A DNA stretch of 64,000 bases from Siniperca chuatsi. Lineage: Eukaryota; Chordata; Actinopteri; Centrarchiformes; Sinipercidae. The stretch spans positions 12,243,651-12,307,650 of the forward strand of contig NC_058063.1 of the NCBI RefSeq assembly GCF_020085105.1. Direction: 5' to 3'. A program made the position numbers and the translations under genes. Each line of letters starts with the position of its first letter. The first letter of the stretch is position 1. Below are positions 1 through 64,000 of the stretch, one piece after another. The notes below the pieces were generated by a model. It worked only from the letters and a program-made list of their open reading frames with translations. It searched no databases and was not told where the DNA came from.

Positions 1-3000
1 GATCATTTGACGAAGATGTGTGCTTTTCTGTCGGAAGGCCACAAAGGGGCAACATCCATGCAGAGTTGGGGCTCCAGTTCAACAACGTGGCGTCACCCGA
101 TCAAATCCCACAGGCTGATGCTGTTGCAGACACCTTAATAAGTGCTCTAAATAACCCCAACAACACCTTCGGCCTCGCTGTTGATCCCACCTCCATCCAA
201 GTGATTCGTAAGTAAACATGTAATACATGAACCTAAATTTCTCTCCAGTAAGTATTAATGCTGGGCAACGATATTTACCTTTTGTCACCCATCACTAATT
301 TACAACACCTGTAGGCTCAACAACTGGCGGGTCAACAACAACTACCGGGCCGACGACAAGTGGAGGCACCGCAGCTCCTCACCGGTTGTGGTTCTCGCAG
401 CAACCTTGGAAGAAGCATTTGTAGAAGAACTCAACAATCGCAGCAGCGCACAATACAGAGCTCAAACACGAGTTGAAACAGCGGTGCGTATAACTTGAAG
501 CTATTTATAACATTTGATGCTGTCTTGAGTCCATTTGCCATCCTGTTTGATTTCATTAGAAAAGCACTGTCACTTTACTGTGCTTAATGTTTCTCGTTTT
601 TGTTTCCGCTTACAGTTCGACTCCATCTTCAGTGAGAGATTTGGCCTCCTTTTCATCCGCACCTTTGTCATCGGATTTCGTAATCTTTTAAGTTTTGAAA
701 GTCTCTGACTTAAACGGCATCAGCTCATAATTAGAACGCTACCTTTTGGGCAATGGTCACATGTATTAAAGTCTTTTGGTGTGAGTGATGAAAAAATATA
801 CACTCTGAAATAAAGAAAGAACCCCTGCAATGTTGAAATATGATCATTTGACGAAGATGTGTGCTTTTCTGTCGGAAGGCCACAAAAGGGCAACATCCAT
901 GCAGAGTTGGGGCTCCAGTTCAACAACGTGGCGTCACCCGATCAAATCCCACAGGCTGATGCTGTTGCAGACACCTTAATAAGTGCTCTAAATAACCCCA
1001 ACAACACCTTTCGGCCTCGCTGTTGATCCCACCTCCATCCAAGTGATTCGTAAGTAAACATGTAATACATGAACCTAAATTTCTCTCCAGTAAGTATTAA
1101 TGCTGGGCAACGTATATTTACCTTTTGTCACCCATCACTAATTTACAACACCTGTAGGCTCAACAACTGGCGGGTCAACAACAACTACCGGGCCGACGAC
1201 AAGTGGAGGCACCGCAGCTCCCTCACCGGTTGTGGTTCTCGCAGCAACCTTGGAAGAAGCATTTGTAGAAGAACTCAACAATCGCAGCAGCGCATAATAC
1301 AGAGCTCTCAAACACGAGTTGAAACAGCGGTGCGCATAACTTGAAGCTATTTATAACATTTGATGCTGTCTTGAGTCCATTTGCCATCCTGTTTGATTTC
1401 ATTAGAAAAGCACTGTCACTTTACTGTGCTTAATGTTTTCGCTTTTGTTTCCCGCTTACAGTTCGACTCCATCTTCAGTGAGAGATTTGGCCTCCTTTTC
1501 ATCCGCACCTTTGTCATCGGATTTCGTAATCTTTTAAGTTTTGAAAGTCTCTGACTTAAACGGCATCAGCTCATAATTAGAACGCTACCTTTTGGGCAAT
1601 GGTCACATGTATTAAAGTCTTTCGTGTGAGTGATGAAAAAATATACACTCTGAAATAAAAGAAAGAACCCCCTGCAATGTTGAAATATGATCATTTGACG
1701 AAGATGTGTGCTTTTCTGTCGGAAGGCCACAAAGGGGCAACATCCATGCAGAGTTGGGGCTCCAGTTCAACAACGTGGCGTCACCCGATCAAATCCCACA
1801 GGCTGATGCTGTTGCAGACACCTTAATAAGTGCTCTAAATAACCCCAACAACACCTTCGGCCTCGCTGTTGATCCCACCTCCATCCAAGTGATTCGTAAG
1901 TAAACATGTAATACATGAACCTAAATTTCTCTCCAGTAAGTATTAATGCTGGGCAACGATATTTACCTTTTGTCACCCATCACTAATTTACAACACCTGT
2001 AGGCTCAACAACTGGCGGGTCAACAACAACTACCGGGCCGACGACAAGTGGAGGCACCGCAGCTCCTCACCGGTTGTGGTTCTCGCAGCAACCTTGGAAG
2101 AAGCATTTGTAGAAGAACTCAACAATCGCAGCAGCGCATAATACAGAGCTCTCGAAACACGAGTTGAAACAGCGGTGCGTACAACTTGAAGCTATTTATA
2201 ACATTTGATGCTGTCTTGAGTCCATTTGCCATCCTGTTTGATTTCATTAGAAAAGCACTGTCACTTTACTGTGCTTAATGTTTCGCTTTTGTTTCCCGCT
2301 TACAGTTCGACTCCATCTTCAGTGAGAGATTTGGCCTCCTTTTCATCCGCACTTTGTCATCGGATTTCGGTAATCTTTTAAGTTTTGAAAGTCTCTGACT
2401 TAAACGGCATCAGCTCATAATTAGAACGCTACCTTTTGGGCAATGGTCACATGTATTAAAGTCTTTCGGTGTGAGTGATGAAAAATATACACTCTGAAAT
2501 AAAGAAAGAACCCCTGCAATGTTGAAATATGATCATTTGACGAAGATGTGTGCTTTTCTGTCGGAAGGCCACAAAGGGGCAACATCCATGCAGAGTTGGG
2601 GCTCCAGTTCAACAACGTGGCGTCACCCGATCAAATCCCACAGGCTGATGCTGTTGCAGACACCTTAATAAGTGCTCTAAATAACCCCAACAACACCTTC
2701 GGCCTCGCTGTTGATCCCACCTCCATCCAAGTGATTCGTAAGTAAACATGTAATACATGAACCTAAATTTCTCTCCAGTAAGTATTAATGCTGGGCAACG
2801 ATATTTACCTTTTGTCACCCATCACTAATTTACAACACCTGTAGGCTCAACAACTGGCGGGTCAACAACAACTACCGGGCCGACGACAAGTGGAGGCACC
2901 GCAGCTCCCTCACCGGTTGTGGTTCTCGCAGCAACCTTGGAAGAAGCATTTGTAGAAGAACTCAACAATCGCAGCAGCGCACAATACAGAGCTCTCAAAC

Positions 3001-3773
3001 ACGAGTTGAAACAGCGGTGCGCATAACTTGAAGCTATTTATAACATTTGATGCTGTCTTGAGTCCATTTGCCATCCTGTTTGATTTCATTAGAAAAGCAC
3101 TGTCACTTTACTGTGCTTAATGTTTCTCGTTTTTGTTTCCCGCTTACAGTTCGACTCCATCTTCAGTGAGAGATTTGGCCTCCTTTTCATCCGCACCTTT
3201 GTCATCGGATTTTGGTAATCTTTTAAGTTTTGAAAGTCTCTGACTTAAACGGCATCAGCTCATAATTAGAACGCTACCTTTTGGGCAATGGTCACATGTA
3301 TTAAAGTCTTTCGTGTGAGTGATGAAAAAATATACACTCTGAAATAAAAGAAAGAACCCCCTGCAATGTTGAAATATGATCATTTGACGAAGATGTGTGC
3401 TTTTCTGTCGGAAGGCCACAAAGGGGCAACATCCATGCAGAGTTGGGGCTCCAGTTCAACAACGTGGCGTCACCCGATCAAATCCCACAGGCTGATGCTG
3501 TTGCAGACACCTTAATAAGTGCTCTAAATAACCCCAACAACACCTTCGGCCTCGCTGTTGATCCCACCTCCATCCAAGTGATTCGTAAGTAAACATGTAA
3601 TACATGAACCTAAATTTCTCTCCAGTAAGTATTAATGCTGGGCAACGATATTTACCTTTTGTCACCCATCACTAATTTACAACACCTGTAGGCTCAACAA
3701 CTGGCGGGTCAACAACAACTACCGGGCCGACGACAAGTGGAGGCACCGCAGCTCCCTCACCGGTTGTGGTTCT
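1..3773 (+). repeat. Array block 1: units 1-5, the most degraded
   Basis: Exon A copies start at 38, 879, 1726, 2568 and 3415. Units 1, 3, 4 and 5 share an intron variant (GGGCAACGATATTT instead of GGGCAACGTATATTT), which marks a local subfamily. Exon B of units 1 and 3 lacks one C in GCTCCCTCACC. Units 2 and 3 have GCATAATAC where others have GTACAATAC, putting TAA in frame. Exon A of unit 2 has an extra T near 1010. Exon C of units 1 and 2 ends TTTCGTAATC, one G short. Exon B of unit 5 is cut at 3773 by the first spacer. On sequence alone none of the first three units can be read straight through. Confidence 0.85.
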
Positions 3774-6700
3774 ATGGGATAATTTTCTAATATTTGTAAT
3801 ATATATACATTTAAAGAGTACTCAACAATTAAGCATTGTATAAAGTTGCACGTGAAACAAATAAAAAGATTTTAACAACCAATATCATTCCCATTAAGCA
3901 ACTAATAGCAGCCCTGTTTTGGCAACATGCGGTACAGCTGAGGCTGGATGAAAAGTTAAGGGATGACTAAAGTTATCAGAATTCATCCTGAGGGCTAAAT
4001 GTCTGTACCAAATTTTTAATCCATCATATTGTTATTTGAGACCTTTTCACTCAGGAGTGGTGCTAGAGGAAAGTCAGAGGATCACCCCAAGTCACTAGGC
4101 TTCATCGTATGGCAGCCACGAATGTGTGTATCCAATAATAATAATATACAGCCCGACATTTGCCATCCCTAAAAAAAAAAAAAAATTCTTCCAGATTAAT
4201 TTATTTTTCCTAATTTACCATATTAACGACCAAAAAACAGATCAAGCTCATCCAGTATTTGAAGTTATTGATTATTTATTAAGGCATCATAAATCAATGT
4301 AGAGAAAAATCAAAGCCTTTAACCAGGTTTGGTTTTTGGACATTCATAAATTTATTCATTCATTATTATTAATCTTATTGTCGATATTCACACATATCAG
4401 GTGTTTCTGTATTTAAATCCAAAAGACCAACAGCAGTATATTATTCACTAAATCAGTATTTCTGATGTTGATACAGCTCTCTCTGCTCAATTCAGAGTTA
4501 CTCAACTCCATAGGAGATAATACCTCAGATTTCGTCGGATTATAGAGTCCTGAGAAATTTTCTGAAACAGTTTATATACCACAGCGCATCCATGATGCAG
4601 AACAGAAGAACAGCTCACATAGTAGATCAAAAAGCTGTGGTGGAAGCTGTCCAAGTGTTTTTCTGGGCCGATTTTTACGAGGCCAGACCAAGTAATGATC
4701 CCACTCATTTCAATGTCAACGCTTTCACCTATATATTTCTATCGATTGAATGACATAAACTTAAAATCTAGTCTTAACGAAATGTTAAAACTGGCGGGTC
4801 AACAACAACTACCGGGCCGACGACAAGTGGAGGCACCGCAGCTCCCTCACCGGTTGTGGTTCTCGCAGCAACCTTGGAAGAAGCATTTGTAGAAGAACTC
4901 AACAATCGCAGCAGCGTACAATACAGAGCTCTCGAAACACGAGTTGAAACAGCGGTGCGTACAACTTGAAGCTATTTATAACATTTGATGCTGTCTTGAG
5001 TCCATTTGCCATCCTGTTTGATTTCATTAGAAAAGCACTGTCACTTTACTGTGCTTAATGTTTCTCGTTTTTGTTTCCCGCTTACAGTTCGACTCCATCT
5101 TCAGTGAGAGATTTGGCCTCCTTTTCATCCGCACCTTTGTCATCGGATTTGGTAATCTTTTAAGTTTTGAAAGTCTCTGACTTAAACGGCATCAGCTCAT
5201 AATTAGAACGCTACCTTTTGGGCAATGGTCACATGTATTAAAGTCTTTCGGTGTGAGTGATGAAAAAATATACACTCTGAAATAAAGAAAGAACCCCCTG
5301 CAATTTTGAAATATGATCATTTGACGAAGATGTGTGCTTTTCTGTCGGAAGGCCACAAAGGGGCAACATCCATGCAGAGTTGGGGCTCCAGTTCAACAAC
5401 GTGGCGTCACCCGATCAAATCCCACAGGCTGATGCTGTTGCAGACACCTTAATAAGTGCTCTAAATAACCCCAACAACACCTTCGGCCTCGCTGTTGATC
5501 CCACCTCCATCCAAGTGATTCGTAAGTAAACATGTAATACATGAACCTAAATTTCTCTCCAGTAAGTATTAATGCTGGGCAACGTATATTTACCTTTTGT
5601 CACCCATCACTAATTTACAACACCTGTAGGCTCAACAACTGGCGGGTCAACAACAACTACGGGCCGACGACAAGTGGAGGCACCGCAGCTCCCTCACCGG
5701 TTGTGGTTCTCGCAGCAACCTTGGAAGAAGCATTTGTAGAAGAACTCAACAATCGCAGCAGCGTACAATACAGAGCTCTCGAAACACGAGTTGAAACAGC
5801 GGTGCGTACAACTTGAAGCTATTTATAACATTTGATGCTGTCTTGAGTCCATTTGCCATCCTGTTTGATTTCATTAGAAAAGCACTGTCACTTTACTGTG
5901 CTTAATGTTTCTCGTTTTGTTTCCGCTTACAGTTCGACTCCATCTTCAGTGAGAGATTTGGCCTCCTTTTCATCCGCACCTTTGTCATCGGATTTGGTAA
6001 TCTTTTAAGTTTTGAAAGTCTCTGACTTAAACGGCATCAGCTCATAATTAGAACGCTACCTTTTGGGCAATGGTCACATGTATTAAAGTCTTTCGGTGTG
6101 AGTGATGAAAAAATATACACTCTGAAATAAAAGAAAGAACCCCCTGCAATTTTGAAATATGATCATTTGACGAAGATGTGTGCTTTTCTGTCGGAAGGCC
6201 ACAAAGGGGCAACATCCATGCAGAGTTGGGGCTCCAGTTCAACAACGTGGCGTCACCCGATCAAATCCCACAGGCTGATGCTGTTGCAGACACCTTAATA
6301 AGTGCTCTAAATAACCCCAACAACACCTTCGGCCTCGCTGTTGATCCCACCTCCATCCAAGTGATTCGTAAGTAAACATGTAATACATGAACCTAAATTT
6401 CTCTCCAGTAAGTATTAATGCTGGGCAACGTATATTTACCTTTTGTCACCCATCACTAATTTACAACACCTGTAGGCTCAACAACTGGCGGGTCAACAAC
6501 AACTACCGGGCCGACGACAAGTGGAGGCACCGCAGCTCCCTCACCGGTTGTGGTTCTCGCAGCAACCTTGGAAGAAGCATTTGTAGAAGAACTCAACAAT
6601 CGCAGCAGCGTACAATACAGAGCTCTCGAAACACGAGTTGAAACAGCGGTGCGTACAACTTGAAGCTATTTATAACATTTGATGCTGTCTTGAGTCCATT

Positions 6701-9700
6701 TGCCATCCTGTTTGATTTCATTAGAAAAGCACTGTCACTTTACTGTGCTTAATGTTTCTCGTTTTTGTTTCCCGCTTACAGTTCGACTCCATCTTCAGTG
6801 AGAGATTTGGCCTCCTTTTCATCCGCACCTTTGTCATCGGATTTCGGTAATCTTTTAAGTTTTGAAAGTCTCTGACTTAAACGGCATCAGCTCATAATTA
6901 GAACGCTACCTTTTGGGCAATGGTCACATGTATTAAAGTCTTTCGGTGTGAGTGATGAAAAAATATACACTCTGAAATAAAAGAAAGAACCCCCTGCAAT
7001 GTTGAAATATGATCATTTGACGAAGATGTGTGCTTTTCTGTCGGAAGGCCACAAAGGGGCAACATCCATGCAGAGTTGGGGCTCCAGTTCAACAACGTGG
7101 CGTCACCCGATCAAATCCCACAGGCTGATGCTGTTGCAGACACCTTAATAAGTGCTCTAAATAACCCCAACAACACCTTCGGCCTCGCTGTTGATCCCAC
7201 CTCCATCCAAGTGATTCGTAAGTAAACATGTAATACATGAACCTAAATTTCTCTCCAGTAAGTATTAATGCTGGGCAACGTATATTTACCTTTTGTCACC
7301 CATCACTAATTTACAACACCTGTAGGCTCAACAACTGGCGGGTCAACAACAACTACCGGGCCGACGACAAGTGGAGGCACCGCAGCAGCTCCTCACCGGT
7401 TGTGGTTCTCGCAGCAACCTTGGAAGAAGCATTTGTAGAAGAACTCAACAATCGCAGCAGCGTACAATACAGAGCTCTCGAAACACGAGTTGAAACAGCG
7501 GTGCGTACAACTTGAAGCTATTTATAACATTTGATGCTGTCTTGAGTCCATTTGCCATCCTGTTTGATTTCATTAGAAAAGCACTGTCACTTTACTGTGC
7601 TTAATGTTTCTCGTTTTTGTTTCCCGCTTACAGTTCGACTCCATCTTCAGTGAGAGATTTGGCCTCCTTTTCATCCGCACCTTTGTCATCGGATTTGGTA
7701 ATCTTTTAAGTTTTGAAAGTCTCTGACTTAAACGGCATCAGCTCATAATTAGAACGCTACCTTTTGGGCAATGGTCACATGTATTAAAGTCTTTCGGTGT
7801 GAGTGATGAAAAAATATACACTCTGAAATAAAGAAAGAACCCCCTGCAATTTTGAAATATGATCATTTGACGAAGATGTGTGCTTTTCTGTCGGAAGGCC
7901 ACAAAGGGGCAACATCCATGCAGAGTTGGGGCTCCAGTTCAACAACGTGGCGTCACCCGATCAAATCCCACAGGCTGATGCTGTTGCAGACACCTTAATA
8001 AGTGCTCTAAATAACCCCAACAACACCTTCGGCCTCGCTGTTGATCCCACCTCCATCCAAGTGATTCGTAAGTAAACATGTAATACATGAACCTAAATTT
8101 CTCTCCAGTAAGTATTAATGCTGGGCAACGTATATTTACCTTTTGTCACCCATCACTAATTTACAACACCTGTAGGCTCAACAACTGGCGGGTCAACAAC
8201 AACTACCGGGCCGACGACAAGTGGAGGCACCGCAGCTCCCTCACCGGTTGTGGTTCTCGCAGCAACCTTGGAAGAAGCATTTGTAGAAGAACTCAACAAT
8301 CGCAGCAGCGTACAATACAGAGCTCTCGAAACACGAGTTGAAACAGCGGTGCGTACAACTTGAAGCTATTTATAACATTTGATGCTGTCTTGAGTCCATT
8401 TGCCATCCTGTTTGATTTCATTAGAAAAGCACTGTCACTTTACTGTGCTTAATGTTTCTCGTTTTTGTTTCCCGCTTACAGTTCGACTCCATCTTCAGTG
8501 AGAGATTTGGCCTCCTTTTCATCCGCACCTTTGTCATCGGTTTGGTAATCTTTTAAGTTTTGAAAGTCTCTGACTTAAACGGCATCAGCTCATAATTAGA
8601 ACGCTACCTTTTGGGCAATGGTCACATGTATTAAAGTCTTTCGGTGTGAGTGATGAAAAAATATACACTCTGAAATAAAGAAAGAACCCCCTGCAATGTT
8701 GAAATATGATCATTTGACGAAGATGTGTGCTTTTCTGTCGGAAGGCCACAAAGGGGCAACATCCATGCAGAGTTGGGGCTCCAGTTCAACAACGTGGCGT
8801 CACCCGATCAAATCCCACAGGCTGATGCTGTTGCAGACACCTTAATAAGTGCTCTAAATAACCCCAACAACACCTTCGGCCTCGCTGTTGATCCCACCTC
8901 CATCCAAGTGATTCGTAAGTAAACATGTAATACATGAACCTAAATTTCTCTCCAGTAAGTATTAATGCTGGGCAACGTATATTTACCTTTTGTCACCCAT
9001 CACTAATTTACAACACCTGTAGGCTCAACAACTGGCGGGTCAACAACAACTACCGGGCCGACGACAAGTGGAGGCACCGCAGCTCCCTCACCGGTTGTGG
9101 TTCTCGCAGCAACCTTGGAAGAAGCATTTGTAGAAGAACTCAACAATCGCAGCAGCGTACAATACAGAGCTCTCGAAACACGAGTTGAAACAGCGGTGCG
9201 TACAACTTGAAGCTATTTATAACATTTGATGCTGTCTTGAGTCCATTTGCCATCCTGTTTGATTTCATTAGAAAAGCACTGTCACTTTACTGTGCTTAAT
9301 GTTTCTCGTTTTTTTTCCCGCTTACAGTTCGACTCCATCTTCAGTGAGAGATTTGGCCTCCTTTTCATCCGCACCTTTGTCATCGGATTTCGGTAATCTT
9401 TTAAGTTTTGAAAGTCTCTGACTTAAACGGCATCAGCTCATAATTAGAACGCTACCTTTTGGGCAATGGTCACATGTATTAAAGTCTTTCGGTGTGAGTG
9501 ATGAAAAAATATACACTCTGAAATAAAAGAAAGAACCCCCTGCAATGTTGAAATATGATCATTTGACGAAGATGTGTGCTTTTCTGTCGGAAGGCCACAA
9601 AGGGGCAACATCCATGCAGAGTTGGGGCTCCAGTTCAACAACGTGGCGTCACCCGATCAAATCCCACAGGCTGATGCTGTTGCAGACACCTTAATAAGTG

Positions 9701-12700
9701 CTCTAAATAACCCCAACAACACCTTCGGCCTCGCTGTTGATCCCACCTCCATCCAAGTGATTCGTAAGTAAACATGTAATACATGAACCTAAATTTCTCT
9801 CCAGTAAGTATTAATGCTGGGCAACGTATATTTACCTTTTGTCACCCATCACTAATTTACAACACCTGTAGGCTCAACAACTGGCGGGTCAACAACAACT
9901 ACCGGGCCGACGACAAGTGGAGGCACCGCAGCTCCCTCACCGGTTGTGGTTCTCGCAGCAACCTTGGAAGAAGCATTTGTAGAAGAACTCAACAATCGCA
10001 GCAGCGTACAATACAGAGCTCTCGAAACACGAGTTGAAACAGCAGCGGTGCGTACAACTTGAAGCTATTTATAACATTTGATGCTGTCTTGAGTCCATTT
10101 GCCATCCTGTTTGATTTCATTAGAAAAGCACTGTCACTTTACTGTGCTTAATGTTTCTCGTTTTTGTTTCCCGCTTACAGTTCGACTCCATCTTCAGTGA
10201 GAGATTTGGCCTCCTTTTCATCCGCACCTTTGTCATCGGATTTGGTAATCTTTTAAGTTTTGAAAGTCTCTGACTTAAACGGCATCAGCTCATAATTAGA
10301 ACGCTACCTTTTGGGCAATGGTCACATGTATTAAAGTCTTTCGGTGTGAGTGATGAAAAAATATACACTCTGAAATAAAGAAAGAACCCCCTGCAATTTT
10401 GAAATATGATCATTTGACGAAGATGTGTGCTTTTCTGTCGGAAGGCCACAAAGGGGCAACATCCATGCAGAGTTGGGGCTCCAGTTCAACAACGTGGCGT
10501 CACCCGATCAAATCCCACAGGCTGATGCTGTTGCAGACACCTTAATAAGTGCTCTAAATAACCCCAACAACACCTTCGGCCTCGCTGTTGATCCCACCTC
10601 CATCCAAGTGATTCGTAAGTAAACATGTAATACATGAACCTAAATTTCTCTCCAGTAAGTATTAATGCTGGGCAACGTATATTTACCTTTTGTCACCCAT
10701 CACTAATTTACAACACCTGTAGGCTCAACAACTGGCGGGTCAACAACAACTACCGGGCCGACGACAAGTGGAGGCACCGCAGCTCCCTCACCGGTTGTGG
10801 TTCTCGCAGCAACCTTGGAAGAAGCATTTGTAGAAGAACTCAACAATCGCAGCAGCGTACAATACAGAGCTCTCGAAACACGAGTTGAAACAGCGGTGCG
10901 TACAACTTGAAGCTATTTATAACATTTGATGCTGTCTTGAGTCCATTTGCCATCCTGTTTGATTTCATTAGAAAAGCACTGTCACTTTACTGTGCTTAAT
11001 GTTTCTCGTTTTTGTTTCCCGCTTACAGTTCGACTCCATCTTCAGTGAGAGATTTGGCCTCCTTTTCATCCGCACCTTTGTCATCGGATTTCGGTAATCT
11101 TTTAAGTTTTGAAAGTCTCTGACTTAAACGGCATCAGCTCATAATTAGAACGCTACCTTTTGGGCAATGGTCACATGTATTAAAGTCTTTCGGTGTGAGT
11201 GATGAAAAAATATACACTCTGAAATAAAGAAAGAACCCCCTGCAATTTTGAAATATGATCATTTGACGAAGATGTGTGCTTTTCTGTCGGAAGGCCACAA
11301 AGGGGCAACATCCATGCAGAGTTGGGGCTCCAGTTCAACAACGTGGCGTCACCCGATCAAATCCCACAGGCTGATGCTGTTGCAGACACCTTAATAAGTG
11401 CTCTAAATAACCCCAACAACACCTTCGGCCTCGCTGTTGATCCCACCTCCATCCAAGTGATTCGTAAGTAAACATGTAATACATGAACCTAAATTTCTCT
11501 CCAGTAAGTATTAATGCTGGGCAACGTATATTTACCTTTTGTCACCCATCACTAATTTACAACACCTGTAGGCTCAACAACTGGCGGGTCAACAACAACT
11601 ACCGGGCCGACGACAAGTGGAGGCACCGCAGCTCCCTCACCGGTTGTGGTTCTCGCAGCAACCTTGGAAGAAGCATTTGTAGAAGAACTCAACAATCGCA
11701 GCAGCGTACAATACAGAGCTCTCGAAACACGAGTTGAAACAGCGGTGCGTACAACTTGAAGCTATTTATAACATTTGATGCTGTCTTGAGTCCATTTGCC
11801 ATCCTGTTTGATTTCATTAGAAAAGCACTGTCACTTTACTGTGCTTAATGTTTCTCGTTTTTGTTTCCCGCTTACAGTTCGACTCCATCTTCAGTGAGAG
11901 ATTTGGCCTCCTTTTCATCCGCACCTTTGTCATCGGTTTGGTAATCTTTTAAGTTTTGAAAGTCTCTGACTTAAACGGCATCAGCTCATAATTAGAACGC
12001 TACCTTTTGGGCAATGGTCACATGTATTAAAGTCTTTCGGTGTGAGTGATGAAAAAATATACACTCTGAAATAAAAGAAAGAACCCCCTGCAATGTTGAA
12101 ATATGATCATTTGACGAAGATGTGTGCTTTTCTGTCGGAAGGCCACAAAGGGGCAACATCCATGCAGAGTTGGGGCTCCAGTTCAACAACGTGGCGTCAC
12201 CCGATCAAATCCCACAGGCTGATGCTGTTGCAGACACCTTAATAAGTGCTCTAAATAACCCCAACAACACCTTCGGCCTCGCTGTTGATCCCACCTCCAT
12301 CCAAGTGATTCGTAAGTAAACATGTAATACATGAACCTAAATTTCTCTCCAGTAAGTATTAATGCTGGGCAACGTATATTTACCTTTTGTCACCCATCAC
12401 TAATTTACAACACCTGTAGGCTCAACAACTGGCGGGTCAACAACAACTACCGGGCCGACGACAAGTGGAGGCACCGCAGCTCCCTCACCGGTTGTGGTTC
12501 TCGCAGCAACCTTGGAAGAAGCATTTGTAGAAGAACTCAACAATCGCAGCAGCGTACAATACAGAGCTCTCGAAACACGAGTTGAAACAGCGGTGCGTAC
12601 AACTTGAAGCTATTTATAACATTTGATGCTGTCTTGAGTCCATTTGCCATCCTGTTTGATTTCATTAGAAAAGCACTGTCACTTTACTGTGCTTAATGTT

Positions 12701-15700
12701 TCTCGTTTTTGTTTCCCGCTTACAGTTCGACTCCATCTTCAGTGAGAGATTTGGCCTCCTTTTCATCCGCACCTTTGTCATCGGATTTCGGTAATCTTTT
12801 AAGTTTTGAAAGTCTCTGACTTAAACGGCATCAGCTCATAATTAGAACGCTACCTTTTGGGCAATGGTCACATGTATTAAAGTCTTTCGGTGTGAGTGAT
12901 GAAAAAATATACACTCTGAAATAAAAGAAAGAACCCCCTGCAATGTTGAAATATGATCATTTGACGAAGATGTGTGCTTTTCTGTCGGAAGGCCACAAAG
13001 GGGCAACATCCATGCAGAGTTGGGGCTCCAGTTCAACAACGTGGCGTCACCCGATCAAATCCCACAGGCTGATGCTGTTGCAGACACCTTAATAAGTGCT
13101 CTAAATAACCCCAACAACACCTTCGGCCTCGCTGTTGATCCCACCTCCATCCAAGTGATTCGTAAGTAAACATGTAATACATGAACCTAAATTTCTCTCC
13201 AGTAAGTATTAATGCTGGGCAACGTATATTTACCTTTTGTCACCCATCACTAATTTACAACACCTGTAGGCTCAACAACTGGCGGGTCAACAACAACTAC
13301 CGGGCCGACGACAAGTGGAGGCACCGCAGCTCCCTCACCGGTTGTGGTTCTCGCAGCAACCTTGGAAGAAGCATTTGTAGAAGAACTCAACAATCGCAGC
13401 AGCGTACAATACAGAGCTCTCGAAACACGAGTTGAAACAGCGGTGCGTACAACTTGAAGCTATTTATAACATTTGATGCTGTCTTGAGTCCATTTGCCAT
13501 CCTGTTTGATTTCATTAGAAAAGCACTGTCACTTTACTGTGCTTAATGTTTCTCGTTTTGTTTCCCGCTTACAGTTCGACTCCATCTTCAGTGAGAGATT
13601 TGGCCTCCTTTTCATCCGCACCTTTGTCATCGGATTTCGGTAATCTTTTAAGTTTTGAAAGTCTCTGACTTAAACGGCATCAGCTCATAATTAGAACGCT
13701 ACCTTTTGGGCAATGGTCACATGTATTAAAGTCTTTCGGTGTGAGTGATGAAAAAATATACACTCTGAAATAAAGAAAGAACCCCCTGCAATGTTGAAAT
13801 ATGATCATTTGACGAAGATGTGTGCTTTTCTGTCGGAAGGCCACAAAGGGGCAACATCCATGCAGAGTTGGGGCTCCAGTTCAACAACGTGGCGTCACCC
13901 GATCAAATCCCACAGGCTGATGCTGTTGCAGACACCTTAATAAGTGCTCTAAATAACCCCAACAACACCTTCGGCCTCGCTGTTGATCCCACCTCCATCC
14001 AAGTGATTCGTAAGTAAACATGTAATACATGAACCTAAATTTCTCTCCAGTAAGTATTAATGCTGGGCAACGTATATTTACCTTTTGTCACCCATCACTA
14101 ATTTACAACACCTGTAGGCTCAACAACTGGCGGGTCAACAACAACTACCGGGCCGACGACAAGTGGAGGCACCGCAGCTCCCTCACCGGTTGTGGTTCTC
14201 GCAGCAACCTTGGAAGAAGCATTTGTAGAAGAACTCAACAAATCGCAGCAGCGTACAATACAGAGCTCTCGAAACACGAGTTGAAACAGCGGTGCGTACA
14301 ACTTGAAGCTATTTATAACATTTGATGCTGTCTTGAGTCCATTTGCCATCCTGTTTGATTTCATTAGAAAAGCACTGTCACTTTACTGTGCTTAATGTTT
14401 CTCGTTTTGTTTCCCGCTTACAGTTCGACTCCATCTTCAGTGAGAGATTTGGCCTCCTTTTCATCCGCACCTTTGTCATCGGATTTGGTAATCTTTTAAG
14501 TTTTGAAAGTCTCTGACTTAAACGGCATCAGCTCATAATTAGAACGCTACCTTTTGGGCAATGGTCACATGTATTAAAGTCTTTCGGTGTGAGTGATGAA
14601 AAAATATACACTCTGAAATAAAGAAAGAACCCCCTGCAATTTTGAAATATGATCATTTGACGAAGATGTGTGCTTTTCTGTCGGAAGGCCACAAAGGGGC
14701 AACATCCATGCAGAGTTGGGGCTCCAGTTCAACAACGTGGCGTCACCCGATCAAATCCCACAGGCTGATGCTGTTGCAGACACCTTAATAAGTGCTCTAA
14801 ATAACCCCAACAACACCTTCGGCCTCGCTGTTGATCCCACCTCCATCCAAGTGATTCGTAAGTAAACATGTAATACATGAACCTAAATTTCTCTCCAGTA
14901 AGTATTAATGCTGGGCAACGTATATTTACCTTTTGTCACCCATCACTAATTTACAACACCTGTAGGCTCAACAACTGGCGGGTCAACAACAACTACCGGG
15001 CCGACGACAAGTGGAGGCACCGCAGCTCCCTCACCGGTTGTGGTTCTCGCAGCAACCTTGGAAGAAGCATTTGTAGAAGAACTCAACAATCGCAGCAGCG
15101 TACAATACAGAGCTCTCGAAACACGAGTTGAAACAGCGGTGCGCATAACTTGAAGCTATTTATAACATTTGATGCTGTCTTGAGTCCATTTGCCATCCTG
15201 TTTGATTTCATTAGAAAAGCACTGTCACTTTACTGTGCTTAATGTTTCTCGTTTTGTTTCCCGCTTACAGTTCGACTCCATCTTCAGTGAGAGATTTGGC
15301 CTCCTTTTCATCCGCACCTTTGTCATCGGATTTGGTAATCTTTTAAGTTTTGAAAGTCTCTGACTTAAACGGCATCAGCTCATAATTAGAACGCTACCTT
15401 TTGGGCAATGGTCACATGTATTAAAGTCTTTCGGTGTGAGTGATGAAAAAATATACACTCTGAAATAAAGAAAGAACCCCCTGCAATTTTGAAATATGAT
15501 CATTTGACGAAGATGTGTGCTTTTCTGTCGGAAGGCCAAAGGGGCAACATCCATGCAGAGTTGGGGCTCCAGTTCAACAACGTGGCGTCACCCGATCAAA
15601 TCCCACAGGCTGATGCTGTTGCAGACACCTTAATAAGTGCTCTAAATAACCCCAACAACACCTTCGGCCTCGCTGTTGATCCCACCTCCATCCAAGTGAT

Positions 15701-18700
15701 TCGTAAGTAAACATGTAATACATGAACCTAAATTTCTCTCCAGTAAGTATTAATGCTGGGCAACGTATATTTACCTTTTGTCACCCATCACTAATTTACA
15801 ACACCTGTAGGCTCAACAACTGGCGGGTCAACAACAACTACCGGGCCGACGACAAGTGGAGGCACCGCAGCTCCCTCACGGTTGTGGTTCTCGCAGCAAC
15901 CTTGGAAGAAGCATTTGTAGAAGAACTCAACAATCGCAGCAGCGTACAATACAGAGCTCTCGAAACACGAGTTGAAACAGCGGTGCGTACAACTTGAAGC
16001 TATTTATAACATTTGATGCTGTCTTGAGTCCATTTGCCATCCTGTTTGATTTCATTAGAAAAGCACTGTCACTTTACTGTGCTTAATGTTTCTCGTTTTG
16101 TTTCCCGCTTACAGTTCGACTCCATCTTCAGTGAGAGATTTGGCCTCCTTTTCATCCGCACCTTTGTCATCGGATTTGGTAATCTTTTAAGTTTTGAAAG
16201 TCTCTGACTTAAACGGCATCAGCTCATAATTAGAACGCTACCTTTTGGGCAATGGTCACATGTATTAAAGTCTTTCGGTGTGAGTGATGAAAAAATATAC
16301 ACTCTGAAATAAAGAAAGAACCCCCTGCAATTTTGAAATATGATCATTTGACGAAGATGTGTGCTTTTCTGTCGGAAGGCCACAAAGGGGCAACATCCAT
16401 GCAGAGTTGGGGCTCCAGTTCAACAACGTGGCGTCACCCGATCAAATCCCACAGGCTGATGCTGTTGCAGACACCTTAATAAGTGCTCTAAATAACCCCA
16501 ACAACACCTTCGGCCTCGCTGTTGATCCCACCTCCATCCAAGTGATTCGTAAGTAAACATGTAATACATGAACCTAAATTTCTCTCCAGTAAGTATTAAT
16601 GCTGGGCAACGTATATTTACCTTTTGTCACCCATCACTAATTTACAACACCTGTAGGCTCAACAACTGGCGGGTCAACAACAACTACCGGGCCGACGACA
16701 AGTGGAGGCACCGCAGCTCCCTCACCGGTTGTGGTTCTCGCAGCAACCTTGGAAGAAGCATTTGTAGAAGAACTCAACAATCGCAGCAGCGTACAATACA
16801 GAGCTCTCGAAACACGAGTTGAAACAGCGGTGCGTACAACTTGAAGCTATTTATAACATTTGATGCTGTCTTGAGTCCATTTGCCATCCTGTTTGATTTC
16901 ATTAGAAAAGCACTGTCACTTTACTGTGCTTAATGTTTCTCGTTTTTGTTTCCCGCTTACAGTTCGACTCCATCTTCAGTGAGAGATTTGGCCTCCTTTT
17001 CATCCGCACCTTTGTCATCGGATTTGGTAATCTTTTAAGTTTTGAAAGTCTCTGACTTAAACGGCATCAGCTCATAATTAGAACGCTACCTTTTGGGCAA
17101 TGGTCACATGTATTAAAGTCTTTCGGTGTGAGTGATGAAAAAATATACACTCTGAAATAAAGAAAGAACCCCCTGCAATTTTGAAATATGATCATTTGAC
17201 GAAGATGTGTGCTTTTCTGTCGGAAGGCCACAAAGGGGCAACATCCATGCAGAGTTGGGGCTCCAGTTCAACAACGTGGCGTCACCCGATCAAATCCCAC
17301 AGGCTGATGCTGTTGCAGACACCTTAATAAGTGCTCTAAATAACCCCAACAACACCTTCGGCCTCGCTGTTGATCCCACCTCCATCCAAGTGATTCGTAA
17401 GTAAACATGTAATACATGAACCTAAATTTCTCTCCAGTAAGTATTAATGCTGGGCAACGTATATTTACCTTTTGTCACCCATCACTAATTTACAACACCT
17501 GTAGGCTCAACAACTGGCGGGTCAACAACAACTACCGGGCCGACGACAAGTGGAGGCACCGCAGCTCCCTCACCGGTTGTGGTTCTCGCAGCAACCTTGG
17601 AAGAAGCATTTGTAGAAGAACTCAACAATCGCAGCAGCGTACAATACAGAGCTCTCGAAACACGAGTTGAAACAGCGGTGCGTACAACTTGAAGCTATTT
17701 ATAACATTTGATGCTGTCTTGAGTCCATTTGCCATCCTGTTTGATTTCATTAGAAAAGCACTGTCACTTTACTGTGCTTAATGTTTCTCGTTTTTGTTTC
17801 CCGCTTACAGTTCGACTCCATCTTCAGTGAGAGATTTGGCCTCCTTTTCATCCGCACCTTTGTCATCGGATTTGGTAATCTTTTAAGTTTTGAAAGTCTC
17901 TGACTTAAACGGCATCAGCTCATAATTAGAACGCTACCTTTTGGGCAATGGTCACATGTATTAAAGTCTTTCGGTGTGAGTGATGAAAAAATATACACTC
18001 TGAAATAAAGAAAGAACCCCCTGCAATTTTGAAATATGATCATTTGACGAAGATGTGTGCTTTTCTGTCGGAAGGCCACAAAGGGGCAACATCCATGCAG
18101 AGTTGGGGCTCCAGTTCAACAACGTGGCGTCACCCGATCAAATCCCACAGGCTGATGCTGTTGCAGACACCTTAATAAGTGCTCTAAATAACCCCAACAA
18201 CACCTTCGGCCTCGCTGTTGATCCCACCTCCATCCAAGTGATTCGTAAGTAAACATGTAATACATGAACCTAAATTTCTCTCCAGTAAGTATTAATGCTG
18301 GGCAACGTATATTTACCTTTTGTCACCCATCACTAATTTACAACACCTGTAGGCTCAACAACTGGCGGGTCAACAACAACTACCGGGCCGACGACAAGTG
18401 GAGGCACCGCAGCTCCCTCACCGGTTGTGGTTCTCGCAGCAACCTTGGAAGAAGCATTTGTAGAAGAACTCAACAATCGCAGCAGCGTACAATACAGAGA
18501 TCTCGAAACACGAGTTGAAACAGCGGTGCGTACAACTTGAAGCTATTTATAACATTTGATGCTGTCTTGAGTCCATTTGCCATCCTGTTTGATTTCATTA
18601 GAAAAGCACTGTCACTTTACTGTGCTTAATGTTTCTCGTTTTGTTTCCCGCTTACAGTTCGACTCCATCTTCAGTGAGAGATTTGGCCTCCTTTTCATCC

Positions 18701-19399
18701 GCACCTTTGTCATCGGATTTGGTAATCTTTTAAGTTTTGAAAGTCTCTGACTTAAACGGCATCAGCTCATAATTAGAACGCTACCTTTTGGGCAATGGTC
18801 ACATGTATTAAAGTCTTTCGGTGTGAGTGATGAAAAAATATACACTCTGAAATAAAGAAAGAACCCCCTGCAATTTTGAAATATGATCATTTGACGAAGA
18901 TGTGTGCTTTTCTGTCGGAAGGCCACAAAGGGGCAACATCCATGCAGAGTTGGGGCTCCAGTTCAACAACGTGGCGTCACCCGATCAAATCCCACAGGCT
19001 GATGCTGTTGCAGACACCTTAATAAGTGCTCTAAATAACCCCAACAACACCTTCGGCCTCGCTGTTGATCCCACCTCCATCCAAGTGATTCGTAAGTAAA
19101 CATGTAATACCACAAGAAGGGAGGTACTATGAGATCAAGCCAAGAAACTGTCAGATTCAAAGTTGATTTGTTCTTTGCTGTGGTGTCATAACATTTCTGA
19201 AAATTAGTCACACCATTTGTTGGTGATAGAGTCCATTATATAAAGGCTTTAATAGATGAGGACTGCCATAACAGGAAAAATGTTTTCAATGTCACCGATG
19301 TGAAATAGATTAAATAAATAACGACTGTCGATTAAGTGGTATCTATTCTATTCTTCTAATTTGGGTAAGTAAATCTTTAAATATATACACCTTTTTACA

Positions 19400-19445
<46 letters not shown>

Positions 19446-22400
19446 AAAATAACAATTGGAGGCTGTATTGATTCTTGTATGGACATTATTTTAATATCCC
19501 TCTCCATAGTGAGATTGCAGGTCAGGGACAGCTACTGTAGTAGAAATACTATAGCTTGAAAAAATGGACAAAAGACAATTTGAAGAAACATTATGACAAG
19601 TTTAGTAAAGAATATGGGATAATTTTCTAATATTGTGTATGTACATTTAAAGAGGTACTCAGCAATTAAGCATTGTATAAAGTTGCACGTGAAACAAATA
19701 AAAAGATTTTAACAACCAATATCATTCCCATTACACTAATAGCAGCCCTGTTTGGCAACATGCGGTACAGCTGAGGCTGATGAAAAGTTAAGGGATGACC
19801 AGTTATCAGAATTCATCCTGAGGGCTAAATGTCTGTACCAAATTTTAATCCATCATATTGTTGTTGAGACCTTTCACTCAAGGTGGTGCTAGAGGAAAAG
19901 TCAGAGGATCACCCCAAGTCACTAGGCTTCATCATGTGGCAACCACGAATGTGTATCCAATAATAATAATATACAGCCCGACATTGCCATCCCTAAAAAA
20001 AAATTCTTCCAGATTAATTTATTTTTCCCATTTACCATATTAACAGACAAAACAGATCAAGCTCATCCAGTATTTGATTATTGATTATTTATTAAGGCAT
20101 CATAAATCAAGCTCAACAACTGGCGGGTCAACAACAACTACCGGGCCGACGACAAGTGGAGGCACCGCAGCTCCCTCACCGGTTGTGGTTCTCGCAGCAA
20201 CCTTGGAAGAAGCATTTGTAGACGAACTCAACAATCGCAGCAGCGTACAATACAGAGATCTCGAAACACGAGTTGAAACAGCGGTGCGTACAACTTGAAG
20301 CTATTTATAACATTTGATGCTGTCTTGAGTCCATTTGCCATCCTGTTTGATTTCATTAGAAAAGCACTGTCACTTTACTGTGCTTAATGTTTCTCGTTTT
20401 TGTTTCCCGCTTACAGTTCGACTCCATCTTCAGTGAGAGATTTGGCCTCCTTTTCATCCGCACCTTTGTCATCGGATTTCGGTAATCTTTTAAGTTTTGA
20501 AAGTCTCTGACTTAAACGGCATCAGCTCATAATTAGAACGCTACCTTTTGGGCAATGGTCACATGTATTAAAGTCTTTCGGTGTGAGTGATGAAAAAATA
20601 TACACTCTGAAATAAAGAAAGAACCCCCTGCAATGTTGAAATATGATCATTTGACGAAGACGTGTGCTTTTCTGTCGGAAGGCCACAAAGGGGCAACATC
20701 CATGCAGAGTTGGGGCTCCAGTTCAACAACGTGGCGTCACCCGATCAAATCCCACAGGCTGATGCTGTTGCAGACACCTTAATAAGTGCTCTAAGTAACC
20801 CCAACAACACCTTCGGCCTCGCTGTTGATCCCACCTCCATCCAAGTGATTCGTAAGTAAACATGTAATACATGAACCTAAATTTCTCTCCAGTAAGTATT
20901 AATGCTGGGCAACGTATATTTACCTTTTGTCACCCATCACTAATTTACAACACCTGTAGGCTCAACAACTGGCGGGTCAACAACAACTACCGGGCCGACG
21001 ACAAGTGGAGGCACCGCAGCTCCCTCACCGGTTGTGGTTCTCGCAGCAACCTTGGAAGAAGCATTTGTAGAAGAACTCAACAATCGCAGCAGCGTACAAT
21101 ACAGAGCTCTCGAAACACGAGTTGAAACAGCGGTGCGTACAACTTGAAGCTATTTATAACATTTGATGCTGTCTTGAGTCCATTTGCCATCCTGTTTGAT
21201 TTCATTAGAAAAGCACTGTCACTTTACTGTGCTTAATGTTTCTCGTTTTTGTTTCCCGCTTACAGTTCGACTCCATCTTCAGTGAGAGATTTGGCCTCCT
21301 TTTCATCCGCACCTTTGTCATCGGATTTGGTAATCTTTTAAGTTTTGAAAGTCTCTGACTTAAACGGCATCAGCTCATAATTAGAACGCTACCTTTTGGG
21401 CAATGGTCACATGTATTAAAGTCTTTCGGTGTGAGAGTGATGAAAAATATACACTCTGAAATAAAGAAAGAACCCCCTGCAATGTTGAAATATGATCATT
21501 TGACGAAGACGTGTGCTTTTCTGTCGGAAGGCCACAAAGGGGCAACATCCATGCAGAGTTGGGGCTCCAGTTCAACAACGTGGCGTCACCCGATCAAATC
21601 CCACAGGCTGATGCTGTTGCAGACACCTTAATAAGTGTTCTAAATAACCCCAACAACACCTTCGGCCTCGCTGTTGATCCCACCTCCATCCAAGTGATTC
21701 GTAAGTAAACATGTAATACATGAACCTAAATTTCTCTCCAGTAAGTATTAATGCTGGGCAACGTATATTTACCTTTTGTCACCCATCACTAATTTACAAC
21801 ACCTGTAGGCTCAACAACTGGCGGGTCAACAACAACTACCGGGCCGACGACAAGTGGAGGCACCGCAGCTCCCTCACCGGTTGTGGTTCTCGCAGCAACC
21901 TTGGAAGAAGCATTTGTAGAAGAACTCAACAATCGCAGCAGCGCACAATACAGAGCTCTCGAAACACGAGTTGAAACAGCGGTGCGTGCAACTTGAAGCT
22001 ATTTATAACATTTGATGCTGTCTTGAGTCCATTTGCCATCCTGTTTGATTTCATTAGAAAAGCACTGTCACTTTACTGTGCTTAATGTTTCTCGTTTTGT
22101 TTCCCGCTTACAGTTCGACTCCATCTTCAGTGAGAGATTTGGCCTCCTTTTCATCCGCACCTTTGTCATCGGTTTGGTAATCTTTTAAGTTTTGAAAGTC
22201 TCTGACTTAAGCGGCATCAGCTCATAATTAGAACGCTACCTTTTGGGCAATGGTCACATGTATTAAAGTCTTTCGGTGTGAGTGATGAAAAAATATACAC
22301 TCTGAAATAAAGAAAGAACCCCCTGCAATTTTGAAATATGATCATTTGACGAAGACGTGTGCTTTTCTGTCGGAAGGCCACAAAGGGGCAACATCCATGC

Positions 22401-25400
22401 AGAGTTGGGGCTCCAGTTCAACAACGTGGCGTCACCCGATCAAATCCCACAGGCTGATGCTGTTGCAGACACCTTAATAAGTGCTCTAAATAACCCCAAC
22501 AACACCTTCGGCCTCGCTTTTGATCCCACCTCCATCCAAGTGATTCGTAAGTAAACATGTAATACATGAACCTAAATTTCTCTCCAGTAAGTATTAATGC
22601 TGGGCAACGTATATTTACCTTTTGTCACCCATCACTAATTTACAACACCTGTAGGCTCAACAACTGGCGGGTCAACAACAACTACCGGGCCGGCGACAAG
22701 TGGAGGCACCGCAGCTCCCTCACCGGTTGTGGTTCTCGCAGCAACCTTGGAAGAAGCATTTGTAGAAGAACTCAACAATCGCAGCAGCGTACAATACACA
22801 GAGCTCTCAAAACACGAGTTGAAACAGCGGTGCGTACAACTTGAAGCTATTTATAACATTTGATGCTGTCTTGAGTCCATTTGCCATCCTGTTTGATTTC
22901 ATTAGAAAAGCACTGTCACTTTACTGTGCTTAATGTTTCTCGTTTTGTTTCCCGCTTACAGTTCGACTCCATCTTCAGTGAGAGATTTGGCCTCCTTTTC
23001 ATCCGCACCTTTGTCATCGGATTTGGTAATCTTTTAAGTTTTGAAAGTCTCTGACTTAAACGGCATCAGCTCATAATTAGAACGCTACCTTTTGGGCAAT
23101 GGTCACATGTATTAAAGTCTTTCGGTGTGAGTGATGAAAAAATATAAACTCTGAAATAAAGAAAGAACCCCCTGCAATTTTGAAATATGATCATTTTACG
23201 AAGATGTGTGCTTTTCTGTCGGAAGGCCACAAAGGGGCAACATCCATGCAGAGTTGGGGCTCCAGTTCAAGAACGTGGCGTCACCCGATCAAATCCCACA
23301 GGCTGATGCTGTTGCAGACACCTTAATAAGTGCTCTAAATAACCCCAACAACACCTTCGGCCTCGCTGTTGATCCCACCTCCATCCAAGTGATTCGTAAG
23401 TAAACATGTAATACATGAACCTAAATTTCTCTCCAGTAAGTATTAATGCTGGGCAACGTATATTTACCTTTTGTCACCCATCACTAATTTACAACACCTG
23501 TAGGCTCAATAACTGGCGGGTCAACAACAACTACCGGGCGGCGACAAGTGGAGGCACCGCAGCTCCCTCACCAGTTGTGGTTCTCGCAGCAACCTTGGAA
23601 GAAGCATTTGTAGAAGAACTCAACAATCGCAGCAGCGTACAATACAGAGCTCTCGAAACACGAGTTGAAACAGCGGTGCGTACAACTTGAAGCTATTTAT
23701 AACATTTGATGCTGTCTTGAGTCCATTTGCCATCCTGTTTGATTTCATTAGAAAAGCACTGTCACTTTACTGTGCTTAATGTTTCTTGTTTTTGTTTCCC
23801 GCTTACAGTTCGACTCCATCTTCAGTGAGAGATTTGGCCTCCTTTTCATCCGCACCTTTGTCATCGGATTTCGGTAATCTTTTAAGTTTTGAAAGTCTCT
23901 GACTTAAATGGCATCAGCTCATAATTAGAACGCTACCTTTTGGGCAATGGTCACATGTATTAAAGTCTTTCGGTTTGAGTGATGAAAAAATATACACTCT
24001 GAAATAAAGAAAGAACCCCCTGTAATTTTGAAATATGATCATTTGACGAAGATGTGTGCTTTTCTGTCGGAAGGCCACAAAGGGGAAACATCCATGCAGA
24101 GTTGGGGCTCCAGTTCAACAACGTGGCGTCACCCGATCAAATCCCACAGGCTGATGCTGTTGCAGACACCTTAATAAGTGCTCTAAGTAACCCCAACAAC
24201 ACCTTCGGCCTCGCTGTTGATCCCACCTCCATCCAAGTGATTCGTAAGTAAACATGTAATACATGAACCTAAATTTCTCTCCAGTAAGTATTAATGCTGG
24301 GCAACGTATATTTACCTTTTGTCACCCATCACTAATTTACAACACCTGTAGGCTCAACAACTGGCGGGTCAACAACAACTACCGGGCCGACGACAAGTGG
24401 AGGCACCGCAGCTCCCTCACCGGTTGTGGTTCTCGCAGCAACCTTGGAAGAAGCATTTGTAGAAGAACTCAACAATCGCAGCAGCGTACAATACAGAGCT
24501 CTCGAAACACGAGTTGAAACAGCGGGTGCGCACAACTTGAAGCTATTTATAACATTTGATGCTGTCTTGAGTCCATTTGCCATCCTGTTTGATTTCATTA
24601 GAAAAGCACTGTCACTTTACTGTGCTTAATGTTTCTCGTTTTTGTTTCCCGCTTACAGTTCGACTCCATCTTCAGTGAGAGATTTGGCCTCCTTTTCATC
24701 CGCACCTTTGTCATCGGATTTGGTAATCTTTTAAGTTTTGAAAGTCTCTGACTTAAGCGGCATCAGCTCATAATTAGAACGCTACCTTTTGGGCAATGGT
24801 CACATGTATTAAAGTCTTTCGGTGTGAGTGATGAAAAAATATACACTCTGAAATAAAGAAAGAACCCCCTGCAATTTTGAAATATGATCATTTGACGAAG
24901 ATGTGTGCTTTTCTGTCGGAAGGCCACAAAGGGGCAACATCCATGCAGAGTTGGGGCTCCAGTTCAACAACGTGGCGTCACCCGATCAAATCCCACAGGC
25001 TGATGCTGTTGCAGACACCTTAATAAGTGCTCTAAATAACCCCAACAACACCTTCGGCCTCGCTGTTGATCCCACCTCCATCCAAGTGATTCGTAAGTAA
25101 ACATGTAATACATGAACCTAAATTTCTCTCCAGTAAGTATTAATGCTGGGCAACGTATATTTACCTTTTGTCACCCATCACTAATTTACAACACCTGTAG
25201 GCTCAACAACTGGCGGGTCAACAACAACTACCGGGCCGACGACAAGTGGAGGCACCGCAGCTCCCTCACCAGTTGTGGTTCTCGCAGCAACCTTGGAAGA
25301 AGCATTTGTAGAAGAACTCAACAATCGCAGCAGCGTACAATACAGAGCTCTCGAAACACGAGTTGAAACAGCGGTGCGTACAACTTGAAGCTATTTATAA

Positions 25401-28400
25401 CATTTGATGCTGTCTTGAGTCCATTTGCCATCCTGTTTGATTTCATTAGAAAAGCACTGTCACTTTACTGTGCTTAATGTTTCTCGTTTTGTTTCCGCTT
25501 ACAGTTCGACTCCATCTTCAGTGAGAGATTTGGCCTCCTTTTCATCCGCACCTTTGTCATCGGATTTTGGTAATCTTTTAAGTTTTGAAAGTCTCTGACT
25601 TAAATGGCATCAGCTCATAATTAGAACGCTACCTTTTGGGCAATGGTCACATGTATTAAAGTCTTTCGGTGTGAGTGATGAAAAATATACACTCTGAAAT
25701 AAAGAAAGAACCCCTGTAATTTTGAAATATGATCATTTGACGAAGATGTGTGCTTTTCTGTCGGAAGGCCACAAAGGGGAAACATCCATGCAGAGTTGGG
25801 GCTCCAGTTCAACAACGTGGCGTCACCCGATCAAATCCCACAGGCTGATGCTGTTGCAGACACCTTAATAAGTGCTCTAAGTAACCCCAACAACACCTTC
25901 GGCCTCGCTGTTGATCCCACCTCCATCCAAGTGATTCGTAAGTAAACATGTAATACATGAACCTAAATTTCTCTCCAGTAAGTATTAATGCTGGGCAACG
26001 TATATTTACCTTTTGTCACCCATCACTAATTTACAACACCTGTAGGCTCAACAACTGGCGGGTCAACAACAACTACCGGGCCGACGACAAGTGGAGGCAC
26101 CGCAGCTCCCTCACCGGTTGTGGTTCTCGCAGCAACCTTGGAAGAAGCATTTGTAGAAGAACTCAACAATCGCAGCAGCGTACAATACAGAGCTCTCGAA
26201 ACACGAGTTGAAACAGCGGTGCGCACAACTTGAAGCTATTTATAACATTTGATGCTGTCTTGAGTCCATTTGCCATCCTGTTTGATTTCATTAGAAAAGC
26301 ACTGTCACTTTACTGTGCTTAATGTTTCTCGTTTTTGTTTCCCGCTTACAGTTCGACTCCATCTTCAGTGAGAGATTTGGCCTCCTTTTCATCCGCACCT
26401 TTGTCATCGGATTTGGTAATCTTTTAAGTTTTGAAAGTCTCTGACTTAAACGGCATCAGCTCATAATTAGAACGCTACCTTTTGGGCAATGGTCACATGT
26501 ATTAAAGTCTTTCGGTGTGAGTGATGAAAAAATATACACTCTGAAATAAAGAAAGAACCCCCTGCAATTTTGAAATATGATCATTTGACGAAGATGTGTG
26601 CTTTTCTGTCGGAAGGCCACAAAGGGGCAACATCCATGCAGAGTTGGGGCTCCAGTTCAACAACGTGGCGTCACCCGATCAAATCCCACAGGCTGATGCT
26701 GTTGCAGACACCTTAATAAGTGCTCTAAATAACCCCAACAACACCTTCGGCCTCGCTGTTGATCCCACCTCCATCCAAGTGATTCGTAAGTAAACATGTA
26801 ATACATGAACCTAAATTTCTCTCCAGTAAGTATTAATGCTGGGCAACGTATATTTACGTTTTGTCACCCATCACTAATTTACAACACCTGTAGGCTCAAC
26901 AACTGGCGGGTCAACAACAACCACCGGGCCGACGACAAGTGGAGGCACCGCAGCTCCCTCACCGGTTGTGGTTCTCGCAGCCACCTTGGAAGAAGCATTT
27001 GTAGAAGAACTCAACAATCGCAGCAGCGTACAATACAGAGCTCTCGAAACACGAGTTGAAACAGCGGTGCGTACAACTTGAAGCTATTTATAACATTTGA
27101 TGCTATCTTGAGTCCATTTGCCATCCTGTTTGATTTCATTAGAAAAGCACTGTCACTTTACTGTGCTTAATGTTTCTCGTTTTGTTTCCCGCTTACAGTT
27201 CGACTCCATCTTCAGGAGAGATTTGGCCTCCTTTTCATCCGCACCTTTGTCATCGGATTTGGTAATCTTTTAAGTTTTGAAAGTCTCTGACTTAAACGGC
27301 ATCAGCTCATAATTAGAACGCTACCTTTTGGGCAATGGTCACATGTATTAAAGTCTTTCGGTGTGAGTGATGAAAAAATATACACTCTTAAATAAAGAAA
27401 GAACCCCTGCAATTTTGAAATATGATCATTTGACGAAGATGTGTGCTTTTTCTGTCGGAAGGCCACAAAGGGGAAACATCCATGCAGAGTTGGGGCTCCA
27501 GTTCAACAACGTGGCGTCACCCGATCAAATCCCACAGGCTGATGCTGTTGCAGACACCTTAATAAGTGCTCTAAATAACCCCAACAACACCTTCGGCCTC
27601 GCTGTTGATCCCACCTCCATCCAAGTGATTCGTAAGTAAACATGTAATACATGAACCTGAATTTCTCTCCAGTAAGTATTAATGCTGGGCAACGTATATT
27701 TACCTTTTGTCACCCATCACTAATTTACAACACCTGTAGGCTCAACAACTGGCGGGTCAACAACAACTACCGGGCCGACGACAAGTGGAGGCACCGCAGC
27801 TCCCTCACCGGTTGTGGTTCTCGCAGCAACCTTGGAAGAAGCATTTGTAGAAGAGCTCAACAATCGCAGCAGCGTACAATACAGAGATCTCGAAACACGA
27901 GTTGAAACAGCGGTGCATACAACTTGAAGCTATTTATAACATTTGATGCTGTCTTGAGTCCATTTGCCATCCTGTTTGATTTCATTAGAAAAGCACTGTC
28001 ACTTTACTGTGCTTAATGTTTCTCGTTTTTTTTTCCCGCTTACAGTTCGACTCCATCTTCAGTGAGAGATTTGGCCTCCTTTTCATCCGCACCTTTGTCA
28101 TCGGATTTCGGTAATCTTTTAAGTTTTGAAAGTCTCTGACTTAAACGGCATCAGCTCATAATTAGAACGCTACCTTTTGGGCAATGGTCACATGTATTAA
28201 AGTCTTTCGGTGTGAGTGATGAAAAAATATACACTCTGAAATAAAGAAAGAACCCCCTGCAATTTTGAAATATGATCATTTGACGAAGATGTGTGCTTTT
28301 CTGTCGGAAGGCCACAAAGGGGAAACATCCATGCAGAGTTGGGGCTCCAGTTCAACAACGTGGCGTCACCCGATCAAATCCCACAGGCTGATGCTGTTGC

Positions 28401-31400
28401 AGACACCTTAATAAGTGCTCTAAATAACCCCAACAACACCTTCGGCCTCGCTGTTGATCCCACCTCCATCCAAGTGATTCGTAAGTAAACATGTAATACA
28501 TGAACCTGAATTTCTCTCCAGTAAGTATTAATGCTGGGCAACGTATATTTACCTTTTGTCACCCATCACTAATTTACAACACCTGTAGGCTCAACAACTG
28601 GCGGGTCAACAACAACTACCGGGCCGACGACAAGTGGAGGCACCGCAGCTCCCTCACCGGTTGTGGTTCTCGCAGCAACCTTGGAAGAAGCATTTGTAGA
28701 AGAGCTCAACAATCGCAGCAGCGCACAATACAGAGATCTCGAAACACGAGTTGAAACAGCGGTGCATACAACTTGAAGCTATTTATAACATTTGATGCTG
28801 TCTTGAGTCCATTTGCCATCCTGTTTGATTTCATTAGAAAAGCACTGTCACTTTACTGTGCTTAATGTTTCTCGTTTTTTTCCCGCTTACAGTTCGACTC
28901 CATCTTCAGTGAGAGATTTGGCCTCCTTTTCATCCGCACCTTTGTCATCGGATTTGGTAATCTTTTAAGTTTTGAAAGTCTCTGACTTAAACGGCATCAG
29001 CTCATAATTAGAACGCTACCTTTTGGGCAATGGTCACATGTATTAAAGTCTTTCGGTGTGAGTGATGAAAAAATATACACTCTGAAATAAAGAAAGAACC
29101 CCCTGCAATTTTGAAATATGATCATTTGACGAAGATGTGTGCTTTTCTGTCGGAAGGCCACAAAGGGGAAACATCCATGCAGAGTTGGGGCTCCAGTTCA
29201 ACAACGTGGCGTCACCCGATCAAATCCCACAGGCTGATGCTGTTGCAGACACCTTAATAAGTGCTCTAAATAACCCCAACAACACCTTCGGCCTCGCTGT
29301 TGATCCCACCTCCATCCAAGTGATTCGTAAGTAAACATGTAATACATGAACCTAAATTTCTCTCCAGTAAGTATTAATGCTGGGCAACGTATATTTACCT
29401 TTTGTCACCCATCACTAATTTACAACACCTGTAGGCTCAACAACTGGCGGGTCAACAACAACTACCGGGCCGACGACAAGTGGAGGCACCGCAGCTCCCT
29501 CACCGGTTGTGGTTCTCGCAGCAACCTTGGAAGAAGCATTTGTAGACGAACTCAACAATCGCAGCAGCGTACAATACAGAGATCTCGAAACACGAGTTGA
29601 AACAGCGGTGCGTACAACTTGAAGCTATTTATAACATTTGATGCTGTCTTGAGTCCATTTGCCATCCTGTTTGATTTCATTAGAAAAGCACTGTCACTTT
29701 ACTGTGCTTAATGTTTCTCGTTTTTTTCCCGCTTACAGTTCGACTCCATCTTCAGTGAGAGATTTGGCCTCCTTTTCATCCGCACCTTTGTCATCGGATT
29801 TGGTAATCTTTTAAGTTTTGAAAGTCTCTGACTTAAACGGCATCAGCTCATAATTAGAACGCTACCTTTTGGGCAATGGTCACATGTATTAAAGTCTTTC
29901 GGTGTGAGTGATGAAAAAATATACACTCTGAAATAAAGAAAGAACCCCCTGCAATTTTGAAATATGATCATTTGATGAAGATGTGTGCTTTTCTGTCGGA
30001 AGGCCACAAAGGGGAAACATCCATGCAGAGTTGGGGCTCCAGTTCAACAACGTGGCGTCACCCGATCAAATCCCACAGGCTGATGCTGTTGCAGACACCT
30101 TAATAAGTGCTCTAAATAACCCCAACAACACCTTCGGCCTCGCTGTTGATCCCACCTCCATCCAAGTGATTCGTAAGTAAACATGTAATACATGAACCTA
30201 AATTTCTCTCCAGTAAGTATTAATGCTAGGCAACGTATATTTACCTTTTGTCACCCATCACTAATTTACAACACCTGTAGGCTCAACAACTGGCGGGTCA
30301 ACAACAACTACCGGGCCGACGACAAGTGGAGGCACCGCAGCTCCCTCACCGGTTGTGGTTCTCGCAGCAACCTTGGAAGAAGCATTTGTAGAAGAACTCA
30401 ACAATCGCAGCAGCGTACAATACAGAGATCTCGAAACACGAGTTGAAACAGCGGTGCGTACAACTTGAAGCTATTTATAACATTTGATGCTGTCTTGAGT
30501 CCATTTGCCATCCTGTTTGATTTCATTAGAAAAGCACTGTCACTTTACTGTGCTTAATGTTTCTCGTTTTTTTTCCCGCTTACAGTTCGACTCCATCTTC
30601 AGTGAGAGATTTGGCCTCCTTTTCATCCGCACCTTTGTCATCGGATTTGGTAATCTTTTAAGTTTTGAAAGTCTCTGACTTAAACGGCATCAGCTCATAA
30701 TTAGAACGCTACCTTTTGGGCAATGGTCACATGTATTAAAGTCTTTCGGTGTGAGTGATGAAAAAATATACACTCTGAAATAAAGAAAGAACCCCTGCAA
30801 TTTTGAAATATGATCATTTGACGAAGATGTGTGCTTTTCTGTCGGAAGGCCACAAAGGGGAAACATCCATGCAGAGTTGGGGCTCCAGTTCAACAACGTG
30901 GCGTCACCCGATCAAATCCCACAGGCTGATGCTGTTGCAGACACCTTAATAAGTGCTCTAAATAACCCCAACAACACCTTCGGCCTCGCTGTTGATCCCA
31001 CCTCCATCCAAGTGATTCGTAAGTAAACATTTCATTTACTCATTTAATTGTCTTTATACTATAGAGTATTAATGCTTGGCCTTTAACCTATTAATATCTT
31101 AACTTTAATAACTATTACTTTATCACAATACCTGTAGGGTTAACAACAACCAATGGGGCAATGACAACAAGTGGTGGATCAACAGTAGATGCAGTTTCAA
31201 TCACAAGTCGTCCGCCATTGACAACTGTAGCATCAGTCACACCCAGTGGGTCAACTCGTACCAGTGGATCAACTACAACTGGTGGATTAACAATAACCAG
31301 TGGGTCAACAAGTACCAATGGATCAACTACAACTGGTGCTTCAATAATAACTGATGGTTCTCCAACAACTGGACGGTCAACTACAGCTGCTTCTTCAGTT

Positions 31401-32194
31401 ACAACTGATGGATCAGTAACATCTCAAGAAACAACTAGTCCTGTTGGACTAGGTGGTGCAGTTACCACAGCTGCCCCCTTTGTTGTTGTTCTCACAGCAA
31501 ACTTGGAAGAACCATTTGTAGAAGAACTCAAAAATCCAAGCAGTATACAATACAGAGCACTTGAAAGAAGAGTTGTAACAGCAGTGAGTAAGATTTTTTA
31601 ACTTTAACGTGGTTTAAGTGAATTTGACATTCCGTTCAATTTTATTTGGATGCATCTTTTAGTTTACTAATTTATTTCAATTTTATTTCCCTTTCACAGT
31701 GTGATCTCATCTACAGGGCAAGATTTGGTTTTCTTTTCATCCGCACATTTGTCATACGATTTAGGTAATATTTTAATAATTGAAAGCATTTCTCAGAATA
31801 CATTCTCATAGCTTCAAGAGTAAATTGTGGGATATGGTCCTCAATAGTAGAATGTTTCAGTGTTGAATAATAAAAAATCACGTGAAAAAATAAAAGCAAA
31901 AATAACAAATTATCATGTCATGAAGTTATGTATTTTTTTATGCAGTCGTGTTGTAGCAAGGACACGAATGGAGAACACTAATGCAGAGGTGGGACTCGAA
32001 TTCAACAATACAGCTTCACAAGATCAAATCCCACAAGATGATGTTGTTGTGGACACCTTAGTACAAGCTCTGAGTAACCCCAACAACACCTTCAACCTCA
32101 CTGTTGATACAAACACCATTGAAATCATACGTAAGTGTACAACTGTTCATAGGTTGGTATTTGTCCTTCATTTATAAAACTGTAACCAATTCAT

Positions 32195-32229
<35 letters not shown>

Positions 32230-34722
32230 AATTGGGTTTATTTGTTGTATTTGTTTGTGTACTATGGTAAACAATATGATTTTATTCACATCAAAGTAAT
32301 CACTACAAATTATTTCTAACATTCTTCTGGGAGCCATCTGGAAATAACAGACTCGATTAACAATGGGTATTGAAAAGGTTGTCAGTTTCAATACATTATC
32401 AATTAATAGTCACCAATATAAGATATTGAATTGCTTTCTTGATTGATCCCTTTTTTTAAATAATTGCGTGGATAAAGAGCATACTCTTTCTTTATTACAT
32501 CTTACGAAGTGGACTGTGATGCACATCAACTATACTACTGTGGTTTTTCATATCTAAACAGCTATTGACATATATGTGTATCGGTGAAAGAAGGTCTTCT
32601 GGCAACCATCAGTTTTTTTTTTCTGTCATACTTCCCAGCCTTAAAAAGTATGGAAACCAGTTTAAATGGATTGTGGTGTAATGTCCCTATCTGCCTAGAC
32701 TAAATAAGTAAGTAATGTTTATGGGTAATTGTGAAACAGGGGAAGTTTATGAAATTAGGTACACAACACCAGGCAACTACAGTTTGTGGTATATACACAT
32801 ACTGTATGATGAAGTTACTGAAAATGCTCATCATGCCTCTAGCTTTTGACATGCTTTAAGACACTTTACTCACTAAAGCCACCCAAAGGTAAAGGTCTGT
32901 ATTTCCCATTTACACTTAGCCATTTCATGCATTAAAGTAATCCGATTTCTCAGACCACAGTGGGAGGTGGTTTGATACAAGGTTATATGTAAGTGTAAAC
33001 AAAAGTGTTAATAACACTTTAAATTACATGTATAAATAGGGCCTTTGACATCCAATATATAAGAAAAAGAACATGAGCCTAAAACTTATTAAAGTATTCT
33101 TATTGTTTTTACAGGAACTCCAAATACAACATTAAGTTCACCAACTACAGCAACAAATTCAAATACTACATCTACTCCGCCTAAAACTGCTGCACCTGCA
33201 ACCACAACTACAGCAACTCCAGTTACAACTGCTACGACTGCTGCAATGACAGTGTCTGTAACAGCAGTTGCTACAACTACTGTACAATTCATAAAACGGA
33301 AGCTGACTTTCAGATCTGCGGGAGAGACATTTACAAATGACTTGCTGAATCCGTCATCGTTTGCATTTGTAAATCGAGCTGAAATGATAAAGATGATGGT
33401 AAGTTGCTCCATTTAAAATTAAACCTGTGGTAACAAACATATCCAATATTTTGACTTATCAGAGGGAGGTTACTGCCCACTACACAATGGTTTGAAATAC
33501 AGGTTTTGGAATCCAAATGTCACAAGATATTTAGGGACGTACTGTGAAATAAGCCTTCACCTCTCATTTAGGCCTTTTCCACTACAGGAACGTATTGACT
33601 GGTAACCTGTAGCTTCCCATAACCTGAAACTGTAAGAACCCATAAGGTCTAGGTTCTAGATTCTGCCCTGTATTCCACTATGTTTACAAACCAGAACATT
33701 TCAGATATCATTGAAAAGGCGACACTGTGGTACTGTTTTGGGACAGATAACAATGAAAAAAGTGGTGCTAATATAGATTTTCTTTTACATTTACATGTGG
33801 CAAAGTTTAAACATCAGTATCAGTAAATTAAAAGAAGAGCCCCACCCACAGTAGGAGCTCGACTGAATGAAGCAAAAAGAGTACATTAGACATATGGAGC
33901 ATAAAGGACATAGATCAGAAATGTGTTATGTGTATCATGAAAGAAATTTGACAAAAATGTAATAAAGACATAGAAAAGAGAATTACATAAATTAAGTAGA
34001 ACAAAAGAAGTTGTGTTAAAAAACACACTGCTAAAGTGAAGAAAAGCACACCATTAAAAATATAGCCAACATAAATGTGCTTATAATTTATTTGCTTTTA
34101 TTTCTGCAGCTCGAACCTTTCTACCAAAGAGCATTCTCTTCATTCAGATCCTTGGCAGTGATTTCATTCAGGTAATTTGTTTATGTTATCTTGGTAATTA
34201 TTATAGGGCTCCAGTTCAACAGCATGGCATCACCCGATAAAATCCCACAGGCTGATGCTGTTGTAGATAGGGCTGTGAATAACCCCCAAAACACCTTTGG
34301 CCTTGCTGTTGATCCAACCTCCATCAAAATGATTTAATGAAAATTATTTAACAGTATTATAAATTAACAGTATTTTTCTGTAATTCCTTCTGCAGTAATG
34401 GATCAATCATCAACACGGTGGACCTAAGCTTTGCATCCACATCAGTTCCCAGTAACACTCAGATTGCAGATGTTTTGGCTGGAGCAGCTTCAAATATCAC
34501 AGCTTTCAACATTGACACCACTTCCTTTTTTGTGGATGGCACACGTAAGCAATATTGAATGCTACCTCATCAAAAATGTAAAATATTACAGAAATATTTG
34601 TGATATCTTATTTCCCTTTCTCCTCATCTACAGACGTGTCAAGTGGAGTAAGCCACAAGACCAGTCTCATCACTGCATTCTTCCTTGTGCTGCTGTCATG
34701 GTTACTGTCAAGCCAGCAATAG
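1..34722 (+). CDS. Giant tandem-SEA, mucin-like cell-surface protein gene (5'-partial)
   Basis: The gene encodes an extracellular protein of repeated SEA domains joined by Ser/Thr-rich linkers, probably GPI-anchored. Seen: each unit has exon A (ends ATTC|GTAAGT), exon B (after CCTGTAG, ends ACAGCG|GTGCGT) and exon C (after CTTACAG, ends before GTAATC). Phases are 1 after A, 0 after B and 2 after C; the sum is 136 codons. The SEA fold is read across B-C-A: VVVLAATLEEAFVEELN, then FDSIFSERFGLLFIRTFVIGF, then AELGLQFNN...VADTLISALNNPNNTF. Each unit has Asn-glycosylation sequons NRS and NNT and a TTGGSTTTTGPTTSGG O-glycosylation-type linker. Family knowledge: SEA domains occur in mucins and other heavily glycosylated surface proteins; MUC16 also has serial SEA repeats. 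The start lies upstream of the window. Many units have frame-breaking indels, so the span may be partly pseudogenic or carry assembly errors. SEA assignment is firm; function is inferred. Confidence 0.85.
3774..4788. other. Spacer 1 interrupting exon B of the array
   Basis: A sharp junction after GGTTCT inside exon B (3773) begins ~1,015 bp of unrelated AT-rich DNA. Exon B resumes at about 4789 with ACTGGCGGGTC, so ~30-90 nt of exon B is duplicated across the spacer. Positions 3774-4297 match 19614-20110 of the second spacer; 4298-4788 has no partner in the window. A stretch near 4060-4180 (GTGGTGCTAGAGGAAAGTCAG...) resembles a common teleost dispersed repeat. A poly(A) run lies near 4172-4185. 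No coding exon was seen. The resumed exon B has no acceptor of its own. Confidence 0.85.
4789..9189 (+). repeat. Array block 2: exon A copies at 5352, 6198, 7048, 7898 and 8745
   Basis: Exon C 3' ends vary. Those near 5150, 5995 and 7694 end GGATTTG|GTAAT (one base short), the one near 6842 ends GGATTTCG|GTAAT (standard), and the one near 8540 ends CGGTTTG|GTAAT (two short). Exon B near 5660 lacks one C in TACCGGGCC. Exon B near 7385 reads CGCAGCAGCTCCTCACC, a net +2. The introns downstream of exon C carry either CAATGTTGAAATATG or CAATTTTGAAATATG; in this block the TTTT form follows most of the one-base-short exon Cs. Coding potential is otherwise unchanged. Confidence 0.85.
9190..13440 (+). 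repeat. Array block 3: exon A copies at 9594, 10445, 11294, 12142 and 12992
   Basis: Exon C near 9386, 11085 and 12780 has the standard TTTCG|GTAAT end. The copy near 10238 is one base short and the one near 11930 two bases short. Exon B ending near 10048 has one extra GCA codon (GAAACAGCAGCG), which keeps the frame. Introns with AAATAAAAGAAAG versus AAATAAAGAAAG alternate irregularly, as expected if neighbouring units were copied in groups. This block contains several of the units that read cleanly under the standard splice pattern. Confidence 0.85.
13441..19110 (+). repeat. Array block 4: exon A copies at 13840 to 18922 (7 copies)
   Basis: Exon A copies start at 13840, 14688, 15535, 16379, 17227, 18075 and 18922. 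The exon C near 13630 is standard, but the six exon Cs from ~14480 to ~18720 all end GGATTTG|GTAAT, one base short, and are followed by the CAATTTTG intron form. This is the longest run of that variant. Exon B near 14240 has an extra A (CAACAAATCG), and exon B near 15878 lacks a C (CTCACGGTT). Exon A at 15535 lacks two bases (GGCCAAAGG). The unit at 18075 is the first with AGAGATCTCGAAAC in exon B instead of AGAGCTCTC. Confidence 0.85.
19111..20110. other. Spacer 2 interrupting the array, with (TA)n
   Basis: The junction lies 22 bases into the intron after exon A (ATGTAATAC|CACAAG). The spacer runs to ATAAATCAA|GCTCAAC, where exon B starts at once. The normal acceptor CCTGTAG is therefore missing; the only AG here (20110-20111) would shift the frame. 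Positions 19111-19613 are not found elsewhere in the window, and 19614-20110 match 3774-4297 of spacer 1. A (TA)n microsatellite occupies about 19403-19442. No convincing exon was seen. Confidence 0.85.
20111..24540 (+). repeat. Array block 5: exon A copies at 20682, 21531, 22377, 23226 and 24074
   Basis: The first exon B (from 20111) has GACGAACTC and AGAGATCTC variants. Exon A copies at 20682, 21531 and 22377 share GACGAAGACGTG upstream instead of GACGAAGATGTG. Exon C is standard near 20476 and 23868, one base short near 21324 and 23019, and two short near 22170. Exon B near 22795 has ATACACAGAGCTCTCAAAACACG with extra bases. Exon B near 23538 reads CGGGCGGCGAC, one base short. The unit near 24523 has AACAGCGGGTGCG, an extra G at the exon B donor. 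Confidence 0.85.
24541..31018 (+). repeat. Array block 6: 3'-most standard units, exon A copies at 24923 to 30849 (8 copies)
   Basis: Exon A copies start at 24923, 25768, 26616, 27462, 28311, 29157, 30003 and 30849. From 27462 onward all carry GGGGAAACATCC (GGGGCAACATCC elsewhere; synonymous), and exon B carries AGAGATCTCG: a homogenised sub-block next to the diverged terminal unit. Exon C near 25561 ends TTTTGG and near 28103 TTTCGG; both keep the frame. Those near 24716, 26410, 27256, 28950, 29800 and 30644 are one base short, and the one near 27215 also lacks two bases (TTCAGGAGAG). Exon A at 30849-31018 is the last standard copy; its intron diverges right after GTAAGTAAACAT. Confidence 0.88.
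31138..31583 (+). CDS. Diverged exon B: long Ser/Thr-rich mucin stretch plus SEA start
   Basis: Exon of the same gene, 446 nt (2 + 148 codons), against 173 nt in the array. The acceptor is CACAATACCTGTAG and the donor ACAGCA|GTGAGT; phases match the array exons. The first ~110 residues are Ser/Thr/Gly-rich with loose STTTGG / SGSTSTNGS repeats, an O-glycosylation-type region. The last ~35 residues (FVVVLTANLEEPFVEELKN...) align with the array's SEA start. It is uninterrupted and clearly distinct from the array, so it is probably closer to the pre-amplification state. Confidence 0.85.
31700..31764 (+). CDS. Diverged exon C (SEA middle)
   Basis: 65 nt, the same length and phases as the standard array exon C. 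The acceptor is CCTTTCACAG and the donor AG|GTAATA. It reads CDLIYRARFGFLFIRTFVIRF, close to FDSIFSERFGLLFIRTFVIGF. Its end, TTTAG|GTAAT, has five bases before GT and so supports the 65-nt form as ancestral and the one-base-short array copies as derived. Confidence 0.85.
31946..32130 (+). CDS. Diverged exon A (SEA end)
   Basis: 185 nt (1 + 61 codons + 1), 15 nt longer than array exon A but in the same phase. The acceptor TTTTTTTATGCAG has a strong pyrimidine tract and aligns with the downstream acceptor (GTCGGAAG) of array units. It encodes AEVGLEFNNTASQDQIPQ and VVDTLVQALSNPNNTFNL, homologous to the array. The donor is ATCATAC|GTAAGT. It has no GSVVV-type cleavage site; the residues at that place are RMENTNAEV. 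Confidence 0.85.
32197..32227 (+). repeat. (GT)n microsatellite in intron
   Basis: About 15 uninterrupted GT units in the ~1 kb intron between the diverged exon A and the last SEA domain. The rest of this intron (32131-33114) shows no exon or recognisable transposon. Confidence 0.95.
33115..33398 (+). CDS. Exon B of the membrane-proximal SEA domain
   Basis: 284 nt (2 + 94 codons). The acceptor is TTGTTTTTACAG and the donor ATGATG|GTAAGT. The first ~58 residues are rich in Thr, Ala and Pro (TATNSNTTSTPPKTAAPATT...), a mucin-type stalk. It continues into VQFIKRKLTFRSAGETFTND and LLNPSSFAFVNRAEMIKMM, the start of a SEA domain divergent from the array. The phases equal those of array exon B, so this is an older paralogous module of the same gene. 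Confidence 0.85.
34110..34171 (+). CDS. Exon C of the membrane-proximal SEA domain
   Basis: 62 nt (20 codons + 2), three shorter than array exon C. The acceptor is ATTTCTGCAG and the donor TTCAG|GTAATT. It reads LEPFYQRAFSSFRSLAVISF, matching the F..iF..rF....r...i.F pattern of the array. Its incoming phase 0 and outgoing phase 2 fit the exons on both sides. Confidence 0.82.
34206..34335 (+). pseudogene. Fossil copy of array exon A inside an intron
   Basis: Within the intron between 34171 and 34396 lies a sequence ~85% like the last three quarters of array exon A. It reads without a stop: GLQFNSMASPDKIPQADAVV, then NNPQNTFGLAVDPTSI, then KMI before TAA. The TLISAL segment is shortened in frame. 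It lacks an acceptor and the first ~30 nt, and the functional SEA end follows at 34396, so it would be surplus. Most likely it is a stray exon copy dropped in by unequal exchange or conversion. Confidence 0.75.
34396..34544 (+). CDS. Exon A of the membrane-proximal SEA domain, with GSII motif
   Basis: 149 nt (1 + 49 codons + 1). The acceptor is CCTTCTGCAG and the donor GCACAC|GTAAGC. With the preceding AG it begins SNGSIINTVDLSFAS, followed by NTQIADVLAGAASNI and the end of the SEA fold. The GSII string sits where self-cleaving SEA domains carry G-S-V-V-V, between two beta strands. Array units have GNIHAEL there instead. Whether GSII supports cleavage is inference. Confidence 0.82.
34634..34722 (+). 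CDS. Last coding exon: GPI-anchor-like C-terminus
   Basis: The acceptor is CTCATCTACAG and the stop TAG at 34720-34722. It encodes HVSSGVSHKT followed by SLITAFFLVLLSWLLSSQQ. Small residues (SSGVS), a short polar spacer and a ~15-residue hydrophobic end with no basic cytoplasmic tail fit a GPI-attachment signal better than a transmembrane anchor. It would tether the tandem-SEA protein to the outer cell surface. Prediction from composition only. Confidence 0.75.
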
Positions 34723-35785
34723 TGTCTGTGGTGGACATCAGTCCACGTGAAACCCTTTAGAAAGTGACTGCTATCACTGGTATGAAGAATTACTTTTTTG
34801 TCATAAAAAGATTACACCTGTGAATATTTCAATTGCTATATGACTTGGAAAGAACTATCAGATATTACATTTAAACTTTGGGTGACCTGATACATAAACG
34901 AGAATGGTTGATTGTAAAGGAACATCTATACATCCTTGACAGCACACACTTGGAGGTCCATTCATGATGTGGCAAACTTCAAGCTTTAAAAGAAAAGGTT
35001 ATTACTGTAATTAATGGCATATAAATTTGACTAGTAACATTTGAACCCAGTTATATCGATAAGTCCACACATATTTTCAGAAATTTAAATTGCCTGTATG
35101 AAATATATTCTGATTCTTAATTCAGATCAGTTGACTTAAACATGAAGTCTTTAAGAGCTGCTCATTTATGTAAAGTTGACAGTGAAAACAAATTCCCAAT
35201 TTCACTGAAGTAAACAATAGTGTGCTCTTTGCTCAGTCAGATTTATGTTTAAGGTTGTGTTACTCATTAATGCATAATAATGTCATAATAATGTCTTGTA
35301 TAATTATCCATTCACTGTACCTATTTATGTGTATTTCTATAATCATACATATGTGTATTCTGAGCGCTTACCTTTATTTTTGTAAAATATTTGGTAGAAA
35401 TACTAATTCTTCCTAATGATCAGAATATAAACATGACAAATCTGTCTATTCTACAACATTTTATAATCTTAAGTAGGTGATAAATCACAGCATTTTGTCT
35501 GTTTTCTATGATACTTAACTGAATAGCATTGGGTTTGGACTGTTGGTCAAATAAAATAAGCAATATGAAGATGTCACCTTGGGCTCTGGGAACTTGTGAT
35601 GGACATTTTGTATTATTTTCAGACAATTTATAGATTTAAAAATAATCGATTAATCAAGAAAATAATATATTAATCAATAAGGAAAATAATTGGTAGATGC
35701 AGCCCTTTTGAACAATATTCTGAATGTGTAGCATTACCATTTCTATGAACCTCAAAGAAAAATAAACATTTTATCAATGGACCTT
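34723..35785 (+). other. Probable 3' UTR of the SEA gene
   Basis: AT-rich, with no exon-like frame. An AATAAA hexamer lies at 35761-35766, with another in AAATAAAATAAG near 35549. Either could serve as the polyadenylation signal; the true end is unknown. From 35786 to about 36100 nothing recognisable is seen except GTAAGTAA-type short repeats. Confidence 0.5.
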
Positions 35786-36104
35786 ACCTGAGATTCTACA
35801 GCTCCAACTGCTTTTCCTCTAGTCTCCTATCATGTCTCCTTTGATGATGTTTCCTGCAGGTAGTACAAAGAGATAAGTTGGTGTATCATGAAGACAAAGT
35901 AAGCCTCCCTAATGATGACACTTTTATGGTATTTTCAAAACTATTAAAAGGTTAAAGGTTAAGTAAGGTAAAGTAAATAAGTAAGTAAATTACTACAGCT
36001 ATTACTAAAAATCTTTCAGTCAGTTGATTTGGGCTACACTACAATGCATAGCAACAGTAATCTATCATTAAACAATCTCTAAAACTTCAATTTGTATTTA
36101 CCTG

Positions 36105-37245
36105 TGATGGTCCCACCATGAGCAAGCACTTGGCGACAGTGGCAAGGAAAAACTTCCTTTTAAGAGGCAGAAACCTCGAGCAGAACCAGACTCAATGGTG
36201 GGCAGCCATCCACTGCTGCTGTGTTAGGTTTTGAGAGAGAGAGAGAGGTTTTTGAGAGATAGGCAGAGAAAAAGACAGACAGAGAGAAGGAGGTTTAGAA
36301 AGAGAGAGCGAAAGAGGTTTTGAGAGTGAGAGAGAGAAGGGGGGTGGGGGAGAGGAAGGGAGGAGGGGCGAGGAAGCACAATTGAAATACCACTTAGAAT
36401 TTTAAAATAGTAATAATGTAAGGGTAGTGGTAATATTAATAAGTTAATAATAATAGGAATGACAGTCATAGGAATAATAATGCCAATAATAGTAACAGAG
36501 CCAATAACAATAACTGTAGTAGCAGTTGTCGAGCAAGAACATGGGGTCAGCAGGTGGCCCACAACCACAGATCCAGTCTCTGCAGCTCCAGAGGTAGAAA
36601 TACCTGCTGAAAGCAACAGAAAGAGAGAGAAGAGAAATGAGAAAGCACAAAACTAAGGGAGAGAGAAGATCTCGAGTTAGTAACATGCATTAATGGGATA
36701 AAAATGCATACAGACAGAGAGGGAGAGAAGGAGAGAGGAAAGAGGTGCATCGTGGGTAGGCTCCCGGCAGTCTAGGCCTATAACAGCATAACCAAGGGAT
36801 GGTTCAGGACTGACCCAAGCCAGCCCTAACTATAAGCTTTATCAAAAAAGAAAGTCTTAAGCCTACTCTTAAATGTGGAGATGGTGTCTCCCGAACCCAA
36901 ACTGGGACCTGATTCCACAGGAGAGGAGCTTGTTAACTGAAGGCTCTGGCTCCCGTTCTACTTTTGGAGACTCTAGGAACCACAAGTAACCCTGCATTCT
37001 GGGAGCGCAGTGTTCTAGTCGGGTTATAAGGTATTATGAGCTCTTTAAGCTACAATGTTGCCTGACCATTAAGAGTTTTGTAGGTGAGGAGAAGGATTTT
37101 AAATTCTATTCTGGATTTTACAGGGAGCCAGTGCAGAGAAGCTAATAGTGGAGACATATGATCTCTTTTCCTAGTTCTTGTCAGTACACATGCTGCAGCA
37201 TTCTGGATCAACTGGAGAATCTTAAAGGACTTTAGAACTTTGGGA
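36105..37245 (+). repeat. Teleost dispersed non-coding repeat
   Basis: Recognised by wording common in teleost genomes: GAGCAAGCACTTGGCGACAG, AAGGAAAAACTTCC, GCAGAACCAGACTCA, then later AAGGGATGGTTCAG, CCCTAACTATAAGC and GATTCCACAGGAGAGGAGC. It contains (GA)n from about 36233 to 36350 and AT-rich simple repeat near 36410-36500. The ORFs across it are low-complexity products of GA and CT runs, not genes. Class unknown to me. A second, inverted copy of its middle part lies at about 62733-62910. Confidence 0.7.
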
Positions 37246-37289
37246 CTTTATAACCTTGGCAGGTTTTTATAACCTTCCACCCACCCTTT

Positions 37290-37690
37290 TTGGGTGCTGG
37301 ACTTCCTATTTGACAGGACAATTGAGGTAAGGGTAGGTACAGAGTACTCAAGAGTATACAAAGTTGAGAATGGAACCCTGCAGGGAAGTGTTTGCAGTCC
37401 CGTGTTATTTAACAAGTCAAGAAAGGTATAGGGAAATCGTTGTTTGTGGATGACAGGGCCTTATGGATAAGGGGTCGAAATACAAGATATATACAGAAGA
37501 AACTGCCGGCTGCAATTGAGATGGTGGAGCAGTGGGCAAATAAGTGGGTGTTTACGTTATCCGTAGAAAAGACCCAAGTGATATGTTTTTCTAGACTTCA
37601 TAAAGAAATATCCTTGAAACTATATGGGCAAACACTTGGTGAGGTGAATGTGATTAGAATTCATCCTATATGCTTTTTGTGTAAATAAAG
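37290..37690 (+). pseudogene. Jockey-like LINE reverse transcriptase fragment
   Basis: The translation gives a VENGTLQGSVCSPVLFN-like stretch (catalytic PQGS region) and then FVDDRALWIRGRN, the Y/F-x-D-D active-site box, continuing to EMVEQWANKWVFTLSVEKTQ. A short gap and a frame change separate the two boxes; the rest of the element is absent. No protein is expected from it. Assignment to a jockey/I-type lineage rather than L1 is by wording only. Confidence 0.7.
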
Positions 37691-39090
37691 CTTGTCTTTA
37701 ACTCAACATGCCTTTTTTCATTTGCAGTGGTAAAACAGGTAAAAAACTAAAAATAGCTGCACTTTTAACAACACTTGTGAGTACACATAGATGCAGAATT
37801 TCTGGATCAAAACCTCTCTTCTGTTTCTCAAAGAATGTGAAATGTACAACAGAACTCTTAAATCTCCTATTTAAAAAAAGGCTTCAAAAGTATTTGTTAC
37901 TAACACTTAAAATAAATCAACAATACTCTCTAGTAGTCACTTTTATTTGCTACATATACTGTAAGTTTAATTAATTGTCATGGACTATTTGTTTTTTTAC
38001 ATATTTTTCTATGTTCCTTTGTATTCACTGAAATTGCCAGATAAAGTGAAAAGAACAAACAATACTGGTGACTTCTACTTTTATGTTTCCTGAAAATATA
38101 AGAGCTTACAAGGACTTTTTGACATATGAAAGTAGAATGACTTCATTAATAGTGAGGGATGACATCATCAGCAAGCCTCTAGCTGGTTGGACATAAGTGA
38201 ACAGCTCAAGCAAACTCAACAAAATTTTAATTCTCAGCAGAATGCAACATTTTTCTATTTCTCATGTTTGATTCTGCTCTCAAATCTCTCTGTAACAAAC
38301 AAAACAGTTCCAGCCCATAGGTTTGTTACTATAGGACTTTGTATGATATGTACTCTAAGGCCATGTTCCAAATTCACTGCATCATTGCTGTGGTTATATT
38401 TGTGAGTCAGATAATTATTGCCATGTCATGTCTGAATTATGAAAACCTGCAATACAATGACTCGCAATGACTTTTACAGTAAGTGAGGGAGGAGCAAACC
38501 TGCATTAAAAATTTGGAGCTGCACCATTGTCTCTTGAGTTCTTTCTTTTCTGTTCAGCAGAATTACTATTGTGCAGGTTTTAAAATAGGAGACAAAACTA
38601 ATCTGCTATGAATGAATATGAATATGCAAGTTGCAGGATCGACACTGATTGATTGACAGGTGATCTCTATGAGGTGCAATGCAAAAACAACACAGGGATA
38701 GGTTGCATTGCCAAAGATGGCACCCAAAACTAAAAGCTATGCATCCTGATGATAAACATTTAAATACAGAACAGTAAGATACATTGTCAATGCATATCAA
38801 TTATGCTAAGGCATTATGTAAGCTCACTTTCAAAGAAAATAACAAAACTGAAAAGAAACATATTATTAAAGACTGAAGGAATGAACTGTCATAAATCAGA
38901 CAAACCTGATCTAAAAATTGAACCTAACATTAATGTTCAGCTTTAACCTGCTCCACTGCCAGTGAATAGCAAGGGGATGTTCAAATGGATTTATGTGACA
39001 TATGATCCACTGGCTTTGTATAAAAGCTGTGAGGTAGAAAATACATCACACAGCAAAAAAATAGGAAACAGCAGTATAACAGGGTATCTG
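37691..39090. other. Apparently unique non-coding DNA
   Basis: AT-rich; no exon with convincing splice sites and no transposon recognised. Several short ORFs occur on both strands but show no family likeness. Confidence 0.5.
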
Positions 39091-39094
39091 AATC

Positions 39095-39186
39095 CAATTC
39101 AATTCAATAAAATTTTATTTACATAGCGCCAATTCATAACAGAAGTTATCTCATTGCACTTTTCCTATAGAGAAGGTCTAGACCAT
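39095..39186 (+). repeat. Teleost dispersed repeat, left part (split by the LTR)
   Basis: Contains CAATTCAATAAAATTTTATT and ATAGCGCCAATTCATAAC, typical of a very common teleost repeat, ending GGTCTAGACCAT. The sequence resumes right of the LTR at 39544 with ACCGTACTCTTTATATTTAC, so the repeat was the insertion target. Confidence 0.7.
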
Positions 39187-39543
39187 TGTCACGGATGCGC
39201 CAGGCTCCACCATCTGTTAATCACACACACCTGCTCCCTATCACACTCCTGCTCCCCATCAGCACCTAATCACAGCCAGCATAAAAGCCCAGCACTCACC
39301 TCAGCAAGTTGTCTGACATGAGAGTCGGCGCCACTGCCACATACTACGCCGGTGTATAGCCACTCCATCGTGTCTTCACGCCAGCAGGCTCCCCACTCCA
39401 TCCTACACCAGCGAGGTATCCACTCCATTACACTCCAGCGGGATTCCACTTCTCCATACCGGTGTCCCTGTCTACTCTGGCTGTAATCCAATAAACATAC
39501 ATCTGGTTCCATATCGGTGTCTCCTGCCTCTCAGTCCGTAACA
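39187..39543 (+). mobile_element. Solo LTR, Ty3/gypsy-type fossil
   Basis: Starts TGTCACGGATGCGCC and ends CCGTAACA (TG...CA edges), ~357 bp, with AATAAA near its end. It is flanked by near-identical 5-bp direct repeats (ACCAT / ACCGT) within a continuous host repeat. A related LTR lies at 58513. Only the LTR remains; the internal region has been lost, as in recombination between two LTRs. Probably fairly young, since its edges are still clear. Confidence 0.7.
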
Positions 39544-39633
39544 ACCGTACTCTTTATATTTACAGAGACCCAACAAAGGTCTTGGAAAGTCTTAAAATAG
39601 AAAGTTAAGTGTTAAATCTAATCTACAAAAGTC

Positions 39634-40105
39634 TTAATAATTTTCTCTTGCCTGTCTTGAAGCAAAGTTTCCATAAGACATCTTCTTGCATTGGAGGGAA
39701 TCATTATACAAAATGGCAACTCCACCTCCTTTCTTATGCACTCTACCTTCACTCATAAAACTGAAGTTTAGAGGGGTAGACTCGATAAGAACAGCTGCAC
39801 TGTTATCGTGGTCTAAACAAATTTCAGTTAAAAACATGAAATTTAAGATTGATTAATTAAGATGATAAAATCATTGATTAAAAATGTTTTTCCTGCCAAA
39901 GATCTGATGTTTATTGAAAGATGCGTGTTGAAAGCATCATCTGCCCAATTTTTTTGTGCGGCAGGCTGTGGCTGAAGATGGATGGATGCTAAATTTACAG
40001 AATCGGTTGAGTGCTTCCTGTTTCTTAGCAGATTCACCATTCTTTTTCTATTACCTATCAAGACAGGAATTGAGAAAGCTTCTGGCACACAAGGCCCCAG
40101 CTTGT
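39634..40105 (-). pseudogene. L2-type LINE fragment: ORF2 start and endonuclease N-terminus
   Basis: Minus-strand reading gives LGPCVPEAFSIPVLIGNRKR..., LSINIRSLAGKTFLINDF and then, after a frame change near 39840, FLTEICLDHDNSAAVLIE and GRVHKKGGGVAILYNDS. These match the N-terminal part of the AP-type endonuclease of teleost L2 elements (the L-N-x-R-S and T-E-x-x-L boxes; the normal TETWL is TEICL). Everything beyond about 100 endonuclease residues is missing. Confidence 0.75.
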
Positions 40106-40128
40106 CCTGGGAAGAGTCTTGAGTGCCA

Positions 40129-40392
40129 TTAGCCTTGTACGGTAAGTTTGGTTCCAGCAGTGACCAGCTCTTTCATCTGGTCAGTGAACTCCAAGAGGGC
40201 TGAGGAGGGAGAAAGGGTGACTGAAGATGAGGGTGACCTGAATGGGGTTTGGAGGGAAGAAGAAGGTGAATCCTCACCAGTGGTTGTTGGTGAGGGGGGA
40301 GGGGGACACTTCCTCTTGGCTCCGATGTCTCTCATGATTAAAGCCCCCTTCAGGCGGGAGCTGAGGTGGCTCTCTTTCAAGGTTTGCCGCAC
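40129..40392 (-). pseudogene. Possible ORF1 remnant upstream of the minus-strand L2 fragment
   Basis: An open frame of ~87 codons rich in Pro and Ser (PPPPSPTTTGEDSPSSSL) ends FTDQMKELVTAGTKLTVQG. It lies just upstream, same strand, of the L2 ORF2 start, where ORF1 would be. No family motif is recognised, so this is a positional guess. Confidence 0.3.
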
Positions 40393-40418
40393 TGTGTAAT
40401 GTCTTACTCCTGTTTTTA

Positions 40419-42359
40419 TTGACTGTGGATTTTTTAAAAACTTACTTTACAGAGAAAGTGAAGTCTATCAGGGCCAATATATTGCCCTGTACGACTTTCA
40501 CTGATGTTGAGTCCCCAAAACAAGTTACCCTCAGCCACTTCATCCCAGTTTCCCTTACCGAAATTTTATATATAGTAGTTCACATGAAGGTGTCCTCCTA
40601 TCCATTGGATGTAATGCCAACAAAGCTTTTAATTAATGCAACTGAAACGATTGGGCCCTGGTTGCTATACATTTTTAACAGCTGTCTATCCCTGGACTGT
40701 GTCTCAGACTACTTCAAAACTGCTAGTGTTTAGCCACTCCTAAAAAAGACTGGGGTTGACCATATGGTTCTTGAAAATAACTGACCTATTACAAAACTAC
40801 CTTGTACATCAAAAATACTTGAAAAAATTCTGGCCAAGCAACTTCTTGAAGGTAACATCTTTGAAACCTTCCAAACTGGTTTTCGTCAGCATCACAGCAC
40901 AGATACTGCCCTTCTTAAAATCACTAAGGACCGATTAATGACCAATGATTCTGGCATGTTTTCCATTCTTGTACTGCTTGATTTGAGTGCTGCTTTTGAC
41001 ATGATCGATCATGGCATTTTATTAGACAGACTGAGGAAATGGGTGGGCATATCAGGCACTGTACTAAGTTGGCTCAAATCCTATCCTTGAGACAGAAAAT
41101 TCTGTGTGTCCATTAACAACAATAGATCGTCATTTGCTACGTTCATGTATGGGGTACCTCAAGGGTCAATTTTGGGACCAATTTTATTCTCCCTCTATAT
41201 GCTCCCACTAGGTAATATAATTCATAGACATGGTGTTTTCTTTCACTGTTATGCTGATGACACACAGTATGTCACCATTAAGCCAACTGACCTAAATATG
41301 CTGAGTTCTTTACAGGAGTGCCAAGTAGATGTAAGAAACTGCATGTCAAACAATTTTCTTCAATTGAATGCAGCCAAAACAGAAATGATTGTCATTGGCT
41401 CCAGTAACACAAACAGTCAAATACTGCCATCTACTGGGTATCTGTCTGAGTACTGTCAGCGCGTTCGTTCATTTGTAAAAGAAAAGTCTGGAGAGAAGCT
41501 ATTCCTTAATTTGGCATTTATTAAAGCAGTGGAGGATCAAAAGCATCTTGTACAAGGATCTTTTCTATTCAGAAAACCACAGTCAGCAAGCTGTTAATCT
41601 GTAGCCATCATCCTAAAAAAGAATGCTATTCTTAACATTACACAGAGTTTTAAATGAGAATGTACAACTATCTGATTTTCTACAGAGGTGGGGAGGAGCT
41701 GTGGTTTAGACTTAACTCTCCCTTCGGTGGTGCACAGGCTGGTCCCAGCCTCATGGCACACGATTCCACCCTTCGTGTGGAGACACAGCGCCCTAGTGGA
41801 GGAATCCTACACTTACTCTGTTTGTAAATTGCTAAAGTCTCTGCTTCGTTCCCCAAAACTGATACTTTTCCTCTCATGGTCATTGACAATTAAATTTAAA
41901 TTATTAATTCTCACAGTACATAAAACCTGTTGCTAGAAATCTTGGCTTCTTGTTTGACTGTACAAACTTGCTTTTATCAACTAAGGAACATGGCCAGAAT
42001 TCGTCCTATGTTAAGTTTTAAAGATACAGAAACTATTTTACATGCTTTTATCTCATCATGCCTGGATTACTGTAATAGCCTTTTTACATGCCTAAATAGA
42101 AAAACTGTAGACTGGCTACAGACAGTACAAAACTCAGCCACCAGGCTTTTAACCAGAGTAAACAGGTTTGAACACATCACCCCGGTTGTAGCCTTTTTAC
42201 ACTGGCTTCCGGTACGTTTTAGAATTGATTTTAAGGTGCTTTTAATTGTTTACAAGTCACTAAATGGTCTGACTCCTCAGTATATCTCAGATCTTTTATC
42301 CCTGTACGACCCTGCTCTCACCTTGAGATATTCTGGTAGAAGCCTTTTATGTGTTACAG
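40419..42359 (+). pseudogene. L2-type LINE reverse transcriptase, left part
   Basis: Plus-strand pieces in order: MPTKLLINATETIGPWLLYI, the FETFQTGFRQHHSTD and LLDLSAAFDMIDHGILLDRL boxes, GVPQGSILGPILFSLYM, CYADDTQYVTIKP (YADD active site) and NFLQLNAAKTEMIVIG. The C-terminal part is DTETILHAFISSCLDYCNSL with HWLPVRFRIDFKVLLIVYKS. Stops and frame changes occur throughout (for example near 40733 and 41087), and unrelated DNA at about 41600-41830 interrupts the C-terminal part. It lies head to head with the minus-strand L2 fragment at 39.6-40.1 kb. Confidence 0.88.
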
Positions 42360-42836
42360 ACTCTTGGTGTGGTAGTTTAGGTGTAATCACTTCCTGTTTT
42401 ATTTTGGTAGTATTCTTCTTCCCTTGTGTGTCTTGTGTTTTTACTTCCTTTCTGTGTTTTCCCTCCAGTTTTGATTGTTGGCCCTCCCTTGATTGTTTGC
42501 ACCTGTGTCTCGTTGTCTCACCTCCCCTTGGGTATTTAGTCTTGGTCTTTTCTTTGTTCTGTGTTGGATCATTGTTGTACACATGGTGTTGTTCCTTGCC
42601 AAGCCCTTGACTGTGATTGTGTTATCTTGGATTCTTTGTTCTCCGGTGGACCTTGTTTGGATTTTTGGATTTTGGATTTTGTCTGCTCATTACCTGTCTG
42701 CTCACCTCTGCCTGTTCTTGCCTGCATTCCACCCCACAATAAACACGGTAGTCATCTGGCTACTTCACCCTGAGACTGCTTCCTCGTCATCTGCTTTTGG
42801 GTCCACATACCTCCATACAGCACCCCGCCACGACAC
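42360..42836 (+). mobile_element. LTR-like insert (gypsy-type fossil) within the L2 element
   Basis: The L2 reading stops after RYSGRSLLCV near 42355 and resumes at RLKTKGDRAFEIRAQRLWNT from about 42838. The ~475 bp between are T-rich with CTTCCTGTTTTATTTTGG, GGGTATTTAGTCTTGG, ACAATAAACACGG and an end CGCCACGACA, a layout typical of teleost gypsy-type LTRs. Only one LTR is present. The exact left edge is uncertain. Confidence 0.5.
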
Positions 42837-42935
42837 TCGGCTGAAGACTAAGGGGGACAGAGCTTTTGAAATAAGAGCCCAAAGGCTCTGGAATACCATG
42901 CTTGTGGAAATACGATCCCCACAGTCATTAATAAA
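42837..42935 (+). pseudogene. L2-type LINE, C-terminal end after the LTR-like insert
   Basis: Encodes RLKTKGDRAFEIRAQRLWNT followed by EIRSPQSLI, the usual end of L2 ORF2. It continues the element at 40419-42359. Confidence 0.75.
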
Positions 42936-43975
42936 TTAATCATCATTAAGAACTTTTAAAAGTGCAGATTCAGTGCTATGAAGTGCTTTAAAACCAGACT
43001 GAAATACTTCAGTAACACCGTTGTCATCTAAAAATTCCTGGAGCTGCACAAGAACAATTTTCTCCAGCACCTTGGAAAGATTTAGAAATTGGTCTAAAAT
43101 TAGAGAGAACTGTGGGATCCATGTTTGGCTTTTTAATAAGAGGTTGCACCACAGCATGCTTAAAATCAGCAGGAATAAACCCAGAGACCAGACAGCTATT
43201 CATAATACATAATACACTTGGCCCAACAGTATCAAAGACATCCTTGAGAAGCCGAAAGGTTTCACAGGTTGCTGTAGACTCTGTAAGGCAAGCCATAGCA
43301 GGGGGATTAATGACAGTGTTAATGGTACTGAATAAAACACGAGGTCTGTGACAGTTGTTTGTCACGATATCTGATGGGTACTTTGTTTTTTCTGCTCTGA
43401 CAGCTTTCCGAAAATTCCTTAAGACATCGAAATGTATCTTTTTTTCCATTTGCATTCGGCTCTTTTGCAAACCTGTCTGAGGGCATGGGTGACATCATTT
43501 AGCCAAGGCTTAGTTTTAGGTTTGGAGCACTTAGTTTTAAGGGGAGCTACAGAATCAAGTATATTTGAGCAGGTGTAATTAAACAGTAAGTGGTCAGCAG
43601 TCAGGTGAGAGGGAGGCCTGTCCAGAGATAGAACATGACAAGTATTTAGAGAAATGTCCAGCAGTAGCAGATAAATAATGCGAGAACAGTGAGCAGGAAG
43701 CAGAGGTTTGACAGACTGACATGGCAGGCAAGTGACCAGAGAAATTTATGTCACATATTTTAATGTCACAGAAAGGCAGGCCACTAGATAAAACAATGTC
43801 CAAAGTATGTCCATGTTCATGTGTGGGGCCTTTCATTGACTGAACAAGATTAAAAGATTTCATAAGGTTTAAAAAGTCTCTTGCTAGAGGTTTGGTTGGG
43901 CAGCAGACGTAAATATTAAAATCCCCGAGAATTAAAACACTTTTAATAAGACCAAACAATTAATGACTGAATGAA
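42936..43975 (-). pseudogene. L2-type LINE fragment: endonuclease end to RT start
   Basis: On the minus strand, 43959-43600 gives LILGDFNIYVCCPTKPLARD and THEHGHTLDIVLSSGLPF, the G-D-F-N and catalytic His region of the endonuclease. Positions 43470-42936 give ATCETFRLLKDVF..., HAVVQPLIKKPNMDPTVLSN and FQSGFKALHSTESALLKVLN, the RT N-terminal boxes. Frame changes separate these segments. The element meets the plus-strand L2 tail at about 42936. Confidence 0.82.
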
Positions 43976-45690
43976 AACCAGTGGGTACCTGGTAAAGCAG
44001 TAGCCTAGATGATGGTAAGATGTCTTAATTTGTGGAAACAGGAGACAGTGGAGGAACCTTAACATGAATTGGTGAAATCAATTTAATGCACCATTCAGCA
44101 GCTGAGTGGCTGTTGGGAAGCACAAATGAAATACTTTGAGCAATTCCATATTATTAGGCTAGTAGTAGATTGATGTGAGATCCTACTCTTGACCTAACAT
44201 TTCTTAATTAGGCTACTATAAATAATCTCGAGCATCAACCCCAATATCACAGTAAAAGTAGTTTCACCTGAGTTTTAGCTTACAGGAGTGGCTTTAGGAC
44301 GAGACAGTGCCGTTTCTGTGTGGGATGCTCTGAGGCATACTTGAATCATGCTTTCGTTCCCACTGAGCAATTTGGTCAGTGGGAATGTTTCTTCCTCTCG
44401 GTCGAGCTTCCTGGAGCTTTCAGGCCTTTCGATCCAATGTGGCGACTTCGGCTTGAGCTGCCTGTCTCCGTTCCTCTCGCTCTCAGCGGGCAGCAGGATG
44501 ATGAGGTTTTACCACTACTTTGCTTGGTTGTTGATGACTGAGTTCTAAAGTTCATTATGATCCTAATTTGACAGATTTTGGTAATTTTGCTAACAAGGGG
44601 GATGACATCCAACCCTCTAATTTCCTACTGATCTTAACGGTAGTATCGTTGGGACGCAGGTGTTGCATCAGACTGATCAAGGCTTCTTTAAGCTGGAATC
44701 AGTAACTTAGAGTGATAAAGGGATTTTATTCTTTGAGAGTTAGTTTGTTTGCATCTCTCTCTCTGTCTCTCTCAGCAGGCAGTGGGATGATAACATCTTT
44801 GAACACCCAGCAACCTGCCGTCCAGGCGAGGCACAAGAGCTTTTTTTGTCAAGGGTCTGCACTGAAGATGAGAAGAGCCCGAAGTGCTACCTTTTGTAAT
44901 GTGGTCTCCCTTGTGAAAAGGGGGCGGCGGTGTCAGATGTCGTCAGCGCGAAACTTCAACACTCCCACTTTAACTCTATTTGTATTAATTATTTTCTTTG
45001 TTTCAATTTATTACATGTCTAATGTGTCCATGTTTAAAATCTCAGCCTCCTCAGTTCCTGAAAGATACAACACCTTTATGATTAACAAAATATCATCCTT
45101 AGAATAAATGGTAATCATGTTACAACCTCTGTAGACAGTATATATTGTGTATATATATGCATAGGTACCAGCATATTAATGAGTAAAATAAAATTAATAC
45201 ATGTCCAACTGTATTGAAAGAACGGCAGCAGCATGACAAAGGCCAAGGCAGAAAATAACAGAGCTTGTAACAAAAGTGCCCTTGAATGCTCCTTTTTTTT
45301 TGATGTTCTCACTTGTTATTTTTCAAATGAAACAAATCTCTGTGCCGCAAATTGAGCGTTTATGTCACAATATAACGTTTAGTAAATGCCAATGGGGCAA
45401 AAAATATGCTACCTTCTGAAAACCTGTGTGGGTTAACAAGTGTCAAACTACTAGTGAATTAGTTATGAACAAGACCTCACTTTAGAATGGAGAACATATT
45501 TTGAGTTAGAAAGACTTAATTTAGACTTATTTGGACAGTATTAACACTTGTAGTTTTGTGTTTTGTTACATAAGAATAGACCATATTTATTAAGTGTTAT
45601 TAAGGGATAATAACTATTCTTGTGGTGCCACCACTACCACCTTACAAGGCCCATACTGTGCAAAGCACATTAAGATTGTAATTCATGTAC
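43976..45690. other. Non-coding stretch without clear genes
   Basis: No convincing exon. Two similar short motifs, CAGCGGGCAGCAGGATGATG (near 44490) and CAGCAGGCAGTGGGATGATA (near 44776), follow CT-rich runs and could be remnants of one dispersed repeat. The DNA between about 44700 and 45690 may hold the 5' untranslated part of the L2-type ORF1 that follows; this cannot be shown by eye. Confidence 0.35.
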
Positions 45691-46545
45691 AACAACTTCC
45701 TTATGGATGTACTGGATTTTAAGTTGTTAGAGAAACAAGGTGAGCATACGCTCAAGAAGCCAGGACTCCATTTAACCTCCCCATCTGGCTGCGAGAGCTG
45801 TGTCTGTCTCAGTGAAAGGATCGCCGAGTTGGAGCAAAGAATTTCCACGCTCTACAAAATCCAAGAGGCTGAGAGGCACTTGGATACTATCATCTTCGGC
45901 CCTTGTTTACCATCCACTGCAACCGCTCCAGTCGCTGCCTCTGTTCCTGCTTCAGTCACTGTCCTTGAGGACCCATGGCTCCAGCTCGGGGCTAAACCCA
46001 AAGCCCCAGTCAGCTCTAGTCCTTCTCACCCGGAGCCACATTCTCAACCTTGGGTTGTGGTCGGTGACCGCAAGAAGAAGGGGAAACTCTCCATTCCCCC
46101 TTTCAGACTCCTGCTACCCATGACATCCTCGATTTACATGAATTCCCTCCACTGGCTGATAATCCGCAGCCACTTCCATCTCCCAGGATAAAAGCTTGGA
46201 TTTGGTCTCTGAACGAGATTTCACCAATGTCTTTGACCTCCTCAAACAGTCCCATAGCAGAGTTTACATCTCCAGCCCAACACCCACTCTTGGCTGCGGA
46301 ATGCGGCGGTTCAGTAGACTGCTCAGCCTTAACACCTGGCTCTAGTCTGCATGTGACACCAACGGCATGCACTTTATTGACAATTTCAATCTCTTCTGGG
46401 AATGTGGTCAAATGGTCTCCATCTAAACAGTGCTGATTCACGGACGCTGTCTGCCAACCTGACCTACAGCGTCTACCATCCATGTGCTCCCTTGTCCACC
46501 TGCCCATCACATCATCACAACACGCATCATTGATGATTCCCCTGG
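45691..46545 (+). pseudogene. L2-type LINE ORF1 remnant with coiled-coil and esterase parts
   Basis: SGCESCVCLSERIAELEQRI and YKIQEAERHLDTIIFGP form the conserved coiled-coil start of teleost L2 ORF1. LEDPWLQLGAKPKAPVSS and WVVVGDRKKKGK follow. After a deletion near 46190 a second frame gives FTNVFDLLKQ, VYISSPTPTLGCGMRRFSRL and FIDNFNLFWECGQ, the C-terminal half of the ORF1 SGNH-type esterase domain. The esterase N-terminal half and all of ORF2 are missing. Confidence 0.75.
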
Positions 46546-47040
46546 GTATGGACGTTTTTATTGGACTTTATTATTTGTAACCCACAGAAGACAATCCACA
46601 AATGTGTACCATGATATACAAATATCTCACTACCCACAAATATGTATTTCTTTATTTGTGATGTGTAAAGTCATATAAAATATGGAGCGATTTGCAAATA
46701 TGCATAACTTCTGTAAATATGTATTTTAATTTCACATAAAAATGATAGAGGTTTTACAAATGCAAATAGTTTCGCCACAACAAATACATGTAAAGTGATA
46801 TTTACCCAGCAAACAATTTTCGGTTCGGGGAACGCTCCGCGAACATTGCCTGAAGGATATGGGAACGTTTGCTGGATCCCCACAGCGAACGTTCCCTGAG
46901 GGTTATTTTGGAAAGTTTTAATAATATTCTGCGAATGTTAGGAACATGTTGTATTTTTTACCAAAAACTAAACGTTCCCCACCCTTCAGGCAACGTTACC
47001 GTTTACTAGCTCATACCTTAAAATACATGACACCATACAG
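46546..47040. repeat. MITE-like repeat with GAACGTTCCCTGAGGGTT motifs
   Basis: Contains TGTAAAGTGATATTTACCC, GGTTCGGGGAACGCTCCGCG, GAACGTTCCCTGAGGGTTAT and CCTTCAGGCAACGTT. The first and third also occur together at 55744-55880, so the two loci share a family. Non-coding; the ends could not be fixed. Likely derived from a DNA transposon. Confidence 0.5.
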
Positions 47041-47355
47041 CTTTGACTGATTCATTCCTCGTCTTCATTCACCCGCTGTCGTGGTGGCAACAGGGCCATC
47101 TGACCACAGTAGGCGTAACTTTCCTGGCATCAACTTCTTCCAGCTCCCCCCGGGCGATTGGTGGGGGCAACCTTCCTCCGTTTCAGCGAATATGCTTTCA
47201 ATTAGTACCCCTAACACTGCTAGAGCAATTACTACACTCCTAACAACAGCACTACAAATACATAGCAGTATAAAACATTTTTGATCAGGCACCTTATCAA
47301 TGTCATACTAATAAAAAGCAATCAGAATAACAGGCAAATAGTAGTAAGTAAATAG

Positions 47356-47470
47356 TCAAGTCAAGTCTGCTTTATTGTCAATTCTTCCACACGTACATTA
47401 CATACATACAGAGAATCGAAATTGCGTTACTCTCAGACCCCCGGTGCATACAGATAACACTAACAGTAGA
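47356..47470 (-). mobile_element. 3' end of a Rex1/Babar-like LINE (left of the nested insert)
   Basis: GTCAAGTCAAGTCTGCTTTATTGTC at the left edge reads on the minus strand as a 3' tail with an AATAAA-type signal. It is separated from the coding part (48812-49240) by a Rex3-like insertion carrying a 10-bp target duplication, so both parts belonged to one element. Confidence 0.55.
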
Positions 47471-47480
47471 GCCTAAAATC

Positions 47481-48801
47481 CATCCATCCATCCATTTTCT
47501 TCCGCTTATCCGGGGCCGGGTCGCGGGGGCAGCAGTCTAAGCAGGGACTCCCAGACATCCTTCGCTCCAGACACTTCCTCCAGCTCCTCCGGGGGGATCC
47601 CGAGGCGTTCCCAGGCCAGCCGAGAGACATAGTCCCTCCAGCGTGTCCTGGGTCTTCCCCGGGGCCGCCTCCCGGTGGGACATGCCCAGAACACCTCCCG
47701 AGGGAGGCGTCCAGGAGGCATCCGGATCAGATGCCCTAGCCACCTCAGCTGGCTCCTCTCGACGTGGAGGAGCAGCGGCTCTACTCGAGCTCCCCGTGTG
47801 ACTGAGCTCCTCACCCTATCTCTAAGGGCGCCCAGCCACTCGGCGGAGGAAGCCCATTTCGGCCGCTTGTATCCGCGATCTTGTCCTTTTTCGGTCACTA
47901 CCCAGAGCTCATGACCATAGGTGAGGGCAGGAGCGTAGATTGACCGGTAAATCGAGAGCTTTGTCTTTCGACTCAGCTCCTTCTTCACCACAACGTCCGA
48001 TACAGCGCCCGCATCACTGCAGACGCCGCACCGATCCGCCTGTCAATCTCACGCTCCATCCGTCCCTCACTCGTGAACAAGACCCGAGATACTTGAACTC
48101 CTCCACTTGAGGCAAGGACTCCCCACCTACCCGAAGAGAGCAAACCACCTTTTTCCGGTCAAGAACCATGGCCTCAGATTTGGAAGAGCTGATTCTCATC
48201 CCAGCTGCTTCACACTCGGCTGCAAACCGTCCCAGTGCATGCTGCAGGTCCTGGTTTGAAGAAGCCATCAGAACGACATCATCTGCAAACAGCAGAGATG
48301 AGATCCTGTGGTTCCCAAACCGGACTCCCTCCGGCCCCTGACTGCGCCTAGAAATTCTGTCCATATAAATTATGAACAGAACCGGTGACAAAGGGCAGCC
48401 CTGGCGGAGTCCAACATGCACCGGGAACAGGTCTGACTTACTGCCGGCAATGCGAACACAGCTCCTGCTCCGGTTATACAGGGACCGGACAGCCCTTAGC
48501 AGAGTGCCCCGGACCCCATACTCCCAGAGCACTCCCCACAAAGCGCCCCGGGGCACACGGTCGAATGCCTTCTCCAGATCCACAAAGCACATGTGGACTG
48601 GTTGGGCAAACTCCCATGAACCCTCGAGCACCCGATGGAGAGTATAGAGCTGGTCCAGTGTTCCACGACCGGGACGAAAACCACTCTGCTCCTCCTGAAT
48701 CCGAGGTTCGACTATCGGACGAATTCTCCTCTCCAGTACCCTGGAGTAGACCTTACCGGGGAGGCTGAGAAGTGTGATCCCTCTGTGATTGGAACACACC
48801 C
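47481..48801 (-). mobile_element. Rex3-like (RTE clade) LINE, 5'-truncated
   Basis: Minus-strand reading: NHRGITLLSLPGKVYSRVLE, EEQSGFRPGRGTLDQLYTLH, CFVDLEKAFDRVPRGALWG, VGLRQGCPLSPVLFIIYMD, LLFADDVVLMASSNQDL (FADD active site) and MRISSSKSEAMVLDRKKV. After one frame change near 48000 comes the C-terminal part KKELSRKTKLSIYRSIYAP... to RWRDYVSRLAWERLGIPPEE. The 3' end carries a GATG-type tandem tail (ATCCATCCATCC on +, from 47480), a hallmark of Rex3. Flanks are identical 10-bp repeats GCCTAAAATC (47471-47480, 48802-48811). The endonuclease and RT N-terminus are lacking, as in usual 5' truncation. Confidence 0.88.
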
Positions 48802-48811
48802 GCCTAAAATC

Positions 48812-49240
48812 TAGATCAAATATAAAATATAAGCTAAAACTATACAATAAGGGAATACGAGACATAATAAAAAAAGTGGGTGGGCAAGTTTGGGAGCGAG
48901 TTCAGCTTCCTGACAGCCTGATGGATGAAGCTGTCCTTCAGTCTGTTGGTCCTTGGCCAGTGCTGCAGTGTTGTCGGTCCAGGAGAGGTCCTCTGTGATG
49001 TGCACACCCAGGAACTTGGTGCTGCTCACTCTCTCCACAGTCGCACCGTTGATGGTCAGAGGAACATGCTGAGTGTGCACTCTCCTGAAGTCGACAACAA
49101 TCTCCTTCGTCTTCTCCACGTTCAGAGAGAGACTGTTGTCACTGCACCACCCGGCCAGGCGGCTCACCTCGCTCCTGTAGTTTGTCTCATCTCTGTTGCT
49201 AATGAGACCCACCACAGTCGTCATCCGCAAACTTAATGAA
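48812..49240 (-). pseudogene. Rex1/Babar-like LINE reverse transcriptase fragment
   Basis: Minus-strand reading: TTVVGLISNRDETNYRSEV, LAGWCSDNSLSLNVEKTKE, FRRVHTQHVPLTINGATVER and TKFLGVHITEDLSWTDNTA. This is the RT C-terminal region that follows the F-A-D-D box; that box is put out of frame by one base near 49215. The element was already present when the Rex3-like copy landed in it. Confidence 0.75.
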
Positions 49241-50622
49241 GAGCTATTGACAATAAATACAAATACTATTGACAATAAAGATTAGTGATAATACAGTAAT
49301 TATAAAATCAAATCATTACTAAACAATCATATCTAATAGCGCAATTGCTATTCAGAGTAATTATACTATGAACACAGCACCATTTTTGGGGTGAACTGTC
49401 ACCACTGTTCATTGCAATACCCCCCAAAAATCTAAATTTGTTTATATTATCCCTCAAAATCAGATCTCAACAAGTACAGTTCGTGGCTTGTTGCCACTTG
49501 TCCACTGAACTTCAAAGTTTAGTGAACATTTAAATTTAATTGGGCTAAAAGATACAATTTAAACTAGGTAAATATGAATTTTAATACAAATGAATGGCTT
49601 TTTTGTTTTATATCATATTCCCATTAGAGTCATGGCAGGAGGTGTAATTGGACAGTTAATTTTCATCTTTATATCCTAAAACCAACTACTTCTTTCCAGA
49701 TATTAAATTTTTGGCCATTGTATCAGTTTTCATCAGTTATCATAACAGTCTATAAAGGAGGTTATAGTAAATGTTAAATTTAACTTAGCAGCCATCCGTA
49801 TCTCACACATCTGACTACCACCAACAGGTTTTTGATCTACAGATGTAAACTTCAGGTTCCAAAGTTGAGCCTTTCTGGCATCAGTGCTTAAGATTCTCCA
49901 GAAATACTGGGATTGTGCTTTAAAGATATACAGTAGATATCAGCAGAAGACACATAATTATAGAGAGGTTGTTAAAGACTCACTAATGTGGAAGAGAACC
50001 TCACTAGGAAGTAAGTAAGTAATGATCTCACAGTGAAAAATCTACTTTATCAAAATACTGTGCATCATTTTTCTATCTCTGTGGTTTCTCCTCATGGACT
50101 GAAGGAAGAACTGAAGTAGTACACGTTGCCACAAAGATGGCAAAATAGTGACGTCACAGTTATCCACAGCCACCCTGTAGTGACCTAACAAACAACAATA
50201 AACAGCAGCTCTTAAAAAAACAACACGTTTCTAAATTGAGTTTCATGAACAATCAGCACCATCTGTAACAAAAAACAGAAAACAATTGTTTGAATGTTAG
50301 GTGTTTGCCATACAAACAAAGTATGTTCTAATACGTTCTTTCATTAGACAACTATTTAGTTTTGCTCTTGCATCTTGTTGAAGCCACAGTCAGTGGCTGA
50401 ATGCAACAGACAACACAACCTCTCTGTGTTTACCCATAGCCAGTAAATTCCAGCAGACCCAAAGCTTTCACTGAATACATCTGCTATATGATATTTGTCT
50501 CTGTGGAAGTGTGTCCCAGTTCTACAAAATATACTAGCAATCTAAAGTAAACTCTGCACTAATGTTGAGAGTGCACTATTTTTGCAGTTCATATACAAGA
50601 AATGCATGTATTTGGTACTTAC
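49241..50622. other. Apparently unique, AT-rich DNA
   Basis: No transposon recognised and no exon with clear splice sites. It may be intron or 3' flank of the minus-strand candidate gene at 50.6-53.7 kb. Confidence 0.45.
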
Positions 50623-50684
50623 AGGAAATCGCAGGTAGCACACATCACAGGACCCATCAGCCTTGTTGTCACACTCATTTTGGC
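50623..50684 (-). CDS. Candidate cysteine-rich exon of an unrecognised gene
   Basis: On the minus strand, acceptor TTTTTCTGTCCAAG and donor TTTCCT|GTAAGTACC (strong) bound 62 nt. In the phase left by the exon at 52348-52447 it reads QNECDNKADGSCDVCYLRFP with no stop and ends in phase 0. The cysteine spacing is notable but I do not recognise the family. It could be an alternative to the short terminal exon at 52172-52215, or belong to another gene. Confidence 0.35.
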
Positions 50685-52171
50685 CTTGGACAGAAAAAAA
50701 GTAAATATCAAGCTTTGGAAGAGCTGTACAACAAAGAAGACACTACTGAACAGCTAGTCACCATTACAGGATCCAATCTAGAAAGCTTACAATCACTTTA
50801 AGAATGAGAGGTGTTTTCCAGCCTCACCTCCCACAGACACTAGTGCTAAATCAATAGATTTAGGGGAAGACCATGCACCCCTCTAGCCCACGAAAGCAAG
50901 CTTGTACTGTCTCCTGGCCAGCTTCCACCAGTCTTCATCTCAACTGAATTAAACAGAGATAAGCAAAATCAGTCACAATAACATAATAATAAGTGTACAT
51001 AACATCACTGACAAACATTTAGGAACTGGTGTAAAACTATGTAGCTCAATGTGGTGTAAGAGGTTGGTTTAGTTAGTGAGGATAAAGAAGAAAAACGAGC
51101 CACGCACAAGTGAAGTGTTTAGGTGTAGAGATGCAGAGACATGCAACAAAGCAGAGTGAAGTCCTTTCTCCCAGCTGTTTCAGTAGACACACAGCACCTG
51201 CTGCACTGGCTCTGTTCACTGTTGCTCATTACAGTGCTGTTTGTGAGGTCTTTAGCTATACACAGCAACAGTCATACTACAGTAGGAATTGTGTGTTTTA
51301 CATGTACTCGACAAGTTAAAAATGATTGTCTGTCTGTTTCATTATGAGGTTAAGCCATTGCAACAATGCAATTTCATAAACCCTCTAGAACAATATAATT
51401 AAAATCTGCACAATGCATATAGGTGTATGAATGTCTCTACATTTAAAGCAATGTGTAGTTATATGTAACTGTACACATAGTAAAATTGTGTGTGTGTGTG
51501 GGGGGGCAGTTGCAGCGAGTCATTCTGTGGACAGCCGCAAGTAGTCAAGCCACACTGACACGGTGCAGATGTTTTTCCACTGCGTCGCACAGCAAGATAA
51601 AGTAGTTTACCTTGATGATGTGTTGGAAGTGTGCTAGTCACAAACCACAGTAAGAGCCTGTTGCCTTCAGCCCCTTTCAGCTCACTGTGGCTGTTTCTGT
51701 TTGTACTATTCAAACAGAGCTGAATATGTCCATCAGGGGTGTAATAGGGGTATAATAAAGAGCAAATAAATGTCTTAATATCTTTAGAAAATATGTTATC
51801 AATATATGTTTTGGTAACATTAGGAACCCTCCACTGGCCTTTTTAACAATTCCACTTTCACAGAAAAGGCCTACAACTGTTTTTACGTTAAAACACATTC
51901 ATTTTAAGGCACATGCACTAAGTATTAGTGAATGAATGAAGTAAATCTTACTGACAATGGAGGAAGTACTCAGAAGTATTACCAGCAAAATGTATTTAAA
52001 GTATCAAAAGTAAAAGTACTCATTATACGGAATGGCCCATTTCATAGTGTAAAATTATTGAGCCCAAAAGGTCCCAAAAGTGTGTGTGTGTGTCTACCTG
52101 CAGGAGATTTGCTTTCCTTTACAGGTAATATCTTCCACATGTAGTGAGGTGCAGTATTTAAAACCACACCC
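50685..52171. other. Non-coding stretch, possible 3' UTR or intron
   Basis: Contains a short (GT)n/G run near 51490-51507. No clear exon or transposon. On the minus strand it lies downstream of a candidate stop codon at 52172. Confidence 0.4.
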
Positions 52172-52933
52172 TCAGTCTCCTACATCCTTGCTTTCAGGTG
52201 GCTCTGGGAGATTAGCTGTAAAAAGTGATGCATCTAAGAATCACAGATTTTTCTTCCCTCATTCCTCTAACCTTTTCTTAATTTTAATAGGCAAGTAAAA
52301 TTAATAGAACTGTTAAAAGATATGCTGACTGAAACTCTAATACTTACTCCTGTCAGCGCTTGTTGTCACCAGGACTCTTGATGATGACATTAGGCTGTTT
52401 GGTGCCAGCTCTTGCAGTTTGTAATCTCTTTGACCCTCTTTGTCTAGCTGGAGTTAATACACATTCTGTGCAGAGGCAGGCGGCGTGATAAACTGACTGA
52501 TATTATGACAGTATTAGGACTCCAACATCATGACTGACATGGGAACAAAACACTTTATATGTATGCATTTCATCAATCACAGTGAAAGAAAGTTTCCTTT
52601 TCTTTAGACAAGAACATTTTCATACCACTTCTAATCAACACTTATTTTAACTGTTACAATTTGTTTTAATCCAAATTGAATCATAGTCAGATCAAAATAT
52701 TTTTTAAAATCAGTCTCCAGTCAGTCTTTTTCCTGTCACCAAACACTTTCTGATTATCGCATGCAGTGGATTTTTAAAAAAAGAAGACATTTACCAAACA
52801 ACAAACATATTTGTACAGAATGGCTCTTGACTGTGTAGCTGACATTAGGACTGGTGTCTCACGTGTGTTGTCTTGGTCTGTGCTGCTGCTCCCACACTGA
52901 CAGGAGTTATGAACAAGAACTTTTTCAGGGCCT
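52172..52933 (-). CDS. Candidate small host gene, three exons, product unrecognised
   Basis: Minus-strand exons: 52933-52795 (acceptor TTTTTGGCAG, donor TTG|GTAAATG), 52447-52348 (acceptor TAACTCCAG, donor AGGA|GTAAGT) and 52215-52172 (acceptor TTTTTACAG, stop TGA). Phases agree (0, then 1) and no stop interrupts. From the first in-frame ATG in exon 1 the product would be ~64 residues, starting MSATQSRAILYKYVCCL, continuing LDKEGQRDYKLQELAPNSL and ending PEPPESKDVGD. No domain, signal peptide or membrane segment is recognised. Further upstream coding is possible (GPEKVLVHNSCQCGSSS precedes the ATG in frame). A CpG-rich promoter lies ~700 bp upstream. The exon model is hand-made and needs transcript support. 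Confidence 0.45.
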
Positions 52934-53530
52934 CTGCCAAAAATATAGACAAAGTAACAGTTAAACATTAACTGTTACAGGAATACTTGTTTATTAGTTA
53001 GAAATGCCAAAAAGTATCTAATAGTACACCTTAAAATTCCCCTGTGACTGCTTCGGTAAATTAACTTGTTGTTCAGTTGCCCAGTGATGCCAAAAATTTC
53101 AATACCAGTTGATGGTGTTTATGTAACCTAACTGTTAGTTAAGCTTCACAACATGTTAGCGCACCTAAACCGTTAACTCGCTAACCTTAGCGTTAAATTA
53201 CATATTTAATGTTGATAAATAAATAAAAAGTTAGCTAAATATTGAGTTACTATTCCTATAACGTTACCCAAGACATGGCACCGAATTTATTGTTTAGGAT
53301 ATCAAACACATATCATACATTTCACGTTTTAAACACGAGATTAATTCAGACAAAATCAATAAGCTAAGGTCGAAGATAAGCTAATATTAACAAACACCAG
53401 CTAGCTCTTACATGATGAACTATGGAGACAAACATTTTGTAAACATGTAACTTAAACTATAAAGTTGATATTGTGAAAAATTCTTATTAAAGGAAAATAT
53501 GTTATAGGAGTACGAATATTTAATAATTAC

Positions 53531-53690
53531 CTCTTAAATGATTTTCATCCCAATTTATCAACGGCCAGACCAGTGCTCCATGGACTGAAAGCAGCGCTGA
53601 ACCGTTTTGACAGCCGTTGACAGCTCGGTCCACTCTCGCGAGAATGTGAGAATGGCACTCGCTCGTGCAGCATTGTGAGATTTCACACTC
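53531..53690 (-). other. Candidate first, non-coding exon and promoter of the minus-strand gene
   Basis: A locally GC/CpG-richer stretch in AT-rich surroundings. A donor AAGAG|GTAATT at 53531/53530 could end a 5' exon; the short frames in it stop quickly, so it would be untranslated. The stretch holds TCTCGCGAGA at 53634-53643, and an AP-1-like TGAGTCA lies just outside at 53693-53699. Confidence 0.4.
53634..53643. promoter_or_regulatory. TCTCGCGAGA palindromic promoter motif
   Basis: Perfect match to the conserved TCTCGCGAGA core element of TATA-less vertebrate promoters. It sits ~100 bp upstream of the candidate minus-strand donor at 53530. Confidence 0.65.
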
Positions 53691-53998
53691 ACTGAGTCAT
53701 AGTAACTCTTTATGAATAAACATACATTTTTATTTGTTTGTTTTTTGTTTTAATGTATGTAATGACAATTATTTCAGAATTACAAATGAAAATGCCATAC
53801 TGCCATCTGCTGGGGTTATTATCCTCCTTCAGTGCTCATTTCCTCAAGTCTGTAGAGCAGTGTGGGCCTACATGTATTACTTTGTGTATAAAAATAAATA
53901 AATAAAAATACAAAATAATTCCATCATATAATACTGCATATTATACTATGAACTGACATTTGTATTGAATTTGCCCCAGTTCAATCTTAACTAGCTTT

Positions 53999-54030
53999 AC
54001 AAATATAACCTTCTGGGGACCTTCAAGTTA
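53999..54030 (+). repeat. Left 32-bp inverted arm (partner at 55807-55838)
   Basis: ACAAATATAACCTTCTGGGG... matches the reverse complement of 55807-55838 at 30 of 32 bases. The two arms frame a complete 3' LINE end and a 38-bp palindrome, so they look like terminal or subterminal repeats of a DNA element that received the LINE. Confidence 0.6.
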
Positions 54031-54032
54031 TT

Positions 54033-55715
54033 AATCAGAATCAGAATCAGAAATACTTTATTGATCCCCGTAGGGAAACTCTTTGTTACAGCATCTTGCC
54101 TTTACGTCAGTGCACACAGGAGAAAGTACTAGAAAACGATATGATACACTATAAACACTATAAAACAGGTCAGAAATAAATTAAGTATCATGTCGGTATA
54201 AGATAAACTAAGTGTCGAGTACCAAGTGGGTTTACTGGTTGATGATGAAAGTACAGTATAAATACAATGTAACTAATTATGTAATAAATAATAGTAATAA
54301 GCGGAGGTGCATGTACTGTCGAGAGTAATTGAGGTATGTAGTATTAGTAACAATAAATAAGAAAAACTAACAAGGGAAAACTAATATTGCACGGGAGTAG
54401 TACAAAGAATATTGCACAATTATTATTAATTATGGTGGAGATGTAATGCTCAATGTCCAGTTGAGTGACCTAGGGTCAAACAGACTAACCCTTAGAGGGA
54501 GGAGTTAAAGAGTTTGATGGCCACAGGCAGGAATGACTTCCTGTGGCGCTCTGTGGTGCTTTTTGGTGGGATGAGTCTTCCGCTGAAGGTGCTCCTTTGC
54601 TTGACCAGCACGTCATGGAGCGGGTGGGAGACACTGTCCAAGATGGCGTGTAGTTTGGCCAGCATCCTCCTCTCTGACACCACCGCCAGAGAGTCCAGTT
54701 CCACCCCCACAATGTCACTGGCCTCACGGATCAATTTATTGAGTCTGTCAGCGACCGCTACCCTCAACCTGCTGCCCCAGCATGCAACAGCATACAGGAT
54801 AGCAGTGGCCACCACAGACTCATTAAACATCCTCAGCATTGTCCGGCAGATGTTAAAGGACCTCAGCCTCCTCAGAAAATAGAGGCGGTTCTGGCCCTTC
54901 CTGTAAACAGCCTGAGTGTTCTTGGTCCAGTCCAGTTTGTTATCTAAGTGTAATCCCAGGTACTTGTAGTCCTCCACAATATCCACACTGACCCCCTGGA
55001 TGGAAACCGGGGTCACTGGTGCCTTGGCCTTTCGTAGATCCACAATCAACTCCTTTGACTTTGTCGCATTGAGCTACAGATGGTTCTGCTCACACCATGA
55101 GACAAAGTTCCCCACCACAGCCCTGTACTCCGTCTCATCACCACCGCTGATACATCCCACCACAGCAGAGTCATCAGAAAACTTCTGAAGGTGGCAGGAC
55201 TCTGTGTGGTAGCTGAAGTCCGTGGTGTAGATGGTGAAGAGGAAGGGAGAGAGGACAGTCCCCTGAGGGGCCCCAGTGTTGCTGACCACGCTGTCTGACA
55301 CACAGTGCTGCAGGCCACGTGCTGTGGTCTGCCAGTCAGGTAGTCCACAATCCAGGACACAAGGGGGGCATCCACCTGCATCGCTGCCAGCTTCTCTCCC
55401 AGCAGGGCTGGCCGGATGGTGTTGAAAGCACTGGAGAAGTCAAAAAACATGATCCTCACCGTGCTTGCCGGCCTGTCCAGGTGGGTGTGGATGCGGTTAA
55501 GCAGGTAGATGATGGCGTCCTCAACACCCAGCCGGGGCTGGTAGGCGACCTGAAGGTGGTCCAGTAGGGGTCTGACCATGGGCCGCAGCTGTTCCAGCAC
55601 TAGTCTCTCCAGGGTCTTCATTATGTGGGAGGTCAGTGCCACCGGTCTGTAGTCCTTGGAGCCACTGGGGCGTGGCGTCTTTGGCACAGGAACGAGGCAA
55701 GATGTCTTCCACAGA
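54033..55715 (-). mobile_element. Rex1/Babar-like LINE, 5'-truncated
   Basis: Minus-strand pieces: KDYRPVALTSHIMKTLERLV, FFDFSSAFNTIRPALLGEKL, GAPQGTVLSPFLFTIYTTDF and CHLQKFSDDSAVVGCIS (FSDD in place of FADD). After another frame change come YKYLGLHLDNKLDWTKNT, NRLYFLRRLRSFNICRTML and RHRKSFLPVAIKLFNSSL. The 3' UTR contains the rc of ACTTTATTGATCCC and ends in a short ATTCTG-type tandem tail at 54033-54050. The endonuclease is absent. The RT carries at least two frame changes. Confidence 0.8.
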
Positions 55716-55743
55716 ATGGGGACCCTTTGAAGACTCAGGCCTT

Positions 55744-55781
55744 TAGAGAACCCTCAGGGAACGTTCCCTGAGGGTTCTCTA
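55744..55781. repeat. Perfect 38-bp palindrome
   Basis: The arm TAGAGAACCCTCAGGGAAC is followed directly by its exact reverse complement, centred between 55762 and 55763. The GTTCCCTGAGGGTT core also occurs near 46890. Likely the centre of a foldback, MITE-like element. Confidence 0.9.
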
Positions 55782-55806
55782 GAGGTTTTTTTAAAATACC
55801 TTTACA

Positions 55807-55838
55807 TAACCTGAAGGTCCCCAGATGGTTATATTTGT
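55807..55838 (-). repeat. Right 32-bp inverted arm (partner at 53999-54030)
   Basis: See the left arm. Rightward the sequence continues as TGTAAAGTGATATTTACGC (near 55859), a string shared with the 46.8-kb repeat. Confidence 0.6.
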
Positions 55839-55849
55839 TGTCACCCCAA

Positions 55850-57620
55850 AAACTACTTGTAAAGTGATATTTACGCATTTGTGGATCTATTTTTAAACGT
55901 GAAACAGGTTTTGCACATTTGTAGATTGCTTCCTGACAGCTTGCGGGCCACGTGACATTTGTGACTTCCTCCTATTTATTTGTGGGATTTTGTCCAATTC
56001 GTACTGCAGCATATCTGTAAAAAGGAAATCTGTAAATTGTGGTGCAGTTACTAGCTACACCAGCCGGTGGCGAGTATCCCTCACATGAGCTGACGGAACT
56101 ACTGTAAGCTACTGGAAGAAGGCTGAGCAAGAGTCACTGTACAACAGGGGAAAACCAGCTGGCTTCTACCAGGAGCTGAAAGACAAGGTGGAGCACCTTT
56201 AATTATTTAATTTAAATGTATTTAGCCCAACGGTCGTGATTCAGGGTGTAAGGCTTGGATACAATAATTGTCAATTCACACTACAACTAGAAGTACCAAT
56301 CATTTCAATAACCTACATTTACCACTGTTAGGTGATCAGTAAATGTGGTTCCATAGTGACAACAACACATGTCAAATGTCATGCCAGTAAAGCCTATTGA
56401 ATTGATAGAATCAGTAGTAGGACAGTTGGCCTGATCAATGCAAAATGATCATTATCCTAGTGACAGTATTTTAAAAGTTAAATGCATTGTAATACATGAT
56501 GTCTCTGGCGTGTTTCTACTACTTGATTGTGGGAATGATGTGACGCTTTCGTCCTTTTCTTTCTGTCCGTCTTCTCAGCAGCACCTTGGCCTCATCTCTC
56601 CTGTCCTGTTACATCACCGGACTCCAAGCCACCATCAACACTGCATTCTACTGCTGCTGGACGATGCTGGACTCTTCTCTCATTTTCATCTCTATCTAAA
56701 CTATTCTGTACAAGTGTATAGTTTATATTTGAATAGTTTATCACAATGTACTTGTTTTACGTTTGAGAATTGTGTCTTGTAGTAAACAGTCTTGTATGAA
56801 CAAAGTATAATTAATGTAAAACAAAATTATGGCATAAGTATTGTCTTTTACTTGTTTGTTTGCTGATTTTAAAGGCTGCACTAACCCTACTTTTCTGAAT
56901 TTATTAGGCTGTTGTAGCTGTTCTGTTATTTGCCTCATGCCGCTACCATATCCGCATTAATAGGGGCTGGCCAACTCTGTTGATGGTCCCTATTGTATAA
57001 ACTGGTGTTATTATTCATTTTGTATTTCTTAATAAAACTACCTTTCCATGCATTGAAATGCACACCTTTGGCACATAGCTTTATTACCATGCCAAAACAC
57101 GTCTGCTAAAGTTTGGGGCAAATAATTTTGATGACGGCGCTACAGCGCTAGTCTGAAGTTTAAAGTGTTTAAAAAAAATAATTTTTGAAGCTGTTGGTCC
57201 AAACAAGAGGAAAACTTTTGTACACTAGTACCTAAGCTTGGGTGCATTCTCATGGCTTATCTTTAAGCACACTTTACATAAAAGTATGCCATAAGTACAC
57301 TGGAATGTAGTACTTCTGAAGTGGGCTTTATGGAATACATTTGAAAATGTACACAATACACTTTTACAAAGCTTACTTTAAAAACTCTTGACATACAATA
57401 CCAGTGTGTGTAATACAAATATTTATTGTACTAAGTTAATGTAAATAAATACAGTAGTAGGGCACTTATTGTGATTCACTGTTAAGTAAACTGTTTGAAT
57501 GAACTCAAAGTGAATTTTAATCAATTAGTATACATTTGCACTTATAAAAAGTAATTCAGTATGCAATAGGTATTTGAGTTGCAATTTAATGTATTCATTT
57601 TAAGTGTATTATTTGTATAT
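55850..57620. other. Non-coding stretch with repeat debris
   Basis: The first ~200 bp resemble the MITE-like repeat of 46.5-47.0 kb. No exon is supported elsewhere; ORFs near 56440 are short and unmatched. AATAAA near 57031 lies in AT-rich DNA without an identified gene. Confidence 0.4.
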
Positions 57621-57635
57621 GTTACTACCAAAGAG

Positions 57636-57946
57636 GCGGTGTAGTCCCTCATTCGTCCAGGAGTGTTCTATCGTAGAAAAGGTTTCAGTCGTAGTCATCT
57701 GGACACTGTTTTCAGAATCAAGATGTTTCGACTCCCATCTGGAAGTCATTCTCAATTGTGAAAAAATGCAATGGGAACTCAGAAATTTAAGCTACTCTGT
57801 ATTACATAAGCCCCGCCCTCAGGGAGGAGTCTGCCTGAGTATCTGTTCCATTTTTTCACAATTGAGAATGACTTCCAGATGGGAGCTGAAACGTCTTGAT
57901 TCTGAAAACAGTGTCCAGATGACTACGACTGAAACCTTTTCTACGA
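57636..57946. mobile_element. Foldback MITE-like element with 98-bp arms
   Basis: Arms 57671-57768 and 57849-57946 are reverse complements differing at 3 of 98 bases, with an ~80-bp loop containing CCCCGCCCTCAGGGAGGAG. Non-autonomous; the ORFs over it are read through the arms. The element, with ~35 bp of extra sequence on the left, is flanked by 13-bp direct repeats TACTACCAAAGAG (57623-57635, 57947-57959), a possible target duplication or part of the repeat itself. Confidence 0.7.
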
Positions 57947-58084
57947 TACTACCAAAGAGTGAACAAAAATTTAACATCAAAGTTGTTATGTTAAATGAGT
58001 GAACCCAAATGCAGAACACAAACTCGTGGGCTAGATGACCAAATAAGGACTTTATTGCAAAAGGCTTTGGAATGTATGACAAGA

Positions 58085-58820
58085 GGGTGAGTGAGGTTTC
58101 CAGCTGGTGAAGGTGGAGGGCAAAGGGGTGAATGGCGGATGGCAGAGCTGAGTGGTGAGCGTGGCAAGCAGAGCCACCAGCACTCCGCCAGGCCTCCAGA
58201 TGGTGTTGATCTTCATTACAGACTGCATCTGATCAGCTCCGTGCCTGTCCAGTCCCTGGGTCGTCCGCCGGAGGTCCTCAGCTCCACACCTGTCCAAGCT
58301 CCTGGTCGCCCATCCGAGGCTCCGTGCCCCACACCTGTCCAAGCTCCTGGTCATCCGTCCGAGGCTTCCAGTTCCACACCTGTCCAGGCCCCGGGCCGTC
58401 CACCTGAAGTTCCCAGCTCCACACATGCCCAAACCGGATCAATGGTGGACGCTCACCACGTCCGCGGGGTTTTTCGGCCCTCGGGAGCTGGCCATGGAGG
58501 GGGGGGGGGTACTGTCACGAATACGCCAGGCTCCACAATCCATTAATCACCCATACCTGCTCCCAATCACACTCCTGCTCCCCATTAGCTCACAATCACA
58601 GCCAGAATAAAAGCCCTGCACTCATCTCAGTCTGGGTCCGACCTCATTCGAATCTAGGACTCCCTATGCTACACAGCATACCACTTATCCAGCGATCTCC
58701 TGTCTTCAGTGAATCTTCCCTCCTACGGACTTCCCTAGCTATAATACAGTACTCTCGGGCTGTCATCTAAATAAAGAGCATTCTGTGTCCACCTTGGTGT
58801 CACCTGCCTGTCCCTTATCC
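58085..58820 (+). mobile_element. Ty3/gypsy-type 3'-end fossil: internal tail, polypurine tract, LTR
   Basis: Positions 58230-58440 encode 4-5 Pro-rich tandem repeats of the type TPVQAPGRPSE, a kind of filler seen before the 3' LTR of teleost gypsy elements. A polypurine tract (GGAGGGGGGGGGG) ends near 58509. The LTR starts at 58513 with TGTCACGAATACGCCAGG and shares much of its first ~110 bp with the solo LTR at 39187. Gag, protease, RT and integrase are absent, so this is a small broken remnant of a once complete element. Confidence 0.65.
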
Positions 58821-59115
58821 ATGGAGTTAAGTGGAAAACACACTGCCACCGCAGTGCCTTAGCAACTGTCTCTGCTCATCCATTGATCTACACCATAGAC
58901 TGTATATGCATGTATTATATATAGGCAGTGTCCTACACAAAAGAGAGACAATGATAGCAAGAGGTGAGGACAGGAAGTCGAGCTGCCATGGGAGCCGGGA
59001 TGTACAAGCATGGAGCGGGTGAAGTTTATTTATATATTTAATTTTTGCCTTGTGGATACAGGCACAAGTCAAATAGTTAAAACTGCAGTGAAAAGCATGA
59101 AAAGCAAACAAAAAA
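58821..59115. other. Short non-coding stretch
   Basis: Nothing recognisable; it joins the gypsy-type fossil to the L2-type element. Confidence 0.4.
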
Positions 59116-60530
59116 CTAGTAAATAACATCTGTAGTTGGGCCAACATTGTATGTAAGTACAAAACAAAGCCTTTTTTGGCTTTGTGTCGTCACCTTTCGA
59201 CACATGAAATAAGACAGTGGTGTGAAGGGTTGTGAGCCCAGCCACCACCAGTGTAGGGATTGCACATAGAAAATTATTTGGGGTGGCTTTTGCGCGCCGT
59301 TCGGCGGTGGAGTGTTTTGGCCTTTAGGGTCTAAAGAGGGTTTTTTCGGAAGGGGTTGAACTACAGTATTCTTAAAATAAGCAGGGACAGAACCAGTCAA
59401 TAGTGACATGTTAATTATGGTGAGGATATAGGGACTGACAGATTCATATACTTCTTTTAGAAATCTCACAGGCAGGATGTCAAAAGCACACGAAGAGGGC
59501 TTCATTTTATTAATCACCTCAGTGAGAGTGTCAATACATAATGAGTCAAATGACTCAAAGAAGGCAGTAGTCTTAAAAGAAATAATTGCTTCCTGTGTAG
59601 GAGGGGGAATGTGCATTCTGATGCTAGAGACTTTGTTCACAAAAAAAGTTTAAAATTCTTCACATTTCTGGGGGATGGAGTCCATACTGACAGTTGGAAG
59701 AGCCTCTGTGGCATGGTTAATTACAAAACCCTGGAGTTTTGTTGGTTTTCTTCAATAAGGTTAAAAAAATACTGTGCTCTGGCATTTTTAACTGCTCTAT
59801 TAAAATTACTCATAGAAGTTCTTAGAATGTCACGGTGCACTATTTGTCTAGAGGCTTTTCACTCTGCCCTACGACAGTCCCTCTATAGGGCACGTATGCT
59901 GTCAGTTATCCATGAGAGACTTTAGAGTGGTTTTTCTGCTTAAATGGTGCAATTTGGTCCAAGATCTGGGCGCAGATGTTATTCAAAATATTTAGGACTG
60001 TGCCAACATCTTTACTTGAGCAAATGTCAACTGAGGAAGACAGGAGGGGATCTGTGAAATATGCAAAAGAGCAAACAGGGTTTGGCTTATTATTGGACAG
60101 ATTATTCTGTACCACAGATGATTGCCAAATTTAATTGATTGCAATCCCTTTGACCATTATAAATCCCAACACAAGACACATATTTTGGGGATCTGTAGAT
60201 TAAAATGCACAGAGTTTTAAGGTTCCCTCTAATAGAGAAACACAATGATTCAAAGGATGAGAAGTCACCCAAGGAGATGAGTAAGAAATTGAATTTGTTA
60301 TTATAAACAATTGAAACCCCATCTACCAGATAACCTGGGCCGGTGGAAAAAGGAGAAATTGGGGGGTGAGGATTGTATCAGGGGGACAGAGTCACCAACA
60401 TTAAGCCAGGTTTCTGATGTAAAAAAGTCACATTTGTTAGAAATGATAAAATCCTGGCAAGTAAAAGATTTGTTGGAGAGGGACCTTATATTGAGCAGAC
60501 CAAAGTTAAGAGTGACCAAGAGTAGGAGTT
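59116..60530 (-). pseudogene. L2-type LINE ORF2, endonuclease core deleted
   Basis: From the 5' side on the minus strand: 60519-60301 gives LNFGLLNIRSLSNKSFTCQD and SETWLNVGDSVPLIQSSPP (endonuclease start), then 60115-59906 gives the linker LSNNKPNPVCSFAYFTDPLL and LDQIAPFKQKNHSKV. Positions 59640-59320 give TAFFESFDSLCIDTLTEVI, SSCAFDILPVRFLKEVYESV and KNTVVQPLPKKPSLDPKG (RT start). Most of the endonuclease catalytic core and all of the RT active site are missing. Confidence 0.78.
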
Positions 60531-60756
60531 GGATTTAAAGTAATTAAGATACACGTGTTTCTATGACTTATGCTGTCTACAGTGTTTTTGTAAAACCATT
60601 TTAAACATGGGCATTAGAAACATGGCCATTAAAAGCATAGGGAGCAAAAAAACATGCTATTACATAAAACAGGTATAAGAAACAGTTGCTTTTAAAAGTT
60701 CCCTAGGTTGGGAGGAGTCATGCTGAGATGCAGGACCATGGGTCTTGATAATAGAT

Positions 60757-61296
60757 TCAAAGCTGGATAAGCCAAGCACACTCGAACTGGTCAAGTCTAC
60801 AGCGGAACGAAAACTGAAAGCACTCTGCTTTCACTCTAAAAGCAAATTGCAAACGGCAGCATTGCGACTGAAGATGCAAAACTCTGCTAAAACGACCACC
60901 GGCACGGCCTAAATTGAGGAGAGGGCCGGAAATAAAAACATCCTTCTCACTGAGTTTTAGGATGTTAAAAAGACGCATAAAATCACATTTTAAAAGCTCC
61001 AACTGCTGCTCTGGAATGTCATTCGTCCCAACGTGAACAACAACTTTCTTAACGGAGGTGTACTGAGACAGCAAACTAGGGAGTTCTGCCAGAATGTAAT
61101 TTACCTTGGCACCTGGAAAACAACATGTTACATTCCTGCTGGACCTGACATCCCTGATAATGGAATCAACTGCGATCAGAACAGAAGGTGGCTGTGGAGT
61201 GGATCCAGTAGAAGAGTGCCCCCGACTGTCATGCACCGGTGGAAGAGGGTTCCTACCCAATGCAGATGACACAGCACCAGGGGGGGATGCTGCCAT
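60757..61296 (-). pseudogene. L2-type LINE ORF1 esterase remnant
   Basis: Minus-strand frame of ~179 codons. PPSVLIAVDSIIRDVRSSRN, CCFPGAKVNYILAELPSLLS, KKVVVHVGTNDIPEQQLELL and FISGPLLNLGRAGGRFSRVL match the SGNH-type esterase of L2/CR1 ORF1. The G-D-S nucleophile box is changed to VDSI, while the conserved HVGTND block is intact. It lies just upstream of ORF2 pieces on the same strand, so 59116-61296 is one decayed element. Confidence 0.75.
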
Positions 61297-61710
61297 TGGC
61301 TGTGCTCACAGTAATACAGGGCAAGCTTGTACTTTACTTGAATATTTTCTTTTCATGCTAGCTTCTACTCCACACAGGCAGAGTCTTTACATGCTAACTA
61401 ACTCCTTTTAACTTGGCACCGTTATCCTAAACAGTTCATACACATACACCTCTAGTTTGGCCCTTAAAGACAACCACACCCAGTGGAGAGGAACTTTAAA
61501 GTTCCAGATGCACATGCTTTCTTGTTCTGACCACGTGCGCTCGTGCACATGAGACATATGGAGGTAGAACAAAGAAACATACACATTCTTTTGTTTGAAG
61601 GCATCTTAGATCCAAGCAGCCATCTTGGACATGCACGCACGCACACACAGTTATAGTGCACGATCTAAGGACCAAAAAAGCAGAACAAAGCGAGGTGGAG
61701 AGCTGGATAG
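61297..61710. other. Non-coding stretch
   Basis: No exon or named repeat; a short CA-rich run lies at about 61632-61648. Confidence 0.4.
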
Positions 61711-62160
61711 TAGTTTTTTAGTAGTCAGTCTTTATTGTAACACGGTAAACAATCAATGGTCGATGAACACTCTTCGAGAGCGGGTGAGTCAGGCATAGTC
61801 TGCCGGAGCCAGTAGTGAGGTTTGCCGACACGGTCTGTGGAGAACCAGCTGGGCTCAGGGGCGGAGATGGTGAGAGTGGGTTCTGGAGTTGGCTCGTGCA
61901 GCATGGCAGGCAGAACAGCAAAGGCAGTTTGCAGAGATCGGAGAGGACAAGGTGGCTGCGATCACCGGCAGGGAGTAACTCTGTGGCAGAGACAGAAAAG
62001 GTTACACGGGAGACAACAACAGTGAGCAACAAGAACTTAACTTGGTCAGGTTTGGAGCCATAGCGAAGGCACAGTACAACACTAGAGTACACAAGGACAG
62101 GAGGAGAGATATGGATAACTATGACACACACACACACACATCCCATTGTTCTGTAGTTTA
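61711..62160 (-). repeat. Repeat-like segment with AATAAA on the minus strand and (CA)n
   Basis: GTCAGTCTTTATTGTAACACGG near 61725 reads on the minus strand as a 3' end with AATAAA. The GC-richer body has a stop-poor frame of low complexity. A (CA)n microsatellite lies at about 62122-62141. It may be the 3' end of a transposon; the family is not recognised. Confidence 0.3.
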
Positions 62161-62500
62161 GTATTTAGAGTTAGACTTCACATTGTGTGTTTTTTCTTTT
62201 AAATAAATGCTTGTGTATAATTATGCTGTTTTTCTTTAATGTTTCACAAGAGTGCATAATTTGCTCTTGCCCTCTTCTATGTTGAACTCCAAATCCTTCA
62301 ACCTACTAGCTATTAATGGTAATTTTGGTTGTAGTTATTAATTTAATTATTAATCAGAGTTCCAAATTTAAACTTGGCTATAAGAAGAGTGGGGCCCCGA
62401 GGACCTTATTCATTAAAGTTATTTGTGATTATCTTTAAAAATTCTGCCATAATTAATTGATCACAACTACACAAGTGGGTGCTCCCCTGCAATCGGATTC

Positions 62501-62616
62501 ATGTTAGATTTACTAGCAGAATATACTGGAGTACCGCAACACCCCAGTCGACGGTCTGAATATACCAGCCCAGCTGCTAATGAGTCGACTACTGAGATCA
62601 GTACTTCCTACTACAG
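62501..62616 (+). other. Possible short exon, unrecognised
   Basis: Open frame MLDLLAEYTGVPQHPSRRSE... ending at a donor-like TACTACAG|GTAAAC. No homology is recognised, and its phase does not fit the possible exon at 63110. Confidence 0.2.
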
Positions 62617-62732
62617 GTAAACTACTACAGCTACAAGTTGTTGGTCAAAAGGATGCCAGGAGAGTACTGTGCCAGTGCAGACAGAAGCAATATTATTGCC
62701 TGAGTACAAGACCACTGTCAACACTCCATCTG

Positions 62733-62910
62733 TATGCATTCTTATCCCATTGATGCATGTTACTAACTCTACATCTTCTCTCTCCCATAGTTTTGTGCTT
62801 TCTTGTGTCTCTTCTCTCTCCTGTTGCTTTCAGCAGGTACTTCTGCCTCCAGAGTCTGGATCTATGATTGCGGGCCACCTACTACCCCCATGTTCCTGCT
62901 CGACAACCAT
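62733..62910 (-). repeat. Inverted second copy of the 36-kb dispersed repeat
   Basis: Reverse complement of about 36530-36715. Shared strings include TTGCTTTCAGCAGGTA, CCCATGTTCCTGCTCGACAAC (one base from the other copy) and ATCCCATTGATGCATGTTAC. It runs into AT-rich (TAA)n DNA at 62920-63010, as the first copy does. Confidence 0.75.
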
Positions 62911-63109
62911 TAATACTAATTAATATATAAATAATAATAATGATAATAATAATAAATAAATAATAATATTAATATTATTAATATTATTTTTAGTCTTATT
63001 ATCATTATTTTATTAATATTATTGCCACTACCATTACTATTACCATTACTTTAAATCTCTGTGGAATTTGCATTGTGCTACTGTATGTTCTCTTTCTTCC
63101 TGCTCTCAG

Positions 63110-63243
63110 GAGGATATGACATGTTACGTACTGATGTACCGGATGTAAACAGAAGGATTACAAGAGGTCTAGTGAAAGTTAATCAAATGGAATCAGTTGA
63201 TTTAATAAGTCTCAGAGATTATTTAATAGAACAATTTAAATGA
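63110..63243 (+). other. Possible terminal exon, unrecognised
   Basis: After an acceptor-like TTTCTTCCTGCTCTCAG the frame reads GYDMLRTDVPDVNRRI and LVKVNQMESVDLISLRDYL to a TGA. The composition is protein-like but no family is recognised. No matching upstream exon was found in the window. Confidence 0.25.
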
Positions 63244-64000
63244 ACATTACAGCTTTGATACAGGCTCAACCAATGGAATTCCAGCAACAACCATAGTAGG
63301 AAGTTTTTACACTTTTACCAACTGTAGAAAGAATAGTTAGCCACAAAAATAATATTGTCTAATTCAGTTGAAATGATGGTTGACAGGGTATGTTCTCTTG
63401 ATTGCACCAAATGAAATCACTGACTTTAAAGATAGTCGCTACATTTGGCAATAAACAGTTAATTAGAGTTTGTACTGGTAGTGGTTCACATTGTTCCATT
63501 TTTATGCCTACATTATATTCCCACACCTTCTGAAAACATTTGATAAACTGGTTCTTCTGGTTTGTTTAGTACTGTTATTTATTGCAACTTACATGTCTCT
63601 AACCAAGTGTCTCTGGCTGTTGCTGTAGCCCAGGCACGTTCAATAGTAACAAGAGGCATTATGAAGTTGTTTTTAACATTAGGTCATTTGTATTTTCATT
63701 TTCTACTTATATTCTAAAGTCAGCAGCATTTCTGCATTGGCTTTAGCCTATCAACGCATTGTGCAGGTAGTTTTGGATACAGGCCAGAAAATTGGCTTAC
63801 ATCAATATGTAACCATTCAAAATGTATTCCTCCAGAAATTAGCCATTTTATTATTGCCTTTTTTCAACCCAAGCATGGCACATAGCTGAGGCTTGATTTT
63901 CAATCTGGTCTGGGTGTTTTGTCTTTATCAGCTCCATATTGGAACTTTTAATCAACAGGGCATTTGTGAGTTTTAGCATTAACATTGGTACTTATTTTCT
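63244..64000. other. No supported features
   Basis: AT-rich DNA; nothing recognised on either strand. Confidence 0.5.

Follow-up and report, generated by a model that had tools for sequence, protein, structure and literature searches.

A tandem array of three-exon SEA-domain cassettes in fish DNA: candidate 3′ part of a gene for a long, mucin-like cell-surface protein

When a three-exon cassette is repeated dozens of times in a fish genome, introns included, does it still encode a protein, and what kind of protein would that be? The question is raised by the window analysed here, a stretch of 64,000 nt in which a direct repeat of about 848 nt extends from position 1 to ~31030. By repeat search, border patterns and unit alignment, we resolved this repeat into 34 tandem cassettes of ~848 nt on the forward strand (38..31018), which follow the order A-B-C in the DNA and B-C-A in the protein; 848 nt is the majority cassette length among the 32 insert-free units. 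The initial annotation had described some 35 units joined by Ser/Thr linkers, and we indeed found 35 A, 34 B and 34 C exons up to position 31018, with the linkers present. The largest repeat family is a 300-nt piece with 35 copies; among the 30 copies listed, 24 match the reference at 95% identity or more in ungapped alignment, and the other six at 67-88%. Since the B and C partners of the first A exon (38-207, + strand) fall to the left of the window, the array extends past the left window end, and the 5′ end, any signal peptide and the promoter are likewise outside the window. Its right edge is abrupt: the last array-type A exon (30849-31018, +) and about the first 12 bases of the following intron are array-like, and the sequence beyond is unlike the array.

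In its intact form, a cassette is made up of exons A (170 nt), B (173 nt) and C (65 nt), which give 408 nt or 136 codons. As derived from the exon sequences, codons are split in phase 1 at A-B, phase 0 at B-C and phase 2 at C-A. As a cassette starts and ends in the same phase, whole cassettes can be added or removed without a change of frame. An intact example is unit 7, in which exon B (6476..6648, +, 173 nt) encodes a Ser/Thr linker and the first part of a SEA domain, exon C (6782..6846, +) contributes 65 nt, and exon A (7048..7217, +, 170 nt) completes the domain. The joined B-C-A reading is open, its translation is free of cysteine, and in the profile check that the initial annotation had proposed it matches PF01390 with 35 bits (E 1.7e-8), above the cut-off of 26.4. 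That serial SEA domains come from a repeated three-exon cassette is supported by the exon borders, the unit alignment and this SEA match. The repeat itself and the SEA E-values exclude chance, and the tandem SEA array is real. If every array unit were intact, the predicted coding content of the window would be ~5,100 residues (34 x 136 + 56 + 426, by arithmetic).

The exon borders are kept almost throughout the array. Border patterns were found for 35 A acceptors, 35 A donors, 33 B acceptors, 34 B donors, 34 C acceptors and 34 C donors; as these patterns include the AG or GT themselves, the counts show that each expected copy retains its border and are not an independent score of conservation. 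The sole expected border that is absent is the B acceptor of unit 22, which was removed by an insert.

Downstream of the array, two diverged SEA domains, each likewise split B-C-A, are followed by a last coding exon that ends at 34722. Terminal domain 1 is encoded by exon B (31138..31583, +, 446 nt), which carries a long Ser/Thr linker with 18/54-nt repeats, exon C (31700..31764, +, 65 nt) and exon A (31946..32130, +, 185 nt). Terminal domain 2 is encoded by exon B (33115..33398, +, 284 nt) with a Thr/Pro-rich linker, exon C (34110..34171, +, 62 nt) and exon A (34396..34544, +, 149 nt). Together with one base carried over from the end of the preceding A exon, the terminal exons form a single frame of 1281 nt, or 427 codons including the stop at 34722. 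Terminal domain 2 matches PF01390 with 34.7 bits (E 2.1e-8), over the cut-off of 26.4, and terminal domain 1 with 24.8 bits (E 2.4e-5), just under it; the latter is 66% identical to the array unit in alignment. The Ser/Thr linkers are short in each array unit and longer in both terminal B exons. Inside the linker of terminal domain 1, a 54-nt tandem repeat of two copies with an 18-nt sub-repeat (31243-31351) forms a short mucin repeat of the conventional kind next to the SEA array.

The last coding exon (34634..34722, +) encodes HVSSGVSHKTSLITAFFLVLLSWLLSSQQ followed by the stop. Its tail has a small-residue site, a short spacer and a hydrophobic end with four residues (SSQQ) before the stop, which resembles a GPI signal. 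Judged by eye, a putative GPI signal forms the C-terminus, in place of a tailed transmembrane anchor. A GPI-like end had been claimed before, and it is found here, ending exactly at 34722.

The last C-A intron holds an A-exon relic (34206..34334, +) that lacks the first 31 nt and is 82% identical to the array A exon, compared with 77% for the A exon of terminal domain 1. As the relic is closer to array A than the terminal domain 1 exon is, pieces of the cassette also landed outside the array.

Have the cassettes been kept for the protein that they encode? A comparison of unit 7 with terminal domain 1 over 327 aligned nt gave dN 0.196 and dS 0.527 (dN/dS 0.37), and the array introns had no BLAST match (E 1e-3) past position 31000 in the window. 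With the introns unrecognisable and the ratio at 0.37, the exons were once kept under protein-level selection.

The array as written is another matter, as most of its units are broken. The following counts refer to 32 units, the last unlike unit (u35) and the insert-bearing units 5 and 22 being left out. Exon A has 170 nt in 30 of them and exon B 173 nt in 20; exon C reaches 65 nt in 9, the others having 64 nt (19 units) or 63 nt (4 units). All three intact lengths coincide in only seven (u7, u10, u12, u14, u15, u28 and u31), so that the 136-codon design proposed by the initial annotation holds for these seven and fails in the remaining insert-free units. Among the 34 joins of B(i)-C(i)-A(i+1), seven are open and one is net-zero; short indels break another 24, and the remaining two, cut by inserts of ~1 kb (3775-4790; ~19112-20110), were left out of further scoring. 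The earlier statement that all phases are compatible therefore fits the intact form and not the sequence as written, in which 7 of 34 joins are open, and intactness is not supported, with 24 indel-broken and two insert-cut joins. The break seen most often lies at the end of exon C, where 22 of the 32 insert-free units lack one base; for units 1 and 2, this may be the adjoining G. In addition, a CAA codon in exon B has become a TAA stop in units 2 and 3.

We considered whether alternative splicing could rescue a 64-nt C exon, and rejected two hand-worked candidates. An internal C acceptor restores the length and puts a TGA in frame, and a B donor 4 nt further on likewise restores the length with an in-frame TGA as the result.

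How the breaks are to be read decides what the array is. One reading is decay: an older SEA gene would have kept its terminal domains, while the cassettes multiplied like a satellite and are no longer translated as one chain. Besides the 26 broken or cut joins, this reading would account for the substitution stops in units 2 and 3 and for the one-base loss at the exon C end, which in its recurrence looks like an inherited change and exceeds, at one site, what random error would lead us to expect. Coding changes within the array also look unconstrained. Two units differ on average by 0.53% in their exons and by 0.57% in their introns (793 gap-free columns); exons, with 3.2 indels per kb (42 events), are no poorer in them than introns, with 2.7 per kb (38 events); and the 12 nonsynonymous and 5 synonymous changes correspond to the neutral share (73% expected, P 0.79). 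Within the array, changes look neutral and there is no positive sign of present constraint, but 17 changes have little power, and an array with ~0.5% divergence may be too young for selection to show in them.

The character of the indels argues against decay. Of the 29 indel sites, 21 fall at a homopolymer or no more than 2 nt from a CpG, compared with 35% expected (binomial P 4e-5), the CpG widths and homopolymer run lengths having been picked after the variant list was seen; for CpG only, the figures are 14 of 29 against 21% expected (P 0.001). Such clustering suggests consensus error. Base loss at CpG is not a known hallmark of real mutation; CpG transitions account for 6 of 45 substitutions, as expected of real mutation. 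Indels are also numerous, with 29 indel sites against 45 substitution sites in the array, whereas neutral vertebrate DNA has about one indel per 8 or 10 substitutions. As this share is far over the neutral level, we counted it toward error. Moreover, the exon borders are retained in all expected copies except one, and the single-copy terminal coding part, which is downstream, allows reads to be placed and would share the transcript, is fully open: its 1281 nt contain no indel, compared with 4.1 predicted from the array exon rate (P 0.016), or 2.0 predicted when the recurrent C-exon site is taken out (P 0.14).

Taken together, it is probable that most single-base breaks within the array arose as consensus errors, the repeat being one that polishing could not correct. 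We hold error to be only somewhat likelier than real decay; the recurrence in 22 of 32 units, the two stops and the two inserts all point to the latter; as an account of the whole array, decay appears unlikely, but it deserves to be taken seriously. Our preferred reading, to which we give a probability of about 0.6, is that a gene for a very long cell-surface protein, mucin-like and GPI-anchored, has its 3′ part in the window, that its units were amplified and homogenised, and that its frame breaks are mostly errors.

That the array has been homogenised is seen in the distribution of its variants. There are 20 substitution haplotypes among the 32 insert-free units, and two of them cover 14 units. 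These 14 all belong to units 6-21, where 16 units share four haplotypes; by comparison, units 23-34 have twelve haplotypes in 12 units and units 1-4 have four. The middle of the array is homogenised and its 3′ edge is more varied. A similar pattern is described for six human mucins, in which the repeats at array boundaries are more degenerate, and this is attributed to reduced homogenisation in the available text of a preprint (PMC13345508).

The same uniformity raises doubts about the number of units. The copy number cannot be trusted, as it comes from the assembly of near-identical repeats (20 haplotypes in 32 units, two of them covering 14), and it is conceivable that the array is in truth far shorter or far longer, its near-identical middle having been mis-stacked. 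Such an artefact, which would be compatible with our preferred reading of the gene, is in our judgement a real possibility that falls somewhat short of an even chance. It would explain why two haplotypes dominate units 6-21, and why this stretch sits exactly between the two insert-bearing units. A precedent is human MUC16, for which the repeat count dropped from 63 to 19 with long-read cDNA, as reported in the part of that study available (PMC10829539). What speaks for separate copies is that 30 distinct full sequences are found among the 32 insert-free units, although much of this diversity consists of indels, and that the twelve haplotypes of units 23-34 and the four of units 1-4 look like those of genuine individual units. 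If the count is right, the window contains 36 SEA domains with all three exons, namely 34 in the array, including the two hit by inserts, and the two terminal ones.

The inserts themselves could be of several origins. The first (3775..4790, unstranded), of ~1 kb, splits exon B of unit 5 and is flanked on the right by a second copy of part of that exon; the second (19112..20110, unstranded), also of ~1 kb, lies in unit 22, where it has taken the place of most of the A-B intron together with the normal B acceptor, and contains a TA run (19403-19443). With 91% identity over 526 aligned positions, the two are less alike than the cassettes around them (~99.5%), and their edges differ. That the edges are abrupt and that part of exon B is repeated at one of them also favours an assembly artefact in the unit count. 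For a transposon reading, we found no inverted pair in the first insert and no terminal inverted repeats in either; the 19 inverted pairs of the second are all AT-rich hairpins around the TA run, except for one 23-nt pair at 78%. No further copy of the inserts was found within the 64-kb window. An assembly join, a mobile element and intron sequence of greater age are all conceivable sources.

To place the SEA domains among known ones, we compared them with solved structures. The array unit alone gave weak matches to SEA proteases (8vis, E 0.01; 2e7v, E 0.032), and the remaining 13 of its 15 matches were receptor kinases, which we took as chance. Terminal domain 2 matched ADGRF1 (GPR110; 7wxu, E 6.3e-5, and 8hc0, E 4.2e-4), with which it has FTNDLLN and NGSI in common, and no solved relative besides ADGRF1 was found up to E 1. 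A three-sequence profile had seven matches: 2e7v (E 3.9e-5), ADGRF1 (7.1e-5 and 1.7e-4), 8vis (0.0026), 1ivz (0.04), which we take to be the mouse Muc16 SEA domain, and two others taken as chance. The best solved matches of the array unit are thus SEA domains of TMPRSS11 or HAT-like proteases, weak for the unit alone and firmer by profile (2e7v), and the solved relative of the last SEA domain is that of ADGRF1. In their architecture, both differ from the gene described here: TMPRSS11 and HAT-like proteins are membrane serine proteases with just one SEA domain, and ADGRF1 has its SEA domain in a seven-pass receptor, with no serial array.

Not every SEA member carries a self-cleavage motif. At the position of this motif, given as G-S-[V/I]-V-V (PMC10687090, in the text available), the array unit has GNIHA and terminal domain 1 has ENTNA, neither of which is a match. 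Terminal domain 2, whose exon A starts with NGSII, has GSIIN at this position and matches the motif in part. It is plausible that the last SEA domain would thus provide a breakable link adjoining the membrane.

The obvious comparison is with MUC16 (CA125), known in humans as a tumour-marker gene, as it too combines serial SEA domains, Ser/Thr linkers and a multi-exon repeat. The MUC16 repeat is described as having 156 residues, five exons, ~1,900 bp and a pair of conserved cysteines, and the protein as having a potential transmembrane region (PMC3431878, in the text available). In contrast, the repeat here has 136 residues, three exons and ~848 bp, the array unit has no cysteine, and the end is GPI-like, as judged by eye from a hydrophobic stretch that is followed by SSQQ only. 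The two also differ in repeat number, with 19 in MUC16 by long reads, as noted above, and 36 SEA domains here if our count is right, and in behaviour: human MUC16 is described as almost fixed in length and its repeat as the most degenerate (PMC13345508, preprint, in the text available), unlike the homogenised array found here. That the cassette is not that of MUC16, as the initial annotation had put it, is borne out by these exon and residue numbers. As the cassettes differ, an independent amplification of a MUC16-like architecture is the favoured explanation, so far as the sequences allow us to judge.

Could the gene instead be the true MUC16 orthologue of the species, with a reshaped repeat? 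We regard this as very improbable. Serial SEA domains and Ser/Thr linkers ahead of a membrane end would be expected of an orthologue, and a GSVVV-like motif (DSVLV) is reported for one membrane-proximal CA125 SEA domain (PMC3431878, in the text available), which may be compared with the GS motif in the last domain here. Against these likenesses stand the three exons instead of five, the 136 residues instead of 156, the missing cysteine pair and the GPI-like instead of potential transmembrane end. The structure profile also ranks the TMPRSS11-type domain (E 3.9e-5) and ADGRF1 (7.1e-5) over 1ivz (E 0.04), although ranks of such short domains are weak evidence. Because of the exon number, the length and the cysteines, we rejected MUC16 orthology as the main reading.

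The amplification of a domain within one gene has been observed elsewhere. In teleost Piccolo b, a domain-encoding exon was amplified, which is attributed to unequal crossovers (PMC3484663, in the text available), but there it is one exon in 8-16 copies in a synaptic protein, and here it is a three-exon cassette including its introns in ~34 near-identical copies. Mucin-5AC of the fish lateral line cupula has CysD domains whose number ranges from 2 to 27 between species (PMC11765562); it is likewise a fish mucin with a widely varying domain number, but it is secreted, and the available text of that report mentions no SEA domain. Sea bream membrane mucins have a SEA domain adjoining the transmembrane domain (PMC3680472, in the text available), unlike the GPI-like end here. 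Membrane-tethered mucins have been defined by at least one PTS domain together with a SEA or VWD domain (PMC1552070, in the text available); SEA domains are found here, along with Ser/Thr linkers, and the N-terminal part lies outside the window. No fish gene with serial SEA domains was found among the literature matches listed, a set that covers few subscription journals and is no proof that none has been published. Fish genome annotations hold SEA-rich predictions named 'mucin-like' or 'threonine-rich GPI-anchored glycoprotein', so that publicly annotated genomes probably include related predicted proteins. In viral contigs, one alignment-based scan gave 58 pattern matches, none of which was confirmed as a relative.

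Returning to the preferred reading, of a coding gene with mostly erroneous breaks, we suggest how such an array could arise and work. Each ~848-nt cassette would yield one SEA domain and a short Ser/Thr linker. Unequal crossing-over, the simplest cause of amplification, could gain or lose whole cassettes with the frame preserved, and homogenisation would keep units in the middle of the array near-identical in exons and introns alike. The protein could stand, presumably on a wet epithelial surface, as a rod in which serial SEA domains are joined by O-glycosylated linkers. Next to the membrane, the two older SEA domains would serve as an anchor module, tethered by GPI, and the GS-type motif of the last one could be the site where the chain parts and is shed. 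Further than this, we tentatively propose, with less than even confidence, that a vertebrate lineage has made its own MUC16-like rod from a cysteine-free three-exon cassette, recently amplified with its introns by unequal crossing-over, with at least 36 SEA domains, a GPI anchor and a self-cleavage-type motif only in the membrane-proximal position.

Should this proposal be true, the length of the rod could differ between individuals, unlike that of human MUC16, which the available text of the preprint gives as almost fixed (PMC13345508). An intact array would mean that the serial-SEA architecture was reached by a gene outside the MUC16 design. It would allow a direct test of what a barrier needs, with SEA fold, linker and anchor on one side and a dispensable cysteine loop and transmembrane signalling tail on the other, and it would be a natural case of whole-cassette homogenisation within a coding gene. 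A decayed array would show satellite-like growth overtaking a coding array. Either way, caution is called for when copy numbers or reading frames of near-identical coding repeats are taken from assemblies, for which the MUC16 revision from 63 to 19 is the best warning.

The rest of the window, downstream of the gene, has a different content. The Rfam search (gathering thresholds) and the tRNA scan of the 64-kb window found nothing. Among 12 frames scanned with profiles, 8 had no match and 3 matched reverse transcriptase (RVT_1), as fragments at 41091-41597 (+), 48014-48901 (-) and 55046-55753 (-). A frame adjoining the last of these (54492-55073, -) matches ALKBH8_N and, instead of being a DNA-repair gene, probably forms the end of that retroelement. 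Two frames, 36224-36652 (-) and 62621-62923 (+), have a similar stretch around GHLL-PCSCSTT, which suggests a dispersed repeat. Finally, a 45-nt minisatellite at 58233-58432 is open in more than one frame on both strands.
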